Below, in pieces: positions 1 through 64,000 of a stretch of DNA of 64,000 bases. Both the position numbers and the translations under genes were made by a program. Each line of letters starts with the position of its first letter. The stretch's first letter is position 1. The stretch is from Sporobolomyces roseus (taxonomy: Eukaryota; Basidiomycota; Microbotryomycetes; Sporidiobolales; Sporidiobolaceae). The stretch covers positions 682,001-746,000 of the forward strand of contig JADILM010000012.1 in assembly GCA_016617785.1 (NCBI GenBank). Reading direction: 5' to 3'. The notes below the pieces were generated by a model. The model did not search any database and was not told the origin of the DNA. It worked only from the letters and a program-made list of their open reading frames with translations.

Positions 1-1371
<1,371 letters not shown>

Positions 1372-1641
1372 ATAGGTTTTATCTTGTCAGAATTTACATC
1401 TGTATGATTCCACTGTTATCTCCGTCTGTATGAAGTGAGTCAGAGACCTGCCCTGCGAAATCTCGAGGTCAAAATTCGAAGAGCGAAAGTCCGCTCCTTT
1501 TCTCGTTCCCACTACTCCTCTTTGAATTCAGTACGACCTCGTCACAGACGTGATTCCAGCAATCTGGAGCGATAGGCCTTCACCCCCTCGACCCTCTTCC
1601 TCTCACTCTCGGAAGTTCCCCTCATCATTCAAATTCATCGA

Positions 1642-3535
1642 ATGTCCCCAACTTCTCGCACTGGAGTCTCCCGTACAGCTCTCACAGTATGCTCAACCTT
1701 GACAATACATTACTCGGTCCTCTCGCTCGTCCTTCATTACTCTCGGATACAATCCTCTTCTTCGCCAACCTCCCTCCCTTATCACCCTTCGACCGCCATC
1801 TTCCTCACAGAACTCGGCAAGATCGCAATCTGCTTACTACTCGTAGCTCGAAATGGCGAGTTGAAGGATTTCGTGAAGGAGAGGAAACGGATAGAAGCGA
1901 TTTGGAGGTATCGCGAAATCGAAGAAGAGGAGAGGGCTTCGTTATTGAGGGAAAGGGAACGAGAGGAGGAGGAAAGACAACGCGAGAGGGTAAATGAAGC
2001 TGCGGGAGTCGGTCTGGGGAACCTAATGGAATCGCAGACGAATGGAGGAGGTGCGAAGCTACACCATCGCAAGAATTCCTCTGCAACTCTCGCACCACCA
2101 CAACCGAAGAATCATGGCCTGTCTATCAACGTCGATAGAGCTCGTGCATTCCCGACTACACCTTCTCTTGCCGTCATTCCAGCTACACCTGCACCCGAAC
2201 CGAGTCCGACTCGGATACCAGAAGTCTCGCTCCTCTTTCCTCATCGACCATCTCGCGAACAGGATGAATCGACATCAACCCTTGACGATATGATGGATCG
2301 AGATTGGTGGAGAGTCCTCAAGGCAACCGTCTTTGGGCGTAACTCGTTTCCACTGGCGGTCATCTCGATATTGTTCGTTTTGCAAGGACAAATGCAGTAC
2401 ATAGCGGCGACAAACTTGTCGGTACCGCTCTTTCAGCTGGCGTATCAATTGAAGGTGAGTACTCTCGACTCTTCAATACTGCAGTGGATTCATCGGAATC
2501 TTTGAGAATAGATACCTGCAACTGCAATGTTCTCGACTGTCCTCCTGAATCGATCTCTATCGAGTCAGCAATGGATCTCTCTCTTTGTCCTTACGACAGG
2601 CGTGGGAATCGTTCAGCTTTGCTCGGTGATGGCGGCCCAGAGCACAACAGAAGAGTTTCAGTCGGATTCGACTCAACCTCCGAATCAATTCCTCGGTCTC
2701 AGTTCAGTCGTCTTCGCCTGTCTCTCTTCAGGATTCGCCTCCTGCTATTTCGAACGGATCCTCAAGATCCCATCTTCCCCGACTACTTCCTCTCTTCCCA
2801 TGTCCCCGACCTCTTCGTCAAACTCCCTCGCATCATGCGCATCTCCAACTCTACCGTCTTCAAGTCAGCCTCCCCCGCCAGAACTATCATCTATTGTTCC
2901 GGCACGACCCTCGCTTTGGATTCGCAACGTGCAACTTTCATCGTTCGGTTTAGGAGCGGTTCTCCCTTTCGTCCTCTACGACCTTCGACACTCTTTCGTC
3001 GCACTCGTATACCCCCGACAGGAGGCTATCGATTATTTGGGAGAATCGTGGAGTAGTCAAATAGTCGATGCTCTGACAGGAGTTGGGCGGACATTCTTCC
3101 AAGGGTTCTCCCGTCCTGTCGTTTGGCTTGTTATCGTGCTGCAAATTATTGGAGGTATACTGAGTGGTGAGTTCACTCAAGCTTCCCTATGTCTTGATCG
3201 ACACCGCTCATTGTCCGGGTCTTTCTCTCTCAGCCTTGGTCATTCAATACGCCGACAATTTGCTCAAATGCTTCGCGACGTCACTCTCGATCCTTCTGTC
3301 GCTGCTCGCCTCTGTCGTCATCTTTGACTTTTCAGTACGCTTACCTATCCCTTTCGGTGTTTGCATTAATGCTGTCCTTTTGCTGACTTTTACCCTTTCT
3401 CTTCAGTTAACTCCCGGTATCACGATCGGCGCCACTCTAGTCATAGCTGCAACGTTCGCATACACATCACCGGGTGGATTCCAATCTGCCATTTCCTCTC
3501 CTCTGCGGTTCATGATCTGGAATCGACGAAGATGA
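1642..3535 (+). CDS. nucleotide-sugar transporter, SLC35A/UDP-galactose transporter type
   Basis: Multi-pass Golgi membrane transporter predicted to exchange UDP-sugar for UMP. The ATG at 1642 opens a first exon with hydrophobic helices around VLSLVLHYSRIQ and ELGKIAICLLLVARNG. A large hydrophilic insertion of about 120 residues rich in E, R, S and P follows, then ILFVLQGQMQYIAATNLS and FQLAYQLK. The family signature runs across the first intron as LK-IPATAMFSTVLLNRSL. Later helices include WISLFVLTTGVGIVQL, LGLSSVVFACLSSGFASCYFE, VIQYADNLLKCFATSLSI and GITIGATLVIAATFAY. This matches the nucleotide-sugar transporter fold (PF04142) and is closest in layout to fission yeast Gms1 and SLC35A2. 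Substrate cannot be fixed from sequence. About four short introns; the cytoplasmic loop is longer than usual. Confidence 0.85.
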
Positions 3536-4208
3536 TTCCTCCCGATTTCGTTCTTCACCTCGTTAAGTCGCATTAGATAGACTCTTGCATTTTTTGTTGT
3601 AATAGCATGCATGTTGGGAAGCCGGAAGCAGCAGGAAACATCCATTCGAGACTCGAGACTCGCATCTAACTCTTTGCGGGAAAAGGCGAAAAGGAATCGT
3701 TATTCTTTCAACATTGCTGACGTACTAATCACAGTCTTGATAATTCCCATGTATCTACAAACGTGACCCCCCTTCACTGACTATCAAAGGGTCGTTCTCC
3801 GGCGAACGTTGAGGAACACGGCGAGTCGAATTTGCCATTTCCCGCCTACGAGAGCAATTAGACGCGATCATCTGTATACTTCCCGAGTTTGATGGATGGA
3901 CGAACAAGGGAAAGAGGTGGTGCGAAAGGGAAATGGGGAAAGGGGAAAGAAGGGAACGTCGGAATGCACAATTTGACGAAGAGGTAAACATCTTGCGGGT
4001 ACTCAGTCGGGATCTTCGGGTGAAGGAGTTCGGGTATCTTGAATGCGAAGTCTGCTTGATTGATCGAAGCGGGTTCGAGGGTATGTCGAGAGTAGCGAAA
4101 GTCGAATCGGTCGTTGAGGAATCGAAAGCTGGAGTTTAAGCTGTCGAGGTATGCTGTTGTAGAAGGTATTCTGCCTTCTCCGTGTCTGAATAACCGAGGA
4201 AGAACAAA
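3536..4208. other. convergent intergenic region, no gene seen
   Basis: This stretch separates the 3' ends of the transporter (+) and the zinc-finger gene (-). Short open frames on both strands have no recognisable motif and no splice pattern that joins them. It probably holds the two 3' UTRs. Confidence 0.5.
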
Positions 4209-6577
4209 TTAATTCCCACAAACGTCAACATCAACAACTCCTGATCGCCTCGTAAGTCTCGCTGACCCTGTTTGGAACGATCTCGAAAGCGGGGGGTAAC
4301 GGGGATCGAGAGGACTTGTACGCTCACCTTTTGCGATCCAATCACGACCATGCACTCCTTTGCAACCTCCGTCTTGACAAACACCACCCAAAGTTTCAGC
4401 TTTACACCACTTCCTCCCCGGATCAAGCTGTCTCTTCTGCGCGACGAACGTCGACAATCCAGCTGACCCTGTCTCAGAGAAGTTGTTAGTATCATCGGTG
4501 CTCGCATTCACTGGGTCCGTGGAGCTCGAGGTTGATAGAGGTGAAGGGTGGTAAGAGATCGAGAGGGAAGCAGACGGTCGACCTCCAAGTAGGGGATATC
4601 GAGAAAGAGTAGAGTTGTACGGGCGATACACCTGTTTTGATTGTCATCGACAGATCGTGAGGGGACCAGATGAAAGCGATGGAAGACAGAGGGGAGGGAG
4701 GAGACGGTTAGAGCCGTTCTTGCGGAGAGAATGGAACAGAACGAGCGCGGTCAAGGCCTAAGACTTGCCGGATCGACCATCGTGCGAGTTTGACTTGGGG
4801 CTTGAAGCGAGGACGACGCAAGTGGGGAATCGTCGAGCTATTGTCAGAGATTGTCAGCGAGTGAGAACTAGTGCGCGAATTAAGGACGTGGGCAAACTAG
4901 ATTCTTCTCGGTTGTAGACGTTGCTGATACTGAAGTCATCGGTAGTTCAGCTCGGAGTCATTGAAGCAGGGTAGAGGATTTGAGGCTCACCCAATTCGCT
5001 GTTTTCGACAGGAGTAGAAAAAACTGCATTGACCGAACTTCCGTCGAGCGCAGCATTTCCACCGTTTGTAGCACCGTCTTCTGTTTGTGCTGACACCGCT
5101 CGCTTCTTTCGCTCTTCCATATCCTTGATTCGATCCATGATCCTTTGAATTTCGAGTTCCTTCTCTTCGAGTTGCCGCTTCCGGAGTATCTCACCTACTT
5201 GAGCTGCAGTAGAGGTAGCGCCCTTCGAGTTGTTTGGTGGTATTGAAGGGATCGTCAGGCGTGCGTTCTCGGGAGAAGGTACTCGGGAAGATCTCGATTC
5301 GTCGTTTTTGGCTGATTTCATGTCGACGTCCTCCACACTCTCGGTCGTTGCGACACTTCCATCGTCCTCCTCGTCATCAGAGATATCGATGACCATGGTT
5401 TCTGAGCTCGCCAACCCGCCGTTGAAGAGTGACCCTGCGAATCCGCCAACGATTCTCTGACGAGACAAGGCTGTTTGCGATAGTCGATGCGAGGGTAGGT
5501 GTTCGAGATCGGTTGCTACTGGTCGACGAGATAAAGTCGAGTTGTTACTGGTGTTCCCGTTGTGAGAGGGGTAGGCGAAGGAAGGGTTGTAAGCGAAAGG
5601 ACCGGAAGGAGGTTGTTCAACGATTTCTTCGGTGTGATCGATCGAATCGCGAAGAGATTGAACGTAGTCGGGAGAGGTGTGTTGGCGGGCGTAAGAATGC
5701 CGTGGTCGTTTCGCTGACGGCTCCGAATCGACTGGTGCGATCCCTTTCCCGTCATCTCGAGCAAGATCGTCTCCTTCTCCTCCTTCGTTGACACTGTCGG
5801 GACCGCTTGGAGGAGCCGAGGCGAAGAGTGACTCGAGCTCTGATTCGAGACTTTGAGCTTGTCGTTGGTTCCTCGCTTTGAGAGCGGCTTTCCTGGCGAG
5901 CAATTTTTGACGCTTCTCCTGTTCGAGTGCATCGTAGTCGACGTTGAGTTCCTGGTTGGAATCGGTTTCGGTCGGGTAGTACTGCGAGTCTCGACTCATC
6001 GACGATGCGAGGAATGGTAGCGGGTTGAGGGATTCGGAAGGAGAGAGGGAGGGTCGGAAGGGTCGAAAAGGAGTCGATTGAGCAGAGAGGGATAATTGTG
6101 GAGGGATCAGACTGGAGTCGAGGTGCAGTTCGTCGAAGCTACATATTCGATGCAATGTCAGCTCATCAACTTTCGTTCCAAAGCCAAAGAGAGAAGCGAG
6201 ACGTACGCAACCGACAGAATTTCCCTCGAAATCCCGATCGATAACAAATAGTCTGCTGGAATACCATAAGACAGTAACTGAGATATGATGTCCTTTGATT
6301 CTTCTTTCACAGCGAGTACTAGATGCAAGCAATGGGGGAAGCATGTGAGGAAAGATCTCTCTTCAGGAAGATGGTAAAACGTACGGGATCGAGAGGAGAC
6401 TACAGGATTCACTTCTACTTCTACTGATTCATCTTCTATCTCTCCTTCCTCCTTCTCACGCTGTCCATTTTGAAAGGGGAGATAATGATTCGTTTCAACT
6501 TGAAGAGATTGAGGTTGAGGAGTTAGTTTGCGTTTCTTTGATGAAAGGGCGGCTTTGCGTAGTGCATCCAAATCCAT
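4209..6577 (-). CDS. Red1/ZFC3H1-like zinc-finger protein (putative MTREC/PAXT-type nuclear RNA-decay scaffold)
   Basis: The N-terminus MDLDALRKAALSSKKRK resembles the start of ZFC3H1/Red1-type proteins. It is followed by an acidic stretch (EKEEGEIEDE), a charged helix (DALEQEKRQKLLARKAALKA) and a coiled coil (EILRKRQLEEKELEIQRIMD). Near the C-terminus is a CCCH-like motif in KWCKAETLGGVCQDGGCKGV followed by His, fitting the C3H1 zinc-finger family PF10650 (C-x7-C-x4-C-x3-H). Known members (fission yeast Red1, human ZFC3H1) bridge the Mtr4-like helicase to the nuclear exosome for degradation of unwanted polyadenylated RNA. The last intron (GTGAGC...CAG) leads to a short tail ending in a stop at 4209. 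Exons between about 4640 and 4980 are not well resolved. Orthology is inferred from the zinc finger plus N-terminus. Confidence 0.7.
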
Positions 6578-6871
6578 TGATTGGAGATATTGGTGTGGTT
6601 TGGTAGGAAGGGGAACTAGATGTCGGAGGGAGCGAGATTACACTTTCGCTGATCCCGAGATTTCCTTTTCTCTCTCTCCATTCACTCATTCAAAGTGAGT
6701 TTTTCTCTCTCTCTTCTGCTTCTGACTCTTCACTCCAAACCTCAGAGACTGCCCACCCTGTCGCTCACTCGTACTATTCCTTCTATCTTTCGCAGAACCA
6801 GTTCGTTTTCTCTTTCTCCCTTCGTCTTCTTCGGATAATCGACTGCCGATCTAACGAAACCAAATCATCCA

Positions 6872-8444
6872 GTGTCGTCAACATCTGCAACAGCGAGCTC
6901 TACTGTTCCCTTCCATCCTGCTCTGAGTGTACCTCGTGAGTTTCCCCTCTCTTCTTTTCTTTTCCGATGGTTTCACTCACTCAACTCTTCTTCCGCAGAC
7001 GAGATCCGTACTCTGATCAAGCGGAAACAAGATGCGATCGCCACTACTGCAGTTGCTTTCCATCATTCGGTCCTCCACACTCAGGTGAGTCGGAAACTCA
7101 GACTTTCGATCGTCGGTTCGGTTCATCGCAATTGACCTCGTGAATGTCCGTTTTTGCTCTCTACTCTAGCTCGTCGATGGGATCATTCAACTGAGGCTCA
7201 ACAGTCTGGATCCTACTGCGCCGCCTTACGATCAGTCTTCGGTTACTCAAGCTCTGTGGAATGCTCTTTTCAAATATTTCGCAAGGGGAAAGGATGTCGC
7301 GAAAGAGATGGAAGTTGAGCCAGTCCTTCCTAGCGAAGAGTTACATCACGCCTTGCTAGCATTAGGTGAGTCGCATTCAATCTTTGTCTGTAGTACATTT
7401 GGCTGACGAGGTCTTCGTTTTCGGCGGAAAAAGGTGCTACTCAACCTTCACCACCTCGCTACTCGGTCGCTCGTTCCACAATCTTCCAGCTGTTCCATCT
7501 CGCCACAGATACTCACGAAGAGCCCAGCCCGTCCCTCTTCCCTTTCGTGCCTGTGACTCCTCCCTCAGGTGCACCTTCTCCCCTCACTTACCCTCTCCGA
7601 CCTGCGAAGCCTTCGAACGCGCAACCTATCTACTCGAGATATATTCCTCATCTCTCTACAAGCCCTTCACAACCCACCTTCTTCTCTTTATCGCTCCTCT
7701 CGCTCAAACACCTCCCAACTCTACACAAATGGATGAACGATCCCCGAGTCGACGCTTTCTGGATGGAAGCTGGAGATATGGACAAGCACAAGGCATTCAT
7801 CGAGAGCAACATGAAAGATAAGCACACTCTCGGAGTTATCGGAAGTTATACCACGATGAAAGATGGATTCGAAGGAAAGGCGGAAGTTGAAGACGCAGTA
7901 TACGCCGAAGTCTACTGGGGCAAGGTAAGTCCGACATTGTAACCTGATTCTAGACGAGAACTCATATGCTTGCTACTCTGATAATAGGAAGATCGACTAG
8001 GTCCGCTGATTCCGAAAGAGATTGAAGTTCGAGATTATGATCGAGGTGAGCTTTCTCAGTTCGACGCCCTTTCCGCTGATAGCTCACTCGGGTTCTCGCT
8101 CGCAGGCATTCACATGCTCGTTGGCTCATCGACTCACCGTGGACCCGACTACGTACGAGCGTGGCTCCCTTCTCTCGCTCACTACTGTTTCGTGTCCGAT
8201 CCTCGCACCGACCGTGTCCTGTGCGAACCAAATGAGAAGAATGGCAAAATGGTTTCGGTGCGTTTCAGGACAGACTTCCACTAGTTCTCATTCTTCCGCT
8301 TTCGACTGACCAAACTCCGATCCGTCTGAACAGTACCTCGAGTCGATCGGGTTCAAGCGTCACGGCAGCGTCACTTTCCCTCACAAAGTCTCTGCTCTCA
8401 TGATTCTCGAAAAGCAGGATTTTTACAGTCTATGCCCATTCTGA
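6872..8444 (+). CDS. siderophore biosynthesis N-acyltransferase (IucB/SidF/SidL-type, GNAT fold)
   Basis: Predicted to transfer an acyl group (acetyl or longer) from acyl-CoA to N5-hydroxyornithine for a hydroxamate siderophore. The C-terminal half carries the MbtK/IucB-like acyltransferase domain (PF13523): LKHLPTLHKWMNDPRVDAFW, VYAEVYWGK, then LGPLIPKEIEVRDYDRG, GIHMLVGSSTHRGPDYV, RAWLPSLAHYCFVSDPRT, and VLCEPNEKNGKM followed by GFKRHGSVTFPHKVSALM. The stop is at 8442-8444. N-terminal exons (about 6872-7365) encode a helical region with HEIRTLIKRKQDAIATTAVA and LVDGIIQLRLNSLDP, as in eukaryotic family members. At least five introns of roughly 50-90 bp. The first exon is uncertain: no in-frame ATG is visible at 6872, so an upstream 5' exon probably exists. 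Fungal acetyl-type siderophores include rhodotorulic acid, which would fit a red-yeast relative (inference). Confidence 0.83.
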
Positions 8445-8767
8445 GGTGACTTTAATTGGCCTATAGTCGTTCTCATACCTTGATATTACTCGCAATGCAA
8501 TTTACCTGGGTTCGTCGTTACTTGATTCTCAACTTTCTGAATGGAGAATGCGAGGAATACGAGAATTGAAAACGTCAGAGATGCCCTGTGAAGCAAGCCG
8601 CAAACTGAGGGAGAGAGAAGCTCGCTTGAGCTGACGAGTGAGGGGCCGTTCGAGTATGATCAGTTCTCGCCGATTGCAGGATGACGGTGGGAGTTGAAAG
8701 GGCGTGAAGCAGGTGACTTGCGAGGGGGAGATGGAAACAACTTGACGGAGAATGACAAAAAATTCAG

Positions 8768-8856
8768 TGCCCCCAGGGTGGATCGAACACCCGACCTCCA
8801 CATATCGAGCGCAGACTTCGTACGAGTGTGGCGCACTACCACTGTGCTATACGGGC
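8768..8856 (-). tRNA. tRNA-Thr (anticodon CGU), intron-containing
   Basis: On the minus strand the acceptor stem GCCCGTA pairs with TGGGGGC (one mismatch) and the discriminator is A. The D-arm is GCAC-AGTGGTA-GTGC and the T-arm GGGTG-TTCGATC-CACCC. The anticodon stem CCACA/TGTGG encloses the loop start CT-CGT-A followed by an intron of about 17 nt after position 37. It lies about 0.77 kb outside the left edge of the large inverted repeat. Confidence 0.85.
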
Positions 8857-9622
8857 GATAACTAGCGGCGAGCAAGCACAAACAAACGTATCGATACAGC
8901 AAAGACCAAATCGACGTCAAGATCGACGGAATGAAACGCTTCTAGTTCTCCCGTTCTGTGGCTGAGTGAACCATCGACGCTGAGAGTACGGGACAACGTC
9001 GAAAAAGTGCAAGTAGGGACGTAGCTACGCGGCCTTAGGATCAGAAGTTCCCACTCTACCTTGCAAGTCTGCTCTCATTGGCTTCGAGTTTGGCACACTC
9101 TTACCAAGCTATCGCAGGTTGCAGCGTGGCTGATTACTACCCGGTCAGATTAAAGCCTCTGTGTCTTCTCCAAGTCCTCTCGACTCATTCTGAAAGTCGC
9201 AGATCGGCGGTCCTTGACCTATCGAGGGTCTGAAAGAGCACCAGACTGACTGACGAAATTGGAATAGTCATTCCTGGTCTCATGTACGGTGATCTTGCGA
9301 GCACCGCTGACAGATCGGGACTGCTGTCTATATCCGAGGTCGGGGAGTATGACGCTGAGGAGTCCCGTGGGAAAGGGAGCCCTCGAGAAACGTCTGCGGA
9401 CCAATCAGCAACGTATAATGGACACAAAAGTGGAAGCTTTGGAATCAGTTCCTGAAAGAACACTGTTTCATAGCAGAGGCTGTCCGCAGAATGGAGGGAA
9501 GAGGACAAGTGTGCAAGCGAGCAAGCGCTCAAAGGTCATGGGACTCTGCAGCACCCGCGAGGCGTAGCTTCATTGAGAGTCTTCTGGACCAAGGTAAAGA
9601 AAGTCAAGTGGCAATCTTTCAA
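8857..9622. other. unique DNA between tRNA-Thr and the inverted repeat, no gene seen
   Basis: Open frames on both strands here are short and unrecognisable. Just outside the repeat edge, a piece near 9580-9600 shares a GTCCAGAAG-like word with the PHO88 intron on the other side. The true breakpoint could therefore be blurred by a small indel. Confidence 0.4.
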
Positions 9623-9632
9623 AAGGACTCAC

Positions 9633-9683
9633 TTGCATAGCTCCGAGGGAGACCATGAGGTTGGTGATGGCAGGGTTAGGCAT
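9633..9683 (-). pseudogene. orphan first exon of PHO88 (truncated duplicate)
   Basis: Encodes MPNPAITNLMVSLGAMQ followed by the GTGAGTCC donor, identical to exon 1 of the intact PHO88 at 30772-30822. The upstream promoter sequence is also duplicated. Homology to PHO88 ends a few bases into intron 1 and nothing downstream resembles the remaining exons. This is a promoter plus first-exon remnant created when the palindrome arm captured the 5' end of PHO88, or was homogenised up to that point. Confidence 0.93.
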
Positions 9684-9953
9684 GGTGTATCTGTGGAGTA
9701 GAGTGGGAGGATATAGATAGGTTGAAAGTGTCAAGAGGCAGAATAATCGAATGGAAGTTGACGAAAGGAAAGTCAAAAATGGATTGAATTGTATTGACTA
9801 CCTCAATACGATTGAATGAGGGTTAGATCCGCTCCAGGAATAGTAACTTGCCATCATTGACTTGTTTGAGCAGGGTAGATGTTTAGATGCGTCTAGGATG
9901 ACGTTATTGATTGTGTACGTTTTCTTGAGCGGCGATTCTTTATCCGATTGTTT

Positions 9954-10051
9954 GTCCAGATGGCCGAGCGGTTAAGGCGACAGACTAGAATCTTCATTCG
10001 CTTCTCATCTGTTTCTGTTTCAGAGCGCAGGTTCAAATCCTGCTCTGGACG
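9954..10051 (+). tRNA. tRNA-Ser (anticodon AGA), intron-containing, copy A
   Basis: Acceptor GTCCAGA/TCTGGAC, D-arm region TGGCCGAGCGGTTAAGGCG, anticodon stem ACAGA/TCTGT with loop CT-AGA-A, an intron of about 16 nt, a long variable arm as expected for Ser, and T-arm GCAGG-TTCAAAT-CCTGC. Confidence 0.92.
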
Positions 10052-10303
10052 TCATCTTTTGCTTCGCTGCCCGAGGAGGAATGCAGGGGAAGGTACCTGA
10101 GGTACGGTACTTTGCTTGCTTTTTCTCAACGGTGTCCAGCAGCAGCTGTCCGTGGAGCTCTTCCGAAAGTGGTAATCTTGAACCAATTCCTTGATTGGAT
10201 CCAATCGTGACACGAGCAACGATGAATTCGAACAAAGTTGACAAATGCGACGAGAATGATCAAGAGTGGATACTGTTTGCTTGACAAGCCGCGGCTCCGA
10301 CCG

Positions 10304-10375
10304 GCCCCTATGGCTCAGTGGCAGAGCGTTCGCCTAGTAAGCGAAAGGTCCATAGTTCGATCCTGTGTGGGGGCA
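10304..10375 (+). tRNA. tRNA-Thr (anticodon AGU), copy A
   Basis: 72 nt without intron: acceptor GCCCCTA/TGGGGGC plus discriminator A, D-arm GGCTCAGTGGCAGAGCG, anticodon stem TTCGC/GCGAA with loop CTAGTAA (AGT), T-arm CATAG-TTCGATC-CTGTG. Confidence 0.93.
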
Positions 10376-10580
10376 ACCTCCCTTTTTGTTGCTCTGCAGG
10401 GAAAGCTTTCGGACAAGAGGCCCCTCTATCTGGGCTGAGCTAATTCCCTGTCAATCCTGCGCGCTCAGAGATTGTTTATGGGGGATATTTGGCTTGCAAA
10501 ATCAAGTTCAGTCACTTTTCGCGTGAGATTGACACCAATTTGATACTGTACGTTCAGTTGGGCCTCGCTCACTATACGAC

Positions 10581-10661
10581 GGTCGCATGGTGTAGTTGGT
10601 CATCACGTGTCCTTAACATCGAGTTCGGACAAGGTCTCCAGTTCAAACCTGGATGTGATCA
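10581..10661 (+). tRNA. tRNA-Val (anticodon AAC), short intron, copy A
   Basis: Acceptor GGTCGCA/TGTGATC with G-T pairs, D-arm TGGTGTAGTTGGTCATCA typical of tRNA-Val, anticodon stem TGTCC/GGACA, loop TT-AAC-A, an apparent intron of about 7 nt, T-arm CCAGG paired through TTCAAAC. Confidence 0.87.
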
Positions 10662-10739
10662 TCTTTTTGCTGCCGCTCTCCCCCTCCCCTCTCCTTTCCT
10701 CACCCCTCACTCACTCTTTCGATTGCCTCACCTTTGCAC

Positions 10740-11418
10740 CCCTTTGCACCCCTTTACACGCTCTGTTCCAAGCTGAGTTCATCTAGGTCAGCAACGCTGG
10801 AATGAACGCAATCAATCTCCGGGCTCGAGTCGCTACAACCGTTCAGTATCAACCTTTGATCAGCAGATGATACTTTGTGCGGTTTGTACCATTGTATCAC
10901 TCAAATGAAAGTAATCTGCGCAAGCTGGCGGATCGATCGTCCTTGCTCGATAGTTCTATTGCCGATGAGCGAATTTTGCAACTTGTTATTCTCTGCTACC
11001 CCCTCTAATGAATTTGGTCATCACGATCTAGTGACCAGGTGCTGCCATATTTGAGCCGAGATGATCCCACACTGCCTTTGAGAGCTTCATTTTGGTCTCC
11101 TGTCTCATCATTCGCATTCGCCATTTTCTCACGGAACTACGGGCTTCGTCGTATCGATGGTGTTGTGAGATGCACATGGTCAGCCAGTCAGGCACGTCTT
11201 GGTAGAAGTCGCAGAGAATGAATACTGCAACTTCTGTCTCCTCTCCATTCCGTGACGCTCGCTTTCCTTTACACAGAGTTCGTGAACGAGACGCGACACG
11301 CATGAAGGAGTCGTCATCGTCACACATATGTCAACATGTACTTGATCTCGTGCGGCGCGGCAGACAATAGAACCGGGAACAAAAGGAAAAGCTTCTTTGC
11401 GAGAAGAAAAAGGTAAAC
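10740..11418. other. left-arm spacer between tRNA cassette A and tRNA-Ile, no gene seen
   Basis: Contains short imperfect repeats of CACCCCTTT near 10738-10760. No frame is recognisable. The mirror copy is 29037-29715. Confidence 0.5.
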
Positions 11419-11505
11419 TGCTCAATGGCGGGATCGAACCGCCGACATCAGACTGAACTTGTGAAAGTATTAGGTCTGCATCATAACCAACTAGATCAAT
11501 CGAGC
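11419..11505 (-). tRNA. tRNA-Ile (anticodon AAU), intron-containing, left copy
   Basis: On the minus strand: acceptor GCTCGAT/ATTGAGC plus A, anticodon stem CAGAC/GTCTG with loop CT-AAT-A followed by an intron of about 13 nt, T-arm GGCGG-TTCGATC-CCGCC. The D-arm (TGATCTAGTTGGTTATGAT) is less typical for Ile, but the anticodon reading is clear. Confidence 0.82.
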
Positions 11506-12357
11506 TGGTGTGATGACTGATTCTGTTGTAATACATATAGCTCAACGCAATGTTGCAAGCAGCGCGTAGTTTTCGCAGCTAGGTGAGCTCATAGACAGCT
11601 CCCAGTACTCACACACGCTCATCTCGGATTTCTTCAGAGCGCTACGCCTCATCGGACCCCTCAGAGCGGAGCGGATCAGGATCGGCTAAAGACAATCGCT
11701 GTCTTTTCGCAAGTCAACAGGTTAATATCAATCAGACTGTTGGGGGACTGCACCAATGGAGAGAAGGGGATCTGCATGCGAGCCTTCTACCCCTTCTCTC
11801 TGTTGACACCAGTTTCTACTGTTTGTCAGGCTAGATTGCGTAGGGACTCGCAAGCGAGCATTGTTTACCTCCCCTTCTCTATCCGTTTCATATTGACCTC
11901 TGCCCTGCTTGGCACCACAAGCGGTCTGCGTAGCGGTACAAAAGCTTGGTGAAGGAAGACAAATATCACAAAATTATTATGTTACTGACCGGTCTCAAAG
12001 ATGAGGTTGTGCTGCCTCCGCGAGAGCGTGGCCTCGCTCGCAGTGATCTTTCTCACCTCTACTGCATTCAATGCGGTATCTGTACTAATGGCCAACTTTA
12101 GTCGGTGTCGTCTGTTCTGCGCTCTCCATTCGAAGGATGCAATAGAATCTGTTCATTCTGTCGTTCTGTCAAGATACGATTGAATTACTTTTCAGGCGTG
12201 CCGAAATATCGAAGCTTAGGAGTAGAAGTAGAACGGCGAGAACACGAAACTGCGAGCAACAACGAACGAAACCAATAACAAACTCAATAAATCCACTCAT
12301 GTTCGCTACTCCGTCTTCGTCTCTTCGATACCACGACGCTCAAACCCATCTCTTCCA
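11506..12357. other. left-arm segment lacking the 652 bp present in the right arm; no gene seen
   Basis: The join that corresponds to the right-arm insertion lies at about 11690, at the sequence GGCTAAAGACAATCG. The remaining DNA is present in both arms and shows no recognisable coding frame. Confidence 0.5.
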
Positions 12358-13160
12358 TTACTTGGAGTGAGTCGCACCCCAACGATCGAACCCACAGATC
12401 CTCGCTGTTCGATGTCCGATACTATAAGCATTCCCATTCCTTTGCGCCGCTCTCTCCTGATACCACTTTGTCAAAGTGCCCACATAAGGGACCGTCCTAA
12501 CCTCTCCGGTTTCAGGATCAAAGATCTCCTGCCTCCCATCCTCATGATCTGTAGGGTCGCGGTATCGCATGTACTGATCGTGAATGAGGTAAAACCTTCC
12601 AACGGCGTGCTTGTGATTCACCGGATCCGAGAAGCTGACCCATTTCGACTGTACAAGCATGAATCGTCAGTAAACAACGTCAAGCAGACCCGAAAGCGAC
12701 TCACCTCGACAATGCGATCAGGATTTCTTGTATCGTACCATCGATTGAAGTATCCGTTCTCGTCTGTCAACACCCGACCTTGAGTATCCTCCTTAGCCTT
12801 CAAGAGGCCGATCAGGGTTCGGTTCTGACGGTGTTGTTCGAGATCGGAAGGAAGAGGTGGCTCGAATTGGTGACCGACGACAGAGTTCCTCCGATGGACC
12901 GGTACTTCACGAGCAGGATCCTGGATCGCTCGTTCAAGTTCCGCTGCTCGTTTCTCGTACTCGAGAGCCTGGTGATAGTGACTAGTTTGTTCCGTCCGAT
13001 AGGCTGTGACTCGTTCGTTGGCGGCAAGAGGTTTGAGTGAATCATTCGCGAGGCGTGTTTTGAGGTCGACAGATGGATAGCTGATGTCCACCATGACGGG
13101 ATTGGCGAGAAGGAGGAAGGGTATCGGATGGGAGAAACAAGAGGATAGCGAAGAAGACAT
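12358..13160 (-). CDS. uncharacterised two-exon protein, left-arm copy
   Basis: Not recognised. The first exon starts at ATG 13160 (an in-frame alternative at 13094 gives MVDISYPSVDLKTRL). It encodes a charged helical region (HYHQALEYEKRAAELERAIQ) and LEQHRQNRTLIGLLKAKED, then ENGYFNRWYDTRNPDRIVE before a GTGAGT donor. The second exon reads SKWVSFSDPVNHKHAVGRFY, then YMRYRDPTDHEDGRQEIFDP and a Trp/Tyr-rich tail GTLTKWYQERAAQ, ending ICGFDRWGATHSK at 12358. Residue composition, consistent splicing and a frame free of damage argue for a real gene. A nearly identical copy lies at 26643-27445. The upstream start may carry a short hydrophobic leader (PIPFLLLANPV). Confidence 0.72.
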
Positions 13161-13199
13161 GCGACCGAAAGCCGAGATCCGCAAGCTCCGCGGCGAGGA

Positions 13200-13870
13200 T
13201 TAGGGGTGTTTGGGAACAGGCACTGGACTGACCATTCGTGTTTTCTCAGGAAGGTGAAGCGCAGGGAAGGAAGCTGATTGTTGCTGGGAACGAGTCGGAG
13301 TTTGAGTCTGGAGTCGATGAGACGAAAATGCGAGAGTGGAACGAATCTGGTTCGAAGGGGAGCACAGTCGATACTTTCGTCTATACGAGCCAGAGAGTGC
13401 GCACTGAAGCTCCTTGACGGTCTCGAAATCAAAAGCTGCACCCCAACTTTTCGACGGTGTCCTGTCGAGGTGATGGGGAGCCGATGAAGCGCAGAAGCAG
13501 GTCGCAGGCGCAGCAGAGTTCGACTCCTCCAAGTAGCGTGGATCGAGTGAGCGACTTTGGATGTCGCAGAAGACGGAAAACGTGAAATTGGCGAAATCGA
13601 GGGAAATAGGAAAATGAAGCCTCTTGCAGGTTCACGTTCGCCTGTCGAGCCGTAAACCCAGCCGAGATAGATGTAACGAGATGGGAGGAGCAGTACGATC
13701 GAGCAACGACATCGGCATGGCGCGCTGGAGGAGAGAAAGGAGGGTGAATGGCGAGAACTCGAGATGTATAGAGCGAATTTGATCGAACGTACCTCGCGAC
13801 CGCTCAGCCAGCCGTCCCGAGGGATTTGACGACACCGCACTAGCTCCCTCGTGACTTTGATCACCATTCG
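13200..13870 (-). other. coding-like segment upstream of the arm gene, left copy
   Basis: Long frames read PSKSWGAAFDFETVKELQCA and RELVRCRQIPRDGWLSGRE with plausible splice signals. No single spliced reading without stops could be assembled, and no family is recognised. It may be further exons of an upstream gene (a possible start MAQYLKVSRNGHWCTP lies at about 14130 on this strand) or a decaying gene. Mirror copy 25933-26603. Confidence 0.35.
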
Positions 13871-14490
13871 ACGCTGATTAACCGTTCAGCAGAATAGAAA
13901 CGAAGAAAGTGTCGGCGGCTGAATAAGGAAACCTCGGAGCTCGCCAAGAAGGTACGTAAATGTAGTAGAAGTGTGTCATCAACCATAACGAAAGGTCATT
14001 GCAAGTTCTGCGTTGAAGAATGAGCGGCGAGATCAGCTGGAGCGGTTTGAGGCGATGGAAGACGAGAGAGAACGAGACTCACGGGAGTACACCAGTGACC
14101 GTTCCTCGATACTTTTAGATATTGCGCCATTGTTTCCAGAGCTGGAAAGAGTGAGCTGAGTGAAGATCTAGAGGGAGAAACTCCCGTTCGTTCAACTAGA
14201 ACTCTTCCCACTCACCACGACTTTCTGAACCGCTGATTCATTCGCTTAGTCTACTCGGAGGATCCTGCAAAGGCTACGATTGCCGGCTCGACGTCATCTA
14301 GGAAGTATTCGCCGTTCAATCGCTCTTCCCCTCACGCAGAATTCGATCTCGCCAAACCTCCTGGCCTCGCTCGCTTCGGGCTCGTCAAAGCTATCACAGA
14401 GAATCAAAAGATTGCTCACTGATCGCACGAAGCGTTGCTGTCTCTATAGACGAGGAAATGGCCTCGAAACGGATCAATCGCAAAGTTGTC

Positions 14491-14530
14491 GGGAAGTGAA
14501 GGGAAGTGAAGGGAAGTGAAGGGAAGTGAC
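14491..14530. repeat. 10-bp tandem repeat x4, left copy
   Basis: GGGAAGTGAA is repeated three times followed by GGGAAGTGAC. The mirror copy at 25273-25312 has the same unit number. Confidence 0.95.
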
Positions 14531-15289
14531 TGTGAGTTTTGAAGATCTCGGCCCCCTTTTCGAAAGACTGAACATGCTAAATGAGTGACCATAGTTCTCG
14601 GGAATGGGAAGAAGATGCTGCCTTCGTCCAGAATTTCATTCTTCGAGCGATGACTTTCACGGCCTGCTTGGTGAGCACTCGTCGCGCTTTCGATCTTCGA
14701 TACCTTCACTACTGAGTACTATGCTTTGGGAATGGTAGACGAGAGATGCGACCCAGCGAAAGCATTTTCGATGTCTTTTCGCAACTGATTAGGGCGTCGA
14801 GTGCCAGCATCGCGATGACGTGAATGCGGAGTCAGATGACAGCTCTGTAAGCGTACATCACACCGCTAGGCCTCAACACGATGAATACGTGAGAATCCGC
14901 TTTCCTCGAAACTGAAACTCACTTGAACCTCGAATGCATCTTCAAAAACCTTTCTCACCGTCGAGTGCTCCTACTTTCAAACTTAACCAATCTTCCTTCA
15001 CTCTGCCGCAGCTCGGCTAAACTTCGAGTGCTTGCGTTTGAGTCGGGAGTAGCCAAGAGCAACCGCTTCTTCGGATCTCGAACGGATTCCTCCGTCTTCT
15101 CTCAGGTCGGCGTTTGCCTCCGAGACGACCGAGATGTGTCCTTTCTCTACTGCCTCGCTCTGACACCTCCGGGTAATCCCATTTGCAGCCCCACAGAGTC
15201 ATGTTTGAGAATCGATTGAGGAGGAGAACAACGTCGAGGGAAACACTGGTTGGCCCTCAAAGCGTAGCGGAAATCGACTGAAGAAGCGG

Positions 15290-15890
15290 AGGGCCAGGAT
15301 ACAGAAAAGAATGAGAAGTGCATGCTTGTCATCGATATCATCGAATCTGAGTGAGTACGAGCTCGTAGTCGTTGTCCTGCTCTTCGCTGACGACCGAATG
15401 TTTAGCTTCACGACTGATCGAGCAGTGCTCGCCTATCTCTATACTTCCCTCGCCCAGCTCGATACCCTGCCTTCCAATCTTCCCGTCGGACGCCAAGAAG
15501 CGCTCGATAGACCTGAGGTCAACAAGTCTCTCGAGTTCGTCTCGCCCGAAGAGTTGGATTTGGACGCGATACAATAATCTTGTTGGACAGCGAGACTAAC
15601 ATGGAGTTGCGCCGTACTCTCCTCGTACAATCTATCGTCTCGCAAATCTTTACGGTGTGGAGAAGTCGAGGGGATTTGCGAAAAGGTTGAATTCGCGACG
15701 AGCTTCAGGATTACGAATGTACGCATTCTTCCTCGCTTTTTGTTGCTCACAGAGTGAACTGATAAAATCTGGGGATCTTACAGGTTGTCCACGAACTGTT
15801 CAGTCTTTTGTCGTTTGATTCGAACGAGATTCAAGAAGCGATTCTCGAGTTCTTGCATGATTGCTGAGTGAGTTCTACCGTCTTTCGATG
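15290..15890 (+). pseudogene. coding-like spliced fragment of unknown identity, left copy
   Basis: An exon reading EKNEKCMLVIDIIES joins across a GTGAGT...TTTAG intron to DFTTDRAVLAYLYTSLAQLD, ending LEFVSPEELDLDAIQ with a stop at about 15577. Further on, VVHELFSLLSFDSNEIQEAI continues to a stop before another GTGAGT. The helical texture recalls HEAT/ARM-like proteins, but no family is identified and the pieces do not form one clean reading frame. Probably a broken gene or several small exons of one. Mirror copy 23913-24513 on the minus strand. Confidence 0.35.
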
Positions 15891-16491
15891 ATTTCCATCC
15901 GTAATCTAGGCTGACTCATCAGGTCCTGTGCACTCGGGCGGAAGTCAAACTAACGAGAGGTCTCGGAGCTGGTTCCTAGCAAATACACTGCTGGTGAAAA
16001 ATGCTGACGCTCGGAAGCTCAGCAAACAAGGTTCAGCAAGCAGCGGTCCCTGAGGCGACGTCAAGTGGCGATACTGCAGTCTCGGAACCACGTATTAGGT
16101 CTTCTTCTTTCAGAAGCAGTGGAATCAAGGAAATCAATCATCTTTCTGTATTCCGTTCACTCAATCACCCCGAGTCACAAGCGATCTCCTCCGTGACAAC
16201 CAGCGTAACGCTGCGGAGGTAGTTGTTCGCACTCTCCTGCTTGTGATAGATTGGAAGCGTGACGCAAAATCAAATTCTGCGGAGCTCGATTTGCTCGACC
16301 TCTTTGCACGAGGCTACTGAGAAGACACTGTTTGCTGTCAAGCGAGAGCAACACGCTCTCATACGGCTATTTGTTACTCTTGTCTGACACTCGTGTTCGA
16401 TGTGTTCCCGGTTTGTGCATGAAAACCAGCAATTTGCGAGCGGCTGGAGGAAGTCCGGACTACGCGGGAGCGCCGACGGGTAGCTCGCCGA
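15891..16491. other. left-arm DNA between coding-like fragment and tRNA cassette B, no gene seen
   Basis: Only short unrecognised frames. Mirror copy 23312-23912. Confidence 0.5.
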
Positions 16492-16569
16492 GTGCAAAGG
16501 TGAGGCAATCGAAAGAGTGAGTGAGGGGTGAGGAAAGGAGAGGGGAGGGGGAGAGCGGCAGCAAAAAGA

Positions 16570-16650
16570 TGATCACATCCAGGTTTGAACTGGAGACCTT
16601 GTCCGAACTCGATGTTAAGGACACGTGATGACCAACTACACCATGCGACC
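16570..16650 (-). tRNA. tRNA-Val (anticodon AAC), copy B
   Basis: Identical to copy A tRNA-Val in acceptor, anticodon and T-arm, on the minus strand. Confidence 0.87.
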
Positions 16651-16855
16651 GTCGTATAGTGAGCGAGGCCCAACTGAACGTACAGTATCAAATTGGTGTC
16701 AATCTCACGCGAAAAGTGACTGAACTTGATTTTGCAAGCCAAATATCCCCCATAAACAATCTCTGAGCGCGCAGGATTGACAGGGAATTAGCTCAGCCCA
16801 GATAGAGGGGCCTCTTGTCCGAAAGCTTTCCCTGCAGAGCAACAAAAAGGGAGGT

Positions 16856-16927
16856 TGCCCCCACACAGGATCGAACTATGGACCTTTCGCTTACTAGGCG
16901 AACGCTCTGCCACTGAGCCATAGGGGC
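16856..16927 (-). tRNA. tRNA-Thr (anticodon AGU), copy B
   Basis: Identical to copy A tRNA-Thr, intronless, minus strand. Confidence 0.93.
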
Positions 16928-17179
16928 CGGTCGGAGCCGCGGCTTGTCAAGCAAACAGTATCCACTCTTGATCATTCTCGTCGCATTTGTCAACTTTGTT
17001 CGAATTCATCGTTGCTCGTGTCACGATTGGATCCAATCAAGGAATTGGTTCAAGATTACCACTTTCGGAAGAGCTCCACGGACAGCTGCTGCTGGACACC
17101 GTTGAGAAAAAGCAAGCAAAGTACCGTACCTCAGGTACCTTCCCCTGCATTCCTCCTCGGGCAGCGAAGCAAAAGATGA

Positions 17180-17277
17180 CGTCCAGAGCAGGATTTGAAC
17201 CTGCGCTCTGAAACAGAAACAGATGAGAAGCGAATGAAGATTCTAGTCTGTCGCCTTAACCGCTCGGCCATCTGGAC
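17180..17277 (-). tRNA. tRNA-Ser (anticodon AGA), copy B
   Basis: Identical to copy A tRNA-Ser including its intron, minus strand. Its 5' end is about 107 bp from the CpG-poor core. Confidence 0.92.
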
Positions 17278-17384
17278 AAACAATCGGATAAAGAATCGCC
17301 GCTCAAGAAAACGTACACAATCAATAACGTCATCTTAGACGCATCTAAACATCTACCCTGCTCAAACAAGTCAATGATGGCAAG

Positions 17385-20300
17385 AAACCTCTCATTCAGT
17401 TCACACAATAGGGGCCCCGTTCCCAGGGCTAACCAAGTTGGCCAATTTGACCAATTTTGTCCACACTGCCCCAACAAAGTAAGCATGTCAAAACCTTCTG
17501 ACTTCCGTTCTGTTCACACAAGTTTGGCCAATGACACCTGACGGCCATTGCACTTCTTTGCTTTATCAAGACTTTCTTTTGATGGCTAGGGCACTGTGGG
17601 CACAGATGTGGGCACAGAGACAGACGGCAGGAGTCAGATACAGTGTCTACTCAGCCACCTGATCTCTGCCGGCTTCAGTGTTTATCAGATGGATTGGCCT
17701 GGAACGGAACTGCAAGTCCATCAGGACCCATGAACAGGACTCCGCGTTGATACACTGCCAGCTCACTTGCTGTTTTGTCCTCGCACACAGAGGTAGAAGA
17801 CCGACCAGCTCATATGTTGTAACATACTCTGGGCGAAGCACCGCAAGCTCATCAGTGAGAGAAAAAGTGGAAGGTTGATGTCTTGACCAACATTCGCTCA
17901 ATCGATAGAAGAGGTACAAAGCGTGTTGCAAACTGAGTTGTCTTGTAAAAGCGTGTGTAGCTCTACACAATGCAATAAAAGGGTGCTCACCTAATTGTCT
18001 CATACAAGTGCAGAGAGACAATCCAAGCCGAGTGAAACGCGAAAGTGATTCAATCAGCTTTCGCTACGCGCGCTTTGCTGCAGCTTCAGCTTCGTCCGTC
18101 TCAATTCATCAATGCGTAACTGAGCAAGACTATTATGGCTTCACACAGAGGATGACGCAAAAGCCTCATATTCTGTAGTCTGCAGGGGCAGGGTTGCTTT
18201 GTTGTTCCAGTCTCCATTTTTGTGTATTATCCGCCATTGACTAGATTCCTCAAGCTGTGATATTCTTTCTCCGCCGCATCTGAGGCTCCCACAGAATATA
18301 CGCTCTGCGCAAGGCTCAATCAAGATTATCCTACTGTATGAGATCAAGGTAGCCTACGCCAAACAGCAGCCTACCAGGCTCGCTTCCGCTGAATGCCTGG
18401 GCGTGTGCGCATTGTCAAACAAGGGGCGCAGAACTAGGGGCAAAGTCAGGGGTGGGTGTTATCCGCTGCTGTGTGTCAGTTGTAAACCATATTTGATCAT
18501 TCTCGTTGCAGTTGGCGGAAAGGCCTTCTGTTTCTACTGATGGAACACATTTGAAAGATTTGCGGCGGTTAATCCTTTGCGGACAATTTGGAAAGAACGA
18601 AGTGCTGTGAGCAGTAGAGTAGCCTTGTTGTTACGTGCCTGTCCAAGGGTCGCTGAGTGTCTGCACTGGCACCCCAATGTATCAAGAGGTAGCTCTGCTG
18701 CGTGAGAAGGGAAAAATAAGAATGAGAAGCTGAAAGAAAGGGCGAAGAAAAAACTCACAAAGTCGCAAAGCGCGTTGATTGCGAGGCTGAAATTTAGGGA
18801 AATCGACAGAAAGGCACCACCTGTGTAGAGCCTGCGGATGAATTCGATCCAACACGGTAAACTCACCAGGTCCAGACACAATAAGGATTGACAAATGTTT
18901 GACTCATCTTACTTGGTGCAGTTATTTGTCTGCTTGATCCCGATAACAACAACTCTTTGAAAGTGGATCACGAAGTAATAGGCATCCGCATTGTGTATTG
19001 GTGCCAGAGTGACCATGCTTTTCATCATCATGTTCTCCTCTTGACCTGCACCACTTTTGGATCCCTTTCTGGTTTGATCTCACTCACCCTGTCAATCTGT
19101 GGTCTTGATAGCTACCTCATCTTGCATATCGATGTGGTTTACCCCCAAAGTATACAGCCATGACCCTCAAGCGTGCAGTATCCAATCTGCTTGGACATGG
19201 CTGTGCTCTACTGTGTCCCCTGTTGTTGCATACTTCAGCTTGTAGCAGCAGCTGTCTATGCTCCTTGTATTTTTGCAAAGCAGCTTAGAGTGTAAACTCA
19301 ATCTACTTGAAACAAGGTTGGGAGCTTGTGAAGTGCCGTGCAGCAATTCAGAACCTCGTTCTGCCAAGCCTACCTGTGAAAGACACACTTATGACTGACC
19401 ATCATGTTGCAGCAGACACTCTCAAGGATTAGTTACTTATTGTTATACATCACTTTTGCTCTTTTGTACTGATTCATTAGCTCTCTTCACTTCCGCTCTT
19501 TCTACTTTCTTTCCCTTCTCTCTAGCGCTTTACACCAAAGAACAGGTCCGTTTTTACTTTGTACTTTCATCTCGTAAACTCTGTAATTTTGCCAGCACTT
19601 CACACTGGATTCAATACACCAAGTGAGGCTGTGTGGGTACGGTCACCCTAACCCCAACCTCAAGTTCTTTGCAAACTATCTGCCCACAGTTTTTGTTTGT
19701 CTGAAGCTTGTCTGGCCTCCGCACACGTAATGACATACAGAAAGAAACAAATGTAAACCAGCAAATCATGAGTCTGTCGAGGGTTATTTTGCAAGTCTGT
19801 AGTATGTCAGGATTATGTGGCCACCTCTGGCATGAGTCCATCATTGTCACCAGAGATCGTGCAAGTCCTGCAGCTTTATGCTGGGGCAAAAAAGTCAGAC
19901 AGAGGAGAATTCCCAATGCAGTGCAGAAAGCCTAGATTTCAGGGTTAGGATTACGAGAAAATCCAGATAGCGGAATCCTGGCATGCAGAAGGAGAACTTC
20001 TGTGTGAGCACAGAACTTAAGTCAGAAACGTAGAGACACAGTTGAAATATTTTCGAGACTGGCTGTAATCTCATCTCAGCCATACTCGACGATGTTGATC
20101 ACGCAGTACAATCACATGCCAAGTAGTAAGATTCCAGGTCTTTGCGTGTCGATCTGTCGCTGCCACTTTTGTCTGATGCCGGACATCGGGACACTGTCGA
20201 TGCGACGTTCGCCTTTGTCTGCCAGCTCAGCATATATATCACACGGCGAATCAAAAATAGTACCCTTCTGTAGAAAGACACCAACATGTTCAATTTTTTG

Positions 20301-22418
20301 GCTTGTTCACTGAAGGAAGACCGACCTTGTGGAGCAGCTTTGCAGAAGCGAAAGGACAAGACGAAGAAACGCTTGGCACATATCGGACAAGAAGAAGAGC
20401 TAGTCAAGACTGTTGTTTCGATGTGGTGGCATGCAATGACTGAGAAATGGATAGACCTCAAAGCTTCATGTGTCAAATTGCTCTGGCGCACAGCAGATAA
20501 AGAAAGCTCAGGCAGAACCCAATATGAAGAGATTGGCCTGGGTAAGCGAGACAACTGCTGGTGCAGACTTTGACCATGAGTGAGCTGAATTGGATATGAG
20601 TCTGCACCGAACCCTCATTGCAAGCGAGAGGACCTACATTGCGTCCGCTCGAGCAGATTGTCAAGAAAGTTTTGACAGAAATTGCTGAAGGTCAGCTGAT
20701 TTACCAATGTTGCATATCCAGACATGCTCCTCCCAATCATGTGCAGATTGGCAGCGGAGCACTGACACTGTTGACAAAGACACTTGCGTTGGCCAACGCT
20801 TTATTTACAGATCTTGCACAGCGGCCTTGAGGAGACATTCCACATCACGGGAGTTCAGGGCTATATCGGCATGAGCTGCTTCAAACTGGAAGAATCGATG
20901 TCCGCTTTCATGGTGCTTCAGACCAGCCATCAGGGGTACTTGCTCCATGTGGGAAGTAATTATGGAGGTAAGCTTGCGTGGATTGTCAGCCTGTTGTGCT
21001 GCTTCCTTGACTATATTGTAAAGTGGCGCGTGTGGAATAAGAGTACAGCATAGGTTGAGAATAGTTGTGTGGTATCAGACAAAACGGAAATATCAAATCC
21101 TGAACATCTGACATTCTGTCTTTTACCAGCGAGTCTCTCTGACTGGATAAGTGTATGAGAAGACATGCTCTCCATGGTGAACTACTTGAGATGGGAAGAG
21201 AGTGGGAGAGCCGGAGTCATGGACACCTAGAAAACAATTCAAAAGAACAGAGGCAAGGTATAATCACAAGGTACGGGTCCTGTTCGGTCATAAAGTACAA
21301 ATGGTCCATTTAGGCTTGAGGAAGTGGTGAGCTGTGCAAGCTGAACTAGTCTCAGGGAATGAGGAGGAACTCAAAGCCCTGCAACAGCGGAAGCGAGCCT
21401 GGTAGGCTGCTGTTTGGAGTAGGCTACCTTGATCTCATACAGTAGGATAATCTTGATTGAGCCTTGCGCGGAGCGTATATTCTGTGGGAGCCTCAGATGC
21501 GGCGGAGAAAGAATATCACAGCTTGAGGAATCTAGGGCAAATTGATGTTGTCTGGTGTCTACTCAATGGCGGATAATACACAAAAATGGAGACTGGAACA
21601 ACAAAGCAACCCTGCCCCTGCAGACTACAGAATATGAGGCTTTTGCGTCATCCTCTGTGTGAAGCCATAATAGTCTTGCTCAGTTACGCATTGATGAATT
21701 GAGACGGACGAAGCTGAAGCTGCAGCAAAGCGCGCGTAGCGAAAGCTGATTGAATCACTTTCGCGTTTCACTCGGCTTGGATTGTCTCTCTGCACTTGTA
21801 TGAGACAATTAGGTGAGCACCCTTTTATTGCATTGTGTAGAGCTACACACGCTTTTACAAGACAACTCAGTTTGCAACACGCTTTGTACCTCTTCTATCG
21901 ATTGAGCGAATGTTGGTCAAGACATCAACCTTCCACTTTTTCTCTCACTGATGAGCTTGCGGTGCTTCGCCCAGAGTATGTTACAACATATGAGCTGGTC
22001 GGTCTTCTACCTCTGTGTGCGAGGACAAAACAGCAAGTGAGCTGGCAGTGTATCAACGCGGAGTCCTGTTCATGGGTCCTGATGGACTTGCAGTTCCGTT
22101 CCAGGCCAATCCATCTGATAAACACTGAAGCCGGCAGAGATCAGGTGGCTGAGTAGACACTGTATCTGACTCCTGCCGTCTGTCTCTGTGCCCACATCTG
22201 TGCCCACAGTGCCCTAGCCATCAAAAGAAAGTCTTGATAAAGCAAAGAAGTGCAATGGCCGTCAGGTGTCATTGGCCAAACTTGTGTGAACAGAACGGAA
22301 GTCAGAAGGTTTTGACATGCTTACTTTGTTGGGGCAGTGTGGACAAAATTGGTCAAATTGGCCAACTTGGTTAGCCCTGGGAACGGGGCCCCTATTGTGT
22401 GAACTGAATGAGAGGTTT
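17385..22418. other. gene-less, CpG-poor core bounded by inverted tRNA cassettes (candidate centromere core)
   Basis: This 5.03 kb domain lies exactly between cassettes B and C. It contains no recognisable gene, transposon domain or RNA gene; the longest frame is 124 codons and unrecognised. By eye, CG dinucleotides are rare over long stretches: about 4 in 19021-19380 and about 7 in 19381-19740. Flanking arm DNA has about 11 in only 120 bases (12841-12960). TG and CA are correspondingly common. Patches near 18.0-18.1 and 20.1-20.4 kb keep more CpG. The outer ~1.0 kb on each side (17385-18391 and 21385-22418) belongs to the palindrome arms; the middle 2993 bp is unique. Confidence 0.75.
18392..21384. 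other. unique spacer of the palindrome (2993 bp)
   Basis: Single-copy sequence between the inner ends of the arms (arm homology ends at CGCTTCCGCTG on the left and its complement on the right). No coding sequence, tRNA or mobile-element hallmark is seen. The AT content is higher than the arms by inspection. Confidence 0.85.
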
Positions 22419-22525
22419 CTTGCCATCATTGACTTGTTTGAGCAGGGTAGATGTTTAGATGCGTCTAAGATGACGTTATTGATTGTGTACGTTTTCTTGA
22501 GCGGCGATTCTTTATCCGATTGTTT

Positions 22526-22623
22526 GTCCAGATGGCCGAGCGGTTAAGGCGACAGACTAGAATCTTCATTCGCTTCTCATCTGTTTCTGTTTCAGAGCGC
22601 AGGTTCAAATCCTGCTCTGGACG
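22526..22623 (+). tRNA. tRNA-Ser (anticodon AGA), copy C
   Basis: Same sequence and intron as copy A tRNA-Ser. Confidence 0.92.
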
Positions 22624-22875
22624 TCATCTTTTGCTTCGCTGCCCGAGGAGGAATGCAGGGGAAGGTACCTGAGGTACGGTACTTTGCTTGCTTTTTCTCA
22701 ACGGTGTCCAGCAGCAGCTGTCCGTGGAGCTCTTCCGAAAGTGGTAATCTTGAACCAATTCCTTGATTGGATCCAATCGTGACACGAGCAACGATGAATT
22801 CGAACAAAGTTGACAAATGCGACGAGAATGATCAAGAGTGGATACTGTTTGCTTGACAAGCCGCGGCTCCGACCG

Positions 22876-22947
22876 GCCCCTATGGCTCAGTGGCAGAGCG
22901 TTCGCCTAGTAAGCGAAAGGTCCATAGTTCGATCCTGTGTGGGGGCA
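22876..22947 (+). tRNA. tRNA-Thr (anticodon AGU), copy C
   Basis: Same sequence as copy A tRNA-Thr. Confidence 0.93.
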
Positions 22948-23152
22948 ACCTCCCTTTTTGTTGCTCTGCAGGGAAAGCTTTCGGACAAGAGGCCCCTCTA
23001 TCTGGGCTGAGCTAATTCCCTGTCAATCCTGCGCGCTCAGAGATTGTTTATGGGGGATATTTGGCTTGCAAAATCAAGTTCAGTCACTTTTCGCGTGAGA
23101 TTGACACCAATTTGATACTGTACGTTCAGTTGGGCCTCGCTCACTATACGAC

Positions 23153-23233
23153 GGTCGCATGGTGTAGTTGGTCATCACGTGTCCTTAACATCGAGTTCGG
23201 ACAAGGTCTCCAGTTCAAACCTGGATGTGATCA
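23153..23233 (+). tRNA. tRNA-Val (anticodon AAC), copy C
   Basis: Same sequence as copy A tRNA-Val. Confidence 0.87.
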
Positions 23234-23311
23234 TCTTTTTGCTGCCGCTCTCCCCCTCCCCTCTCCTTTCCTCACCCCTCACTCACTCTTTCGATTGCCT
23301 CACCTTTGCAC

Positions 23312-23912
23312 TCGGCGAGCTACCCGTCGGCGCTCCCGCGTAGTCCGGACTTCCTCCAGCCGCTCGCAAATTGCTGGTTTTCATGCACAAACCGGGAACA
23401 CATCGAACACGAGTGTCAGACAAGAGTAACAAATAGCCGTATGAGAGCGTGTTGCTCTCGCTTGACAGCAAACAGTGTCTTCTCAGTAGCCTCGTGCAAA
23501 GAGGTCGAGCAAATCGAGCTCCGCAGAATTTGATTTTGCGTCACGCTTCCAATCTATCACAAGCAGGAGAGTGCGAACAACTACCTCCGCAGCGTTACGC
23601 TGGTTGTCACGGAGGAGATCGCTTGTGACTCGGGGTGATTGAGTGAACGGAATACAGAAAGATGATTGATTTCCTTGATTCCACTGCTTCTGAAAGAAGA
23701 AGACCTAATACGTGGTTCCGAGACTGCAGTATCGCCACTTGACGTCGCCTCAGGGACCGCTGCTTGCTGAACCTTGTTTGCTGAGCTTCCGAGCGTCAGC
23801 ATTTTTCACCAGCAGTGTATTTGCTAGGAACCAGCTCCGAGACCTCTCGTTAGTTTGACTTCCGCCCGAGTGCACAGGACCTGATGAGTCAGCCTAGATT
23901 ACGGATGGAAAT
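23312..23912. other. right-arm DNA beside tRNA cassette C, no gene seen
   Basis: Mirror of 15891-16491; only short unrecognised frames. Confidence 0.5.
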
Positions 23913-24513
23913 CATCGAAAGACGGTAGAACTCACTCAGCAATCATGCAAGAACTCGAGAATCGCTTCTTGAATCTCGTTCGAATCAAACGACAAAAGAC
24001 TGAACAGTTCGTGGACAACCTGTAAGATCCCCAGATTTTATCAGTTCACTCTGTGAGCAACAAAAAGCGAGGAAGAATGCGTACATTCGTAATCCTGAAG
24101 CTCGTCGCGAATTCAACCTTTTCGCAAATCCCCTCGACTTCTCCACACCGTAAAGATTTGCGAGACGATAGATTGTACGAGGAGAGTACGGCGCAACTCC
24201 ATGTTAGTCTCGCTGTCCAACAAGATTATTGTATCGCGTCCAAATCCAACTCTTCGGGCGAGACGAACTCGAGAGACTTGTTGACCTCAGGTCTATCGAG
24301 CGCTTCTTGGCGTCCGACGGGAAGATTGGAAGGCAGGGTATCGAGCTGGGCGAGGGAAGTATAGAGATAGGCGAGCACTGCTCGATCAGTCGTGAAGCTA
24401 AACATTCGGTCGTCAGCGAAGAGCAGGACAACGACTACGAGCTCGTACTCACTCAGATTCGATGATATCGATGACAAGCATGCACTTCTCATTCTTTTCT
24501 GTATCCTGGCCCT
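23913..24513 (-). pseudogene. coding-like spliced fragment of unknown identity, right copy
   Basis: Mirror of 15290-15890 with the same exon-like pieces (TTDRAVLAYLYTSLAQLD and VVHELFSLLSFDSNEIQEAI) and the same stops. The identity of damage in both arms shows it predates the last homogenisation of the arms. Confidence 0.35.
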
Positions 24514-25272
24514 CCGCTTCTTCAGTCGATTTCCGCTACGCTTTGAGGGCCAACCAGTGTTTCCCTCGACGTTGTTCTCCTCCTCAATCGATTCTCAAAC
24601 ATGACTCTGTGGGGCTGCAAATGGGATTACCCGGAGGTGTCAGAGCGAGGCAGTAGAGAAAGGACACATCTCGGTCGTCTCGGAGGCAAACGCCGACCTG
24701 AGAGAAGACGGAGGAATCCGTTCGAGATCCGAAGAAGCGGTTGCTCTTGGCTACTCCCGACTCAAACGCAAGCACTCGAAGTTTAGCCGAGCTGCGGCAG
24801 AGTGAAGGAAGATTGGTTAAGTTTGAAAGTAGGAGCACTCGACGGTGAGAAAGGTTTTTGAAGATGCATTCGAGGTTCAAGTGAGTTTCAGTTTCGAGGA
24901 AAGCGGATTCTCACGTATTCATCGTGTTGAGGCCTAGCGGTGTGATGTACGCTTACAGAGTTGTCATCTGACTCCGCATTCACGTCATCGCGATGCTGGC
25001 ACTCGACGCCCTAATCAGTTGCGAAAAGACATCGAAAATGCTTTCGCTGGGTCGCATCTCTCGTCTACCATTCCCAAAGCATAGTACTCAGTAGTGAAGG
25101 TATCGAAGATCGAAAGCGCGACGAGTGCTCACCAAGCAGGCCGTGAAAGTCATCGCTCGAAGAATGAAATTCTGGACGAAGGCAGCATCTTCTTCCCATT
25201 CCCGAGAACTATGGTCACTCAGTTAGCATGTTCAGTCTTTCGAAAAGGGGGCCGAGATCTTCAAAACTCACA

Positions 25273-25312
25273 GTCACTTCCCTTCACTTCCCTTCACTTC
25301 CCTTCACTTCCC
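25273..25312. repeat. 10-bp tandem repeat x4, right copy
   Basis: Mirror of 14491-14530, read here as four TTCACTTCCC-type units. Confidence 0.95.
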
Positions 25313-25932
25313 GACAACTTTGCGATTGATCCGTTTCGAGGCCATTTCCTCGTCTATAGAGACAGCAACGCTTCGTGCGATCAGTGAGCAATCTTTTGAT
25401 TCTCTGTGATAGCTTTGACGAGCCCGAAGCGAGCGAGGCCAGGAGGTTTGGCGAGATCGAATTCTGCGTGAGGGGAAGAGCGATTGAACGGCGAATACTT
25501 CCTAGATGACGTCGAGCCGGCAATCGTAGCCTTTGCAGGATCCTCCGAGTAGACTAAGCGAGTGAATCAGCGGTTCAGAAAGTCGTGGTGAGTGGGAAGA
25601 GTTCTAGTTGAACGAACGGGAGTTTCTCCCTCTAGATCTTCACTCAGCTCACTCTTTCCAGCTCTGGAAACAATGGCGCAATATCTAAAAGTATCGAGGA
25701 ACGGTCACTGGTGTACTCCCGTGAGTCTCGTTCTCTCTCGTCTTCCATCGCCTCAAACCGCTCCAGCTGATCTCGCCGCTCATTCTTCAACGCAGAACTT
25801 GCAATGACCTTTCGTTATGGTTGATGACACACTTCTACTACATTTACGTACCTTCTTGGCGAGCTCCGAGGTTTCCTTATTCAGCCGCCGACACTTTCTT
25901 CGTTTCTATTCTGCTGAACGGTTAATCAGCGT

Positions 25933-26603
25933 CGAATGGTGATCAAAGTCACGAGGGAGCTAGTGCGGTGTCGTCAAATCCCTCGGGACGGCTGGCTGAG
26001 CGGTCGCGAGGTACGTTCGATCAAATTCGCTCTATACATCTCGAGTTCTCGCCATTCACCCTCCTTTCTCTCCTCCAGCGCGCCATGCCGATGTCGTTGC
26101 TCGATCGTACTGCTCCTCCCATCTCGTTACATCTATCTCGGCTGGGTTTACGGCTCGACAGGCGAACGTGAACCTGCAAGAGGCTTCATTTTCCTATTTC
26201 CCTCGATTTCGCCAATTTCACGTTTTCCGTCTTCTGCGACATCCAAAGTCGCTCACTCGATCCACGCTACTTGGAGGAGTCGAACTCTGCTGCGCCTGCG
26301 ACCTGCTTCTGCGCTTCATCGGCTCCCCATCACCTCGACAGGACACCGTCGAAAAGTTGGGGTGCAGCTTTTGATTTCGAGACCGTCAAGGAGCTTCAGT
26401 GCGCACTCTCTGGCTCGTATAGACGAAAGTATCGACTGTGCTCCCCTTCGAACCAGATTCGTTCCACTCTCGCATTTTCGTCTCATCGACTCCAGACTCA
26501 AACTCCGACTCGTTCCCAGCAACAATCAGCTTCCTTCCCTGCGCTTCACCTTCCTGAGAAAACACGAATGGTCAGTCCAGTGCCTGTTCCCAAACACCCC
26601 TAA
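25933..26603 (+). other. coding-like segment upstream of the arm gene, right copy
   Basis: Mirror of 13200-13870. A possible upstream first exon, ATG at 25673 (MAQYLKVSRNGHWCTP then GTGAGT), meets a stop in the next apparent exon. The gene is therefore either broken or spliced in a way not evident here. Confidence 0.35.
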
Positions 26604-26642
26604 TCCTCGCCGCGGAGCTTGCGGATCTCGGCTTTCGGTCGC

Positions 26643-27445
26643 ATGTCTTCTTCGCTATCCTCTTGTTTCTCCCATCCGATACCCTTCCTCCTTCTCGCCA
26701 ATCCCGTCATGGTGGACATCAGCTATCCATCTGTCGACCTCAAAACACGCCTCGCGAATGATTCACTCAAACCTCTTGCCGCCAACGAACGAGTCACAGC
26801 CTATCGGACGGAACAAACTAGTCACTATCACCAGGCTCTCGAGTACGAGAAACGAGCAGCGGAACTTGAACGAGCGATCCAGGATCCTGCTCGTGAAGTA
26901 CCGGTCCATCGGAGGAACTCTGTCGTCGGTCACCAATTCGAGCCACCTCTTCCTTCCGATCTCGAACAACACCGTCAGAACCGAACCCTGATCGGCCTCT
27001 TGAAGGCTAAGGAGGATACTCAAGGTCGGGTGTTGACAGACGAGAACGGATACTTCAATCGATGGTACGATACAAGAAATCCTGATCGCATTGTCGAGGT
27101 GAGTCGCTTTCGGGTCTGCTTGACGTTGTTTACTGACGATTCATGCTTGTACAGTCGAAATGGGTCAGCTTCTCGGATCCGGTGAATCACAAGCACGCCG
27201 TTGGAAGGTTTTACCTCATTCACGATCAGTACATGCGATACCGCGACCCTACAGATCATGAGGATGGGAGGCAGGAGATCTTTGATCCTGAAACCGGAGA
27301 GGTTAGGACGGTCCCTTATGTGGGCACTTTGACAAAGTGGTATCAGGAGAGAGCGGCGCAAAGGAATGGGAATGCTTATAGTATCGGACATCGAACAGCG
27401 AGGATCTGTGGGTTCGATCGTTGGGGTGCGACTCACTCCAAGTAA
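26643..27445 (+). CDS. uncharacterised two-exon protein, right-arm copy
   Basis: Same protein as at 12358-13160, with an identical translation across both exons as far as can be read. Exon 1 runs to IVE before a GTGAGTCGC donor, and exon 2 starts SKWVSFSDPVNHKHAVGRFY and ends at a stop at 27445. Function unknown. The two copies point towards the core of the palindrome from neither side: each is transcribed outward, away from the spacer. Confidence 0.72.
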
Positions 27446-28113
27446 TGGAAGAGATGGGTTTGAGCGTCGTGGTATTGAAGAGACGAAGACGGAGTAGCGA
27501 ACATGAGTGGATTTATTGAGTTTGTTATTGGTTTCGTTCGTTGTTGCTCGCAGTTTCGTGTTCTCGCCGTTCTACTTCTACTCCTAAGCTTCGATATTTC
27601 GGCACGCCTGAAAAGTAATTCAATCGTATCTTGACAGAACGACAGAATGAACAGATTCTATTGCATCCTTCGAATGGAGAGCGCAGAACAGACGACACCG
27701 ACTAAAGTTGGCCATTAGTACAGATACCGCATTGAATGCAGTAGAGGTGAGAAAGATCACTGCGAGCGAGGCCACGCTCTCGCGGAGGCAGCACAACCTC
27801 ATCTTTGAGACCGGTCAGTAACATAATAATTTTGTGATATTTGTCTTCCTTCACCAAGCTTTTGTACCGCTACGCAGACCGCTTGTGGTGCCAAGCAGGG
27901 CAGAGGTAAATATGAAACGGATAGAGAAGGGGAGGTAAACAATGCTCGCTTGCGAGTCCCTACGCAATCTAGCCTGACAAACAGTAGAAACTGGTGTCAA
28001 CAGAGAGAAGGGGTAGAAGGCTCGCATGCAGATCCCCTTCTCTCCATTGGTGCAGTCCCCCAACAGTCTGATTGATATTAACCTGTTGACTTGCGAAAAG
28101 ACAGCGATTGTCT
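27446..28113. other. right-arm DNA downstream of the arm gene, no gene seen
   Basis: Mirror of about 11690-12357; short unrecognised frames only. Confidence 0.5.
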
Positions 28114-28765
28114 CGCACTCCTCTTCTCGTCTCAACCTTGAGCGTTATAGGGACTGCCCGAAGGCGTTGATTTCGGCTCGAAAAGGGGGAATAAAGAAAG
28201 ATAAAAGTGAAACGAGAAGAGCGACAAAAGAGAGAAGCGAGTGAAGAGAGAGAGAGGTGTAAGAATGGGGAAGGAGGGTGGGTAGGTCAAAGAACTTGAA
28301 GAAGGCAATAGAGTATAAGTACTACGATCGAGACGAAATCAAAGAGGGGGGATCTCCTGCCTCACCTTGAAGAAGGCGTTTAACGAGGTGGCTAGCGATA
28401 ACTGCTGTGTGCCGTTTACCAGGAGCGGGAATGCGATTAGTGCGATTATCCCGATGGAAGAGAAGACTAAGGCGAACCTCGATTGCTTCCGATGAGTGTG
28501 AGTGTCTACGACCGATGAGAGCGAGCGAAAGCAAGCGATGAAGGTGTAAAGTAGACGAGAGGAGGAAGCGATGAGGAGGAGATGAAACCGCTCTAGAGAC
28601 AATCGAAGGCTCCGCCGCATTCAGCAAACTGCCTAGCGAACGTGCTCCGACTGAAACGAGAGGGCGATAGACAGAGGTAGAACTGACCGCAAGAGGGAAT
28701 GTTGAGACTATGATTCGCGCGACTATTGTGCCAACTCCTCGCAAGCTCGTCAAAGGCAAAATCGA
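28114..28765 (-). other. 652 bp segment present only in the right arm, with coding-like exons
   Basis: Absent from the left arm. On the minus strand three exon-like pieces can be chained through GT...AG introns: TSLRGVGTIVARIIVSTFPL, then GARSLGSLLNAAEPSIVSR, then QSRFALVFSSIGIIALIAFP continuing LLVNGTQQLSLATSLNAFFK before GTGAGG. The last piece contains one likely transmembrane helix. The identity is not recognised. It may be the remnant of a gene deleted from the left arm or an insertion in the right one. Confidence 0.45.
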
Positions 28766-28949
28766 TTAGCCGATCCTGATCCGCTCCGCTCTGAGGGGTC
28801 CGATGAGGCGTAGCGCACTGAAGAAATCCGAGATGAGCGTGTGTGAGTACTGGGAGCTGTCTATGAGCTCACCTAGCTGCGAAAACTACGCGCTGCTTGC
28901 AACATTGCGTTGAGCTATATGGATTACAACAGAATCAGTCATCACACCA

Positions 28950-29036
28950 GCTCGATTGATCTAGTTGGTTATGATGCAGACCTAATACTTTCACAAGTTC
29001 AGTCTGATGTCGGCGGTTCGATCCCGCCATTGAGCA
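28950..29036 (+). tRNA. tRNA-Ile (anticodon AAU), intron-containing, right copy
   Basis: Mirror of 11419-11505, same sequence including the intron of about 13 nt. Confidence 0.82.
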
Positions 29037-29715
29037 GTTTACCTTTTTCTTCTCGCAAAGAAGCTTTTCCTTTTGTTCCCGGTTCTATTGTCTGCCGCGC
29101 CGCACGAGATCAAGTACATGTTGACATATGTGTGACGATGACGACTCCTTCATGCGTGTCGCGTCTCGTTCACGAACTCTGTGTAAAGGAAAGCGAGCGT
29201 CACGGAATGGAGAGGAGACAGAAGTTGCAGTATTCATTCTCTGCGACTTCTACCAAGACGTGCCTGACTGGCTGACCATGTGCATCTCACAACACCATCG
29301 ATACGACGAAGCCCGTAGTTCCGTGAGAAAATGGCGAATGCGAATGATGAGACAGGAGACCAAAATGAAGCTCTCAAAGGCAGTGTGGGATCATCTCGGC
29401 TCAAATATGGCAGCACCTGGTCACTAGATCGTGATGACCAAATTCATTAGAGGGGGTAGCAGAGAATAACAAGTTGCAAAATTCGCTCATCGGCAATAGA
29501 ACTATCGAGCAAGGACGATCGATCCGCCAGCTTGCGCAGATTACTTTCATTTGAGTGATACAATGGTACAAACCGCACAAAGTATCATCTGCTGATCAAA
29601 GGTTGATACTGAACGGTTGTAGCGACTCGAGCCCGGAGATTGATTGCGTTCATTCCAGCGTTGCTGACCTAGATGAACTCAGCTTGGAACAGAGCGTGTA
29701 AAGGGGTGCAAAGGG
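29037..29715. other. right-arm spacer between tRNA-Ile and tRNA cassette D, no gene seen
   Basis: Mirror of 10740-11418. Confidence 0.5.
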
Positions 29716-29793
29716 GTGCAAAGGTGAGGCAATCGAAAGAGTGAGTGAGGGGTGAGGAAAGGAGAGGGGAGGGGGAGAGCGGCAGCAAAAAGA

Positions 29794-29874
29794 TGATCAC
29801 ATCCAGGTTTGAACTGGAGACCTTGTCCGAACTCGATGTTAAGGACACGTGATGACCAACTACACCATGCGACC
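29794..29874 (-). tRNA. tRNA-Val (anticodon AAC), copy D
   Basis: Same sequence as copy A tRNA-Val, minus strand. Confidence 0.87.
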
Positions 29875-30079
29875 GTCGTATAGTGAGCGAGGCCCAACTG
29901 AACGTACAGTATCAAATTGGTGTCAATCTCACGCGAAAAGTGACTGAACTTGATTTTGCAAGCCAAATATCCCCCATAAACAATCTCTGAGCGCGCAGGA
30001 TTGACAGGGAATTAGCTCAGCCCAGATAGAGGGGCCTCTTGTCCGAAAGCTTTCCCTGCAGAGCAACAAAAAGGGAGGT

Positions 30080-30151
30080 TGCCCCCACACAGGATCGAAC
30101 TATGGACCTTTCGCTTACTAGGCGAACGCTCTGCCACTGAGCCATAGGGGC
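30080..30151 (-). tRNA. tRNA-Thr (anticodon AGU), copy D
   Basis: Same sequence as copy A tRNA-Thr, minus strand. Confidence 0.93.
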
Positions 30152-30403
30152 CGGTCGGAGCCGCGGCTTGTCAAGCAAACAGTATCCACTCTTGATCATT
30201 CTCGTCGCATTTGTCAACTTTGTTCGAATTCATCGTTGCTCGTGTCACGATTGGATCCAATCAAGGAATTGGTTCAAGATTACCACTTTCGGAAGAGCTC
30301 CACGGACAGCTGCTGCTGGACACCGTTGAGAAAAAGCAAGCAAAGTACCGTACCTCAGGTACCTTCCCCTGCATTCCTCCTCGGGCAGCGAAGCAAAAGA
30401 TGA

Positions 30404-30501
30404 CGTCCAGAGCAGGATTTGAACCTGCGCTCTGAAACAGAAACAGATGAGAAGCGAATGAAGATTCTAGTCTGTCGCCTTAACCGCTCGGCCATCTGGA
30501 C
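30404..30501 (-). tRNA. tRNA-Ser (anticodon AGA), copy D
   Basis: Same sequence and intron as copy A tRNA-Ser, minus strand. It lies about 270 bp upstream of the PHO88 start, divergently transcribed. Confidence 0.92.
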
Positions 30502-30771
30502 AAACAATCGGATAAAGAATCGCCGCTCAAGAAAACGTACACAATCAATAACGTCATCCTAGACGCATCTAAACATCTACCCTGCTCAAACAAGTCAATG
30601 ATGGCAAGTTACTATTCCTGGAGCGGATCTAACCCTCATTCAATCGTATTGAGGTAGTCAATACAATTCAATCCATTTTTGACTTTCCTTTCGTCAACTT
30701 CCATTCGATTATTCTGCCTCTTGACACTTTCAACCTATCTATATCCTCCCACTCTACTCCACAGATACACC

Positions 30772-32091
30772 ATGCCTAACCCTGCCATCACCAACCTCAT
30801 GGTCTCCCTCGGAGCTATGCAAGTGAGTCCTTGTCCAGAAGCCACTCGCCTCGGGAAAGAGGCAAATCGGCCTCCATCAGTCGACCAAGAGCGAGGAATA
30901 GGGCAGGTGAATCTGGGAACCGGCTAAGGATACCGGTAGAGGTGAAAGCGAAACGCTGGAGGCTTAGAAGAGCGCTGCATGGCTTGATCAAATCTAAAGG
31001 GACACGAGGCAGTTCAGATCTCGTCGCACCAAAGGGAGGGATGCCATGTAGGATGCCGTTCGCTATTCAGACGAGTAACAATCCGTCTCAAGCCAAACCA
31101 AAGCGCTTTATACTGACTACACCCTCGTTTTCAACTTTCCTTCCTTCGCCTTCTTTCTCGAACTTGTCCCCATTCTCTGCTCGCCTTGACCCGTAACCGT
31201 TCTTTCGCCTCTCCACCGCCTGACCGCTACCACGACCACTTCTCAATAAATCCGATTCGCTCACATCCATCAGATCGCTCGCAAAATCGACTTTGAGGAT
31301 CCTTCGGTACTCCTCTACGTTCGATGCCTCTACGTTGGAGCGCAATTGCTTTCTCTTGGTATCTACTACTACACAACCCTCAAAGTGAGTGCATCTTTCT
31401 TTCGCTTGACATCTTGTCCTGCTCTTTTCGCAATCCGTTTCACAAGCTAATTCTGCCTACTCTTTTCCCGCAGATCAAGCAAAAGAATGATCTCAAGGTG
31501 CTCAAGTACACTGAACCTGCCAAGCCTATGGTAAGTCTCGTGTCTCTGTTATCCCCTTTCGATGGGGCAAAACTAACGAAATCATGCGATTCTCCAGTCT
31601 GGTGACGGCCCCACCACAGTCACGACTACTGTACGAGATTATGATCTTTCGCAAGCTTCAGCTGCTGTTCGATCGGTCCTCATGGGTTGCGCTTTCGTAA
31701 GTCGGCAGCACCTAATTCCCTTCCAAATCAAATCTCGCTCATTCCCTGTACCTGTTTCTGCCTCACAGATGGCATTCATGCATCTCTACATGAAGTACAC
31801 TCAACCTCTCTTCATTCAAGGTATCATGCCCCTCAAATCGCTCTTCGATGCCAAAGTTAGTTTCTCCCTTTTTGTCCTCTCTTTTCGCGCTCGAGTGCTC
31901 AACGCTTCCCTTTCGCTTGTACCTTCCAGATCCTCAAGATCCACTTGTTCGGTCAACCCGCTACTGGCGATCTCAAGCGACCCTTTGAAGCTCCCGCTGG
32001 CATGTTCGGAGGTGGAGCTCCCGCTGCGAATGAGACTGAGACTGAGGCGCCCGCTGTCGAGGCAAAGAAGGAGGCTAAGAAGGACAAGTAG
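30772..32091 (+). CDS. PHO88: Pho88/Snd3 ER membrane-targeting protein
   Basis: Small ER membrane protein of the SND targeting route, also known for phosphate-transporter maturation. Exon 1 (30772-30822) encodes MPNPAITNLMVSLGAMQ. After an unusually long first intron (to about 31273) come IARKIDFEDPSVLLYVRCLY, LSLGIYYYTTLK, IKQKNDLKVLKYTEPAKPM, the TTVTTTVRDYDLSQASAAVR segment, MAFMHLYMKYTQPLFIQGIM, and an exon with LKIHLFGQPATGDLKRPFEA and a charged tail ending KKEAKKDK. This is the full Pho88 family layout with two to three membrane segments. At least five introns. The inverted-repeat edge lies at 30832 inside intron 1, so promoter and first exon are part of the palindrome while the rest is single copy. 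Confidence 0.95.
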
Positions 32092-32283
32092 ATAGCTTGT
32101 TGAATATAGGTGGAAAAGCGGGTGGCTGAGTTATGATACGACTAGATTTCCCCTGCGAGGGAGAACAGGAGCTGAATTTGCTAGTAATTAATCGAAACTA
32201 CATCTCTACTGAATGGCTGCTGATTGCACTGATCGAGAGTGCTGGTCAGAGGTCGAGGATGTCTTGTCAATTCAGGGTATGAA

Positions 32284-35200
32284 CTATTCGCTTTCGTATT
32301 CAAAGCCATATTCATCGTCTCCCTCATCTCCTCCAATCCCCTCAACTCCTGCACCATTCAAGCTCGCCACCTCACCGCTCTCAGCACTACCAGCGCCTGC
32401 AGCCTTTGCCGAAATCGATTCTGGCGCGTCGTTCGGGCTAGCTTGAGCGGTTGAAGCGGTTGAAACTTCAAGATTGTCCGATTCATGACCGTTGATTTCG
32501 CCTCCGAGACCAATCCTTTCTTCTTGCGTGTGTTCAGCCTTCTTGTCGTCGTCCTCATCGACACCGGTCTCGTCCTCTCCATGTTCCTCTTCCTCTTCCT
32601 CTTCTTCTGCAGGTGCAAAGTTCTGTTTCGCTTTGATGGCACTCGCCCTCGTTGACCTCCTAGTTCCGACTCCTTCTCCTTGAAGAGGTGTGTCAGTGTT
32701 GGCTGATTGCGATGAAGACTTCGGTACGGTGAGACGTATTCGTAGAGAGCGATCGGTAGCTGGAGGAGAATCGGCAACAGTGGAAGAGCGAGTCGAGCGA
32801 GTAGCTTTCGAGGCTCGGGTCGTGCGTTTGCGGGGTGGAGGTCGATCTTCGTAATCCTCTTCTGGATCTGGCGAGACGGAAGAGTGGGCAGAGGATGAAG
32901 GAGAACGACGAGATGGTCGTTTTCGGGCCGAAGATGAAGTCGCTCTCGCCTTCTTCTCAGCGGCTTTCGCTAAAGGAGCTGGTGAGCTCGAAGCTGATGC
33001 GTCGCGTCGAGGCTGCACGAATGGGTTCCGACCTTAGTCAAGAATCGAACAGTTTCAGGCGAACGAGAACTCACAGTTCCGGTAGCACTTCCACTCGCAC
33101 TTCCTCCAGCACTAGCAGTCTGATTCGCGGCTTCACCAATGATACCACTCTCGACATCTTTGAATTGTCCCTTCAATCGTTGACGAATCCTCAATCCGGT
33201 AATAAGCTTTTTCCAGCGTTTGAGAACTCGATCTTGCTGTTGAGCGAGAGTCTTCTCGAGAGTTTGTTGTTCGAGGTTTGCGATAGCCTGAACACGCGGA
33301 AGATGTTAGCTGATCAATATCCGAGCGAGACATTGAGATATGAACGCACTTGACGAAGAGTTTCGGCAATTTCAACAGCAACGACAATTCCACTCATAGT
33401 GGGAGTAGCTCTCCGTTGTCGGAACTCGAAGCCAATCTGTTCCGAAATTGATTCGTCAATGAACCGAAAAGCAGACAAGATCGAGGGGAGAGGGAAACGA
33501 ACGATAGCTTCAGCATAATCGACTTGGAGCATCTTGGCGCATTTCGCGGCGAGTTTCGAGGGGAGGTGAACGGCACCTTCGGGCAACATCGAAGGAACGA
33601 AGAGGTCGATGTTTCCGAATGAGTTTTTCGGGACTTTACCCTGTCTTGTCAAAAAGGATCACTCATCAGTATCGTCTCATTCCGAGGAGCGAACGAAGTG
33701 CAGACATACGTCAACGACTGGATCAGGAACATAAACTTCAGTTTGATCCTCGCTGAACAATGGTTGATCGTCGACTTCTCCTCCGTCGAGCTTGAGGAAC
33801 TCTTCTCTCCTCTTCGAGTTGATCGTGACAGCTCGACCTTTGACGAACTTCCTCGGAATCTCGCCGTCCTTGACTGATCGACCAATTCGGTACCAGTTCT
33901 CGGTGGACTTGACGACGAGTACTGCAGATCGAGGAAAGACGGGAGTTGTCGCTTTGAAGAGTCCAAGAGGTTTCGTGCCGGTGACTAGAGCTTCATCTCG
34001 ATGAAGGTGTTGCTCAAGTACGAAGCTACCGAGAGCAGGCAGCGTTCAGCATAATGAAGATGTCTGAGAGAGAGAATAATTTAGCTCACTTGGGATGATT
34101 CTTGAATCCTCCGAAAGAAGTCGGGAAAGGTTCGTTCCTTGTTCGATTCCAGAGTTCCTCTTCTTCCACTTTGTCTCGATTCTACGCATTCGAGGAAAGG
34201 TTCAGTATAGCATCATAGGAAACAAACAGGTCCAACGAGACTCACGAGTTGAAACTTTCGCTCCCAAGGTTTGATCACGGTTCCAAACCAATCTTTACCT
34301 CCATTGTCCTTCTTCGCTTTACTGCTCGTAGGTACCCTCAACTTGACCGTTGCAATGTTGTATGATTTCGCATATCGAGGAGTGACATCGTGAGCCGAAC
34401 CATCTGTGTGCGAAACAAGGTATGTGAGCTGAACTCTCAACACAGAAATCGGAGAGTCGAACGCACCTTCTTCGAACCCTACAACGTAAACGAGAGCGTT
34501 TCCAGTCCCTTTCGCTTTTCCAACTGGTTCCATCTTTGCTTTACACCTGACGAGTTTCCTTGTCGGATCGAGAGTTACCCATTCTTTCAAGTATCGAGAG
34601 TACGCTTCAGGCCATTGGGTAGGAGGAGAAAGTAAATCTTCCGCATCTAACACAATCGCAAGTTGAGATTCAGTATTCGATTCAAGTGAGGGAAGAATAG
34701 GAATCGCGAATACTCACCAGGTGAAGGAGATCTCATCATCATTTTCTCTTTCTTCCAAGCTGCCATCTTCCGTTGTTGACTCGAACCAGACCTCCTCAAG
34801 TTTGGTTTCGGTACTTTGTAATTCAATTTCCCTCTCCCATCTTGCCATTTCCCATCTCCATCATCTTCCTCTTCTTCCTCCTTCTCTGATTCACTCGAAG
34901 ATAACTCGATAGTCTCGACTTGTTTCCCCTTTCCCTTGCCTTTTACTGCTGATGATCCTCCCCTGCCCCTTCCTCTCCCTCTACCACCTTTTCCACCTTT
35001 AACCGCCGATTTAGACTCTTTCTTTGTCAATCCGGCAGCACTATCACTCCTCCATTCCATCCCTTGCAAACTAACGACCAATCTCGCCGGTACGTCTAAT
35101 CCCCTCAACAAAGCGACGAATAATTGACTCGATAAATCTTTCGATCCTTTCAACGAAGCGGCGGCGGCGTAAAGAGAGTTGATCGATGCGAGAGGTTCCC

Positions 35201-36257
35201 AGGTCGTAGGAGAGGATTCATAAGGTCGAACATAGGAGGAAGGGGAGGTAGAAGTCGATGCGATGGGTTCTTTCTGTTTCTGTTGCAAGTTCAAACGTTT
35301 CTTTCGTTTCTCATACGATAACGTTTCCTCCTCCCAAGGGTAATCCTTGTACTTCGAGTTTGGTAGATCTGTAACTTGATCTTGATCAACCAATTTCTCT
35401 TTGCCTTTTCCTTTCTTTTCTTTCCTCCTCAACCTCTCCAATTCTTCTTTCCACCCTTTCAATTCTTCCTCAACCTCTTGAATCCCTTTACGTTTCAATT
35501 CTTTCCCGGGTAAGATGGTGAAGGCTTGGTACCACCATGAAACTAGATCTTTGAGGAATGCTTCGAATAAACGCGAACGGTCTCGAGGGTTTGGATATTT
35601 CTCGCGAGTGATCGAGAGGAGGGAGATGTGGAGTTGGGAAGGGAGGTGTGAGATTAGACGAGCCTATATTGGAAGAGTGAGTTGAGTGAGAGTAGTGAGA
35701 AAGCAAGAGAGAGAGAGAGAGAAACAGTTACTTGTAATTCTTTATCGTTCAAATATCTGTTCCTGACTAGACCCATTGCCAACAAAGTCATGACATGTAC
35801 TTTGTGTCGTTCTTGTCTCAATTGTCGTTCCGCTGCCGTCAATGCATTCGATTTCCTATTGAAGAGAATGTCAAACTTGTCGGATCGATAGTTGCGAAGA
35901 GAAGAGCGGAACTTACTTCTTTTCATCTTTTGCATCCTTTGAACTTTTACCACCTTTACTGATTACGATCTCTATTCCTTTTGCTTGTGAGTTGTCTTGA
36001 GATTGGTTTGAACTTGATTGATTGAGATCTCCTTCTGTTTGATTTGGAATATCTACTTCATCCCAAGCTTCTTCCCCTTCTCCATCCTCATCATCCTCGT
36101 TGTCTTCCTCGTCACTGGGTTGATTCGAGTTGTTGTTGTTGTTGAATGGGAGTTGGAAGCGAGGAGTTGAATTGAGTTGATTCAAAGCGGGAGAGGGAGG
36201 TAATAGGGAAGGGAAATCTGAATCTTCTGATCCAGATGCGGTAGAGTAACGAGGCAT
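32284..36257 (-). CDS. RAD4: Rad4/XPC nucleotide-excision-repair damage sensor
   Basis: Recognises helix-distorting DNA lesions and starts global-genome nucleotide excision repair with Rad23. The ATG at 36257 opens an acidic, Asn-rich N-terminus (PSDEEDNEDDEDGEGEEAWD). Then follow the region HKVHVMTLLAMGLVRNRYLN, the transglutaminase-like segment INSLYAAAASLKGSKDLSSQ continuing FVALLRGLDVPARLVVSLQ, and a long low-complexity basic insertion. Next come WVTLDPTRKLVRCKAK, DVTPRYAKSYNIATVKLR and, in BHD3, VPKNSFGNIDLFVPSMLPEG plus GAVHLPSKLAAKCAK. The C-terminal exon is an intrinsically disordered Arg/Ser then Glu-rich tail to 32284. About seven introns. RAD34-type paralogy cannot be excluded but RAD4 is the simplest call. 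Shares a short divergent promoter with ERF2. Confidence 0.94.
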
Positions 36258-36399
36258 CTGACTCTGAGTGGAGCGAAGAGAGAGAGAGAGAAAGGCAGAA
36301 TGATGTCAAACAGTCGCAAAGATCGAGACAGGAGTTCAACTCCTCCTCTCTCTCCCTCTTCTTCACACTGACTGCACACTCACTCACAACGAGTGAGCG
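36258..36399. promoter_or_regulatory. divergent promoter between RAD4 and ERF2 (142 bp)
   Basis: Only 142 bp separate the two start codons. The stretch holds a (GA)n tract at about 36275-36292 and TC-rich sequence on the other side, so both 5' UTRs and core promoters must overlap here. Confidence 0.6.
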
Positions 36400-38655
36400 A
36401 TGTCTTCTGCTTCATCCTCGAGACAGTCACTCGTCGTATCTCCTGTCCCTCCTTCAATTTCAACTCGACCTCGCACCCCTTCTTCAGAACGTATCAATGG
36501 ACCACGCATCACTAGACAATCCTCTCTACACCTTACAGATCCTGCCCTGATTCAATCTACACGCGCTCCTTCTCCCTACTCGAATCGACCTCTTTCAACT
36601 TCAAGTTCGATTCCCCTTTCTACTTTCACAACTACCGCTACCGCTCCTCCTCCTCCTACGAGTCCAGTACGGGGTAATGGTCCAATCATTACGAGGGTTC
36701 AATCAGTCATGGGAGAACCACCCATTTTAGGGAGACCTAATTCACCCCCTCCTCTCATTCAACAATCTCAATCAGGTTCTCGTCCCCTCGAACCCAGGTC
36801 TACCTCGATGAGAACGAGACAACGTAGTCAATCATCAGATACAAATTCAGAAGGAGAAGAAATCATTAGAGTTGGAACTGGAGGAATGGGAACTAGGAGG
36901 AGTTCAAATTCATCACTTCAGAACAAAGCAAGAGCGATAGGTCACGCGAGGGATCAAACGAGTGAATCTACGACCGCCGACTCGTTCCGCACTCAAACAA
37001 CTCAGTGGAATGGTGGATTCACTCCGAAAGCTTCACAAGATCCTTTGATCTCGCAGAGAGAAATTCAATCTTCTTCTCTCCCTCCTCCAGTACCAACCAT
37101 CCCTTCTTCCGCTCTCACTCCCTCTCAATCTCAGCAACCAGAAGAACAAGAGAAACCTTTCCAATCCTACCATTCTCCATCTCCTGCCCCTCCCGCTCAA
37201 CCAGCTCAATCCCATTCAATCCCAATCCCAATCTCTCAACCCTTCATTCACGTCCCCACCACTCCAATTCTCTCCCCCTCCTCACGCCCACTGAAACGCT
37301 ACGAACTCCATCAAGGTCGTAATCGATTCCTTTGTGGAGGAAGACTCATCACTTCAAAAGATAATCCTTTACCTTTCATTGGGAGTCTAGGAGTCGCAAT
37401 AGGATTACCAGGGATGTGGTTTGCGTTCACTGGGAGAGGGTTGTGGAGGGATGACGAAGGGGCGTTTGGGGGAAACGGAGGGGGAAAGGCAGTAGTGATT
37501 GTTTTCGCTTATTTGACGTTAGTGATGTGGTCGAGTATGGTGAGCCGCTCTCTCTCTCTCTCTCTCACATGTCCCTGCTACAGAAAAGAGGAGAAGCTGA
37601 TTAGATTGAGAGTAACGGCTCGATAGTTGAAAGCTTCCCTCTCAGATCCCGGTATCTTACCTCGTAATCTCGACCCAACACCTCAACGGAAATATATCGA
37701 GAACGAAGATGCACTCACAGCTGGTGGAGAAAAAGGAGTTAGTGGGGGTCAGTTCGTGGCGGAAACTAAATATTTGAGAGTTAGGGATGGAGTAGTCGGG
37801 TCAAAATGTACGTTTGCGGTTTCTCATATACCCAGTGAATGGTCACTCAGTATTGTGGGACTCTTCGTTCAGGGTGCGAAACTTGTGAGATCTATAGACC
37901 ACCGAGGACGAGTCATTGTAGGTTGTGCGATAATTGCGTCGAGTTGACGGATCATCATGTGAGTCGCGCTCATTGCTTGCACCCCCGTTGCTCTCCGGAG
38001 CTGATGTGAATTCAATTTGAGGGGAACTCAGTGTGCTTTCCTCAACAACGTAAATCTGCTTTTCTCACTCTTCTCCTTCCTCTCCTTTCTCATACGAACT
38101 CAGGTCCCCCTTCTTGTAGTGCATAGGTCGACGCAACTACTTCCCTTTCCTGTCCTTCCTCTTCTCCTCAAACCTCCTCCTCCTCTACTCGATCTCCTTC
38201 ACAGCTTACTACATTTCCCTCACTCCCTCTCGACCCTCTCGTTGGGGTTCAATCGGTTCTTACATCCTCTTGGTACTGTTGGTAGGAGTTATGGTACCCG
38301 TTGGTGGGTTGGGAATGTATCATGCTAGATTAGTATGGAAGAATCGAACTACTATAGAAATGGTTTGTCTCTCTTCCCTTCCTCTCCCTTCCCTTATCAT
38401 CGTACTGATATGAGCTGATGGGGATAGCTTCGACCCAAATCTGCTCGAGGTGGTTTGAACCCTTCGAATGGAGAAACTATTTCTAACTTGTTTGAACTCT
38501 CGAGTCCTGGAAAGAACTGTATGGCTGTTGTGTGTAGGCCTGGGTTGGGAGTGGGAGGAAGAGGCGGATGGAGAGAAATTGCGGGGAGGGACGCGAGGAA
38601 AGGGGGAGAGGAGGAGGAGCAAGAGAGAGGGGGGAGAGGGAAAGAGGGAGTTTGA
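36400..38655 (+). CDS. ERF2: Erf2-type DHHC palmitoyltransferase
   Basis: S-acyltransferase that, with Erf4, palmitoylates Ras-type proteins at the ER/Golgi. A long disordered Ser/Pro/Thr-rich N-terminus (about 300 residues) precedes [20 protein letters not shown], which is diagnostic for Erf2. Two membrane segments follow ([37 protein letters not shown]), then the cysteine-rich domain [22 protein letters not shown], the catalytic DHHC split by an intron right after DHH, and FLNNCIGRRNY continuing into the next exon. Two more membrane segments come next ([33 protein letters not shown]), then TTIEM and a TTxE-like tail. The C-terminus [15 protein letters not shown] ends in a Gly/Arg/Glu-rich run at 38655. 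About five introns. DHHC lies near residue 470, later than in Saccharomyces because of the long N-terminus. Confidence 0.94.
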
Positions 38656-39127
38656 GAAGAAGAAGATGGTCTGGTGAGTCAGGAGATTGGAACCAGTCTC
38701 GCCTGCATTGACCTGACTAGTTTCCCCTTCCTTTCCCTTCATAGTGTTTACGCTTGATACCCCTTTAATACGCATTCCCCTAATCCTATTTATTTGCATT
38801 CTATTCTGATCTACTCTTCAATACCCTAGCTATCTCCCTCATTTCGTCGCAGTACCTGCATCGGTTTCATTCCATCATGTTGCTACTATACGGGCTTTCG
38901 CGAGAGGTTGCTGGCTTGCGAGGGAGAAGTTGAACAATTGCTTGCGAAAGGGAGACGAACGAGTGATTCCTCCTTCTTTCTGACTCGCCTTTCGACTATC
39001 GGAAGCCATTCTTCGTCGTAGTGTCGATTCAGCGCTCAAATGGGCGCAAGAACGAGGTCAATATTCGGTTCCTCCACTTCGAATCCGATTCTCCTCCTTC
39101 TTTCCTCTCACTCACTCTGATACCTGC
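38656..39127. other. intergenic region between ERF2 and ATG9, no gene seen
   Basis: 472 bp between tandem genes; TC-rich upstream of the ATG9 start, no recognisable frame. Confidence 0.5.
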
Positions 39128-42100
39128 ATGCCATTTCAACAATCACTATCTTCCATCTTCTTACCTTCTACGTCCATCTACGCTTCAATTGATCAAACTC
39201 CTCCTTCCCGTTCAACTCCTCCTCCTCCGAATCAAGTCATCTACTCTCGAGAACAAGACGCGCTAGAGGCACAAGATCAAGATGAACTAGACATAGACGA
39301 TACCCCGGAGATTGATCCGTTCTCTTCAGTTACTCCTTCAGTCTTATCTCCCATCAGATCAACTAATCCACCTCTACCACAACCTCACGAACCAATACAA
39401 GAAGAAGATCCATTCTATGATGATCCAGATCATACAATGCCTCGATCTAGGATACAGTCAGAGGGAGAAACGAACCCCACTTCTCCTTCTTTCTCAACTT
39501 CGAGTAGAGTCATAGGGAGTAAGAGTCTCATGGGATTACTCGGGGGTACTACTTATAGGAGTCAAGATGCGTACAGACCAACTAGGGAAGAGGAGGAGGA
39601 AGAAACAGAGGAAGGGAACGAGGAGGGATCGATGAGAGAAGCAGACGCAGAGGTAGAGAGGAGACAGAGGTGAGCTCGAGCTGTACTTCTGGGCGTGAGG
39701 GATCGCTGACACAGAAAGCCAACGTGCAGACTCGTTGATTCTGCTTTACGAGAATCCTTACCTCCTCCTCCTTCAGCTCTCTCCCCTCGGCATTCCCTCA
39801 AGGACAGCAGCCCTTACACACTCGAGGAAGAGGATGAAGAGGAAGAAGATGAGCGTGGGGTTCGAGAGGAGGAGGAAGAAGACGAAGCACCACCAGATTT
39901 CACTTCCCGAATCCCTCTCATGTCGTCCACTCATCGTGCACCATCCTCTACTGCTCAGAGTCATCGTAGACCTAGAACTCTCCACCCAACATCTCCCTCA
40001 ACCGCTTCATCTCGCTCTCAATCCCGAAATCCAGCTCCTTCAAACGGGATCCTCGGTCATTCTCCACCCTCTAGACCAAGACCGGTGATGTCAATGTCAG
40101 CGAGGGAGAGAGCTCTATGGAGATGGGTCAATGTTGAGGATTTGGATCGATTCTTAGACGAGGTTTATCGATATTATTTGGGGAAAGGAGTTTGGACAAT
40201 TGGGTTGGAAAGGATTTTGAACCTCCTGTGCGTCTCATCTACTCTATCCTTCGAGCATAGGGAAAGCTAATCACAGCGTGAGACGCGTAGAACGGTGGGA
40301 TGGGTTATCAGTTTCTCGACTTTCTTGATCGGTTGCGTCGATTATCCGAAACTTTGGCACGCCGACAAGCTCTCCGATGCAGTCGTGTCAAAGTGTGTCA
40401 GCCGGTACGATACCTTGCTTCTTACGCAGTCAGGAATTGACTCAGCTGATGTACGAGCGAGTGATCGACAGGTTATCTGGATCAACTTTCTTACTTTTCG
40501 TTTTGTTCATCGCTTTCTACGCTTGGAGGGTCGCAGAGTTTGGATTGGAAGTGAAGAAACTGTGGGAAATGCATGAGTTCTATACGGAATTGCTCGATGT
40601 ACCAGAGGTGAGTTCGCTTTCGCCTCAATTCGGATCGAATTGTGACTGAGTTGATAGAAGGCTCGCAGGACGACATTCAAACGATTCCCTGGGCTTCGAT
40701 CGTCTCTCGACTCTCCCACCTACGTGCTTCGCATCCTTCCTCCCTTTCCTCTCGCCAGCAATCTCGAGATGAGCCACTCGACGTCCACAGCGTTGCAAAC
40801 CGAATCATGCGATCTCAGAACTACCTCATCGCTTTACTCAACGCTCCTTCCGTCCTCGACTTCTCATTGCCTTTACCGAATGTTGGATTGGTGAGGAGGT
40901 ATCTAGGGAGGGATGGGAGATTCGGACAAGGTTGGTTGACGAAAGCGTTGGAGTGGAACTTGAATTGGACAGTGTTGGGATTCGTATTTGACGAGAGAGG
41001 GGTAGTGAGGGAAATGGTATTGAGTGAGAGGAAACGAAAGGAATTGATCAAAGCGTGAGCCAATCTTGCTCTCGTTTCCCAGGCCAGAGCTGATCTCGCG
41101 CTCGAGTTGCAGCTTGAAGAACCGCTTCATCCTGGTCGGACTCCTGAACGCTCTCTTTGCGCCGTTTATTGTCGTCTATCTGCTTATCTACTCTTTCTTT
41201 CGATATTTCGAGGTCAGTTCTGTATTGTTCTCCCTTTTTCCTTTCCGAGCGGGCGGCTCATCATCCTCGGCATGACTCAGGAGTATCACAAGAACCCTTC
41301 CACCCTATCCTCTCGCCAATTCACTCCACTCGCAATCTACAAATTCCGCTCATTCAACGAACTCGATCACGAATTCTCCTTAAGACTCTCATCGATTCGA
41401 CCTCTCGCCAACCTGTACCTCTCCTCGTACCCTCGCGCAAAGACTGCTCTAGTCTCTCGATTCGTTGCATTCCTGGCCGGTTCATTCGCTGCCGTACTCA
41501 TCCTCTTCTCGATCATTGACCCCGACGCTTTCCTACATTTCGAAGTCACGCCAGGGAGGACTGTTCTCTTCTGGATTGGAATACTCGGAGGAGTGGTAGC
41601 GGTAGCGAGAGGGATGACTCCGGCTCAAGAAGGAGAAGCGTTCAGAGCGAGATTGGAACCTGGGGAGATTATGAAAGAGATCGTCGAGTTGTCTAGGTAC
41701 TGTCCAGACGAGTGGGAAGGGAAACTGCATGCTTACTCGGTATGTCTCGCTGAACTCCCATACGTTTTGTGGAGAACAGAACTGATGAGCATCACTGAAT
41801 CGTGCAGGTTCATCAATCTTTCGCACCTCTATTCCCACCGAAACCTCTACTGTTCCTACAAGAGATCTTCTCGGTTCTCCTCACTCCGCTCATCCTACTC
41901 TTCACTCTACCGAATTGTGCTGGCGAGATTGTCGACTTCTTCCGAGAGTTCACGGTCGAAGTCGAGGGATTGGGAAGAGTTTGCAGTTTCGCTGTAAGTT
42001 CTCTTTCACTACAGATCTCCTCACACGAAGAGAGGCTGAATCCTTGGTGAGCTTGCAGGTCTTTGACTTCAAGAATGATGGAGCACGAAGGGTGAGCAGA

Positions 42101-42894
42101 TCTCTTTATTTGCTCTCGAGACTGACAACTGACGCAAATGTGCTTTTTTTAGCCTTCAAACGCTGCACCTCCGCCTACAGCGAACACCGCGCACTCTCGA
42201 CCTCGTACTCGACAGACTTCTGCACTGTCGACGACATCGAGATTCCGCAACATGGAAAACAAAATGGAGAAGAGTTTGCTCAACTTTGCAGTCGTGAGTC
42301 GCTAGCATCGTTTCTACTGAAATCGATCGCTCATCTCAACTCGTTCTACAGTCGAATCCCGATTGGCAACCTCGAGATGAAGCGCAGTCTCTATTCCTCT
42401 CTCAAATGCTTTCCGATCATCCTCCTCCCTCAGCAATTCACCTTCCTCATCAACAGCATCCGAATTCCTCCGCTTTGAACCTTCGCTCTCCTCCTCCCTC
42501 TCGATCACAATCTCAAGCACGCAGCACCATGCATCCTCGATTCTCCGCTCTGACTCCTGCCGTCGAACCAGACCCTTCGTCCCTCGCTCTTCGACATCGC
42601 AAAGCTGCAGAGAAAGCCAAGTTCTACGATCGAGCTTTCCAACGAAGCACTCTTCTCGCCTCTTCTACACTGCCAGCATCGAATAAGAGAAATTGCGGAG
42701 GGACAAGATTCGAAGGAGGAAGAATAGATGAGGAATCGAGATTAGACGGGGAATCCTTCGTTGCTCCGACAGAAGAGATGCCGTTTGGTTTGGTGGATTC
42801 CGTCGATGATCGACCAGAGCAATCAGGAGTGCGTAGTCAAGCGATGCCAAACAGCAACTTGCAAGCTCTCGTTGGTGAATTGTATCGACGGTAG
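39128..42894 (+). CDS. ATG9: Atg9 autophagy lipid scramblase
   Basis: Multi-pass membrane protein of Golgi-derived vesicles that seeds and feeds the phagophore. A disordered acidic N-terminus from ATG 39128 is followed by the family core ERALWRWVNVEDLDRFLDEV continuing YRYYLGKGVWTIGLERILNL, then VGWVISFSTFLIGCVDY, LFVLFIAFYAWRVAEFGLEV, MRSQNYLIALLNAP, NRFILVGLLNALFAPFIVVY, LLIYSFFRYFE, KFRSFNELDHEFSLRLS, VSRFVAFLAGSFAAVLILFS, VLFWIGILGGVVAVARGM, LHAYSVHQSFAPLFPPKPLL, FLQEIFSVLLTPLILLFTLP and IVDFFREFTVEVEGLGRVCSFAVF. This is the Atg9 domain essentially end to end (PF04109). The tail is disordered and ends ALVGELYRR. About nine introns. Shorter tail than in Saccharomyces but typical of basidiomycetes. 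Confidence 0.96.
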
Positions 42895-43104
42895 ATCTTT
42901 CGTTGTATCTTCGTTCCTCCTCAGCAGTTGTTGTCATATTACTCTCATCTTACTCTTGCTTCTCAAATCTTTCCGCTCTCGAGCTCTCGTGTATTAATAG
43001 TAAGTAAAGCAATTTCAAAACTAAACAAGCGACGTTTTTATCTCTTCCTGACTCTATTCAAGCGAATTCTACTACCTTTGATTCTTCTTCCTTCTCCTTT
43101 CCAG

Positions 43105-45061
43105 CTAGATCGTTTCGTTCTCTTTTCCTTGTTCGCTTTCTCGACCCTTTGAGCTAGCGAAGCCTCCAGTAGCACGAGATCCTTGTTCTCCGTATCCTTC
43201 CAAAGTTTCGATGGCGAGCTCCAGTAATTGGGCATAGTCGAGAACAGGTCGATCGGGAGAGGGTAGATTGAGTGTCGAATTGTTTGACATGGAAGTGAAG
43301 GCTTGTCGCTTTTGAGGTGATGATGAGCGAAGAGAGTCGGCGCTCGTTCGACGTTTCGAAGGTGTCAAATAGGTGGAAGCGGCGACTGGAAGACTGTACT
43401 GAGAGATAGGAGAGAGATGAGGATGTTGGATCGCAGGGAAGCTTGAAACCGAGGTTGACGAAAAGCGAGAATTGACTGATGGTTGCGAAGGAGCAGATCT
43501 GGCGGCTGCATTGAATCCGGAACGAGTAACGATCGATTCGGTGAAGCTGTCTGCTGCAGTTGAGAGGAAGGGATCGATAGGAAGGAAAGTCGTTGAGCGA
43601 ATCTCTTGACGACGCGGACTTTCGTCGTCCGAAGAGGATTCCGAAGAGCCTAATTTCCCCTTCGTTGCGAGACTGAGGGATAACCAGTCAATATATAGTC
43701 AATTACGGTGAGTAAAGGAATCTGAGCTGTCGACTCACAGCATTTCGTAGCGTGCTTTGACTTCGTTCTTGTGCCTCGTAGGCTGCATTCGACGAGAAAT
43801 CTTCTTGAACTGACCAGGAAGTGTAGTATATAGCTGGAGGATAACGTGATCGTCTTCAGGAGTGAATGGGATAGCGTCGATGGAGACGGGTCGAGCGGAG
43901 GAAACAGCAGAAAGTGAAGTTGTCGGATTCGTCGATTGAGCAGAATTGAGCAGCAAGGGAGAGGGCGTCGTTGACGGCGAAGCTGCGGTACTCCGAACTG
44001 CTTGCGAAGGTGACCCTAAGATTCCTCTGATTCGTGGGAGGATACCTGTGCGAGCGATCTTGTCAGCTCATTTCGGTCAGTTCCGGAAGGCTACAATCTG
44101 AAGAATCATCTACCTTGGTTTCGTAGCGTACAGATCCTGTTACCTATCGCTTGTTTCGATCTCGACAGCGAACCTGCAATCTCTTGGTTAGACTTTCCGA
44201 CATTGAATAATTCGCCAATTTTCGCATCTTCCGCAGCGCTGTAGCTTCGTCCGTAACCCTTCGAGAGCTGGGAACTAGTCAACGTATCTTCGAAGATAGT
44301 CGGAGGCGGAGTATCGCTTGCGGTAAGTGACGAGCCTGTGCCGAGAAGAAACGAAGATCAGCATTGTTCAAGTTTTGTTGGTTTCGTCGGAGCAAGCAAG
44401 CTCACCTTGTTCTTGAAACCCGGTAGCCTTGTCTTCTATTGAAGTCGTCCTGTGGTCCTTCGCGTCGGCAATTTCAGGGAATGCGGCGGGAGTTGGAGCT
44501 TGATTCGCTACCGAAAACGAGACGGATTTCGAAAAAGTCAATCCGATCACGAGCGGAGAGGCGCGGTCGAGGGCTCTGACGGAGATTACATGACTCTTGC
44601 CTCTGACGTAAAGCGGAATGAGACCTGAACGAGAACGGACGTGATCAGTCTCGAGATCGCTGATCCCTTGACACGAAATCACCCTCGAGAAACGGCTCAC
44701 CTTTGTCACGAAGAACTGTACTTCTGTGGCTGATAGAATTGATCGATCTGCCTAGTAACTTGGCAATGTGTTGCCTTCCTTTGCCTTCTTGCTTGAGTTG
44801 ACAAAGTTTCGCATCTTCTTCAGGAGTATAGCGGCGACGTTCCTCCTTCGTTTCCGAGGCTTGAGCTCCTCCTCCTAATGAAGCTTGACCTTGATTCGAG
44901 ATGGAGTCAGGAGCAAGAGGACGTGGTCGAGTATCTACAGCTCGAGGAGTGATGAGAGCGGGTTGAATGAAAAACCTTTCCAAGAACTCACTTGAAGCGG
45001 TGAACTGGTTGCTAGGGACGAAACTCAATAGAGAAGGGTCGATCGCGTCTTGACTCATCAT
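43105..45061 (-). CDS. Myb/SANT-like DNA-binding protein, tandem paralog 1
   Basis: Starts MMSQDAIDPSLLSFVPSNQF at 45061. Three Myb/SANT-like repeats follow in separate exons. The first is RRYTPEEDAKLCQLKQEGKG continuing HIAKLLGRSINSISHR (about 44.69-44.85 kb). The second is YGRSYSAAEDAKIGELFNVG continuing EIAGSLSRSKQAIGNRI (about 44.12-44.28 kb). The third is IPFTPEDDHVILQLYTTLPG continuing FKKISRRMQPTRHKNEVKAR (about 43.74-43.88 kb). The C-terminus is Ser-rich with DYAQLLELAIETLEGYGEQG, ending at 43105. A nuclear DNA-binding or chromatin role is inferred from the repeats; the target is unknown. The neighbouring upstream gene is a clear paralog. Confidence 0.78.
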
Positions 45062-45094
45062 ATAGAGCAGAGTGAGGGCGAATGAAAGGAAGAG

Positions 45095-45118
45095 AGAGAG
45101 AGAGAGAGAGGCGAGAGG
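45095..45118. repeat. (GA)n microsatellite in the 5' region of Myb-like paralog 1
   Basis: An uninterrupted GA run just upstream of the start codon at 45061. Similar GA/CT runs occur at about 35709-35722, 36275-36292, 37549-37566 and 61235-61249, each at a promoter or intron. Confidence 0.9.
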
Positions 45119-45492
45119 AATATTTAGGGTTCCGAGTTCTCGAGACTGAAACAATTGAGACGAGGCTCAAGTTCTCCTGATACAGATGACTTTGATTCGA
45201 GCTGCGCAAAGCAGAGAAGCTACGACCTATAGCGATGTCGGAGAGCGGAAGAAGATATGGAGCGAAAACGAAAAAATCGACGAAACAATTGTTTCGCTCA
45301 CCTCTCGTTCGATCTCTCCCTCTCAGAGATGTTCGAGCAGGACGGGGAGTAAAGCTCTATCATTCAGTTACAGAAGTGAAAGATATCAAGCTGTTTCGTC
45401 GTTCGCAAGCGTTTTCTCCGATCCTAACAAGCGTTCTATCTCTTCCTGTTTGTCCCTCCCTGATGCTGCCTATCTCATCCATTCCCTCAAGC

Positions 45493-48400
45493 CTAGACCG
45501 GCGCAACCGCCTTCCCTTTCACTCCCGCTGATTCTTTCTCTCTCTCCCTATCCTCTCCCCTTCGTTCTCCATACTCGTGAAATCCTTTCAAAGCTGCAAG
45601 AGCAGGTCCCAACAAGTGCTCGTAGCCGAGAGATTGGACCTTGCGAGGCTGAGAAGCTTGTAAGGAAGCGTTTCGTCGTTTGCGAAGACGGGGAGAGGGA
45701 AGCGGATCGGTCTCGGTTGAAAAGTCGACGAGTCGGCGTTTCGGGGAGATCGAAGGAGCAGGAGCTGGCGAACGGGATGACTCGTGGGTATTTCGAAGTT
45801 GACTCGATGAGGCAGTAGGAGGAGAGTGGTCGACGGAGGGAGTCTCGTTCGAAGCGGCGATTAAAGCTTGATGAGAAATGGTTTGAGCATTGAGACTCGA
45901 GTCCTCCGTCTGTCCGGAGGGAATGACTTCGTCTTCGGTCGTTCCAGTGGTCGAGATTTGGAGGCGGGATTCGGTAGAAGTGAAGGTACTCGAGCGAGAA
46001 GTTTGACGAGAGGGACGATTGTCGTCAGAAGATGAATCAGGTGAGCTTGAGCGCTCCCTCTTTGCGATACTGTACGAGAAGAAGCAGATTCGGTTATCGA
46101 CCAGCAAAGAAGTGAAGAGAGCGGCTTACAGCTCTTCGTATCTTTCCCTCACTTCCTTCTTGTGCCTCGTTGGCTGCATTTGACGTGAGATCTTCTTGAA
46201 TTGACCGGGAAGCGTAGTGTGGAGATGAAGGATGAGTCGATCGTCTTCAGGAGAGAAAGGCATTTGGTCGATGGAGACGGGCGGCGTATGAGGAGTGATT
46301 AGCAGAGTTGCCGGATTTGTCGGATCTGTCGATTGAACCAAGTTGACGTGTGAACAAGGAGATGGGAGTGGAGCTGAACCGCCGATAATGAGCCCAGCTG
46401 CGACAGGAGGCGAATAGCTGGCACGAATCACGCGTGGCAGCACACCTTTAAAGCGATAAAAATTAGTCTCGATCGCAAGGAAGAGACCAAATCGGCACTG
46501 ACCTTTCTCTCGTAGATAAGAGATACGAGCACTGACCGACCGATCAGATCTTGAAACTGCCGCGCCGATAACCTTTGCGCTCTTTCCCTCGCTCAGAAGT
46601 TGAGCAATTATCGTATCTTGTGCAGCAGTGTAACGTTCTCTGCCCGTTGATCGAGTTGGTACGCGGTGAGTGTTCTGTTGAGCTTCAATCGAGAGCTGAG
46701 GGGGTACTTGTAGCTGATGTGCGTTGTTGGAGACTGCTGCGCCTTGAAGAGCTGGTGACGGGAAGGTCTGTCCCTGCGAGTTTTCGGGGCCAGGAAAGGA
46801 TACACCAGTAGTAGCTACAAGCTGAGTATCAGTCATACTATCTTCAAGAGCGTAGAGGGAGGTGTCGGCTTACGGGAGAGGGATCGTGAGGCAGCTGGGT
46901 TGGCGCAAGAGGAGGAATTGGGGGTTTCGGATTCGGATTCAGCAGGCTGCAAGGCAGGAACGAGGAGAGGACTTGAAGCAGACGGTACAGTCTGATCGGC
47001 GGATTGTGTCGATGCGAGATTCGAGAGAGGTTGAAGCATGCCTGAGGAAACGCAACCCATTAGCTCGATTGCGAGATCGTGACGAATGCTTTCTCGAACG
47101 TACCTTGCTTCTCGAGGATAGAGCAGCGTTTTCTCACCGATGATCCTGGCCTGCCGATAGACTCTGCTATCTGAGGACTCGAGTATCCTGCTCCTTTCAA
47201 ACGACAGATTTCCGCATCTTCTTCAGCCGTAAACTTCTTCCCAGCGACACCTATGGCAAGCGGTCGATCATCATCTGATACATTGTCTCCAAAAGAAAAA
47301 AAAAGAAGTAGAGCTCACCTTTCGAAGGGCGAGCGGGCGTGGATTGACCGTTCGAAGCCCGTGGGATTCGCCACTTTCCTAATTCACTAGCTGCAGTTGT
47401 CCTTGGTAGTCGTTCTTGCGCAGGGCTAGTCGATGTCGAAGGTGCAGGGCAATCCTCAGCGAGAGGTGGCTCGTTCGTGGAGGTACCATTGCGAGAGTAC
47501 GAATCTTGATTGCTGTTCGTTCCTTCGACTTGCTCGAAGACCGCTTCGACCTGATCAGAGCCTGAGGGAGCGCCTGAAGCGAGTAGAGGTGGTGCTCGTT
47601 CATCAGCTCAGTGCGAGGGAAGTAAGCCATTTTCGAATTGACACTCACCTTCATCCAGCTTTTTGATCGTATCTCCGGGATAGATGCGCTCAGCTAACTC
47701 TCGAGATGAACCTAGATTGCGTTAGATGTGAGAGTCCAATCAGCATCGTCGGAAATTTGGAGTCGAAAAGAGGAAACGAAAACTGCTCACCTTCTCCGAC
47801 GTTCTGCTCGATATCCATCGAATCTCTCCCGATCTTACTCGCCTCACCCAAACGATGACTCTCGAGGTACTTCCACCTCCAAACGATACTCCCCAAACAC
47901 TCTTCGTTCTTCATCCTCAATCGATCACGAACCAATACCCATTTCGCAACGTTCTCATCTCCGTTATCTGCTTTGTAAATCCCTTCGTCACCAGTCGCAC
48001 CAATCTCCTCAATCGCTGAACGTAGGCAATCATCTTCTAGAGTCGTCCATTTGAGTTCGGCGTAAGAACCATTTCGATGCAATTCTTCTTTCCATTTTTT
48101 CCAGAGTGCTTGGAGTTGACGAGCATTCTGACGGTGTCCCACGAGCTGCATTGCGATGATAGACCAGTCGAGATCGGAGGATGGGGTTGCGACGAGTTGA
48201 GAGAGTACGAGAATCGCGATTTGTTGTTGAAGAGAGTCGACGGGAGTTTCAGAAGAAGACGAGGGTTTCGATGAGCGTGGAGTTTTCTTGCGAGATTGAG
48301 GAGAGTAGTCTTCATCTTCATCTGCGAGAGTGCTCGATTGTCAGCTCGATGATCAAACACGTTGGAGAAAGAAGAGAGCGAACCAATTCGACTTGTTGAA

Positions 48401-48632
48401 CGACGTTTCCTCTTCTTTTCAGGAGTGAGACTCGGCTCTCCTACTACGTCCTGACTCTCAGTTACATCTATAGGACCTTGAGGAATAGACTCTTCGATAG
48501 CAGGAGCTGAGGCAAAGAACGCGTCAGCTGCAATAAGAGCGAACAAGGGAAAAACAAGAACTCACTTGTAGCTAGATCTTCAAAACCGTTACTGAAACTA
48601 ACTAGCGAGGGATCTATCACATCAAAATCCAT
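45493..48632 (-). CDS. Myb/SANT-like DNA-binding protein, tandem paralog 2
   Basis: Starts MDFDVIDPSLVSFSNGFEDL at 48632, closely matching the start of the adjacent paralog (DPSLLSF). Contains an extra N-terminal Myb-like unit (KWTTLEDDCLRSAIEEIG with NEECLGSIVWRWKYLESHR, about 47.85-48.06 kb). The three units shared with paralog 1 follow: KKFTAEEDAEICRLKGAGYS (about 47.12-47.26 kb), RYTAAQDTIIAQLLSEGKSA (about 46.51-46.65 kb) and MPFSPEDDRLILHLHTTLPG continuing FKKISRQMQPTRHKKEVRER (about 46.13-46.27 kb). The C-terminal exon carries LGYEHLLGPALAALKGFHEY and ends at 45493. The linkers are Ser/Pro/Gln-rich and disordered. About eight introns; some small exons are not certain. Likely a nuclear regulator; function not known. 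Confidence 0.75.
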
Positions 48633-49286
48633 CTTGACTGAGGTTGCCAGAGCGAGAAGTGAAGGGAAGGGAGAAGAGGAGAAAAGTGGGTCGAAATCAG
48701 AAAAAGCGGTTCGTGGTTTTCGCAACTCGAGTGACTTCCATGCCTTCGCTGTAACAAACGAAAAGGATCAGTAGAGGATGCGCAATGAAGAGGGTAGTAG
48801 AAGCTCACCTCGAACGATACGAAGAGCGCGAGATTCGCTTAAAAGGAAGAAAAGCTCTCTTTCTCATTCTCGATTTGCGAAACTCTGTCAAGTTTCCGGA
48901 CAACTTACCTTGCATGAACCACTGTGAGGAGATAGCTACCATATCGTCCTTCCTCGTGTTTCGCTCTCACCGCTTCCTGTCATTGCACACTCCGAGAGCT
49001 CCCAGCGTCTCGTTCGAACCTCCCTCCCGAATCGTCTCCTTTCCGGGTCGACAATCTATCCCTTCTCCTTCACTCCTTGGGCGAAGAGATCACGAGTCAG
49101 ATCCTCTGATTCCGCTCAACAACCCCCTTCGTCCATTTCGATAGACCACGAAACCGTCTTTTCCGCTACACCTTCGCTGAATGCTTCTCTTCAATTCTCG
49201 TCATTCAAGAGAGCCCGCTGTAGTACGTTATAAGATCAACTGTCAGTGCTCCTCGCTTTGAAGAATTAGAGCGAACTCACCTGTTT
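48633..49286. other. intergenic region upstream of the Myb-like pair, no gene seen
   Basis: A plus-strand frame of 119 codons at 48785-49144 has no recognisable motif and is probably not a gene. The segment likely contains the promoter of paralog 2 and the 3' UTR of the small minus-strand gene. Confidence 0.4.
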
Positions 49287-50278
49287 CACTTCCCTTCCCT
49301 CAACGCTCGATTCTCCATCGTCAGCTTCCTCTTGACCTCTATGTTATCAATCTTTGATTTAGGTAGATACTTGGCCATCGTTCTCGCTTCGTCCAGAGCA
49401 GCTTGATAGGATTCTTGAACTTGTTTGACCGTTTCCGAGCTGAGGAATTCGATTTACTATCAGTCTCGAACGGAAACTTGAAGCGATTCAAGAGAGAGAG
49501 AGGGAGAAGACTGACGAAGCTTTTGGACAAGAAGTGTGGTTCACCATCAGACCATCTTTCGAGGTAGTCTAATAGGTTTTCAATCGGGGTTTGGAGGATT
49601 TGTATACCATCGTTCTTGATCTTGCTGTAACTTTTCTTGGGTTGGAATAAAGATCTCGTCATCGTATTCAAGTGGAGGATCTGGAGGAGGATCTCGAGAG
49701 TCAGTAACTCGACGTAACGAAGGGAACGTAAAGGAGAGAATTGTTACCACTTGTTGCGCAAGTCGTCAAACTTCTTCTTCTTCTTCTTCTTCTTCTGCAT
49801 CTCCGTTTGTTCTCCCTTTGTCGAGAGCTTGATGATGATCCCAATTCAATCTTCATGCTCGGGCAAAACCATCCAACGAACAGAATCGATTTCTTCCTTG
49901 CCTCAACCTCGCAGCGAATCGACAAATTCAATTCGGTTCCAACCTCGTGAAATGTAACTCTTGATGCTCTTTTTCAGTGTTCGTGTTCGTACGATAAGGT
50001 ATGACGATCTTTTAATCTGTCAGGAGATAAGTACCTCCTCCCGAACATCCATGGTTCCGATTCAATACTGATTTGATCGCGCTCCTCGTCGTCCTCGTCC
50101 TCCTCCGAGTCATCGCCCGGATAGTGAAAGTTTGAAGTGTCGAGTGGAATGTTGGGACAGGGCCAACGAAAGAGATCTCGTTGAAGGATCGGTTAAACAG
50201 TTGCAAGGGTTCGGATGATGTTTCTTCTCCTTCTTCTTCTTCTGATGACCCGGCTCCAGAGTAATGAGGAGTACCCAT
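49287..50278 (-). CDS. poorly resolved small gene of unknown function
   Basis: Not identified. Exon-like pieces on the minus strand include MGTPHYSGAGSSEEEEGEE with FNRSFNEISFVG, an acidic alternative frame YPGDDSEEDEDDEERDQISI, a tract of eight AAG codons (about 49.77-49.80 kb), KIKNDGIQILQTPIENLLDY continuing LERWSDGEPHF, and ETVKQVQESYQAALDEARTM continuing AKYLPKSKIDNIEVKRKL to a stop at 49287. The last two pieces look like a helical, coiled-coil-type protein. Phases between the Lys-tract exon and the downstream exon do not fit with the donors visible here, so the model is incomplete, or two genes are mixed. Confidence 0.4.
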
Positions 50279-50726
50279 CGAGCGATAGGATACGAGAGGA
50301 CTCGGAGGGACGAGTTGAGAGAAAGGAGGTCTTGGAAGTTGTTCTTGCGAAATCTTTGACGAGGGGTCTTTTGGGGGCGACGAGTGAGCTTATCTTTCTC
50401 GGTAAGGATAGGTGAAGTCGATAATGAGATCTATGAGTGATCTGGGAGTGGTAGTCGAGTGATGACGAGGTCGAATAAAGTCGAAAGAAAGTTGAACGAG
50501 ATCAAGGCGAGTCGTTAGAGTGAGGAAAGAAGCGCGAGTAGTCCGAGTCGCTTGAGATAGTAGTTCGGTCTCTATGGACAGTCACAAGCGGCTGTTTGGA
50601 GTAAGTGGTGATTGATGAAGAAAGAGAGAGAGTTTGTCAGAAATTCTTTCGCTTCTTCTCCATTCAACCAAACTCTCCAAACTCTTCCAATCAGCTCAAA
50701 GACAAGCTCGTAGTAGTAATCTAGTG

Positions 50727-53700
50727 ATGGAACAACTCCCTTCCCAGATTACACAAGCGATTTCTATAGCATTGAACCCCTCACCTTCGATTCCTCAAGA
50801 ACAGAGACATCAAGCCTATTCCTACTTGCAGAAAGTGAAAGATGAGGCGAGGGACACTTGGCAAGCTTGTTGGGTCTTGTTCTTGGATGGTAGGGAGCAA
50901 GGACAAGTAGGAGGGAGAGGTTTGGGAAAGGAAGAGAGAATGTTTGCACTGCAAGTTGTAGCAGAAGCGTGAGTCTCCCTTCTTGATGTAAGGAGCTATA
51001 GGGATCCTCCTAGGTGAAATACAGGGAAGGGGGGAGCTTGATTGGACAGAGTTGGATCATTTCGCTAAAATAGGAGCTTTAAAAGGTTGGAAACAGCGAA
51101 ACAGCTATGGGAGGGGATGAACGATATATGAAGATCACGAGAATAGTGCAAGATTACGACTGGGAAGGGAGCGAGGAGGAAAGCGAGGTCGTGTGATCTC
51201 GCGAGGATCTATTAGATTTCGCTTGTAATTCCAGCTGACTGACTCTCCATCGATGACAGACTTCCTTCACTATCACCAGAAGCATTAGCAATGTTGCAGA
51301 CTTCAATGTTTGATTACTTTCAAGGAGAATTCGTTGCTGGACCTGCAGAACAAGGAGTAGCTTGTCAGTTTACCCATCTCCATTCACCACTCACGAGACT
51401 CGACTGAACCCCTCACTCGTCGAGGTAGTCCTCAAGAATGCGATTGTCAACTTGGCAGCTCAACTTTTCGTCTACATCTACCCAGTCATCGCTCCCAACT
51501 TCCTCTCCTCTATGCTTTCCCTCCTCCGTACCTACCCTCCCTCGACTTCTACTTCCTCCCCACCTCCCCTCAACCCACAAACGACAGATCTCCTCCTTCG
51601 ACTCCTGCACGAGATCTCACTAGAAATCGGAGATGCTCAATTACGACTCAACAAGCCTGGAGCGCGATTAGCAAAAGATACTGAATTGAGGGATGCGATT
51701 CGAGAGAGGGATGCACCGGCCGTTGCGGGAGCAGTTTGGGAGATCATTGCGGAAGCCGTAGATGGGGTTGAGAGGGATCAACAAGGGGATGGGAAAGTCG
51801 GGTTGACCGGGAAAATCGCGAGAGATATTGGTGAAATGGCAGTCAGAGTCGCGGGTGATTACGTCTGTATGTATACAACTCACTCTTGATCATTAGAGTC
51901 GAGATGGTACTGATCAAGTGAGGTTGGATTTAGCTTGGATCGATATCAATTTAATGGTCACTCCTTCAACTATCGCACTCCTCCTTCGAACCCTCAACCT
52001 CCCTTCCCACGCCTGCCTCCCCATTCGAACCGCGACAGCAGATACCTTGATCGAAACCGTTCTGAAAGGAATGCCAGCTTCGGATAAACTCAAACTCTTC
52101 GAAGTTCTCGATGTTGCGACGGTTTTGCAAGCTTTGAAGGATGTGGGAAGGGAAGGAGGAAGGAAAGAAGCGAATGATGAGGAGGAAGGGTTCAGGGAGA
52201 GATTGGCGAAATTGTTGAATGGGGTTGGAACTGAATTGTGCAAAATGCTGGATGAGGTGAGTCCGATTCTCTTGCGAATGTTACTGTATGATACTCATTG
52301 GCTTCTTCGTATTCACAGACCTCAACGCCTGATGACGCCAAGTTACTCGCTACTTCTTCGCTCACTCCTCTACTACCACTCCTCATTCTCTTCCTCTCCG
52401 ATCCTCACACCGCTACTTCTCTCGCCCTTCATCCCTTCGCCTCACAACTCCTCTCATTCTACAAGAAACAAAAACGAGCGGCAGGAGCGGGTCAAGTCAA
52501 AGCGGATCCTACGATGACGGTTGAGAAGAGAGCGTTCTTTGAAGAGTTATTGAAAGCTGCGGTTGGTGGAATGGCTTATGGTGGAGAGGTTGAATGGGAA
52601 ATGGCTACTGTCGGAGAAGAGGACGAGGATCAACTGTTATTCGAAGAGTTGAGAAAGGTGAGTACACTCAAGAATCAGGGAAGACAGCGAAACTGACAGT
52701 TATTCTGCAGTCACTTCGAACGATTGGAGATGGTATCGCTTGGATCGATCCAGAACTCTACGCTTCAGCTATTCGAACAATCGTATCAGAAACTCTCGAC
52801 GCTTTCGAAGCTTCACCTCAGAGCGTACCTTGGCAAAGGGTTGAATTAGCTTTAGCTCTCCTGTACGGATTCGGTGAGATACTCCCTTTCTCAGCTTCTT
52901 GCGTATAGAATGCTGACGGATCGATAACTTCACAGGTCAAGCGATTGCGGGTCAAGGTCCATCAGCATTCGTTCTCGTACCTCCAGAAGAACTCGCTCGA
53001 GGAAAACGAGAACCAAACTACAGCGTCAACTTCAATCAATACCCTCTATCACCACTAGGAGAACTCATGGTCCGAGCGTGCCGATCGAAAGTTGCCGCTC
53101 ACGATCATCCTGCCGTCAATCTCATGTTCTTCGAAACTATCGTGAGGTATTCGGAATTCTTCAAGCTGTGCCCGGAGTACATCGCGGAGATTCTTCCTAC
53201 TTTCCTCGATCAACAGTGAGTGCAGCTTCCTTCGCCAGCGATGGGAGGAACGCTGACAGATTGAGTCGACTCCACAGCGGTCTTCATCAATCCGATTCTG
53301 CCGTTCGAGCGAGAGTTTGCTATCTCTTCAGTCGATTCCTGTACCAAGCGAAGATCATCATCCTAGCACAGGTCTCGGTCGACGTTGTGCGGGAGATCTT
53401 GGCGGGGATGCAGGTGAGTTTTCCTATTTCTTCTCGTTTCGCTTTCTTCACTTAACGAATCCTTTCTCTCGTTTAGGATCTTCTCGTGATCAATGCTGAA
53501 CTACCCGACTCGGAGCCCCCATCAGAAGCTAGTCTCACGAAAGCTGCCGGTGCACCTGGCGATTTCGAATCGCAACTATACCTTTTCGAATCTGTTGGAA
53601 CTCTCGTCTCTATTCTCAACCAATGTCCTCCGGATCAAGTCCTTCTTCTCAACGCTGTCCTCGACCCTCTACTCGCGCAACTGCAACAATCTGTCCGACC

Positions 53701-54999
53701 TACCGCTACTTCGCCCGAAGACCTCAACGCCGTTTTCACCGCTCACCACCTCATCATGGCGATCGGAAACGTCGCGAAAGGATTCCCCGACCTCAGTGCT
53801 CGACAACCTACTGCTCAAGGGGACTGGGTTCAATGCTTCAGGAAAGCTACGGAAGCTGTTTTGGCGAGTGCGAAGATTATGGCTGGTTTCGCTGTGATTC
53901 GAGATGCTGTGCGTTCCCGCTCCTTATCTGCCAGTCCGAGTCATCTGTGAGCTGACTCAACGAGCGATAACGCAGGCTCGTTTCGCATTCAACCGTATCG
54001 TCGCTACTACCGGTCAAGCAGTGCTCGACCTGATCCCAACTCTCATCGACTGTCTCATCGGCCAAATCACCTTCCCCGAACTCGCCGAACTCCTCTCCTT
54101 CCTTGGACTCCTCGTCGCAAAGTACAAAGCAAACTTTACCTCTATCCTCGATACCCTTTTACTACCCGTTTTCAACCGAGTATTCCATTTCTTACAACTT
54201 GATATCGCTGGTACCGACGATCAAGTACAACATTCTACTCTCAAGAGAGCTTACTTCAATTTCATCATTACTATCTGTGGAGCTGGTCTACAAGAAGTCT
54301 TTTACTCAGAAAGTAAGCTCTCACTCACCTTTCTCTCTTTTCTTGTTACCTCTCGCTGACTCTCTGTTTTTCCAGAGAACCAACCTCACCTTCAATCAAT
54401 CCTTCAATCAATCACCCACTACATCTCGACGAACGCACTCGCGATGGATCAACGCTACGGTTTCGGAGTACTCTGCAAACTCGTCATGCTCTGGGTCGAT
54501 CCCTTCCCTCTACCTCCCGTCACTCCCAAATCTCCAGCAGTCGTTCCTAGTCCAGTACCTGGATTCGAAAGGTTCATTTACGAAAACGTGATTGGAATGT
54601 GTTTCGAAATCCCTTTGAAGAGGAGTTTCGATTATTCAGATGCTCAATCCTATCAGGCACGCTCGATTCATCTATTTCATCACTTTTTGATACTGATGGT
54701 AAAGTGATCATGCACGCAGGTAATCGGTGAAATCGCTTTACTCTTGAAAACACTGCAACAAAAGAGACCACAAGAATTTGAATCATTCCTCGAAACTTCC
54801 TTCTTCCCTTCAATCAACTGTCCTCCAGAAAAGTCTCAACCTTTTATGGCCGCCCTAAGGGAATCAACAGAGTGCGTTCCAAGTCTCTTCGTCTTCGAAT
54901 AAGTGAAACGAAAACTGACGAGATTCTGTTCTTTGTGACTGTAGTGGGAAACAAATGAAGAGATTCTTGGGTGATTGGTTGAAGAGTAACAGAGGATGA
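50727..54999 (+). CDS. LOS1: exportin-T (tRNA export receptor Los1/XPOT)
   Basis: Karyopherin-beta HEAT-repeat receptor that carries mature tRNA out of the nucleus with Ran-GTP. The ATG at 50727 gives MEQLPSQITQAISIALNP and DEARDTWQACWVLFLDG. Diagnostic regions are AMLQTSMFDYFQGEFVAG, LNAFEASPQ-type HEAT helices, YPLSPLGELMVRACRSKVAA, HDHPAVNLMFFETIVRYSEF continuing FKLCPEYIAEILPTFLD, and SDSAVRARVCYLFSRFLYQA. Also present are QLYLFESVGTLVSILNQCPP, IDCLIGQITFPELAELLSFL and HLQSILQSITHYISTNALAM. The last exon ends RFLGDWLKSNRG at 54999. Around twelve short introns; total protein about 1,000 residues, as in the family. There is an obvious functional echo with the many tRNA genes in the window, but linkage is probably coincidence. 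Confidence 0.92.
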
Positions 55000-55261
55000 A
55001 CGAATGTTCGGAACGGAACGTAATGACTGCTTAACGACAATCTCGCAAACGAAAAACTACCTCTCCATCACTCGCAACTTTTTCGCAATACGATACTCTC
55101 TGCTTCGGACCCCTCGCATAAAAAAGTACCCCCTTCTTTAACCCCTTGCTAGTAAATAGAAATGAAGCAACGAAACTCCTTTGACTTCGGGGAAATCGGC
55201 TGCGAAAGTTTCGGTGTTTCCTTCTTTCCCTCTCTTCTCACTTCCACGCTTTCTCTCGATC

Positions 55262-56367
55262 ATGGCGAATCCTTACCTATCACATCTAGCCTCGCGAGTC
55301 AAGAATGACCTAGCGTTCCTCTCCAATCAAGGAGTATTAACCCCGCAGGACATCCAAAACCTCAACGCCAAACTCGATCAGATCACTCTCAATCAAATAG
55401 GGAATCAAATGGGGAAATTACAGATTGATGCGATGCATACTGGTGCTAGTCAAATGAGTCAGATGTCGAGTGGAGGAGGAGGCAAATCAATGTGTAAAGC
55501 AGTTTGGGATTACAACAAGACTCAGGTAAGCAGCTCTCCTACTCTACCAGGCCCATTCTAGAGCTCTATATATTCATTGAGTGAACTGGAGGAGAGTTGG
55601 GAGCGATGTTGAGACGATGTTGAAGGTGAAAAAGGGTTGAGAGAACTGATTCCCTCTTTTATTTCGACTGTAACAGCCTGACGATCTGGGATTCAAATCA
55701 GGAGATGTCATCGAGGTACTTGAGGAAGTGAATATCGATTGGTGGAAAGGTAGTCTTCGTGAGTTTTCATTTTCGTCAATCTTTCTTTCGTTCGTTCCCT
55801 CGAACTGAACTTACGCTCGCTCTCCCTCTCGCTCGAACCAGATGGTCAAACTGGTCTCTTTCCCTCGAATGTGTGTCAAGCATCTTTTCATTCTCCTTTC
55901 GCCAGTCTCGCTAACTTCCCTCTTTCACAATACAGCACGTGGAACGTCTTCCAAACACCTCGAATCGAGCACCCCCACCCCCTCCTCATCCTCAGAACAA
56001 CGCTCCTTACAACGTCGGCTACAACACTCCTCAGCAGAATCCCTACTCTTCTCCTCCATCACAACAAACCCCTCAATATCCTTATCAACAACCGCAATAC
56101 TATGGTCAATCGAACCCTGCAGTCTCTGAGAAATCCTCCTACTCAGCCCCTCCTCCTCCTTCACATTACAACGCCCCTCCTCCTCCTCCTCCTCCAGTAG
56201 CTCAGAATGTCGTAGTGAGCCCAACAGCTCCCATGACAGAAGAAGAAAAGAAGAAAAAGTTCCCGGGTGGCAAGTTTGGGAAACAGGTTGGAACGGCGTT
56301 TGCTGGAGGAATGGGATTCGGTGCTGGATCGGCTATTACGAGTAATGCGATCAATGCGATCTTTTAG
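55262..56367 (+). CDS. SH3-domain protein of the Lsb1/Pin3/Csh3 type
   Basis: Cortical-actin/endocytosis adaptor by family. The ATG at 55262 starts [20 protein letters not shown] with a short helical N-terminus. The SH3 domain is spread over three exons: [30 protein letters not shown] with DWWKGSL, and [16 protein letters not shown]. The ALYDY-like, WW and FPSNYV-like positions are present. A Pro/Gln/Tyr-rich linker with several polyproline runs follows, then a C-terminal Gly-rich segment ([17 protein letters not shown]). The stop is at 56367. Layout matches budding yeast Lsb1/Pin3 and fission yeast Csh3. Three introns. Confidence 0.88.
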
Positions 56368-56749
56368 GGGGACTTTTTGAGTTTTTTCGAATATGGACAC
56401 TCGCTCTCTTCATCATCAGTTAGTCACTCTTCTTCTTTATCTGTCGGATATCCCTCTCCTCCTTGTATCTTCGTTCCCTTCGTTCCCTTCGTTTTCCCTC
56501 ATCAGCATTTCTTCGCAATATTTAACCGCCTCGTTCGGCTTTCTTCGCTCGATGCGACCGCGAAGCGCTCTCTGTAGCAGTCTGAACCCTCTCAGTAGAC
56601 GATAGAAGGAATGGCACCTCAATCGGAGGAATGCGAAAATTAACTGATTTCATTTCGCTTTTTTCGAGATTCGGCTCTACTCCCTCGAAGCCTTACTTCT
56701 CTCGTTCTCGCTCTCCTCTTCACCGCTAGCCTCTAATTCTGAACGTTCC

Positions 56750-58218
56750 CTACTTCTCAACCTGTTTCCCTTTCCCCTTGCCACCAGTCCTCATCCTCAA
56801 ATGATGATCCGGAATCCAATCTTGATCCAAAACCTTTTCTCCCTCTTTCACCGCGTCTGCACTATCCCTAATCTCACTATCCTTCGCTACGATGTTAGGT
56901 CTCGGTCCTCTGGTTTGTTGGCGTTTCGATGATTTCGTTGTTGGGGGAGCGAGGAAATAGGATTTGTAGATTAAGTAACCTATTGAACCGAAGAAGACTG
57001 AGAGGATCAAATAGAGTGAAATACTGTGATTCGTATTCGTTGGAGAGTGATCAGTTTTGAGGGAGAAAGGAAGAGGAGAAGGGAAGGAGACGGACAGCTC
57101 GAAATCGAACCAAGATCCAGCGGGCTCGACAATTGTTACGGTTCCTTCGTATCCCAAATAAGAATACTTCTTTCGATTCTACGCATCCTCAAGGACGATC
57201 CAATCAGTCTGCGAATAGAGCTGAATGGAGAGTAAAGAGAGAAAACGTACGGCATCGACAACGTCTACGTAAACTCGCAAGCCGACATCTCCGATCTTGT
57301 TCTCAGAGTGGAACTTGTAAGGGATCACGGGGGACTTGGCACGGGGTGGGAGGTCGAGCGAGAGGGGTTGATTCGTCGTCTGTCAAAGTTGAGGAAGATG
57401 AGGTGGAACGCGGAGAGGACGATCATTTGAGGAAGGTGAGCAGGAGTCGAGGAGGATATGAGGAGGGATAGAGTGAGAGCGGAGAGAAAGCGTTGAAGGA
57501 GAGGATGGGGAGGGAGGGATTGCGAAGAAGAAAAGGAAATTGGCGAAGAATTGGGCAGAGTTTTCGTTAGCTCGCAGCTCGAAGGGGTATCCCAGAGTGT
57601 TTCAATGTGCTCACCTGTCTCAGAGGACGTTCCTTGCCGGTAGATTCATAGTATTGACCGTGAATCGCGACCACTTTCAGAGGTTCCGAAGAGTGAGACG
57701 TCACTCTCAGGTTGACGAGGTTAGATGCGACTCCATTTGTGACGCCTATAGAGAGTCAGGAAGGGCTGTCAGCGTTAGGAACGAGAGAAGAGGTGAGTTG
57801 TGAGAGGATTTGCGAAAGAAGGGAAAATGAGCGATGAAGCTACTCGCTCAAAGCGCTTAGCTCCTCTCCCGTAACTCTGAATTCGTTCCTATTCTCCTCT
57901 GACCCACCATAGCTTCCCGCTGTCCCCTCTCTTGTTTGTTTCGGCATGTCTCTTTTCCTCCACATCATCAATTTCCCGCTTTCCCTCTCCTCCATCCGAA
58001 TGAGAGAGAGCTACTCACGTCCGAATGGATTGTTCTGAGGGAATTTTACTACTACTTCGACATCTGGTTTGCCTAGAGGAGAAGCGGGAGCGGCAGAAAC
58101 GATCGAAATTGATGCGAGTAATAAACCTGAACGAGGGAGAGGAGAGCGGTCAGCTTCATAGGAGGGGATGTGAAGGTATCGAGAATGGCTAGGACGTACT
58201 CAGGAAGTGGAACCGCAT
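56750..58218 (-). CDS. SSR1: translocon-associated protein alpha (TRAP-alpha/SSR1, Irc22-like)
   Basis: ER membrane protein associated with the Sec61 translocon. The start MRFHFL at 58218 runs across an intron into SLLLASISIVSAAPASP, a clear signal peptide. The lumenal part reads KPDVEVVVKFPQNNPFG, VTNGVASNLVNLRVTSHS, VAIHGQYYESTGKERPLRQT, LDLPPRAKSPVIPYKFHS, and GLRVYVDVVDA then GYEGTVTIVEPAGSWFDFEL. A single membrane segment LILSVFFGSIGYLIYKSYF is followed by a basic cytosolic tail ending GKGKGKQVEK at 56750. Order and length fit the TRAP-alpha family (PF03896). Four introns. Confidence 0.87.
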
Positions 58219-58479
58219 GTTGGACGTGAAGGGAGAATGAGAAAAAACGTGTTCGCAACTTTCTGATCTTTAACGCTTCACTTTGATTTCCTGTCAACGT
58301 TCATAGCTGCTTCAGTAGCTCTGGAACGATGGAATCTCGGGTCAGACCGTCGAAGGCTCAATCATTTGCGACTTTTCTCAATTCTCCTCAAATTCTCCGC
58401 TTTTGAACCCTTCGAACTCTCACTCGCTTCACCTCGCCGTACAATTTCGTGGAAATACATTCATGAATAGGTGGTCGCA

Positions 58480-59352
58480 GCATTGAGCGGTGTTCCGAGA
58501 GCTGACCGGAGCGGTAACAGAACCGCGAAGGAGTTCCGAACTTCCGAATCTTGCTTGTTTTCTCACTCTCCTCCTCGAGACGATTGTGTCGGTGTGTGCT
58601 GCCCCCTAGCCTATCACTCTCAAAAGTCGGCTGACCCATTGAATACCGTTGTAGCGCCTCGAGACCGTCCACACTCGAAAGAACCGGCTAAAGACCAATT
58701 CTCATTTAGAGCGTTACAGCGGCCAAAAGTGAGTGGCTACCTTCCTGTTGTTCTATCGAGCAACGTGAGTTCTGATGCTGGAAGCCAATCTAGTGAGCGA
58801 CGACGTTATTAGAGAGCTCGGTAAAGCTTTTCTCTAACTCCTCGTCGTAGCTGTTGCTGAGATCTGCTGCTGTGCGTAGTACATCCCTTCTACCAGGAGT
58901 TCGAAGTGTTGCTTGCGCGAAAGTCAGAGCTTGTTCGCGAGTTGAACGCTTCCGGGGCAGTTGGTCCGCTTTCCTTTCCCTCTTCGTTTTTGCGTCGATC
59001 GTTAAACTAATCGCAAGCTTTACTCACTTTCCCCCTCAGGCGAAGAGCGTCAAGAACTGCTGCTCCGGCCCATTGCCAGACTGTCAGCCTGTATACCATC
59101 GATTTCAAAAGCAGCGGAGGCAGCTTGCGTTCGACACGAATACCAAGTGGAAGCGTTCAAGCGTGTCTGGAGAAGCCTACAAAATCCTGACGCAGTCGAG
59201 CGCTTCGTGAGTGACGTTGCCCTTCGAACCTCCTCAACTTGCTCGCTGAACGCGACATCAAATCCAGAATCGGGAGCAAGACCGTGAAGCGGTCATGGCC
59301 CTCATTCAAGCAATGCCTCCCCAACAATACCAGCCTCAGCCCAGGAACAGAT
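58480..59352 (+). CDS. tentative small helical protein of unknown function
   Basis: Not recognised. Consistent exons at the 3' side read HPFYQEFEVLLARKSELVRE, then ELLLRPIARLSACIPSISKA continuing AEAACVRHEYQVEAFKRVWR and LQNPDAVERF, then NREQDREAVMALIQAMPPQQ to a stop at 59352, joined by GTGAGT...CAG introns. An upstream piece around 58640-58730 could be exon 1, but its frame is ambiguous (either RDRPHSKEPAKDQFSF or LETVHTRKNRLKTNSHLE). The protein would be mostly alpha-helical. Start codon not determined. Confidence 0.4.
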
Positions 59353-59446
59353 AGTCGGCGAGAGTTGTTGGACGCTCTCGATGTGTGTATATCTGAGAAC
59401 TAAGACGATGAACAGTCTGTGAATTGCGAACTCATAAATGATTTTA

Positions 59447-62220
59447 CTATCTCCTCCGACTGTCTTCCTCACTCTCACTCGTCTCGCTCTCCGTTTCATC
59501 CTCGTTCAGCGCACGCTCTAGATTGATAGCTATCCCAACATCAGTTCTGCGTTGAAAGAAAGCGAGAGATGATAGCGAGAAGCGTCGACTCACCTTCTGT
59601 TGCCAAAGCTTTATCCTCCTCGTACTCCCTCGCCAAAGTTTGTTTCCTCCGACGACCGCAACTGAACTTGCAGCACAAGACTATTGTGACGAAGAGAAGA
59701 ATGGGAAGGAGGAAGATGAGGCAGAGGAAGAGTGCTTTGTTGCGTTCGAAGGTAGAGGATAGGTCGGAAGAGGTTTCGCTTGAAGGGAAGTTGTCGGAAG
59801 GAGTAGAGGTGGAACTGGGAGAAGATGAAGAGTGTGATGAAGTCGATTTGGTCTGGTCTTTGCTCGATGGTCGAGGGGAGAAGTCTGATTTCGAGGGAGT
59901 TGAATCGTCGGAATCTGAAATCGTTCTTGTTCCGTCTTGATCGTCCGTTTCCTTCTCAGCATCTCCACTTTCACCGCCTCCGATACTCTCGCTTCCACTC
60001 CCACTATCACTCTTCTTCACATTCACCTTCTTCTCTCCCTCGACGAGATATCCTGTGATTTCGATTTGATCCTCAATCTCCGGTATCTTCTCCTCGTTAC
60101 AGACTGTAACATCTCCAGGACCGTAATCGACAGGGTTGCAACCTGGTAGAGCGTCGAGAGTGCCGAGAGTTTGTTCGATGATTGCGGGGGATTGAATGCA
60201 GGAGTTTGGATCGAATTCATCGTAGTTGTTAAAGTCGAAGATCATGCACCTTTGAAAGAGACAGGGGTTGAAGCGTAAGAGGAGTGTTTCGGATGGGTCA
60301 TGTGAGGGAGCAAGGAAGATCGAAATCAGGAAGGGGAACGAAATCGATATTTGTCAGTTTGGGGCGCAATCTCGACGAAATCAGATCTGATCGAGAACCA
60401 AGAACTCACTCTTCAATCACACCCGTAGCGGAAGTACACTCATCCGTCGCTTGTTGCAAAATATCGATATCCCACCCATTCGAGAAATCACTAATCTCGC
60501 AAGATTCAGAAAGAGTCAGTTCGTCTCCTACGATAACGTCGAGATAGAGAAGGGATGGCTTACCCATGAAGGCCATACCCGAGTGGATCACCGGTCGATA
60601 GAACGAAGGGCTGAGAGCTATTCATCGCTTCTCCCCAATCATCTTTGAAAGGATCAGTCGCCCACCAAACTTCTACGCAACGTCATCGTGCAGCCATCAG
60701 TTGCTGCGCATGCTTGATAGATGCAAGATGGCTGCGTACCGTAGAAGATTGTGATGAGTCTCTTTGGATGAGAAGAAGGACAAGCTCCGAGTTCTCCCTG
60801 CGAAGAACGAGAAATCAGTTTTCCTCGCTCGTATGTGAGGTAGATGGGATCGGCGCACATCCTCAGGGAACGCCATGTGAGAGATATGATTCGTTGAGTC
60901 GACATTCTCGCCATCTAGAAGCGTGGGCGAACTTGTCAATTTTGCGAAAGAACGAGAATGAAGCAGGAACGCACCCCAACAAGATGGAAACATTATCTCA
61001 GCTCTCAAGCTATCCTATACCTCCAAGTACGATCAGTTCGAGGAATCAGAGACGGCGTGATGAAGAGGGAGACTTACAGCGCAATTGACTGTCGGAAACC
61101 AAGGATTCTTCGTTTCATCCTTTCCTAGTCCTTCCCCTCCTAAACAGTTCCAACCTATCCCTTTTGCCATTGCCGAAGAGTCGTCGTAAGATCGAGTCTG
61201 TAGAGCTCACGACGATGAGTGATCGATCGATAAAGAGAGAGAGAGAGAAACGAACATAGGGATTCCCAACTAGCATTCGAAACCCTTCTGGAAACGCTTG
61301 CACCGGATACTCGTCTGACGGATGAGAGTGTTGCATATAGTATCTGTCGATTGAATGTGAAAGGTAACTGAGCAAGTCAAAATGAGCGGGAAAAACAGAG
61401 TGAACGAACATGAGCAAGTTTCCGCCTCCGACACTAGTAAAGCTGTCAGCAGTTCCACCGACTCATTCAGCTTGGAGATAGCGGCAATGAGGAGATGGAA
61501 AGAAGGCTGACCTTCCATTCTTCCACCAAAAATAAAGTTGAGGAGTCCAATAATCTGTAAGTACAAAGATCACAACGAATCAGTCTGAGCTAGGCTACCG
61601 CATTCAGTCGGCATCCGAACGTACTGCTGAGATCCTGCTTGACGATACAGCTATTGAAGTGTTTACGAAGAGGGCGGGATCAGTCTCTCAAGCTAGGTCT
61701 CAAAACGAAGAGGAGTTTTTGGCTCACCTCGTACAATCACTCTTCCTAGCATCCTCAAATCCCATATCCAGATTGAAGTTGGATCCTCCGTGTATCCTGT
61801 CACGAGCGAGAGGATTGGGAATGGTCAGCTCGATGCGAAACGAACGAAAACCGAAAGGATGAGAATTGAGACGGGCGAAGGAAGGGATGGGACTCACGCA
61901 TGTACATGTTGAGATATACCTCCTGGGTTCGTCAGTGGATCTGCGAGACGGAACAGAGGAGTGGAGTCGAAGGGAAAACGAAAGATCAGTTCGAAATTCT
62001 CATTTCGCTCCAAATCTCCCCCGCTTCTCCTTTCCTCCTCACCCAGAGAGAATCGAGACTTACCTGCTCTTTCCACCACTAGAGGAGAGGCTTGACAAGG
62101 TAACCTCCAAAACGCTTGGCTTGAGGGGAATCGATCGAAAGCGAGTGAGAGAAGTGTTGCGAATGAGCTGTAGCGCTTCCGCCGTCGATGTGGTCGGAAA
62201 TTACGAGTTGGCGAGTGCAT
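59447..62220 (-). CDS. DUF1996-domain secreted/membrane-anchored protein
   Basis: The start at 62220 gives MHSPTRNFRPHRRRKRY then a hydrophobic stretch SSFATLLSLAFDRF before FWRLPCQASPLVVERA, the start of the DUF1996 domain (PF09362). Domain motifs include DPLTNPGGISQHVH, GGSNFNLDMGFEDARKSDC, ALLYFWW-like and MYYMQHSHPSDEYPVQAFPE, FRMLVGNPY, IGWNCLGGEGLGKDETKNPW, GACPSSHPKRLITIFY, QPFVLSTGDPLGYGLHG, and ISDFSNGWDIDILQQATDEC followed by TSATGVIEE. The C-terminus is unusual for simple secreted members: a Ser/Asp-rich linker, one membrane helix (LFLCLIFLLPILLFVTIVLC), a CGRRRK stop-transfer and an acidic cytosolic tail ending EDSRRR at 59447. Biochemical function of DUF1996 is unknown. About ten introns. 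Confidence 0.87.
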
Positions 62221-63533
62221 CTGGACGATATCGAGGAAGGAGGACGGTTGAAGAGGGAAGAAGAGAAAGTTGTGGAGAATGGAAAAGGAGCAAAGCGTGA
62301 GCCGCGGGAAGTTTCGGAGCGAGATCTTGAGGTCTTGTTCTCGAAGGAGAAGAGGCAGAGATTGGACTAGTCGACAGTGAGATTGGAGGAGCTGTAGAGG
62401 AGGACCGAGTCTGCGAGAGGCCGAAAATTGACGAGTTGAGGGAAAAAGCTAGGGGAACATTGATCGCTCCTGTCGGAACCCGCTCTTTGGCTAAGACGAG
62501 CTTCATTCGAGGCTTGCGACCTTCAATTCGGGATTGGGAGAGCGCTGGTAATGGTGCGTCGAATAGAGAATTGGCTGGTTGAGCGAAGTGTAAAGAGGAG
62601 CAGTATCGAGATGACGGATCGACGCGAGAAGGACGGCAATAGCTTTCAGATAGCGTATAGAGGATCCTAGTTCAATCGAACAGCCTTTCGGTCAGCTCAC
62701 AGCCTTAGAGGAACAGTCTGAAGATCAAGATATGAATCGAATGAAGAAAGAACGAGGACTCACTGAAGCGACCCTGAGCCAGTTTGGTAACATATCTGTG
62801 GCCTATATACGTCCTCTGAGCCGTCAATGAGCTGCTCCAGTGAGAGTAAAGTGATGAGGAGATGATCAAGAGATTGTTCGCTTCTTTCACTTCTACCACT
62901 CCAGCCAATCTATCGAATTCGCTCAATATAGCTTCAGGAGTACTCAGAACGATCTACAGCTGGAGCAAGAGCGCTACCGCTACTCTCCACGTTGTTCTCG
63001 CTCTTCCTTTTTCGACTTTCCCCGCAACATCAACCCAGCTCTCTCTCGCTTCACAAGGGTAGCTGGTGATGCTGGAGATCTTTGAGAGGATATGGGAGAG
63101 TCGATAGTCAAGGTCAGTACACTTGTGTCATCCTTCTTTTCATGAGAAAGTCACATATTCGATAATTTCGAAACCTGACTCTTCGTTCGCATTTATACGC
63201 TGATGGAGGACGCTACCAACATCGCTTACGACCACAGTAGTGAAACAATCTCTCCCTTTGAGTGCAAGGACAAGCAGCCGACGGATTCAAACGATTCCCT
63301 TGCCTCTTTCAGCTCTTTCGCTAACTTTATTTCGCTTCGTTTCATTCACTCACTCTGTCAAACCTCGTAGCTTCACCGCTTCGAGTCAGCTCTCCTATCT
63401 TTCGACTCGATTTGAGGCTGTGCTGCTCCGCGGAAACCAATCTCTTCTGAGTCCTTTTCGTGAGATTGTCTCTTTCCCTTCTCTCCTCACTCCCCGTTGC
63501 TCACTCTCGTCCTCCCAACACAAGACAAACGTC
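62221..63533. other. divergent intergenic region, no gene seen
   Basis: 1.3 kb between the DUF1996 gene (-) and the last gene (+). Short frames on both strands lack motifs. It presumably holds both promoters and 5' UTRs, possibly with leader introns. Confidence 0.4.
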
Positions 63534-64000
63534 ATGTCGCAGGATGGCATCGACCAAGGAGAACATCCCACGCTCGTTGTCGAGAAGACGAATCGCAACA
63601 GGGAAGACCTCACTGCCGCAATCAGTCAGCGCTGGAGTTGGCAGCATCTCGCTACTATCCCCTCTTCAACTCCTCAAGTACCGTACCTGCAAGAGTGGAT
63701 CAAGCAAGCGAGGAACTTCACGAGATACGCTTTCAACAAGATCGGTTTGGCTAGCTCTCAAAGCAGTAATCAGCTTCTGACCTACAACGAGTGGGAGTAC
63801 ATCAAGGGTTACTTTGTCGGGATCAAGAATGCTTGCGGTGTAGGAAAACTGTATGAATTACCCTACGAGCTGGTTCGTTCATTCTCCCCCTTTTTTCTCC
63901 CCTTTTTTTCCCGCAAATTCTCTTACCGGTCGAATCTTTCTGAGTAGCCATTCATTGGAGAAGATAAGAACGAATTCGAAGGTGTCAAGCGCTATTCAAC
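63534..64000 (+). CDS. unidentified protein, 5' part only (runs off window)
   Basis: The ATG at 63534 starts MSQDGIDQGEHPTLVVEKTN, followed by LTAAISQRWSWQHLATIPSS, YLQEWIKQARNFTRYAFNKI and TYNEWEYIKGYFVGIKNACG. An intron from about 63871 to 63948 leads to FIGEDKNEFEGVKRYS at the window end. No family recognised; the protein looks globular and helical. Confidence 0.6.

Follow-up and report, generated by a model that had tools for sequence, protein, structure and literature searches.

The 64,000-nucleotide stretch analysed here (the window) lies on contig C12 of a Sporidiobolales yeast and contains a palindrome in which a left arm of 8,769 bp (9623..18391, plus strand) and a right arm of 9,448 bp (21385..30832, minus strand) flank a unique spacer of 2,993 bp (18392..21384). 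The order was indicated by one desaturase exon (89% to Sporobolomyces roseus, the nearest named species); exons of ATG9 and of a nucleotide-sugar transporter were not decisive on this point. The inner piece of the arms aligns at 99.5% identity over 6,729 columns (7 mismatches, 27 gap bases), and the outer piece at 99.9% over 2,067 bp (2 mismatches). A 27-bp gap accounts for the greater length of the right arm together with a 652-bp insert found in this arm only (28114..28765), which is 94% identical to C4:140564-141201, a segment adjoining the corresponding core on contig C4. The 4-kb flanks outside the left and right arms show no mutual match at E 1e-3, and one flank simply folded back would therefore not account for the palindrome.

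ARAGORN, with introns allowed, detects 15 tRNA genes in the window, 14 of them inside the palindrome, namely four Ser-AGA/Thr-AGT/Val-AAC cassettes and two tRNA-Ile (AAT) genes; its bacterial mode detects only the four intronless Thr genes. The outer left cassette (9847..10739, plus strand) carries Ser at 9953-10053, Thr at 10304-10375 and Val at 10581-10661, and the inner left cassette (16492..17384, minus strand) carries Val at 16570-16650, Thr at 16856-16927 and Ser at 17178-17278. Across the spacer, the inner right cassette (22419..23311, plus strand) holds Ser at 22525-22625, Thr at 22876-22947 and Val at 23153-23233, while the outer right cassette (29716..30608, minus strand) holds Val at 29794-29874, Thr at 30080-30151 and Ser at 30402-30502. 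The two outer cassettes are identical to each other, as are the two inner ones, and the two kinds differ by a single base. The Ile genes lie at 11419..11505 (left arm, minus strand; ARAGORN) and 28950..29036 (right arm, plus strand; ARAGORN and Rfam). Cassette Thr and Ser genes were called by both programs and the Val genes by ARAGORN; in the Rfam search, only tRNAs reached the gathering score.

A two-state HMM delimits a CpG-poor core domain of 5.2 kb (17308..22504), TG/CA-rich in composition profiles and gene-free in a coding scan, which is the putative kinetochore or CENP-A domain; the HMM also marks smaller CpG-poor stretches at the outer cassettes (9407-12099 and 29247-30162). Coding-like windows number 0/33 in the core, 1/48 and 1/53 in the arms, and 19/58 and 61/215 in the flanks, whose rates are flattered by a codon table trained on flank ORFs. 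An earlier note on this DNA had claimed mirror-image arms of about 8.77 and 9.45 kb around a 2.99 kb spacer, four symmetric tRNA cassettes with two tRNA-Ile genes, and a gene-less, largely CpG-poor domain enclosed by the innermost cassettes; these descriptions are borne out, the arm and spacer lengths exactly.

None of the 13 ORFs scanned, out of 45 of at least 100 aa at 9-32 kb, reached the Pfam cut-off, mobile-element domains included, and matches below it to LKAAEAR (0.0073) and Zona_pellucida (0.012) were judged to be chance. A genome-wide search with positions 18100-21000 returned only copies of the element E1, described below, and the locus's own arm; the C12 core is not built of retrotransposons in the manner of Cryptococcus. 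Satellite arrays were absent from the four loci scanned for them (C12, C4, C3 and C7), which hold only short arrays of 2-7 copies.

E1 is an element of about 200 bp in the C12 spacer that recurs on six other contigs, at one locus per contig. Its modelled part spans 19409..19581 on the plus strand, with similarity to the C4 copy extending to about 19624, and a second, diverged E1-like copy lies at 21158..21279 on the minus strand (model R1, E 5.9e-11). A DNA search of the genome found copies on C3, C4, C5 (two, mirror-placed), C10, C11 and C12, and the C11 copy used as query recovered all of these loci except C3. Two further sites were examined for their back-to-back tRNA pairs: E1 was found at that on C7 (4.7e-20) and not at that on C1. 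A degenerate pattern built from the found copies gave 10 matches, 8 in cores and 2 elsewhere, against 4 for a reversed control pattern, so that matches outside the cores do not exceed the control level; a shorter pattern matched C2:1956434 with 3 mismatches, likewise not above its control (2 hits). In sensitive BLAST comparisons, 18/21 pairs of cores share a piece, compared with 0/15 flank pairs at the same cut-off. The E1 pieces are only 64-83% identical, and their position varies, from the edge of the core on C4 to near its middle on C12, with two copies on C5 and C10. Pooled CpG observed/expected is 0.51 in E1 versus 0.57 in the remaining core, so E1 enjoys no special protection. If the cores share a sequence signal, E1 is the strongest candidate for it; the element may serve protein binding or the start of transcription or replication, or may be only a relic.

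The second element, E2, is present in a left copy (17868..18133, plus strand) and a right copy (21670..21935, minus strand), and is common to C7, C8 and two subtelomeres, adjoining the telomeres at the right end of C5 and the left end of C6. The latter placement hinted at a second centromere broken between these two ends; this was rejected, since the right end of C5 bears TTAGGG repeats and C6 starts with their complement, making E2 subtelomeric there. As a side observation, a few 8-mers outside E1 occur in at least 5/7 cores and are rare in flanks (for example, 7 versus 0, uncorrected for multiple testing).

The C12 locus is not alone. E1-bearing, CpG-poor, gene-free cores of 5-12 kb occur on C3, C4, C5, C7, C10, C11 and C12, one per contig, and an eighth candidate on C8 is placed by E2 coordinates only, giving one locus on 8/12 large contigs and no contig with two E1 loci; E1 and tRNA-pair searches gave no candidate on C1, C2, C6 or C9. 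The CpG-poor domain measures 5.2-7.1 kb at six loci and 12.4 kb at C11. Coding-like windows in the seven domains total 0/272 (for C11, the central 6.3 kb only) versus 353/1217 in the flanks of six loci, and all seven, C11 in its central part, thus contain a gene-free domain, as expected of a regional centromere. The eight loci are spread over eight different contigs (p 0.024). Each sits 60-268 kb from an end, within the outermost 24.3% of its contig (p 0.003); both tests were chosen after the data were seen.

Inverted arms are present at 4/7 examined loci (C12, C5, C7 and C11, not C3, C4 or C10) and tRNA genes border the core or lie close to its edges at 5/7, C3 and C4 having none and C10 having tRNAs without arms; neither feature is therefore required. 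Conversely, an inverted repeat (91%) with tRNA-Pro at C1:780-788 kb has normal CpG, no CpG-poor domain longer than 300 bp and no core signature. With E1 cores lacking arms and tRNAs on the one hand and an inverted repeat lacking the core on the other, we rejected the palindrome as the definition of a centromere; the common denominator of the loci is the CpG-poor E1 core. The earlier note had proposed a genome-wide search for one similar core with inverted repeats per chromosome. That search, run in part, spoke for the centromere reading and yielded the related cores, once per contig, but the arms at just over half of them and nothing on four contigs.

At several loci, the CpG-poor domain ends near tRNA genes. 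The distance from domain edge to nearest tRNA is 30 and 21 bp at C12, 0 and 0 bp at C5, 382 and 0 bp at C10, 308 and 319 bp at C7, and 216 and 136 bp at C11, where only outer tRNAs qualify and the domain extends beyond the innermost ones. Thus, tRNA genes lie within 30 bp of the edge at C12 and C5 and within about 400 bp at C10 and C7, and not at C3 or C4. When each palindrome enters the test a single time, the combined p is 1.3e-4; taken alone, C7 and C11 are not significant. The segmentation is blind to tRNAs and was trained on the same regions that the test uses, and the base composition of the tRNA genes themselves may help the result.

Taken together, these features suggest that the locus is very probably the regional centromere of contig C12. 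The centromere role put forward in the earlier note gains support from the related E1 cores on six further contigs, although the palindrome and tRNAs on which it leaned prove frequent rather than universal. CENP-A chromatin and the kinetochore would form on the CpG-poor core at 17.3-22.5 kb. RNA polymerase III and TFIIIC on the inner tRNA cassettes would halt the outward spread of core chromatin, and on the outer cassettes would part the arms, themselves free of genes, from the neighbouring genes, while arm-to-arm gene conversion would maintain the likeness of the arms. The palindrome may help or decorate the centromere but does not define it, because the loci on C3 and C4 do without both arms and tRNAs. 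E1 could also help to specify the kinetochore site, making the locus a hybrid of point-like sequence specification and a tRNA-fenced, fission-yeast-like domain, independent of Schizosaccharomyces; this we hold to be possible yet rather doubtful.

Several other explanations bear on this reading. Near-identical arms are a product that assemblers can make by fold-back joining, but an assembly artefact, or a recent functionless duplication driven by tRNAs, is extremely improbable given that the outer flanks are unrelated, the right arm carries its own insert, and C5, C7 and C11 have separate palindromes, those arms on C7 being 95.9% identical, which indicates that palindromes persist. The loss of CpG might instead reflect repeat-induced point mutation (RIP) and not a special, for example methylated, chromatin domain. 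A RIP-like process at TCG is reported in Microbotryum, of the same class (in the passages of PMC10502011 considered), TCG and ACG are the most depleted contexts, and the RIP-like index is higher in the pooled cores (-0.13, with 0.15 at C12 and 0.04 at C3) than in the pooled flanks (-0.41). Yet every NCG context is depleted in the cores (observed/expected T 0.51, A 0.50, G 0.64, C 0.66, against 1.22, 1.05, 1.04 and 0.80 in flanks), the index stays below 0 in 5/7 cores, and at C12 the duplicated arm is spared while the single-copy spacer is depleted. TCG-type RIP is thus not favoured as the sole cause, for all that the index is higher in cores, and we regard this account as unlikely. Cytosine methylation is a plausible source of the loss because all NCG contexts are depleted; an intron-blind search of the genome, with prokaryotic controls, found no member of the DNA methylase family PF00145.

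The position of all eight loci near contig ends, the sharing of E2 with two subtelomeres, and the presence on C5 of an E1 core near the left end and an E2 copy near the right telomere would also fit silent heterochromatin near chromosome ends instead of kinetochore sites. This we judge very unlikely, as each contig has a single E1 locus, never one at both ends, DNA and pattern searches do not find E1 at the subtelomeric E2 sites, and the gene-free cores are alike in length. A stronger contender, to which we give somewhat less than an even chance, accepts the cores as centromeres and differs on the function of their parts: E1 and E2 would be roleless relics of mobile elements that seek centromeres or heterochromatin, and the tRNAs and arms by-products of recombination. 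The low identity and varied placement of E1, its exposure to CpG loss, E2 beside telomeres, a copy of an LTR-like dispersed repeat at the C3 core edge, and the C1 inverted repeat without core signature all agree with it, whereas the failure to see E1 outside cores above control, the lack of Pfam matches among the scanned ORFs, and the ending of CpG-poor domains near tRNAs above chance speak against it.

The centromere reading finds its closest parallel in fission yeasts. In Schizosaccharomyces pombe, S. octosporus and S. cryophilus, according to the passages of PMC6538654 considered here, a core lies within centromere-specific inverted imr arms, tRNA clusters occur at transitions between CENP-A chromatin and heterochromatin and at centromere extremities, and tRNA borders are absent at some centromeres, as they are here; a fission-yeast tRNA barrier is treated in PMC2040200 (in part). 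By sequence, inverted arms specific to the chromosome surround the core at the four palindromic loci. The present locus differs in its basidiomycete host and smaller size, in the lack of arms at some loci, in an arm that is not CpG-poor between the cassettes, and in an E1 common to cores. Outer repeats common to centromeres, a further component in fission yeasts, are lacking, as comparison of C12 with 40 kb each of C3, C4, C5, C10 and C11 revealed nothing in common beyond parts of the tRNA cassettes, E1 and a 651-bp piece that C12 shares with C4.

Among budding yeasts, the Candida tropicalis type likewise has a core of a few kb between inverted repeats, in some species at only some centromeres (PMC12711049, in the part considered), but C. 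tropicalis homogenises its middle regions between chromosomes, whereas the cores here share short elements only and have tRNA cassettes at their edges. Several centromeres of the Kuraishia capsulata type have a motif of about 200 bp in common (same part of PMC12711049); E1, by contrast, sits in a gene-free domain of 5-12 kb and has a candidate role only. Within the basidiomycetes, the earlier note's statement that known centromeres are mostly transposon-rich does not apply to all, since those of Malassezia and Kwoniella (median 6.7 kb) are, in the passages considered, short, ORF-free and poor in transposons (PMC11185503, PMC7025860), as is the locus described here. The M. sympodialis core is AT-rich and reported without direct or inverted repeats, and nowhere does that paper (PMC7025860) mention tRNA; the C12 core is not AT-rich, GC being at least 0.449 in each of its 1-kb windows. 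Putative centromeres of Microbotryum, also in the Microbotryomycetes, are similarly gene-poor and form a single region per contig, but are defined by abundant tandem centromeric repeats (PMC5962589, in part), none of which were seen at the four loci scanned.

Among the matches listed in the open literature, a scope outside which most subscription journals fall, and in the parts of those sources considered, none described inverted arms together with tRNA borders at a basidiomycete centromere. If the reading is true, the fission-yeast plan of a core, inverted arms and tRNA fences evolved anew in Basidiomycota, and tRNA borders and inverted arms would seem to be recurrent solutions. Since some loci of this genome combine arms with tRNAs, one has tRNAs but no arms, and others lack both, natural variants within a single cell allow a test of what each part does. 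For Rhodosporidium toruloides, a review states in the part considered that there is no verified centromere or autonomously replicating sequence (PMC7334043). The loci described here, if true centromeres, would provide candidate centromere DNA for red yeasts, which may be of help for stable plasmids.

The palindrome on contig C12 (JADILM010000012.1), proposed in an earlier note as a tRNA-bordered regional centromere, is very probably a centromere; the window covers C12:682001-746000. Its layout was found as that note had described it, with a left arm at 9623-18391, a right arm at 21385-30832 and a spacer at 18392-21384. A Ser-Thr-Val tRNA cassette lies at or close to both ends of each arm, which also holds one tRNA-Ile; the two outer cassettes match exactly, as do the two inner ones, and a single base distinguishes the two kinds, a pattern that points to probable exchange between the arms. 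An additional tRNA-Thr (CGT) lies immediately beyond the left arm at 8767-8856 on the minus strand, without a mirror copy on the right.

E1, an element of about 200 bp in the spacer, was located with the spacer as query on C3, C4, C5 (two copies), C10 and C11, and 40 kb around each locus was examined for arms and tRNAs. The C5 and C11 loci have inverted arms of 6.4 kb (99.8% and 99.9% identity, respectively) with tRNAs, the C10 locus has outward tRNAs without arms, and neither arms nor tRNAs were found around E1 on C3 and C4. In a genome tRNA search, 63 of 1,095 candidates were scored and two back-to-back pairs among the matches listed were examined. The pair on C7 accompanies E1 (E 4.7e-20) and arms at 95.9% identity within the 10 kb examined; the other, at C1:779001-789000, lies in an inverted repeat of about 1.5 kb (91%) that bears tRNA-Pro genes and encloses a 4-kb middle with a dispersed repeat. 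Neither E1 nor CpG loss was found there, making it a naturally occurring tRNA palindrome that lacks the core signature. A degenerate E1 pattern made from the known copies matched 8 copies and 2 other sites (4 matches for the reversed control), and a shorter one matched 5 copies and C2:1956434 (control, 2). The search for similar cores with inverted repeats across the genome, proposed in the earlier note and run in part, gave a favourable result: E1 loci occur on C3, C4, C5, C7, C10 and C11, but arms, besides C12, only at C5, C7 and C11, and the E1 searches gave no candidate above control on C1, C2, C6 and C9.

A two-state dinucleotide model, trained on these same regions and blind to tRNAs, placed a CpG-poor, TG/CA-rich domain at every one of the seven E1 loci (C12, 5.2 kb; C5 and C4, 5.5 kb each; C10, 5.9 kb; C7, 7.0 kb; C3, 7.1 kb; C11, 12.4 kb), with smaller CpG-poor pieces of 0.3-2.7 kb beside the cores of C12, C5, C4, C3 and C11, and found no such domain over 300 bp at the C1 palindrome. 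The main domain edges lie close to the nearest tRNA (30 and 21 bp on C12, 0 and 0 bp on C5, 382 and 0 bp on C10, 308 and 319 bp on C7, 216 and 136 bp on C11; combined p 1.3e-4 when each palindrome enters a single time; C7 and C11 do not stand out individually). Coding-like windows were absent from the seven domains (0/272, taking the central 6.3 kb of C11) as against 353/1217 in the flanks of six loci. With sensitive BLAST, 18 of the 21 core pairs share a piece, all but C7 with C3, C10 and C11, versus 0/15 flank pairs at the same cut-off.

CpG is reduced in every NCG context, TCG and ACG the most, but not in the duplicated C12 arm; the loss is therefore not accounted for simply by TCG-type RIP as reported from Microbotryum (PMC10502011, in part), even though the RIP-like index is higher in cores than in flanks (-0.13 versus -0.41). 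Despite the strong loss, an intron-blind search of the whole genome for cytosine methylases of family PF00145 came back empty.

The assembly comprises 22.4 Mb in 15 contigs, twelve of 0.76-4.74 Mb and C13 of 23.7 kb; on C14 and C15 one tRNA set recurs about every 28 kb among the candidates scored, suggesting mitochondrial DNA concatenated in the assembly. A 24-base pattern located telomere repeats at the right ends of C2, C4, C5, C6 and C12, and one of the five contig starts examined (C6) has them too. If contigs are chromosomes, the eight loci would fall on as many separate contigs with p 0.024, and all in the outer 24.3% of their contigs with p 0.003, both tests having been picked after data inspection.

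DNA also appears to have moved between these loci. An insert at 28114-28765, present in the right arm only, is 94% identical to C4:140564-141201, abutting the C4 core, which suggests a copy from one candidate centromere into another; the tRNA-less C4 core has its left edge at 141206, and the copied piece ends at 141201. Inspection of the insert by eye showed neither a target-site duplication nor a terminal repeat. E2, a second element, lies within the arms of C12 (17868-18133 and 21670-21935) and C7, forms an inverted pair about 4.1 kb apart on C8, and adjoins the telomeres of C5 right (C5:1876531-1876794) and C6 left (C6:128-399), being shared by two subtelomeres and by the centromere candidates of C7, C8 and C12. 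This is reminiscent of fission yeasts, whose subtelomeres contain centromere-like repeats. A dispersed repeat of about 870 bp lies at the C3 core edge (C3:256314-257101); C8 has two copies of it 7.2 kb apart in the same orientation, an arrangement that suggests the LTRs of a retrotransposon, and by eye the opening 120 bases of C8 resemble the end of a retrotransposon integrase.

One gene upholds the reading of the organism as a basidiomycete yeast and gives a reasonable footing for the order Sporidiobolales. An exon of a fatty-acid desaturase (C5:177627-178586), which lies about 0.7 kb beyond the left arm of the palindrome on C5, matches a metagenome protein best overall (100% identity); its best named match is Sporobolomyces roseus (89%), ahead of other Sporobolomyces, Rhodotorula and Rhodosporidiobolus. 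For this order, in the portions available, PMC7334043 states that no centromere is verified in R. toruloides, and the term "centromer" is absent from PMC12093110, occurs solely in a reference in PMC9027234 and solely in a kinesin table in PMC12584667; none of the four yielded a centromere description.

By analogy, the locus would work like a fission-yeast centromere. It is not classed with that family, since outer repeats common to several centromeres were not seen in the compared regions, outer heterochromatin is putative and arms are missing at some other loci of this genome. Nor are the cores homogenised as in C. tropicalis, made of transposons or AT-rich as in Malassezia, and the loci scanned are not satellite-based, unlike those of Microbotryum; M. 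sympodialis centromeres are reported without direct or inverted repeats (PMC7025860, in part).

In fission yeasts, tRNA clusters occupy CENP-A/heterochromatin transitions and centromere extremities (PMC6538654, in part), and the tRNA barrier requires TFIIIC and Pol III and functions in either orientation (PMC2040200, in part). Orientation varies likewise here: on C5 the inner tRNAs point inward, on C12, C7, C10 and C11 outward. On this model, CENP-A would sit on the CpG-poor core, the inner tRNAs would fence it, and the outer tRNAs would separate the gene-free arms from genes. Such a border role for the tRNAs is somewhat more likely than not, a function of E1 as a signal is rather doubtful, and E1 may be either what specifies these centromeres or a relic.
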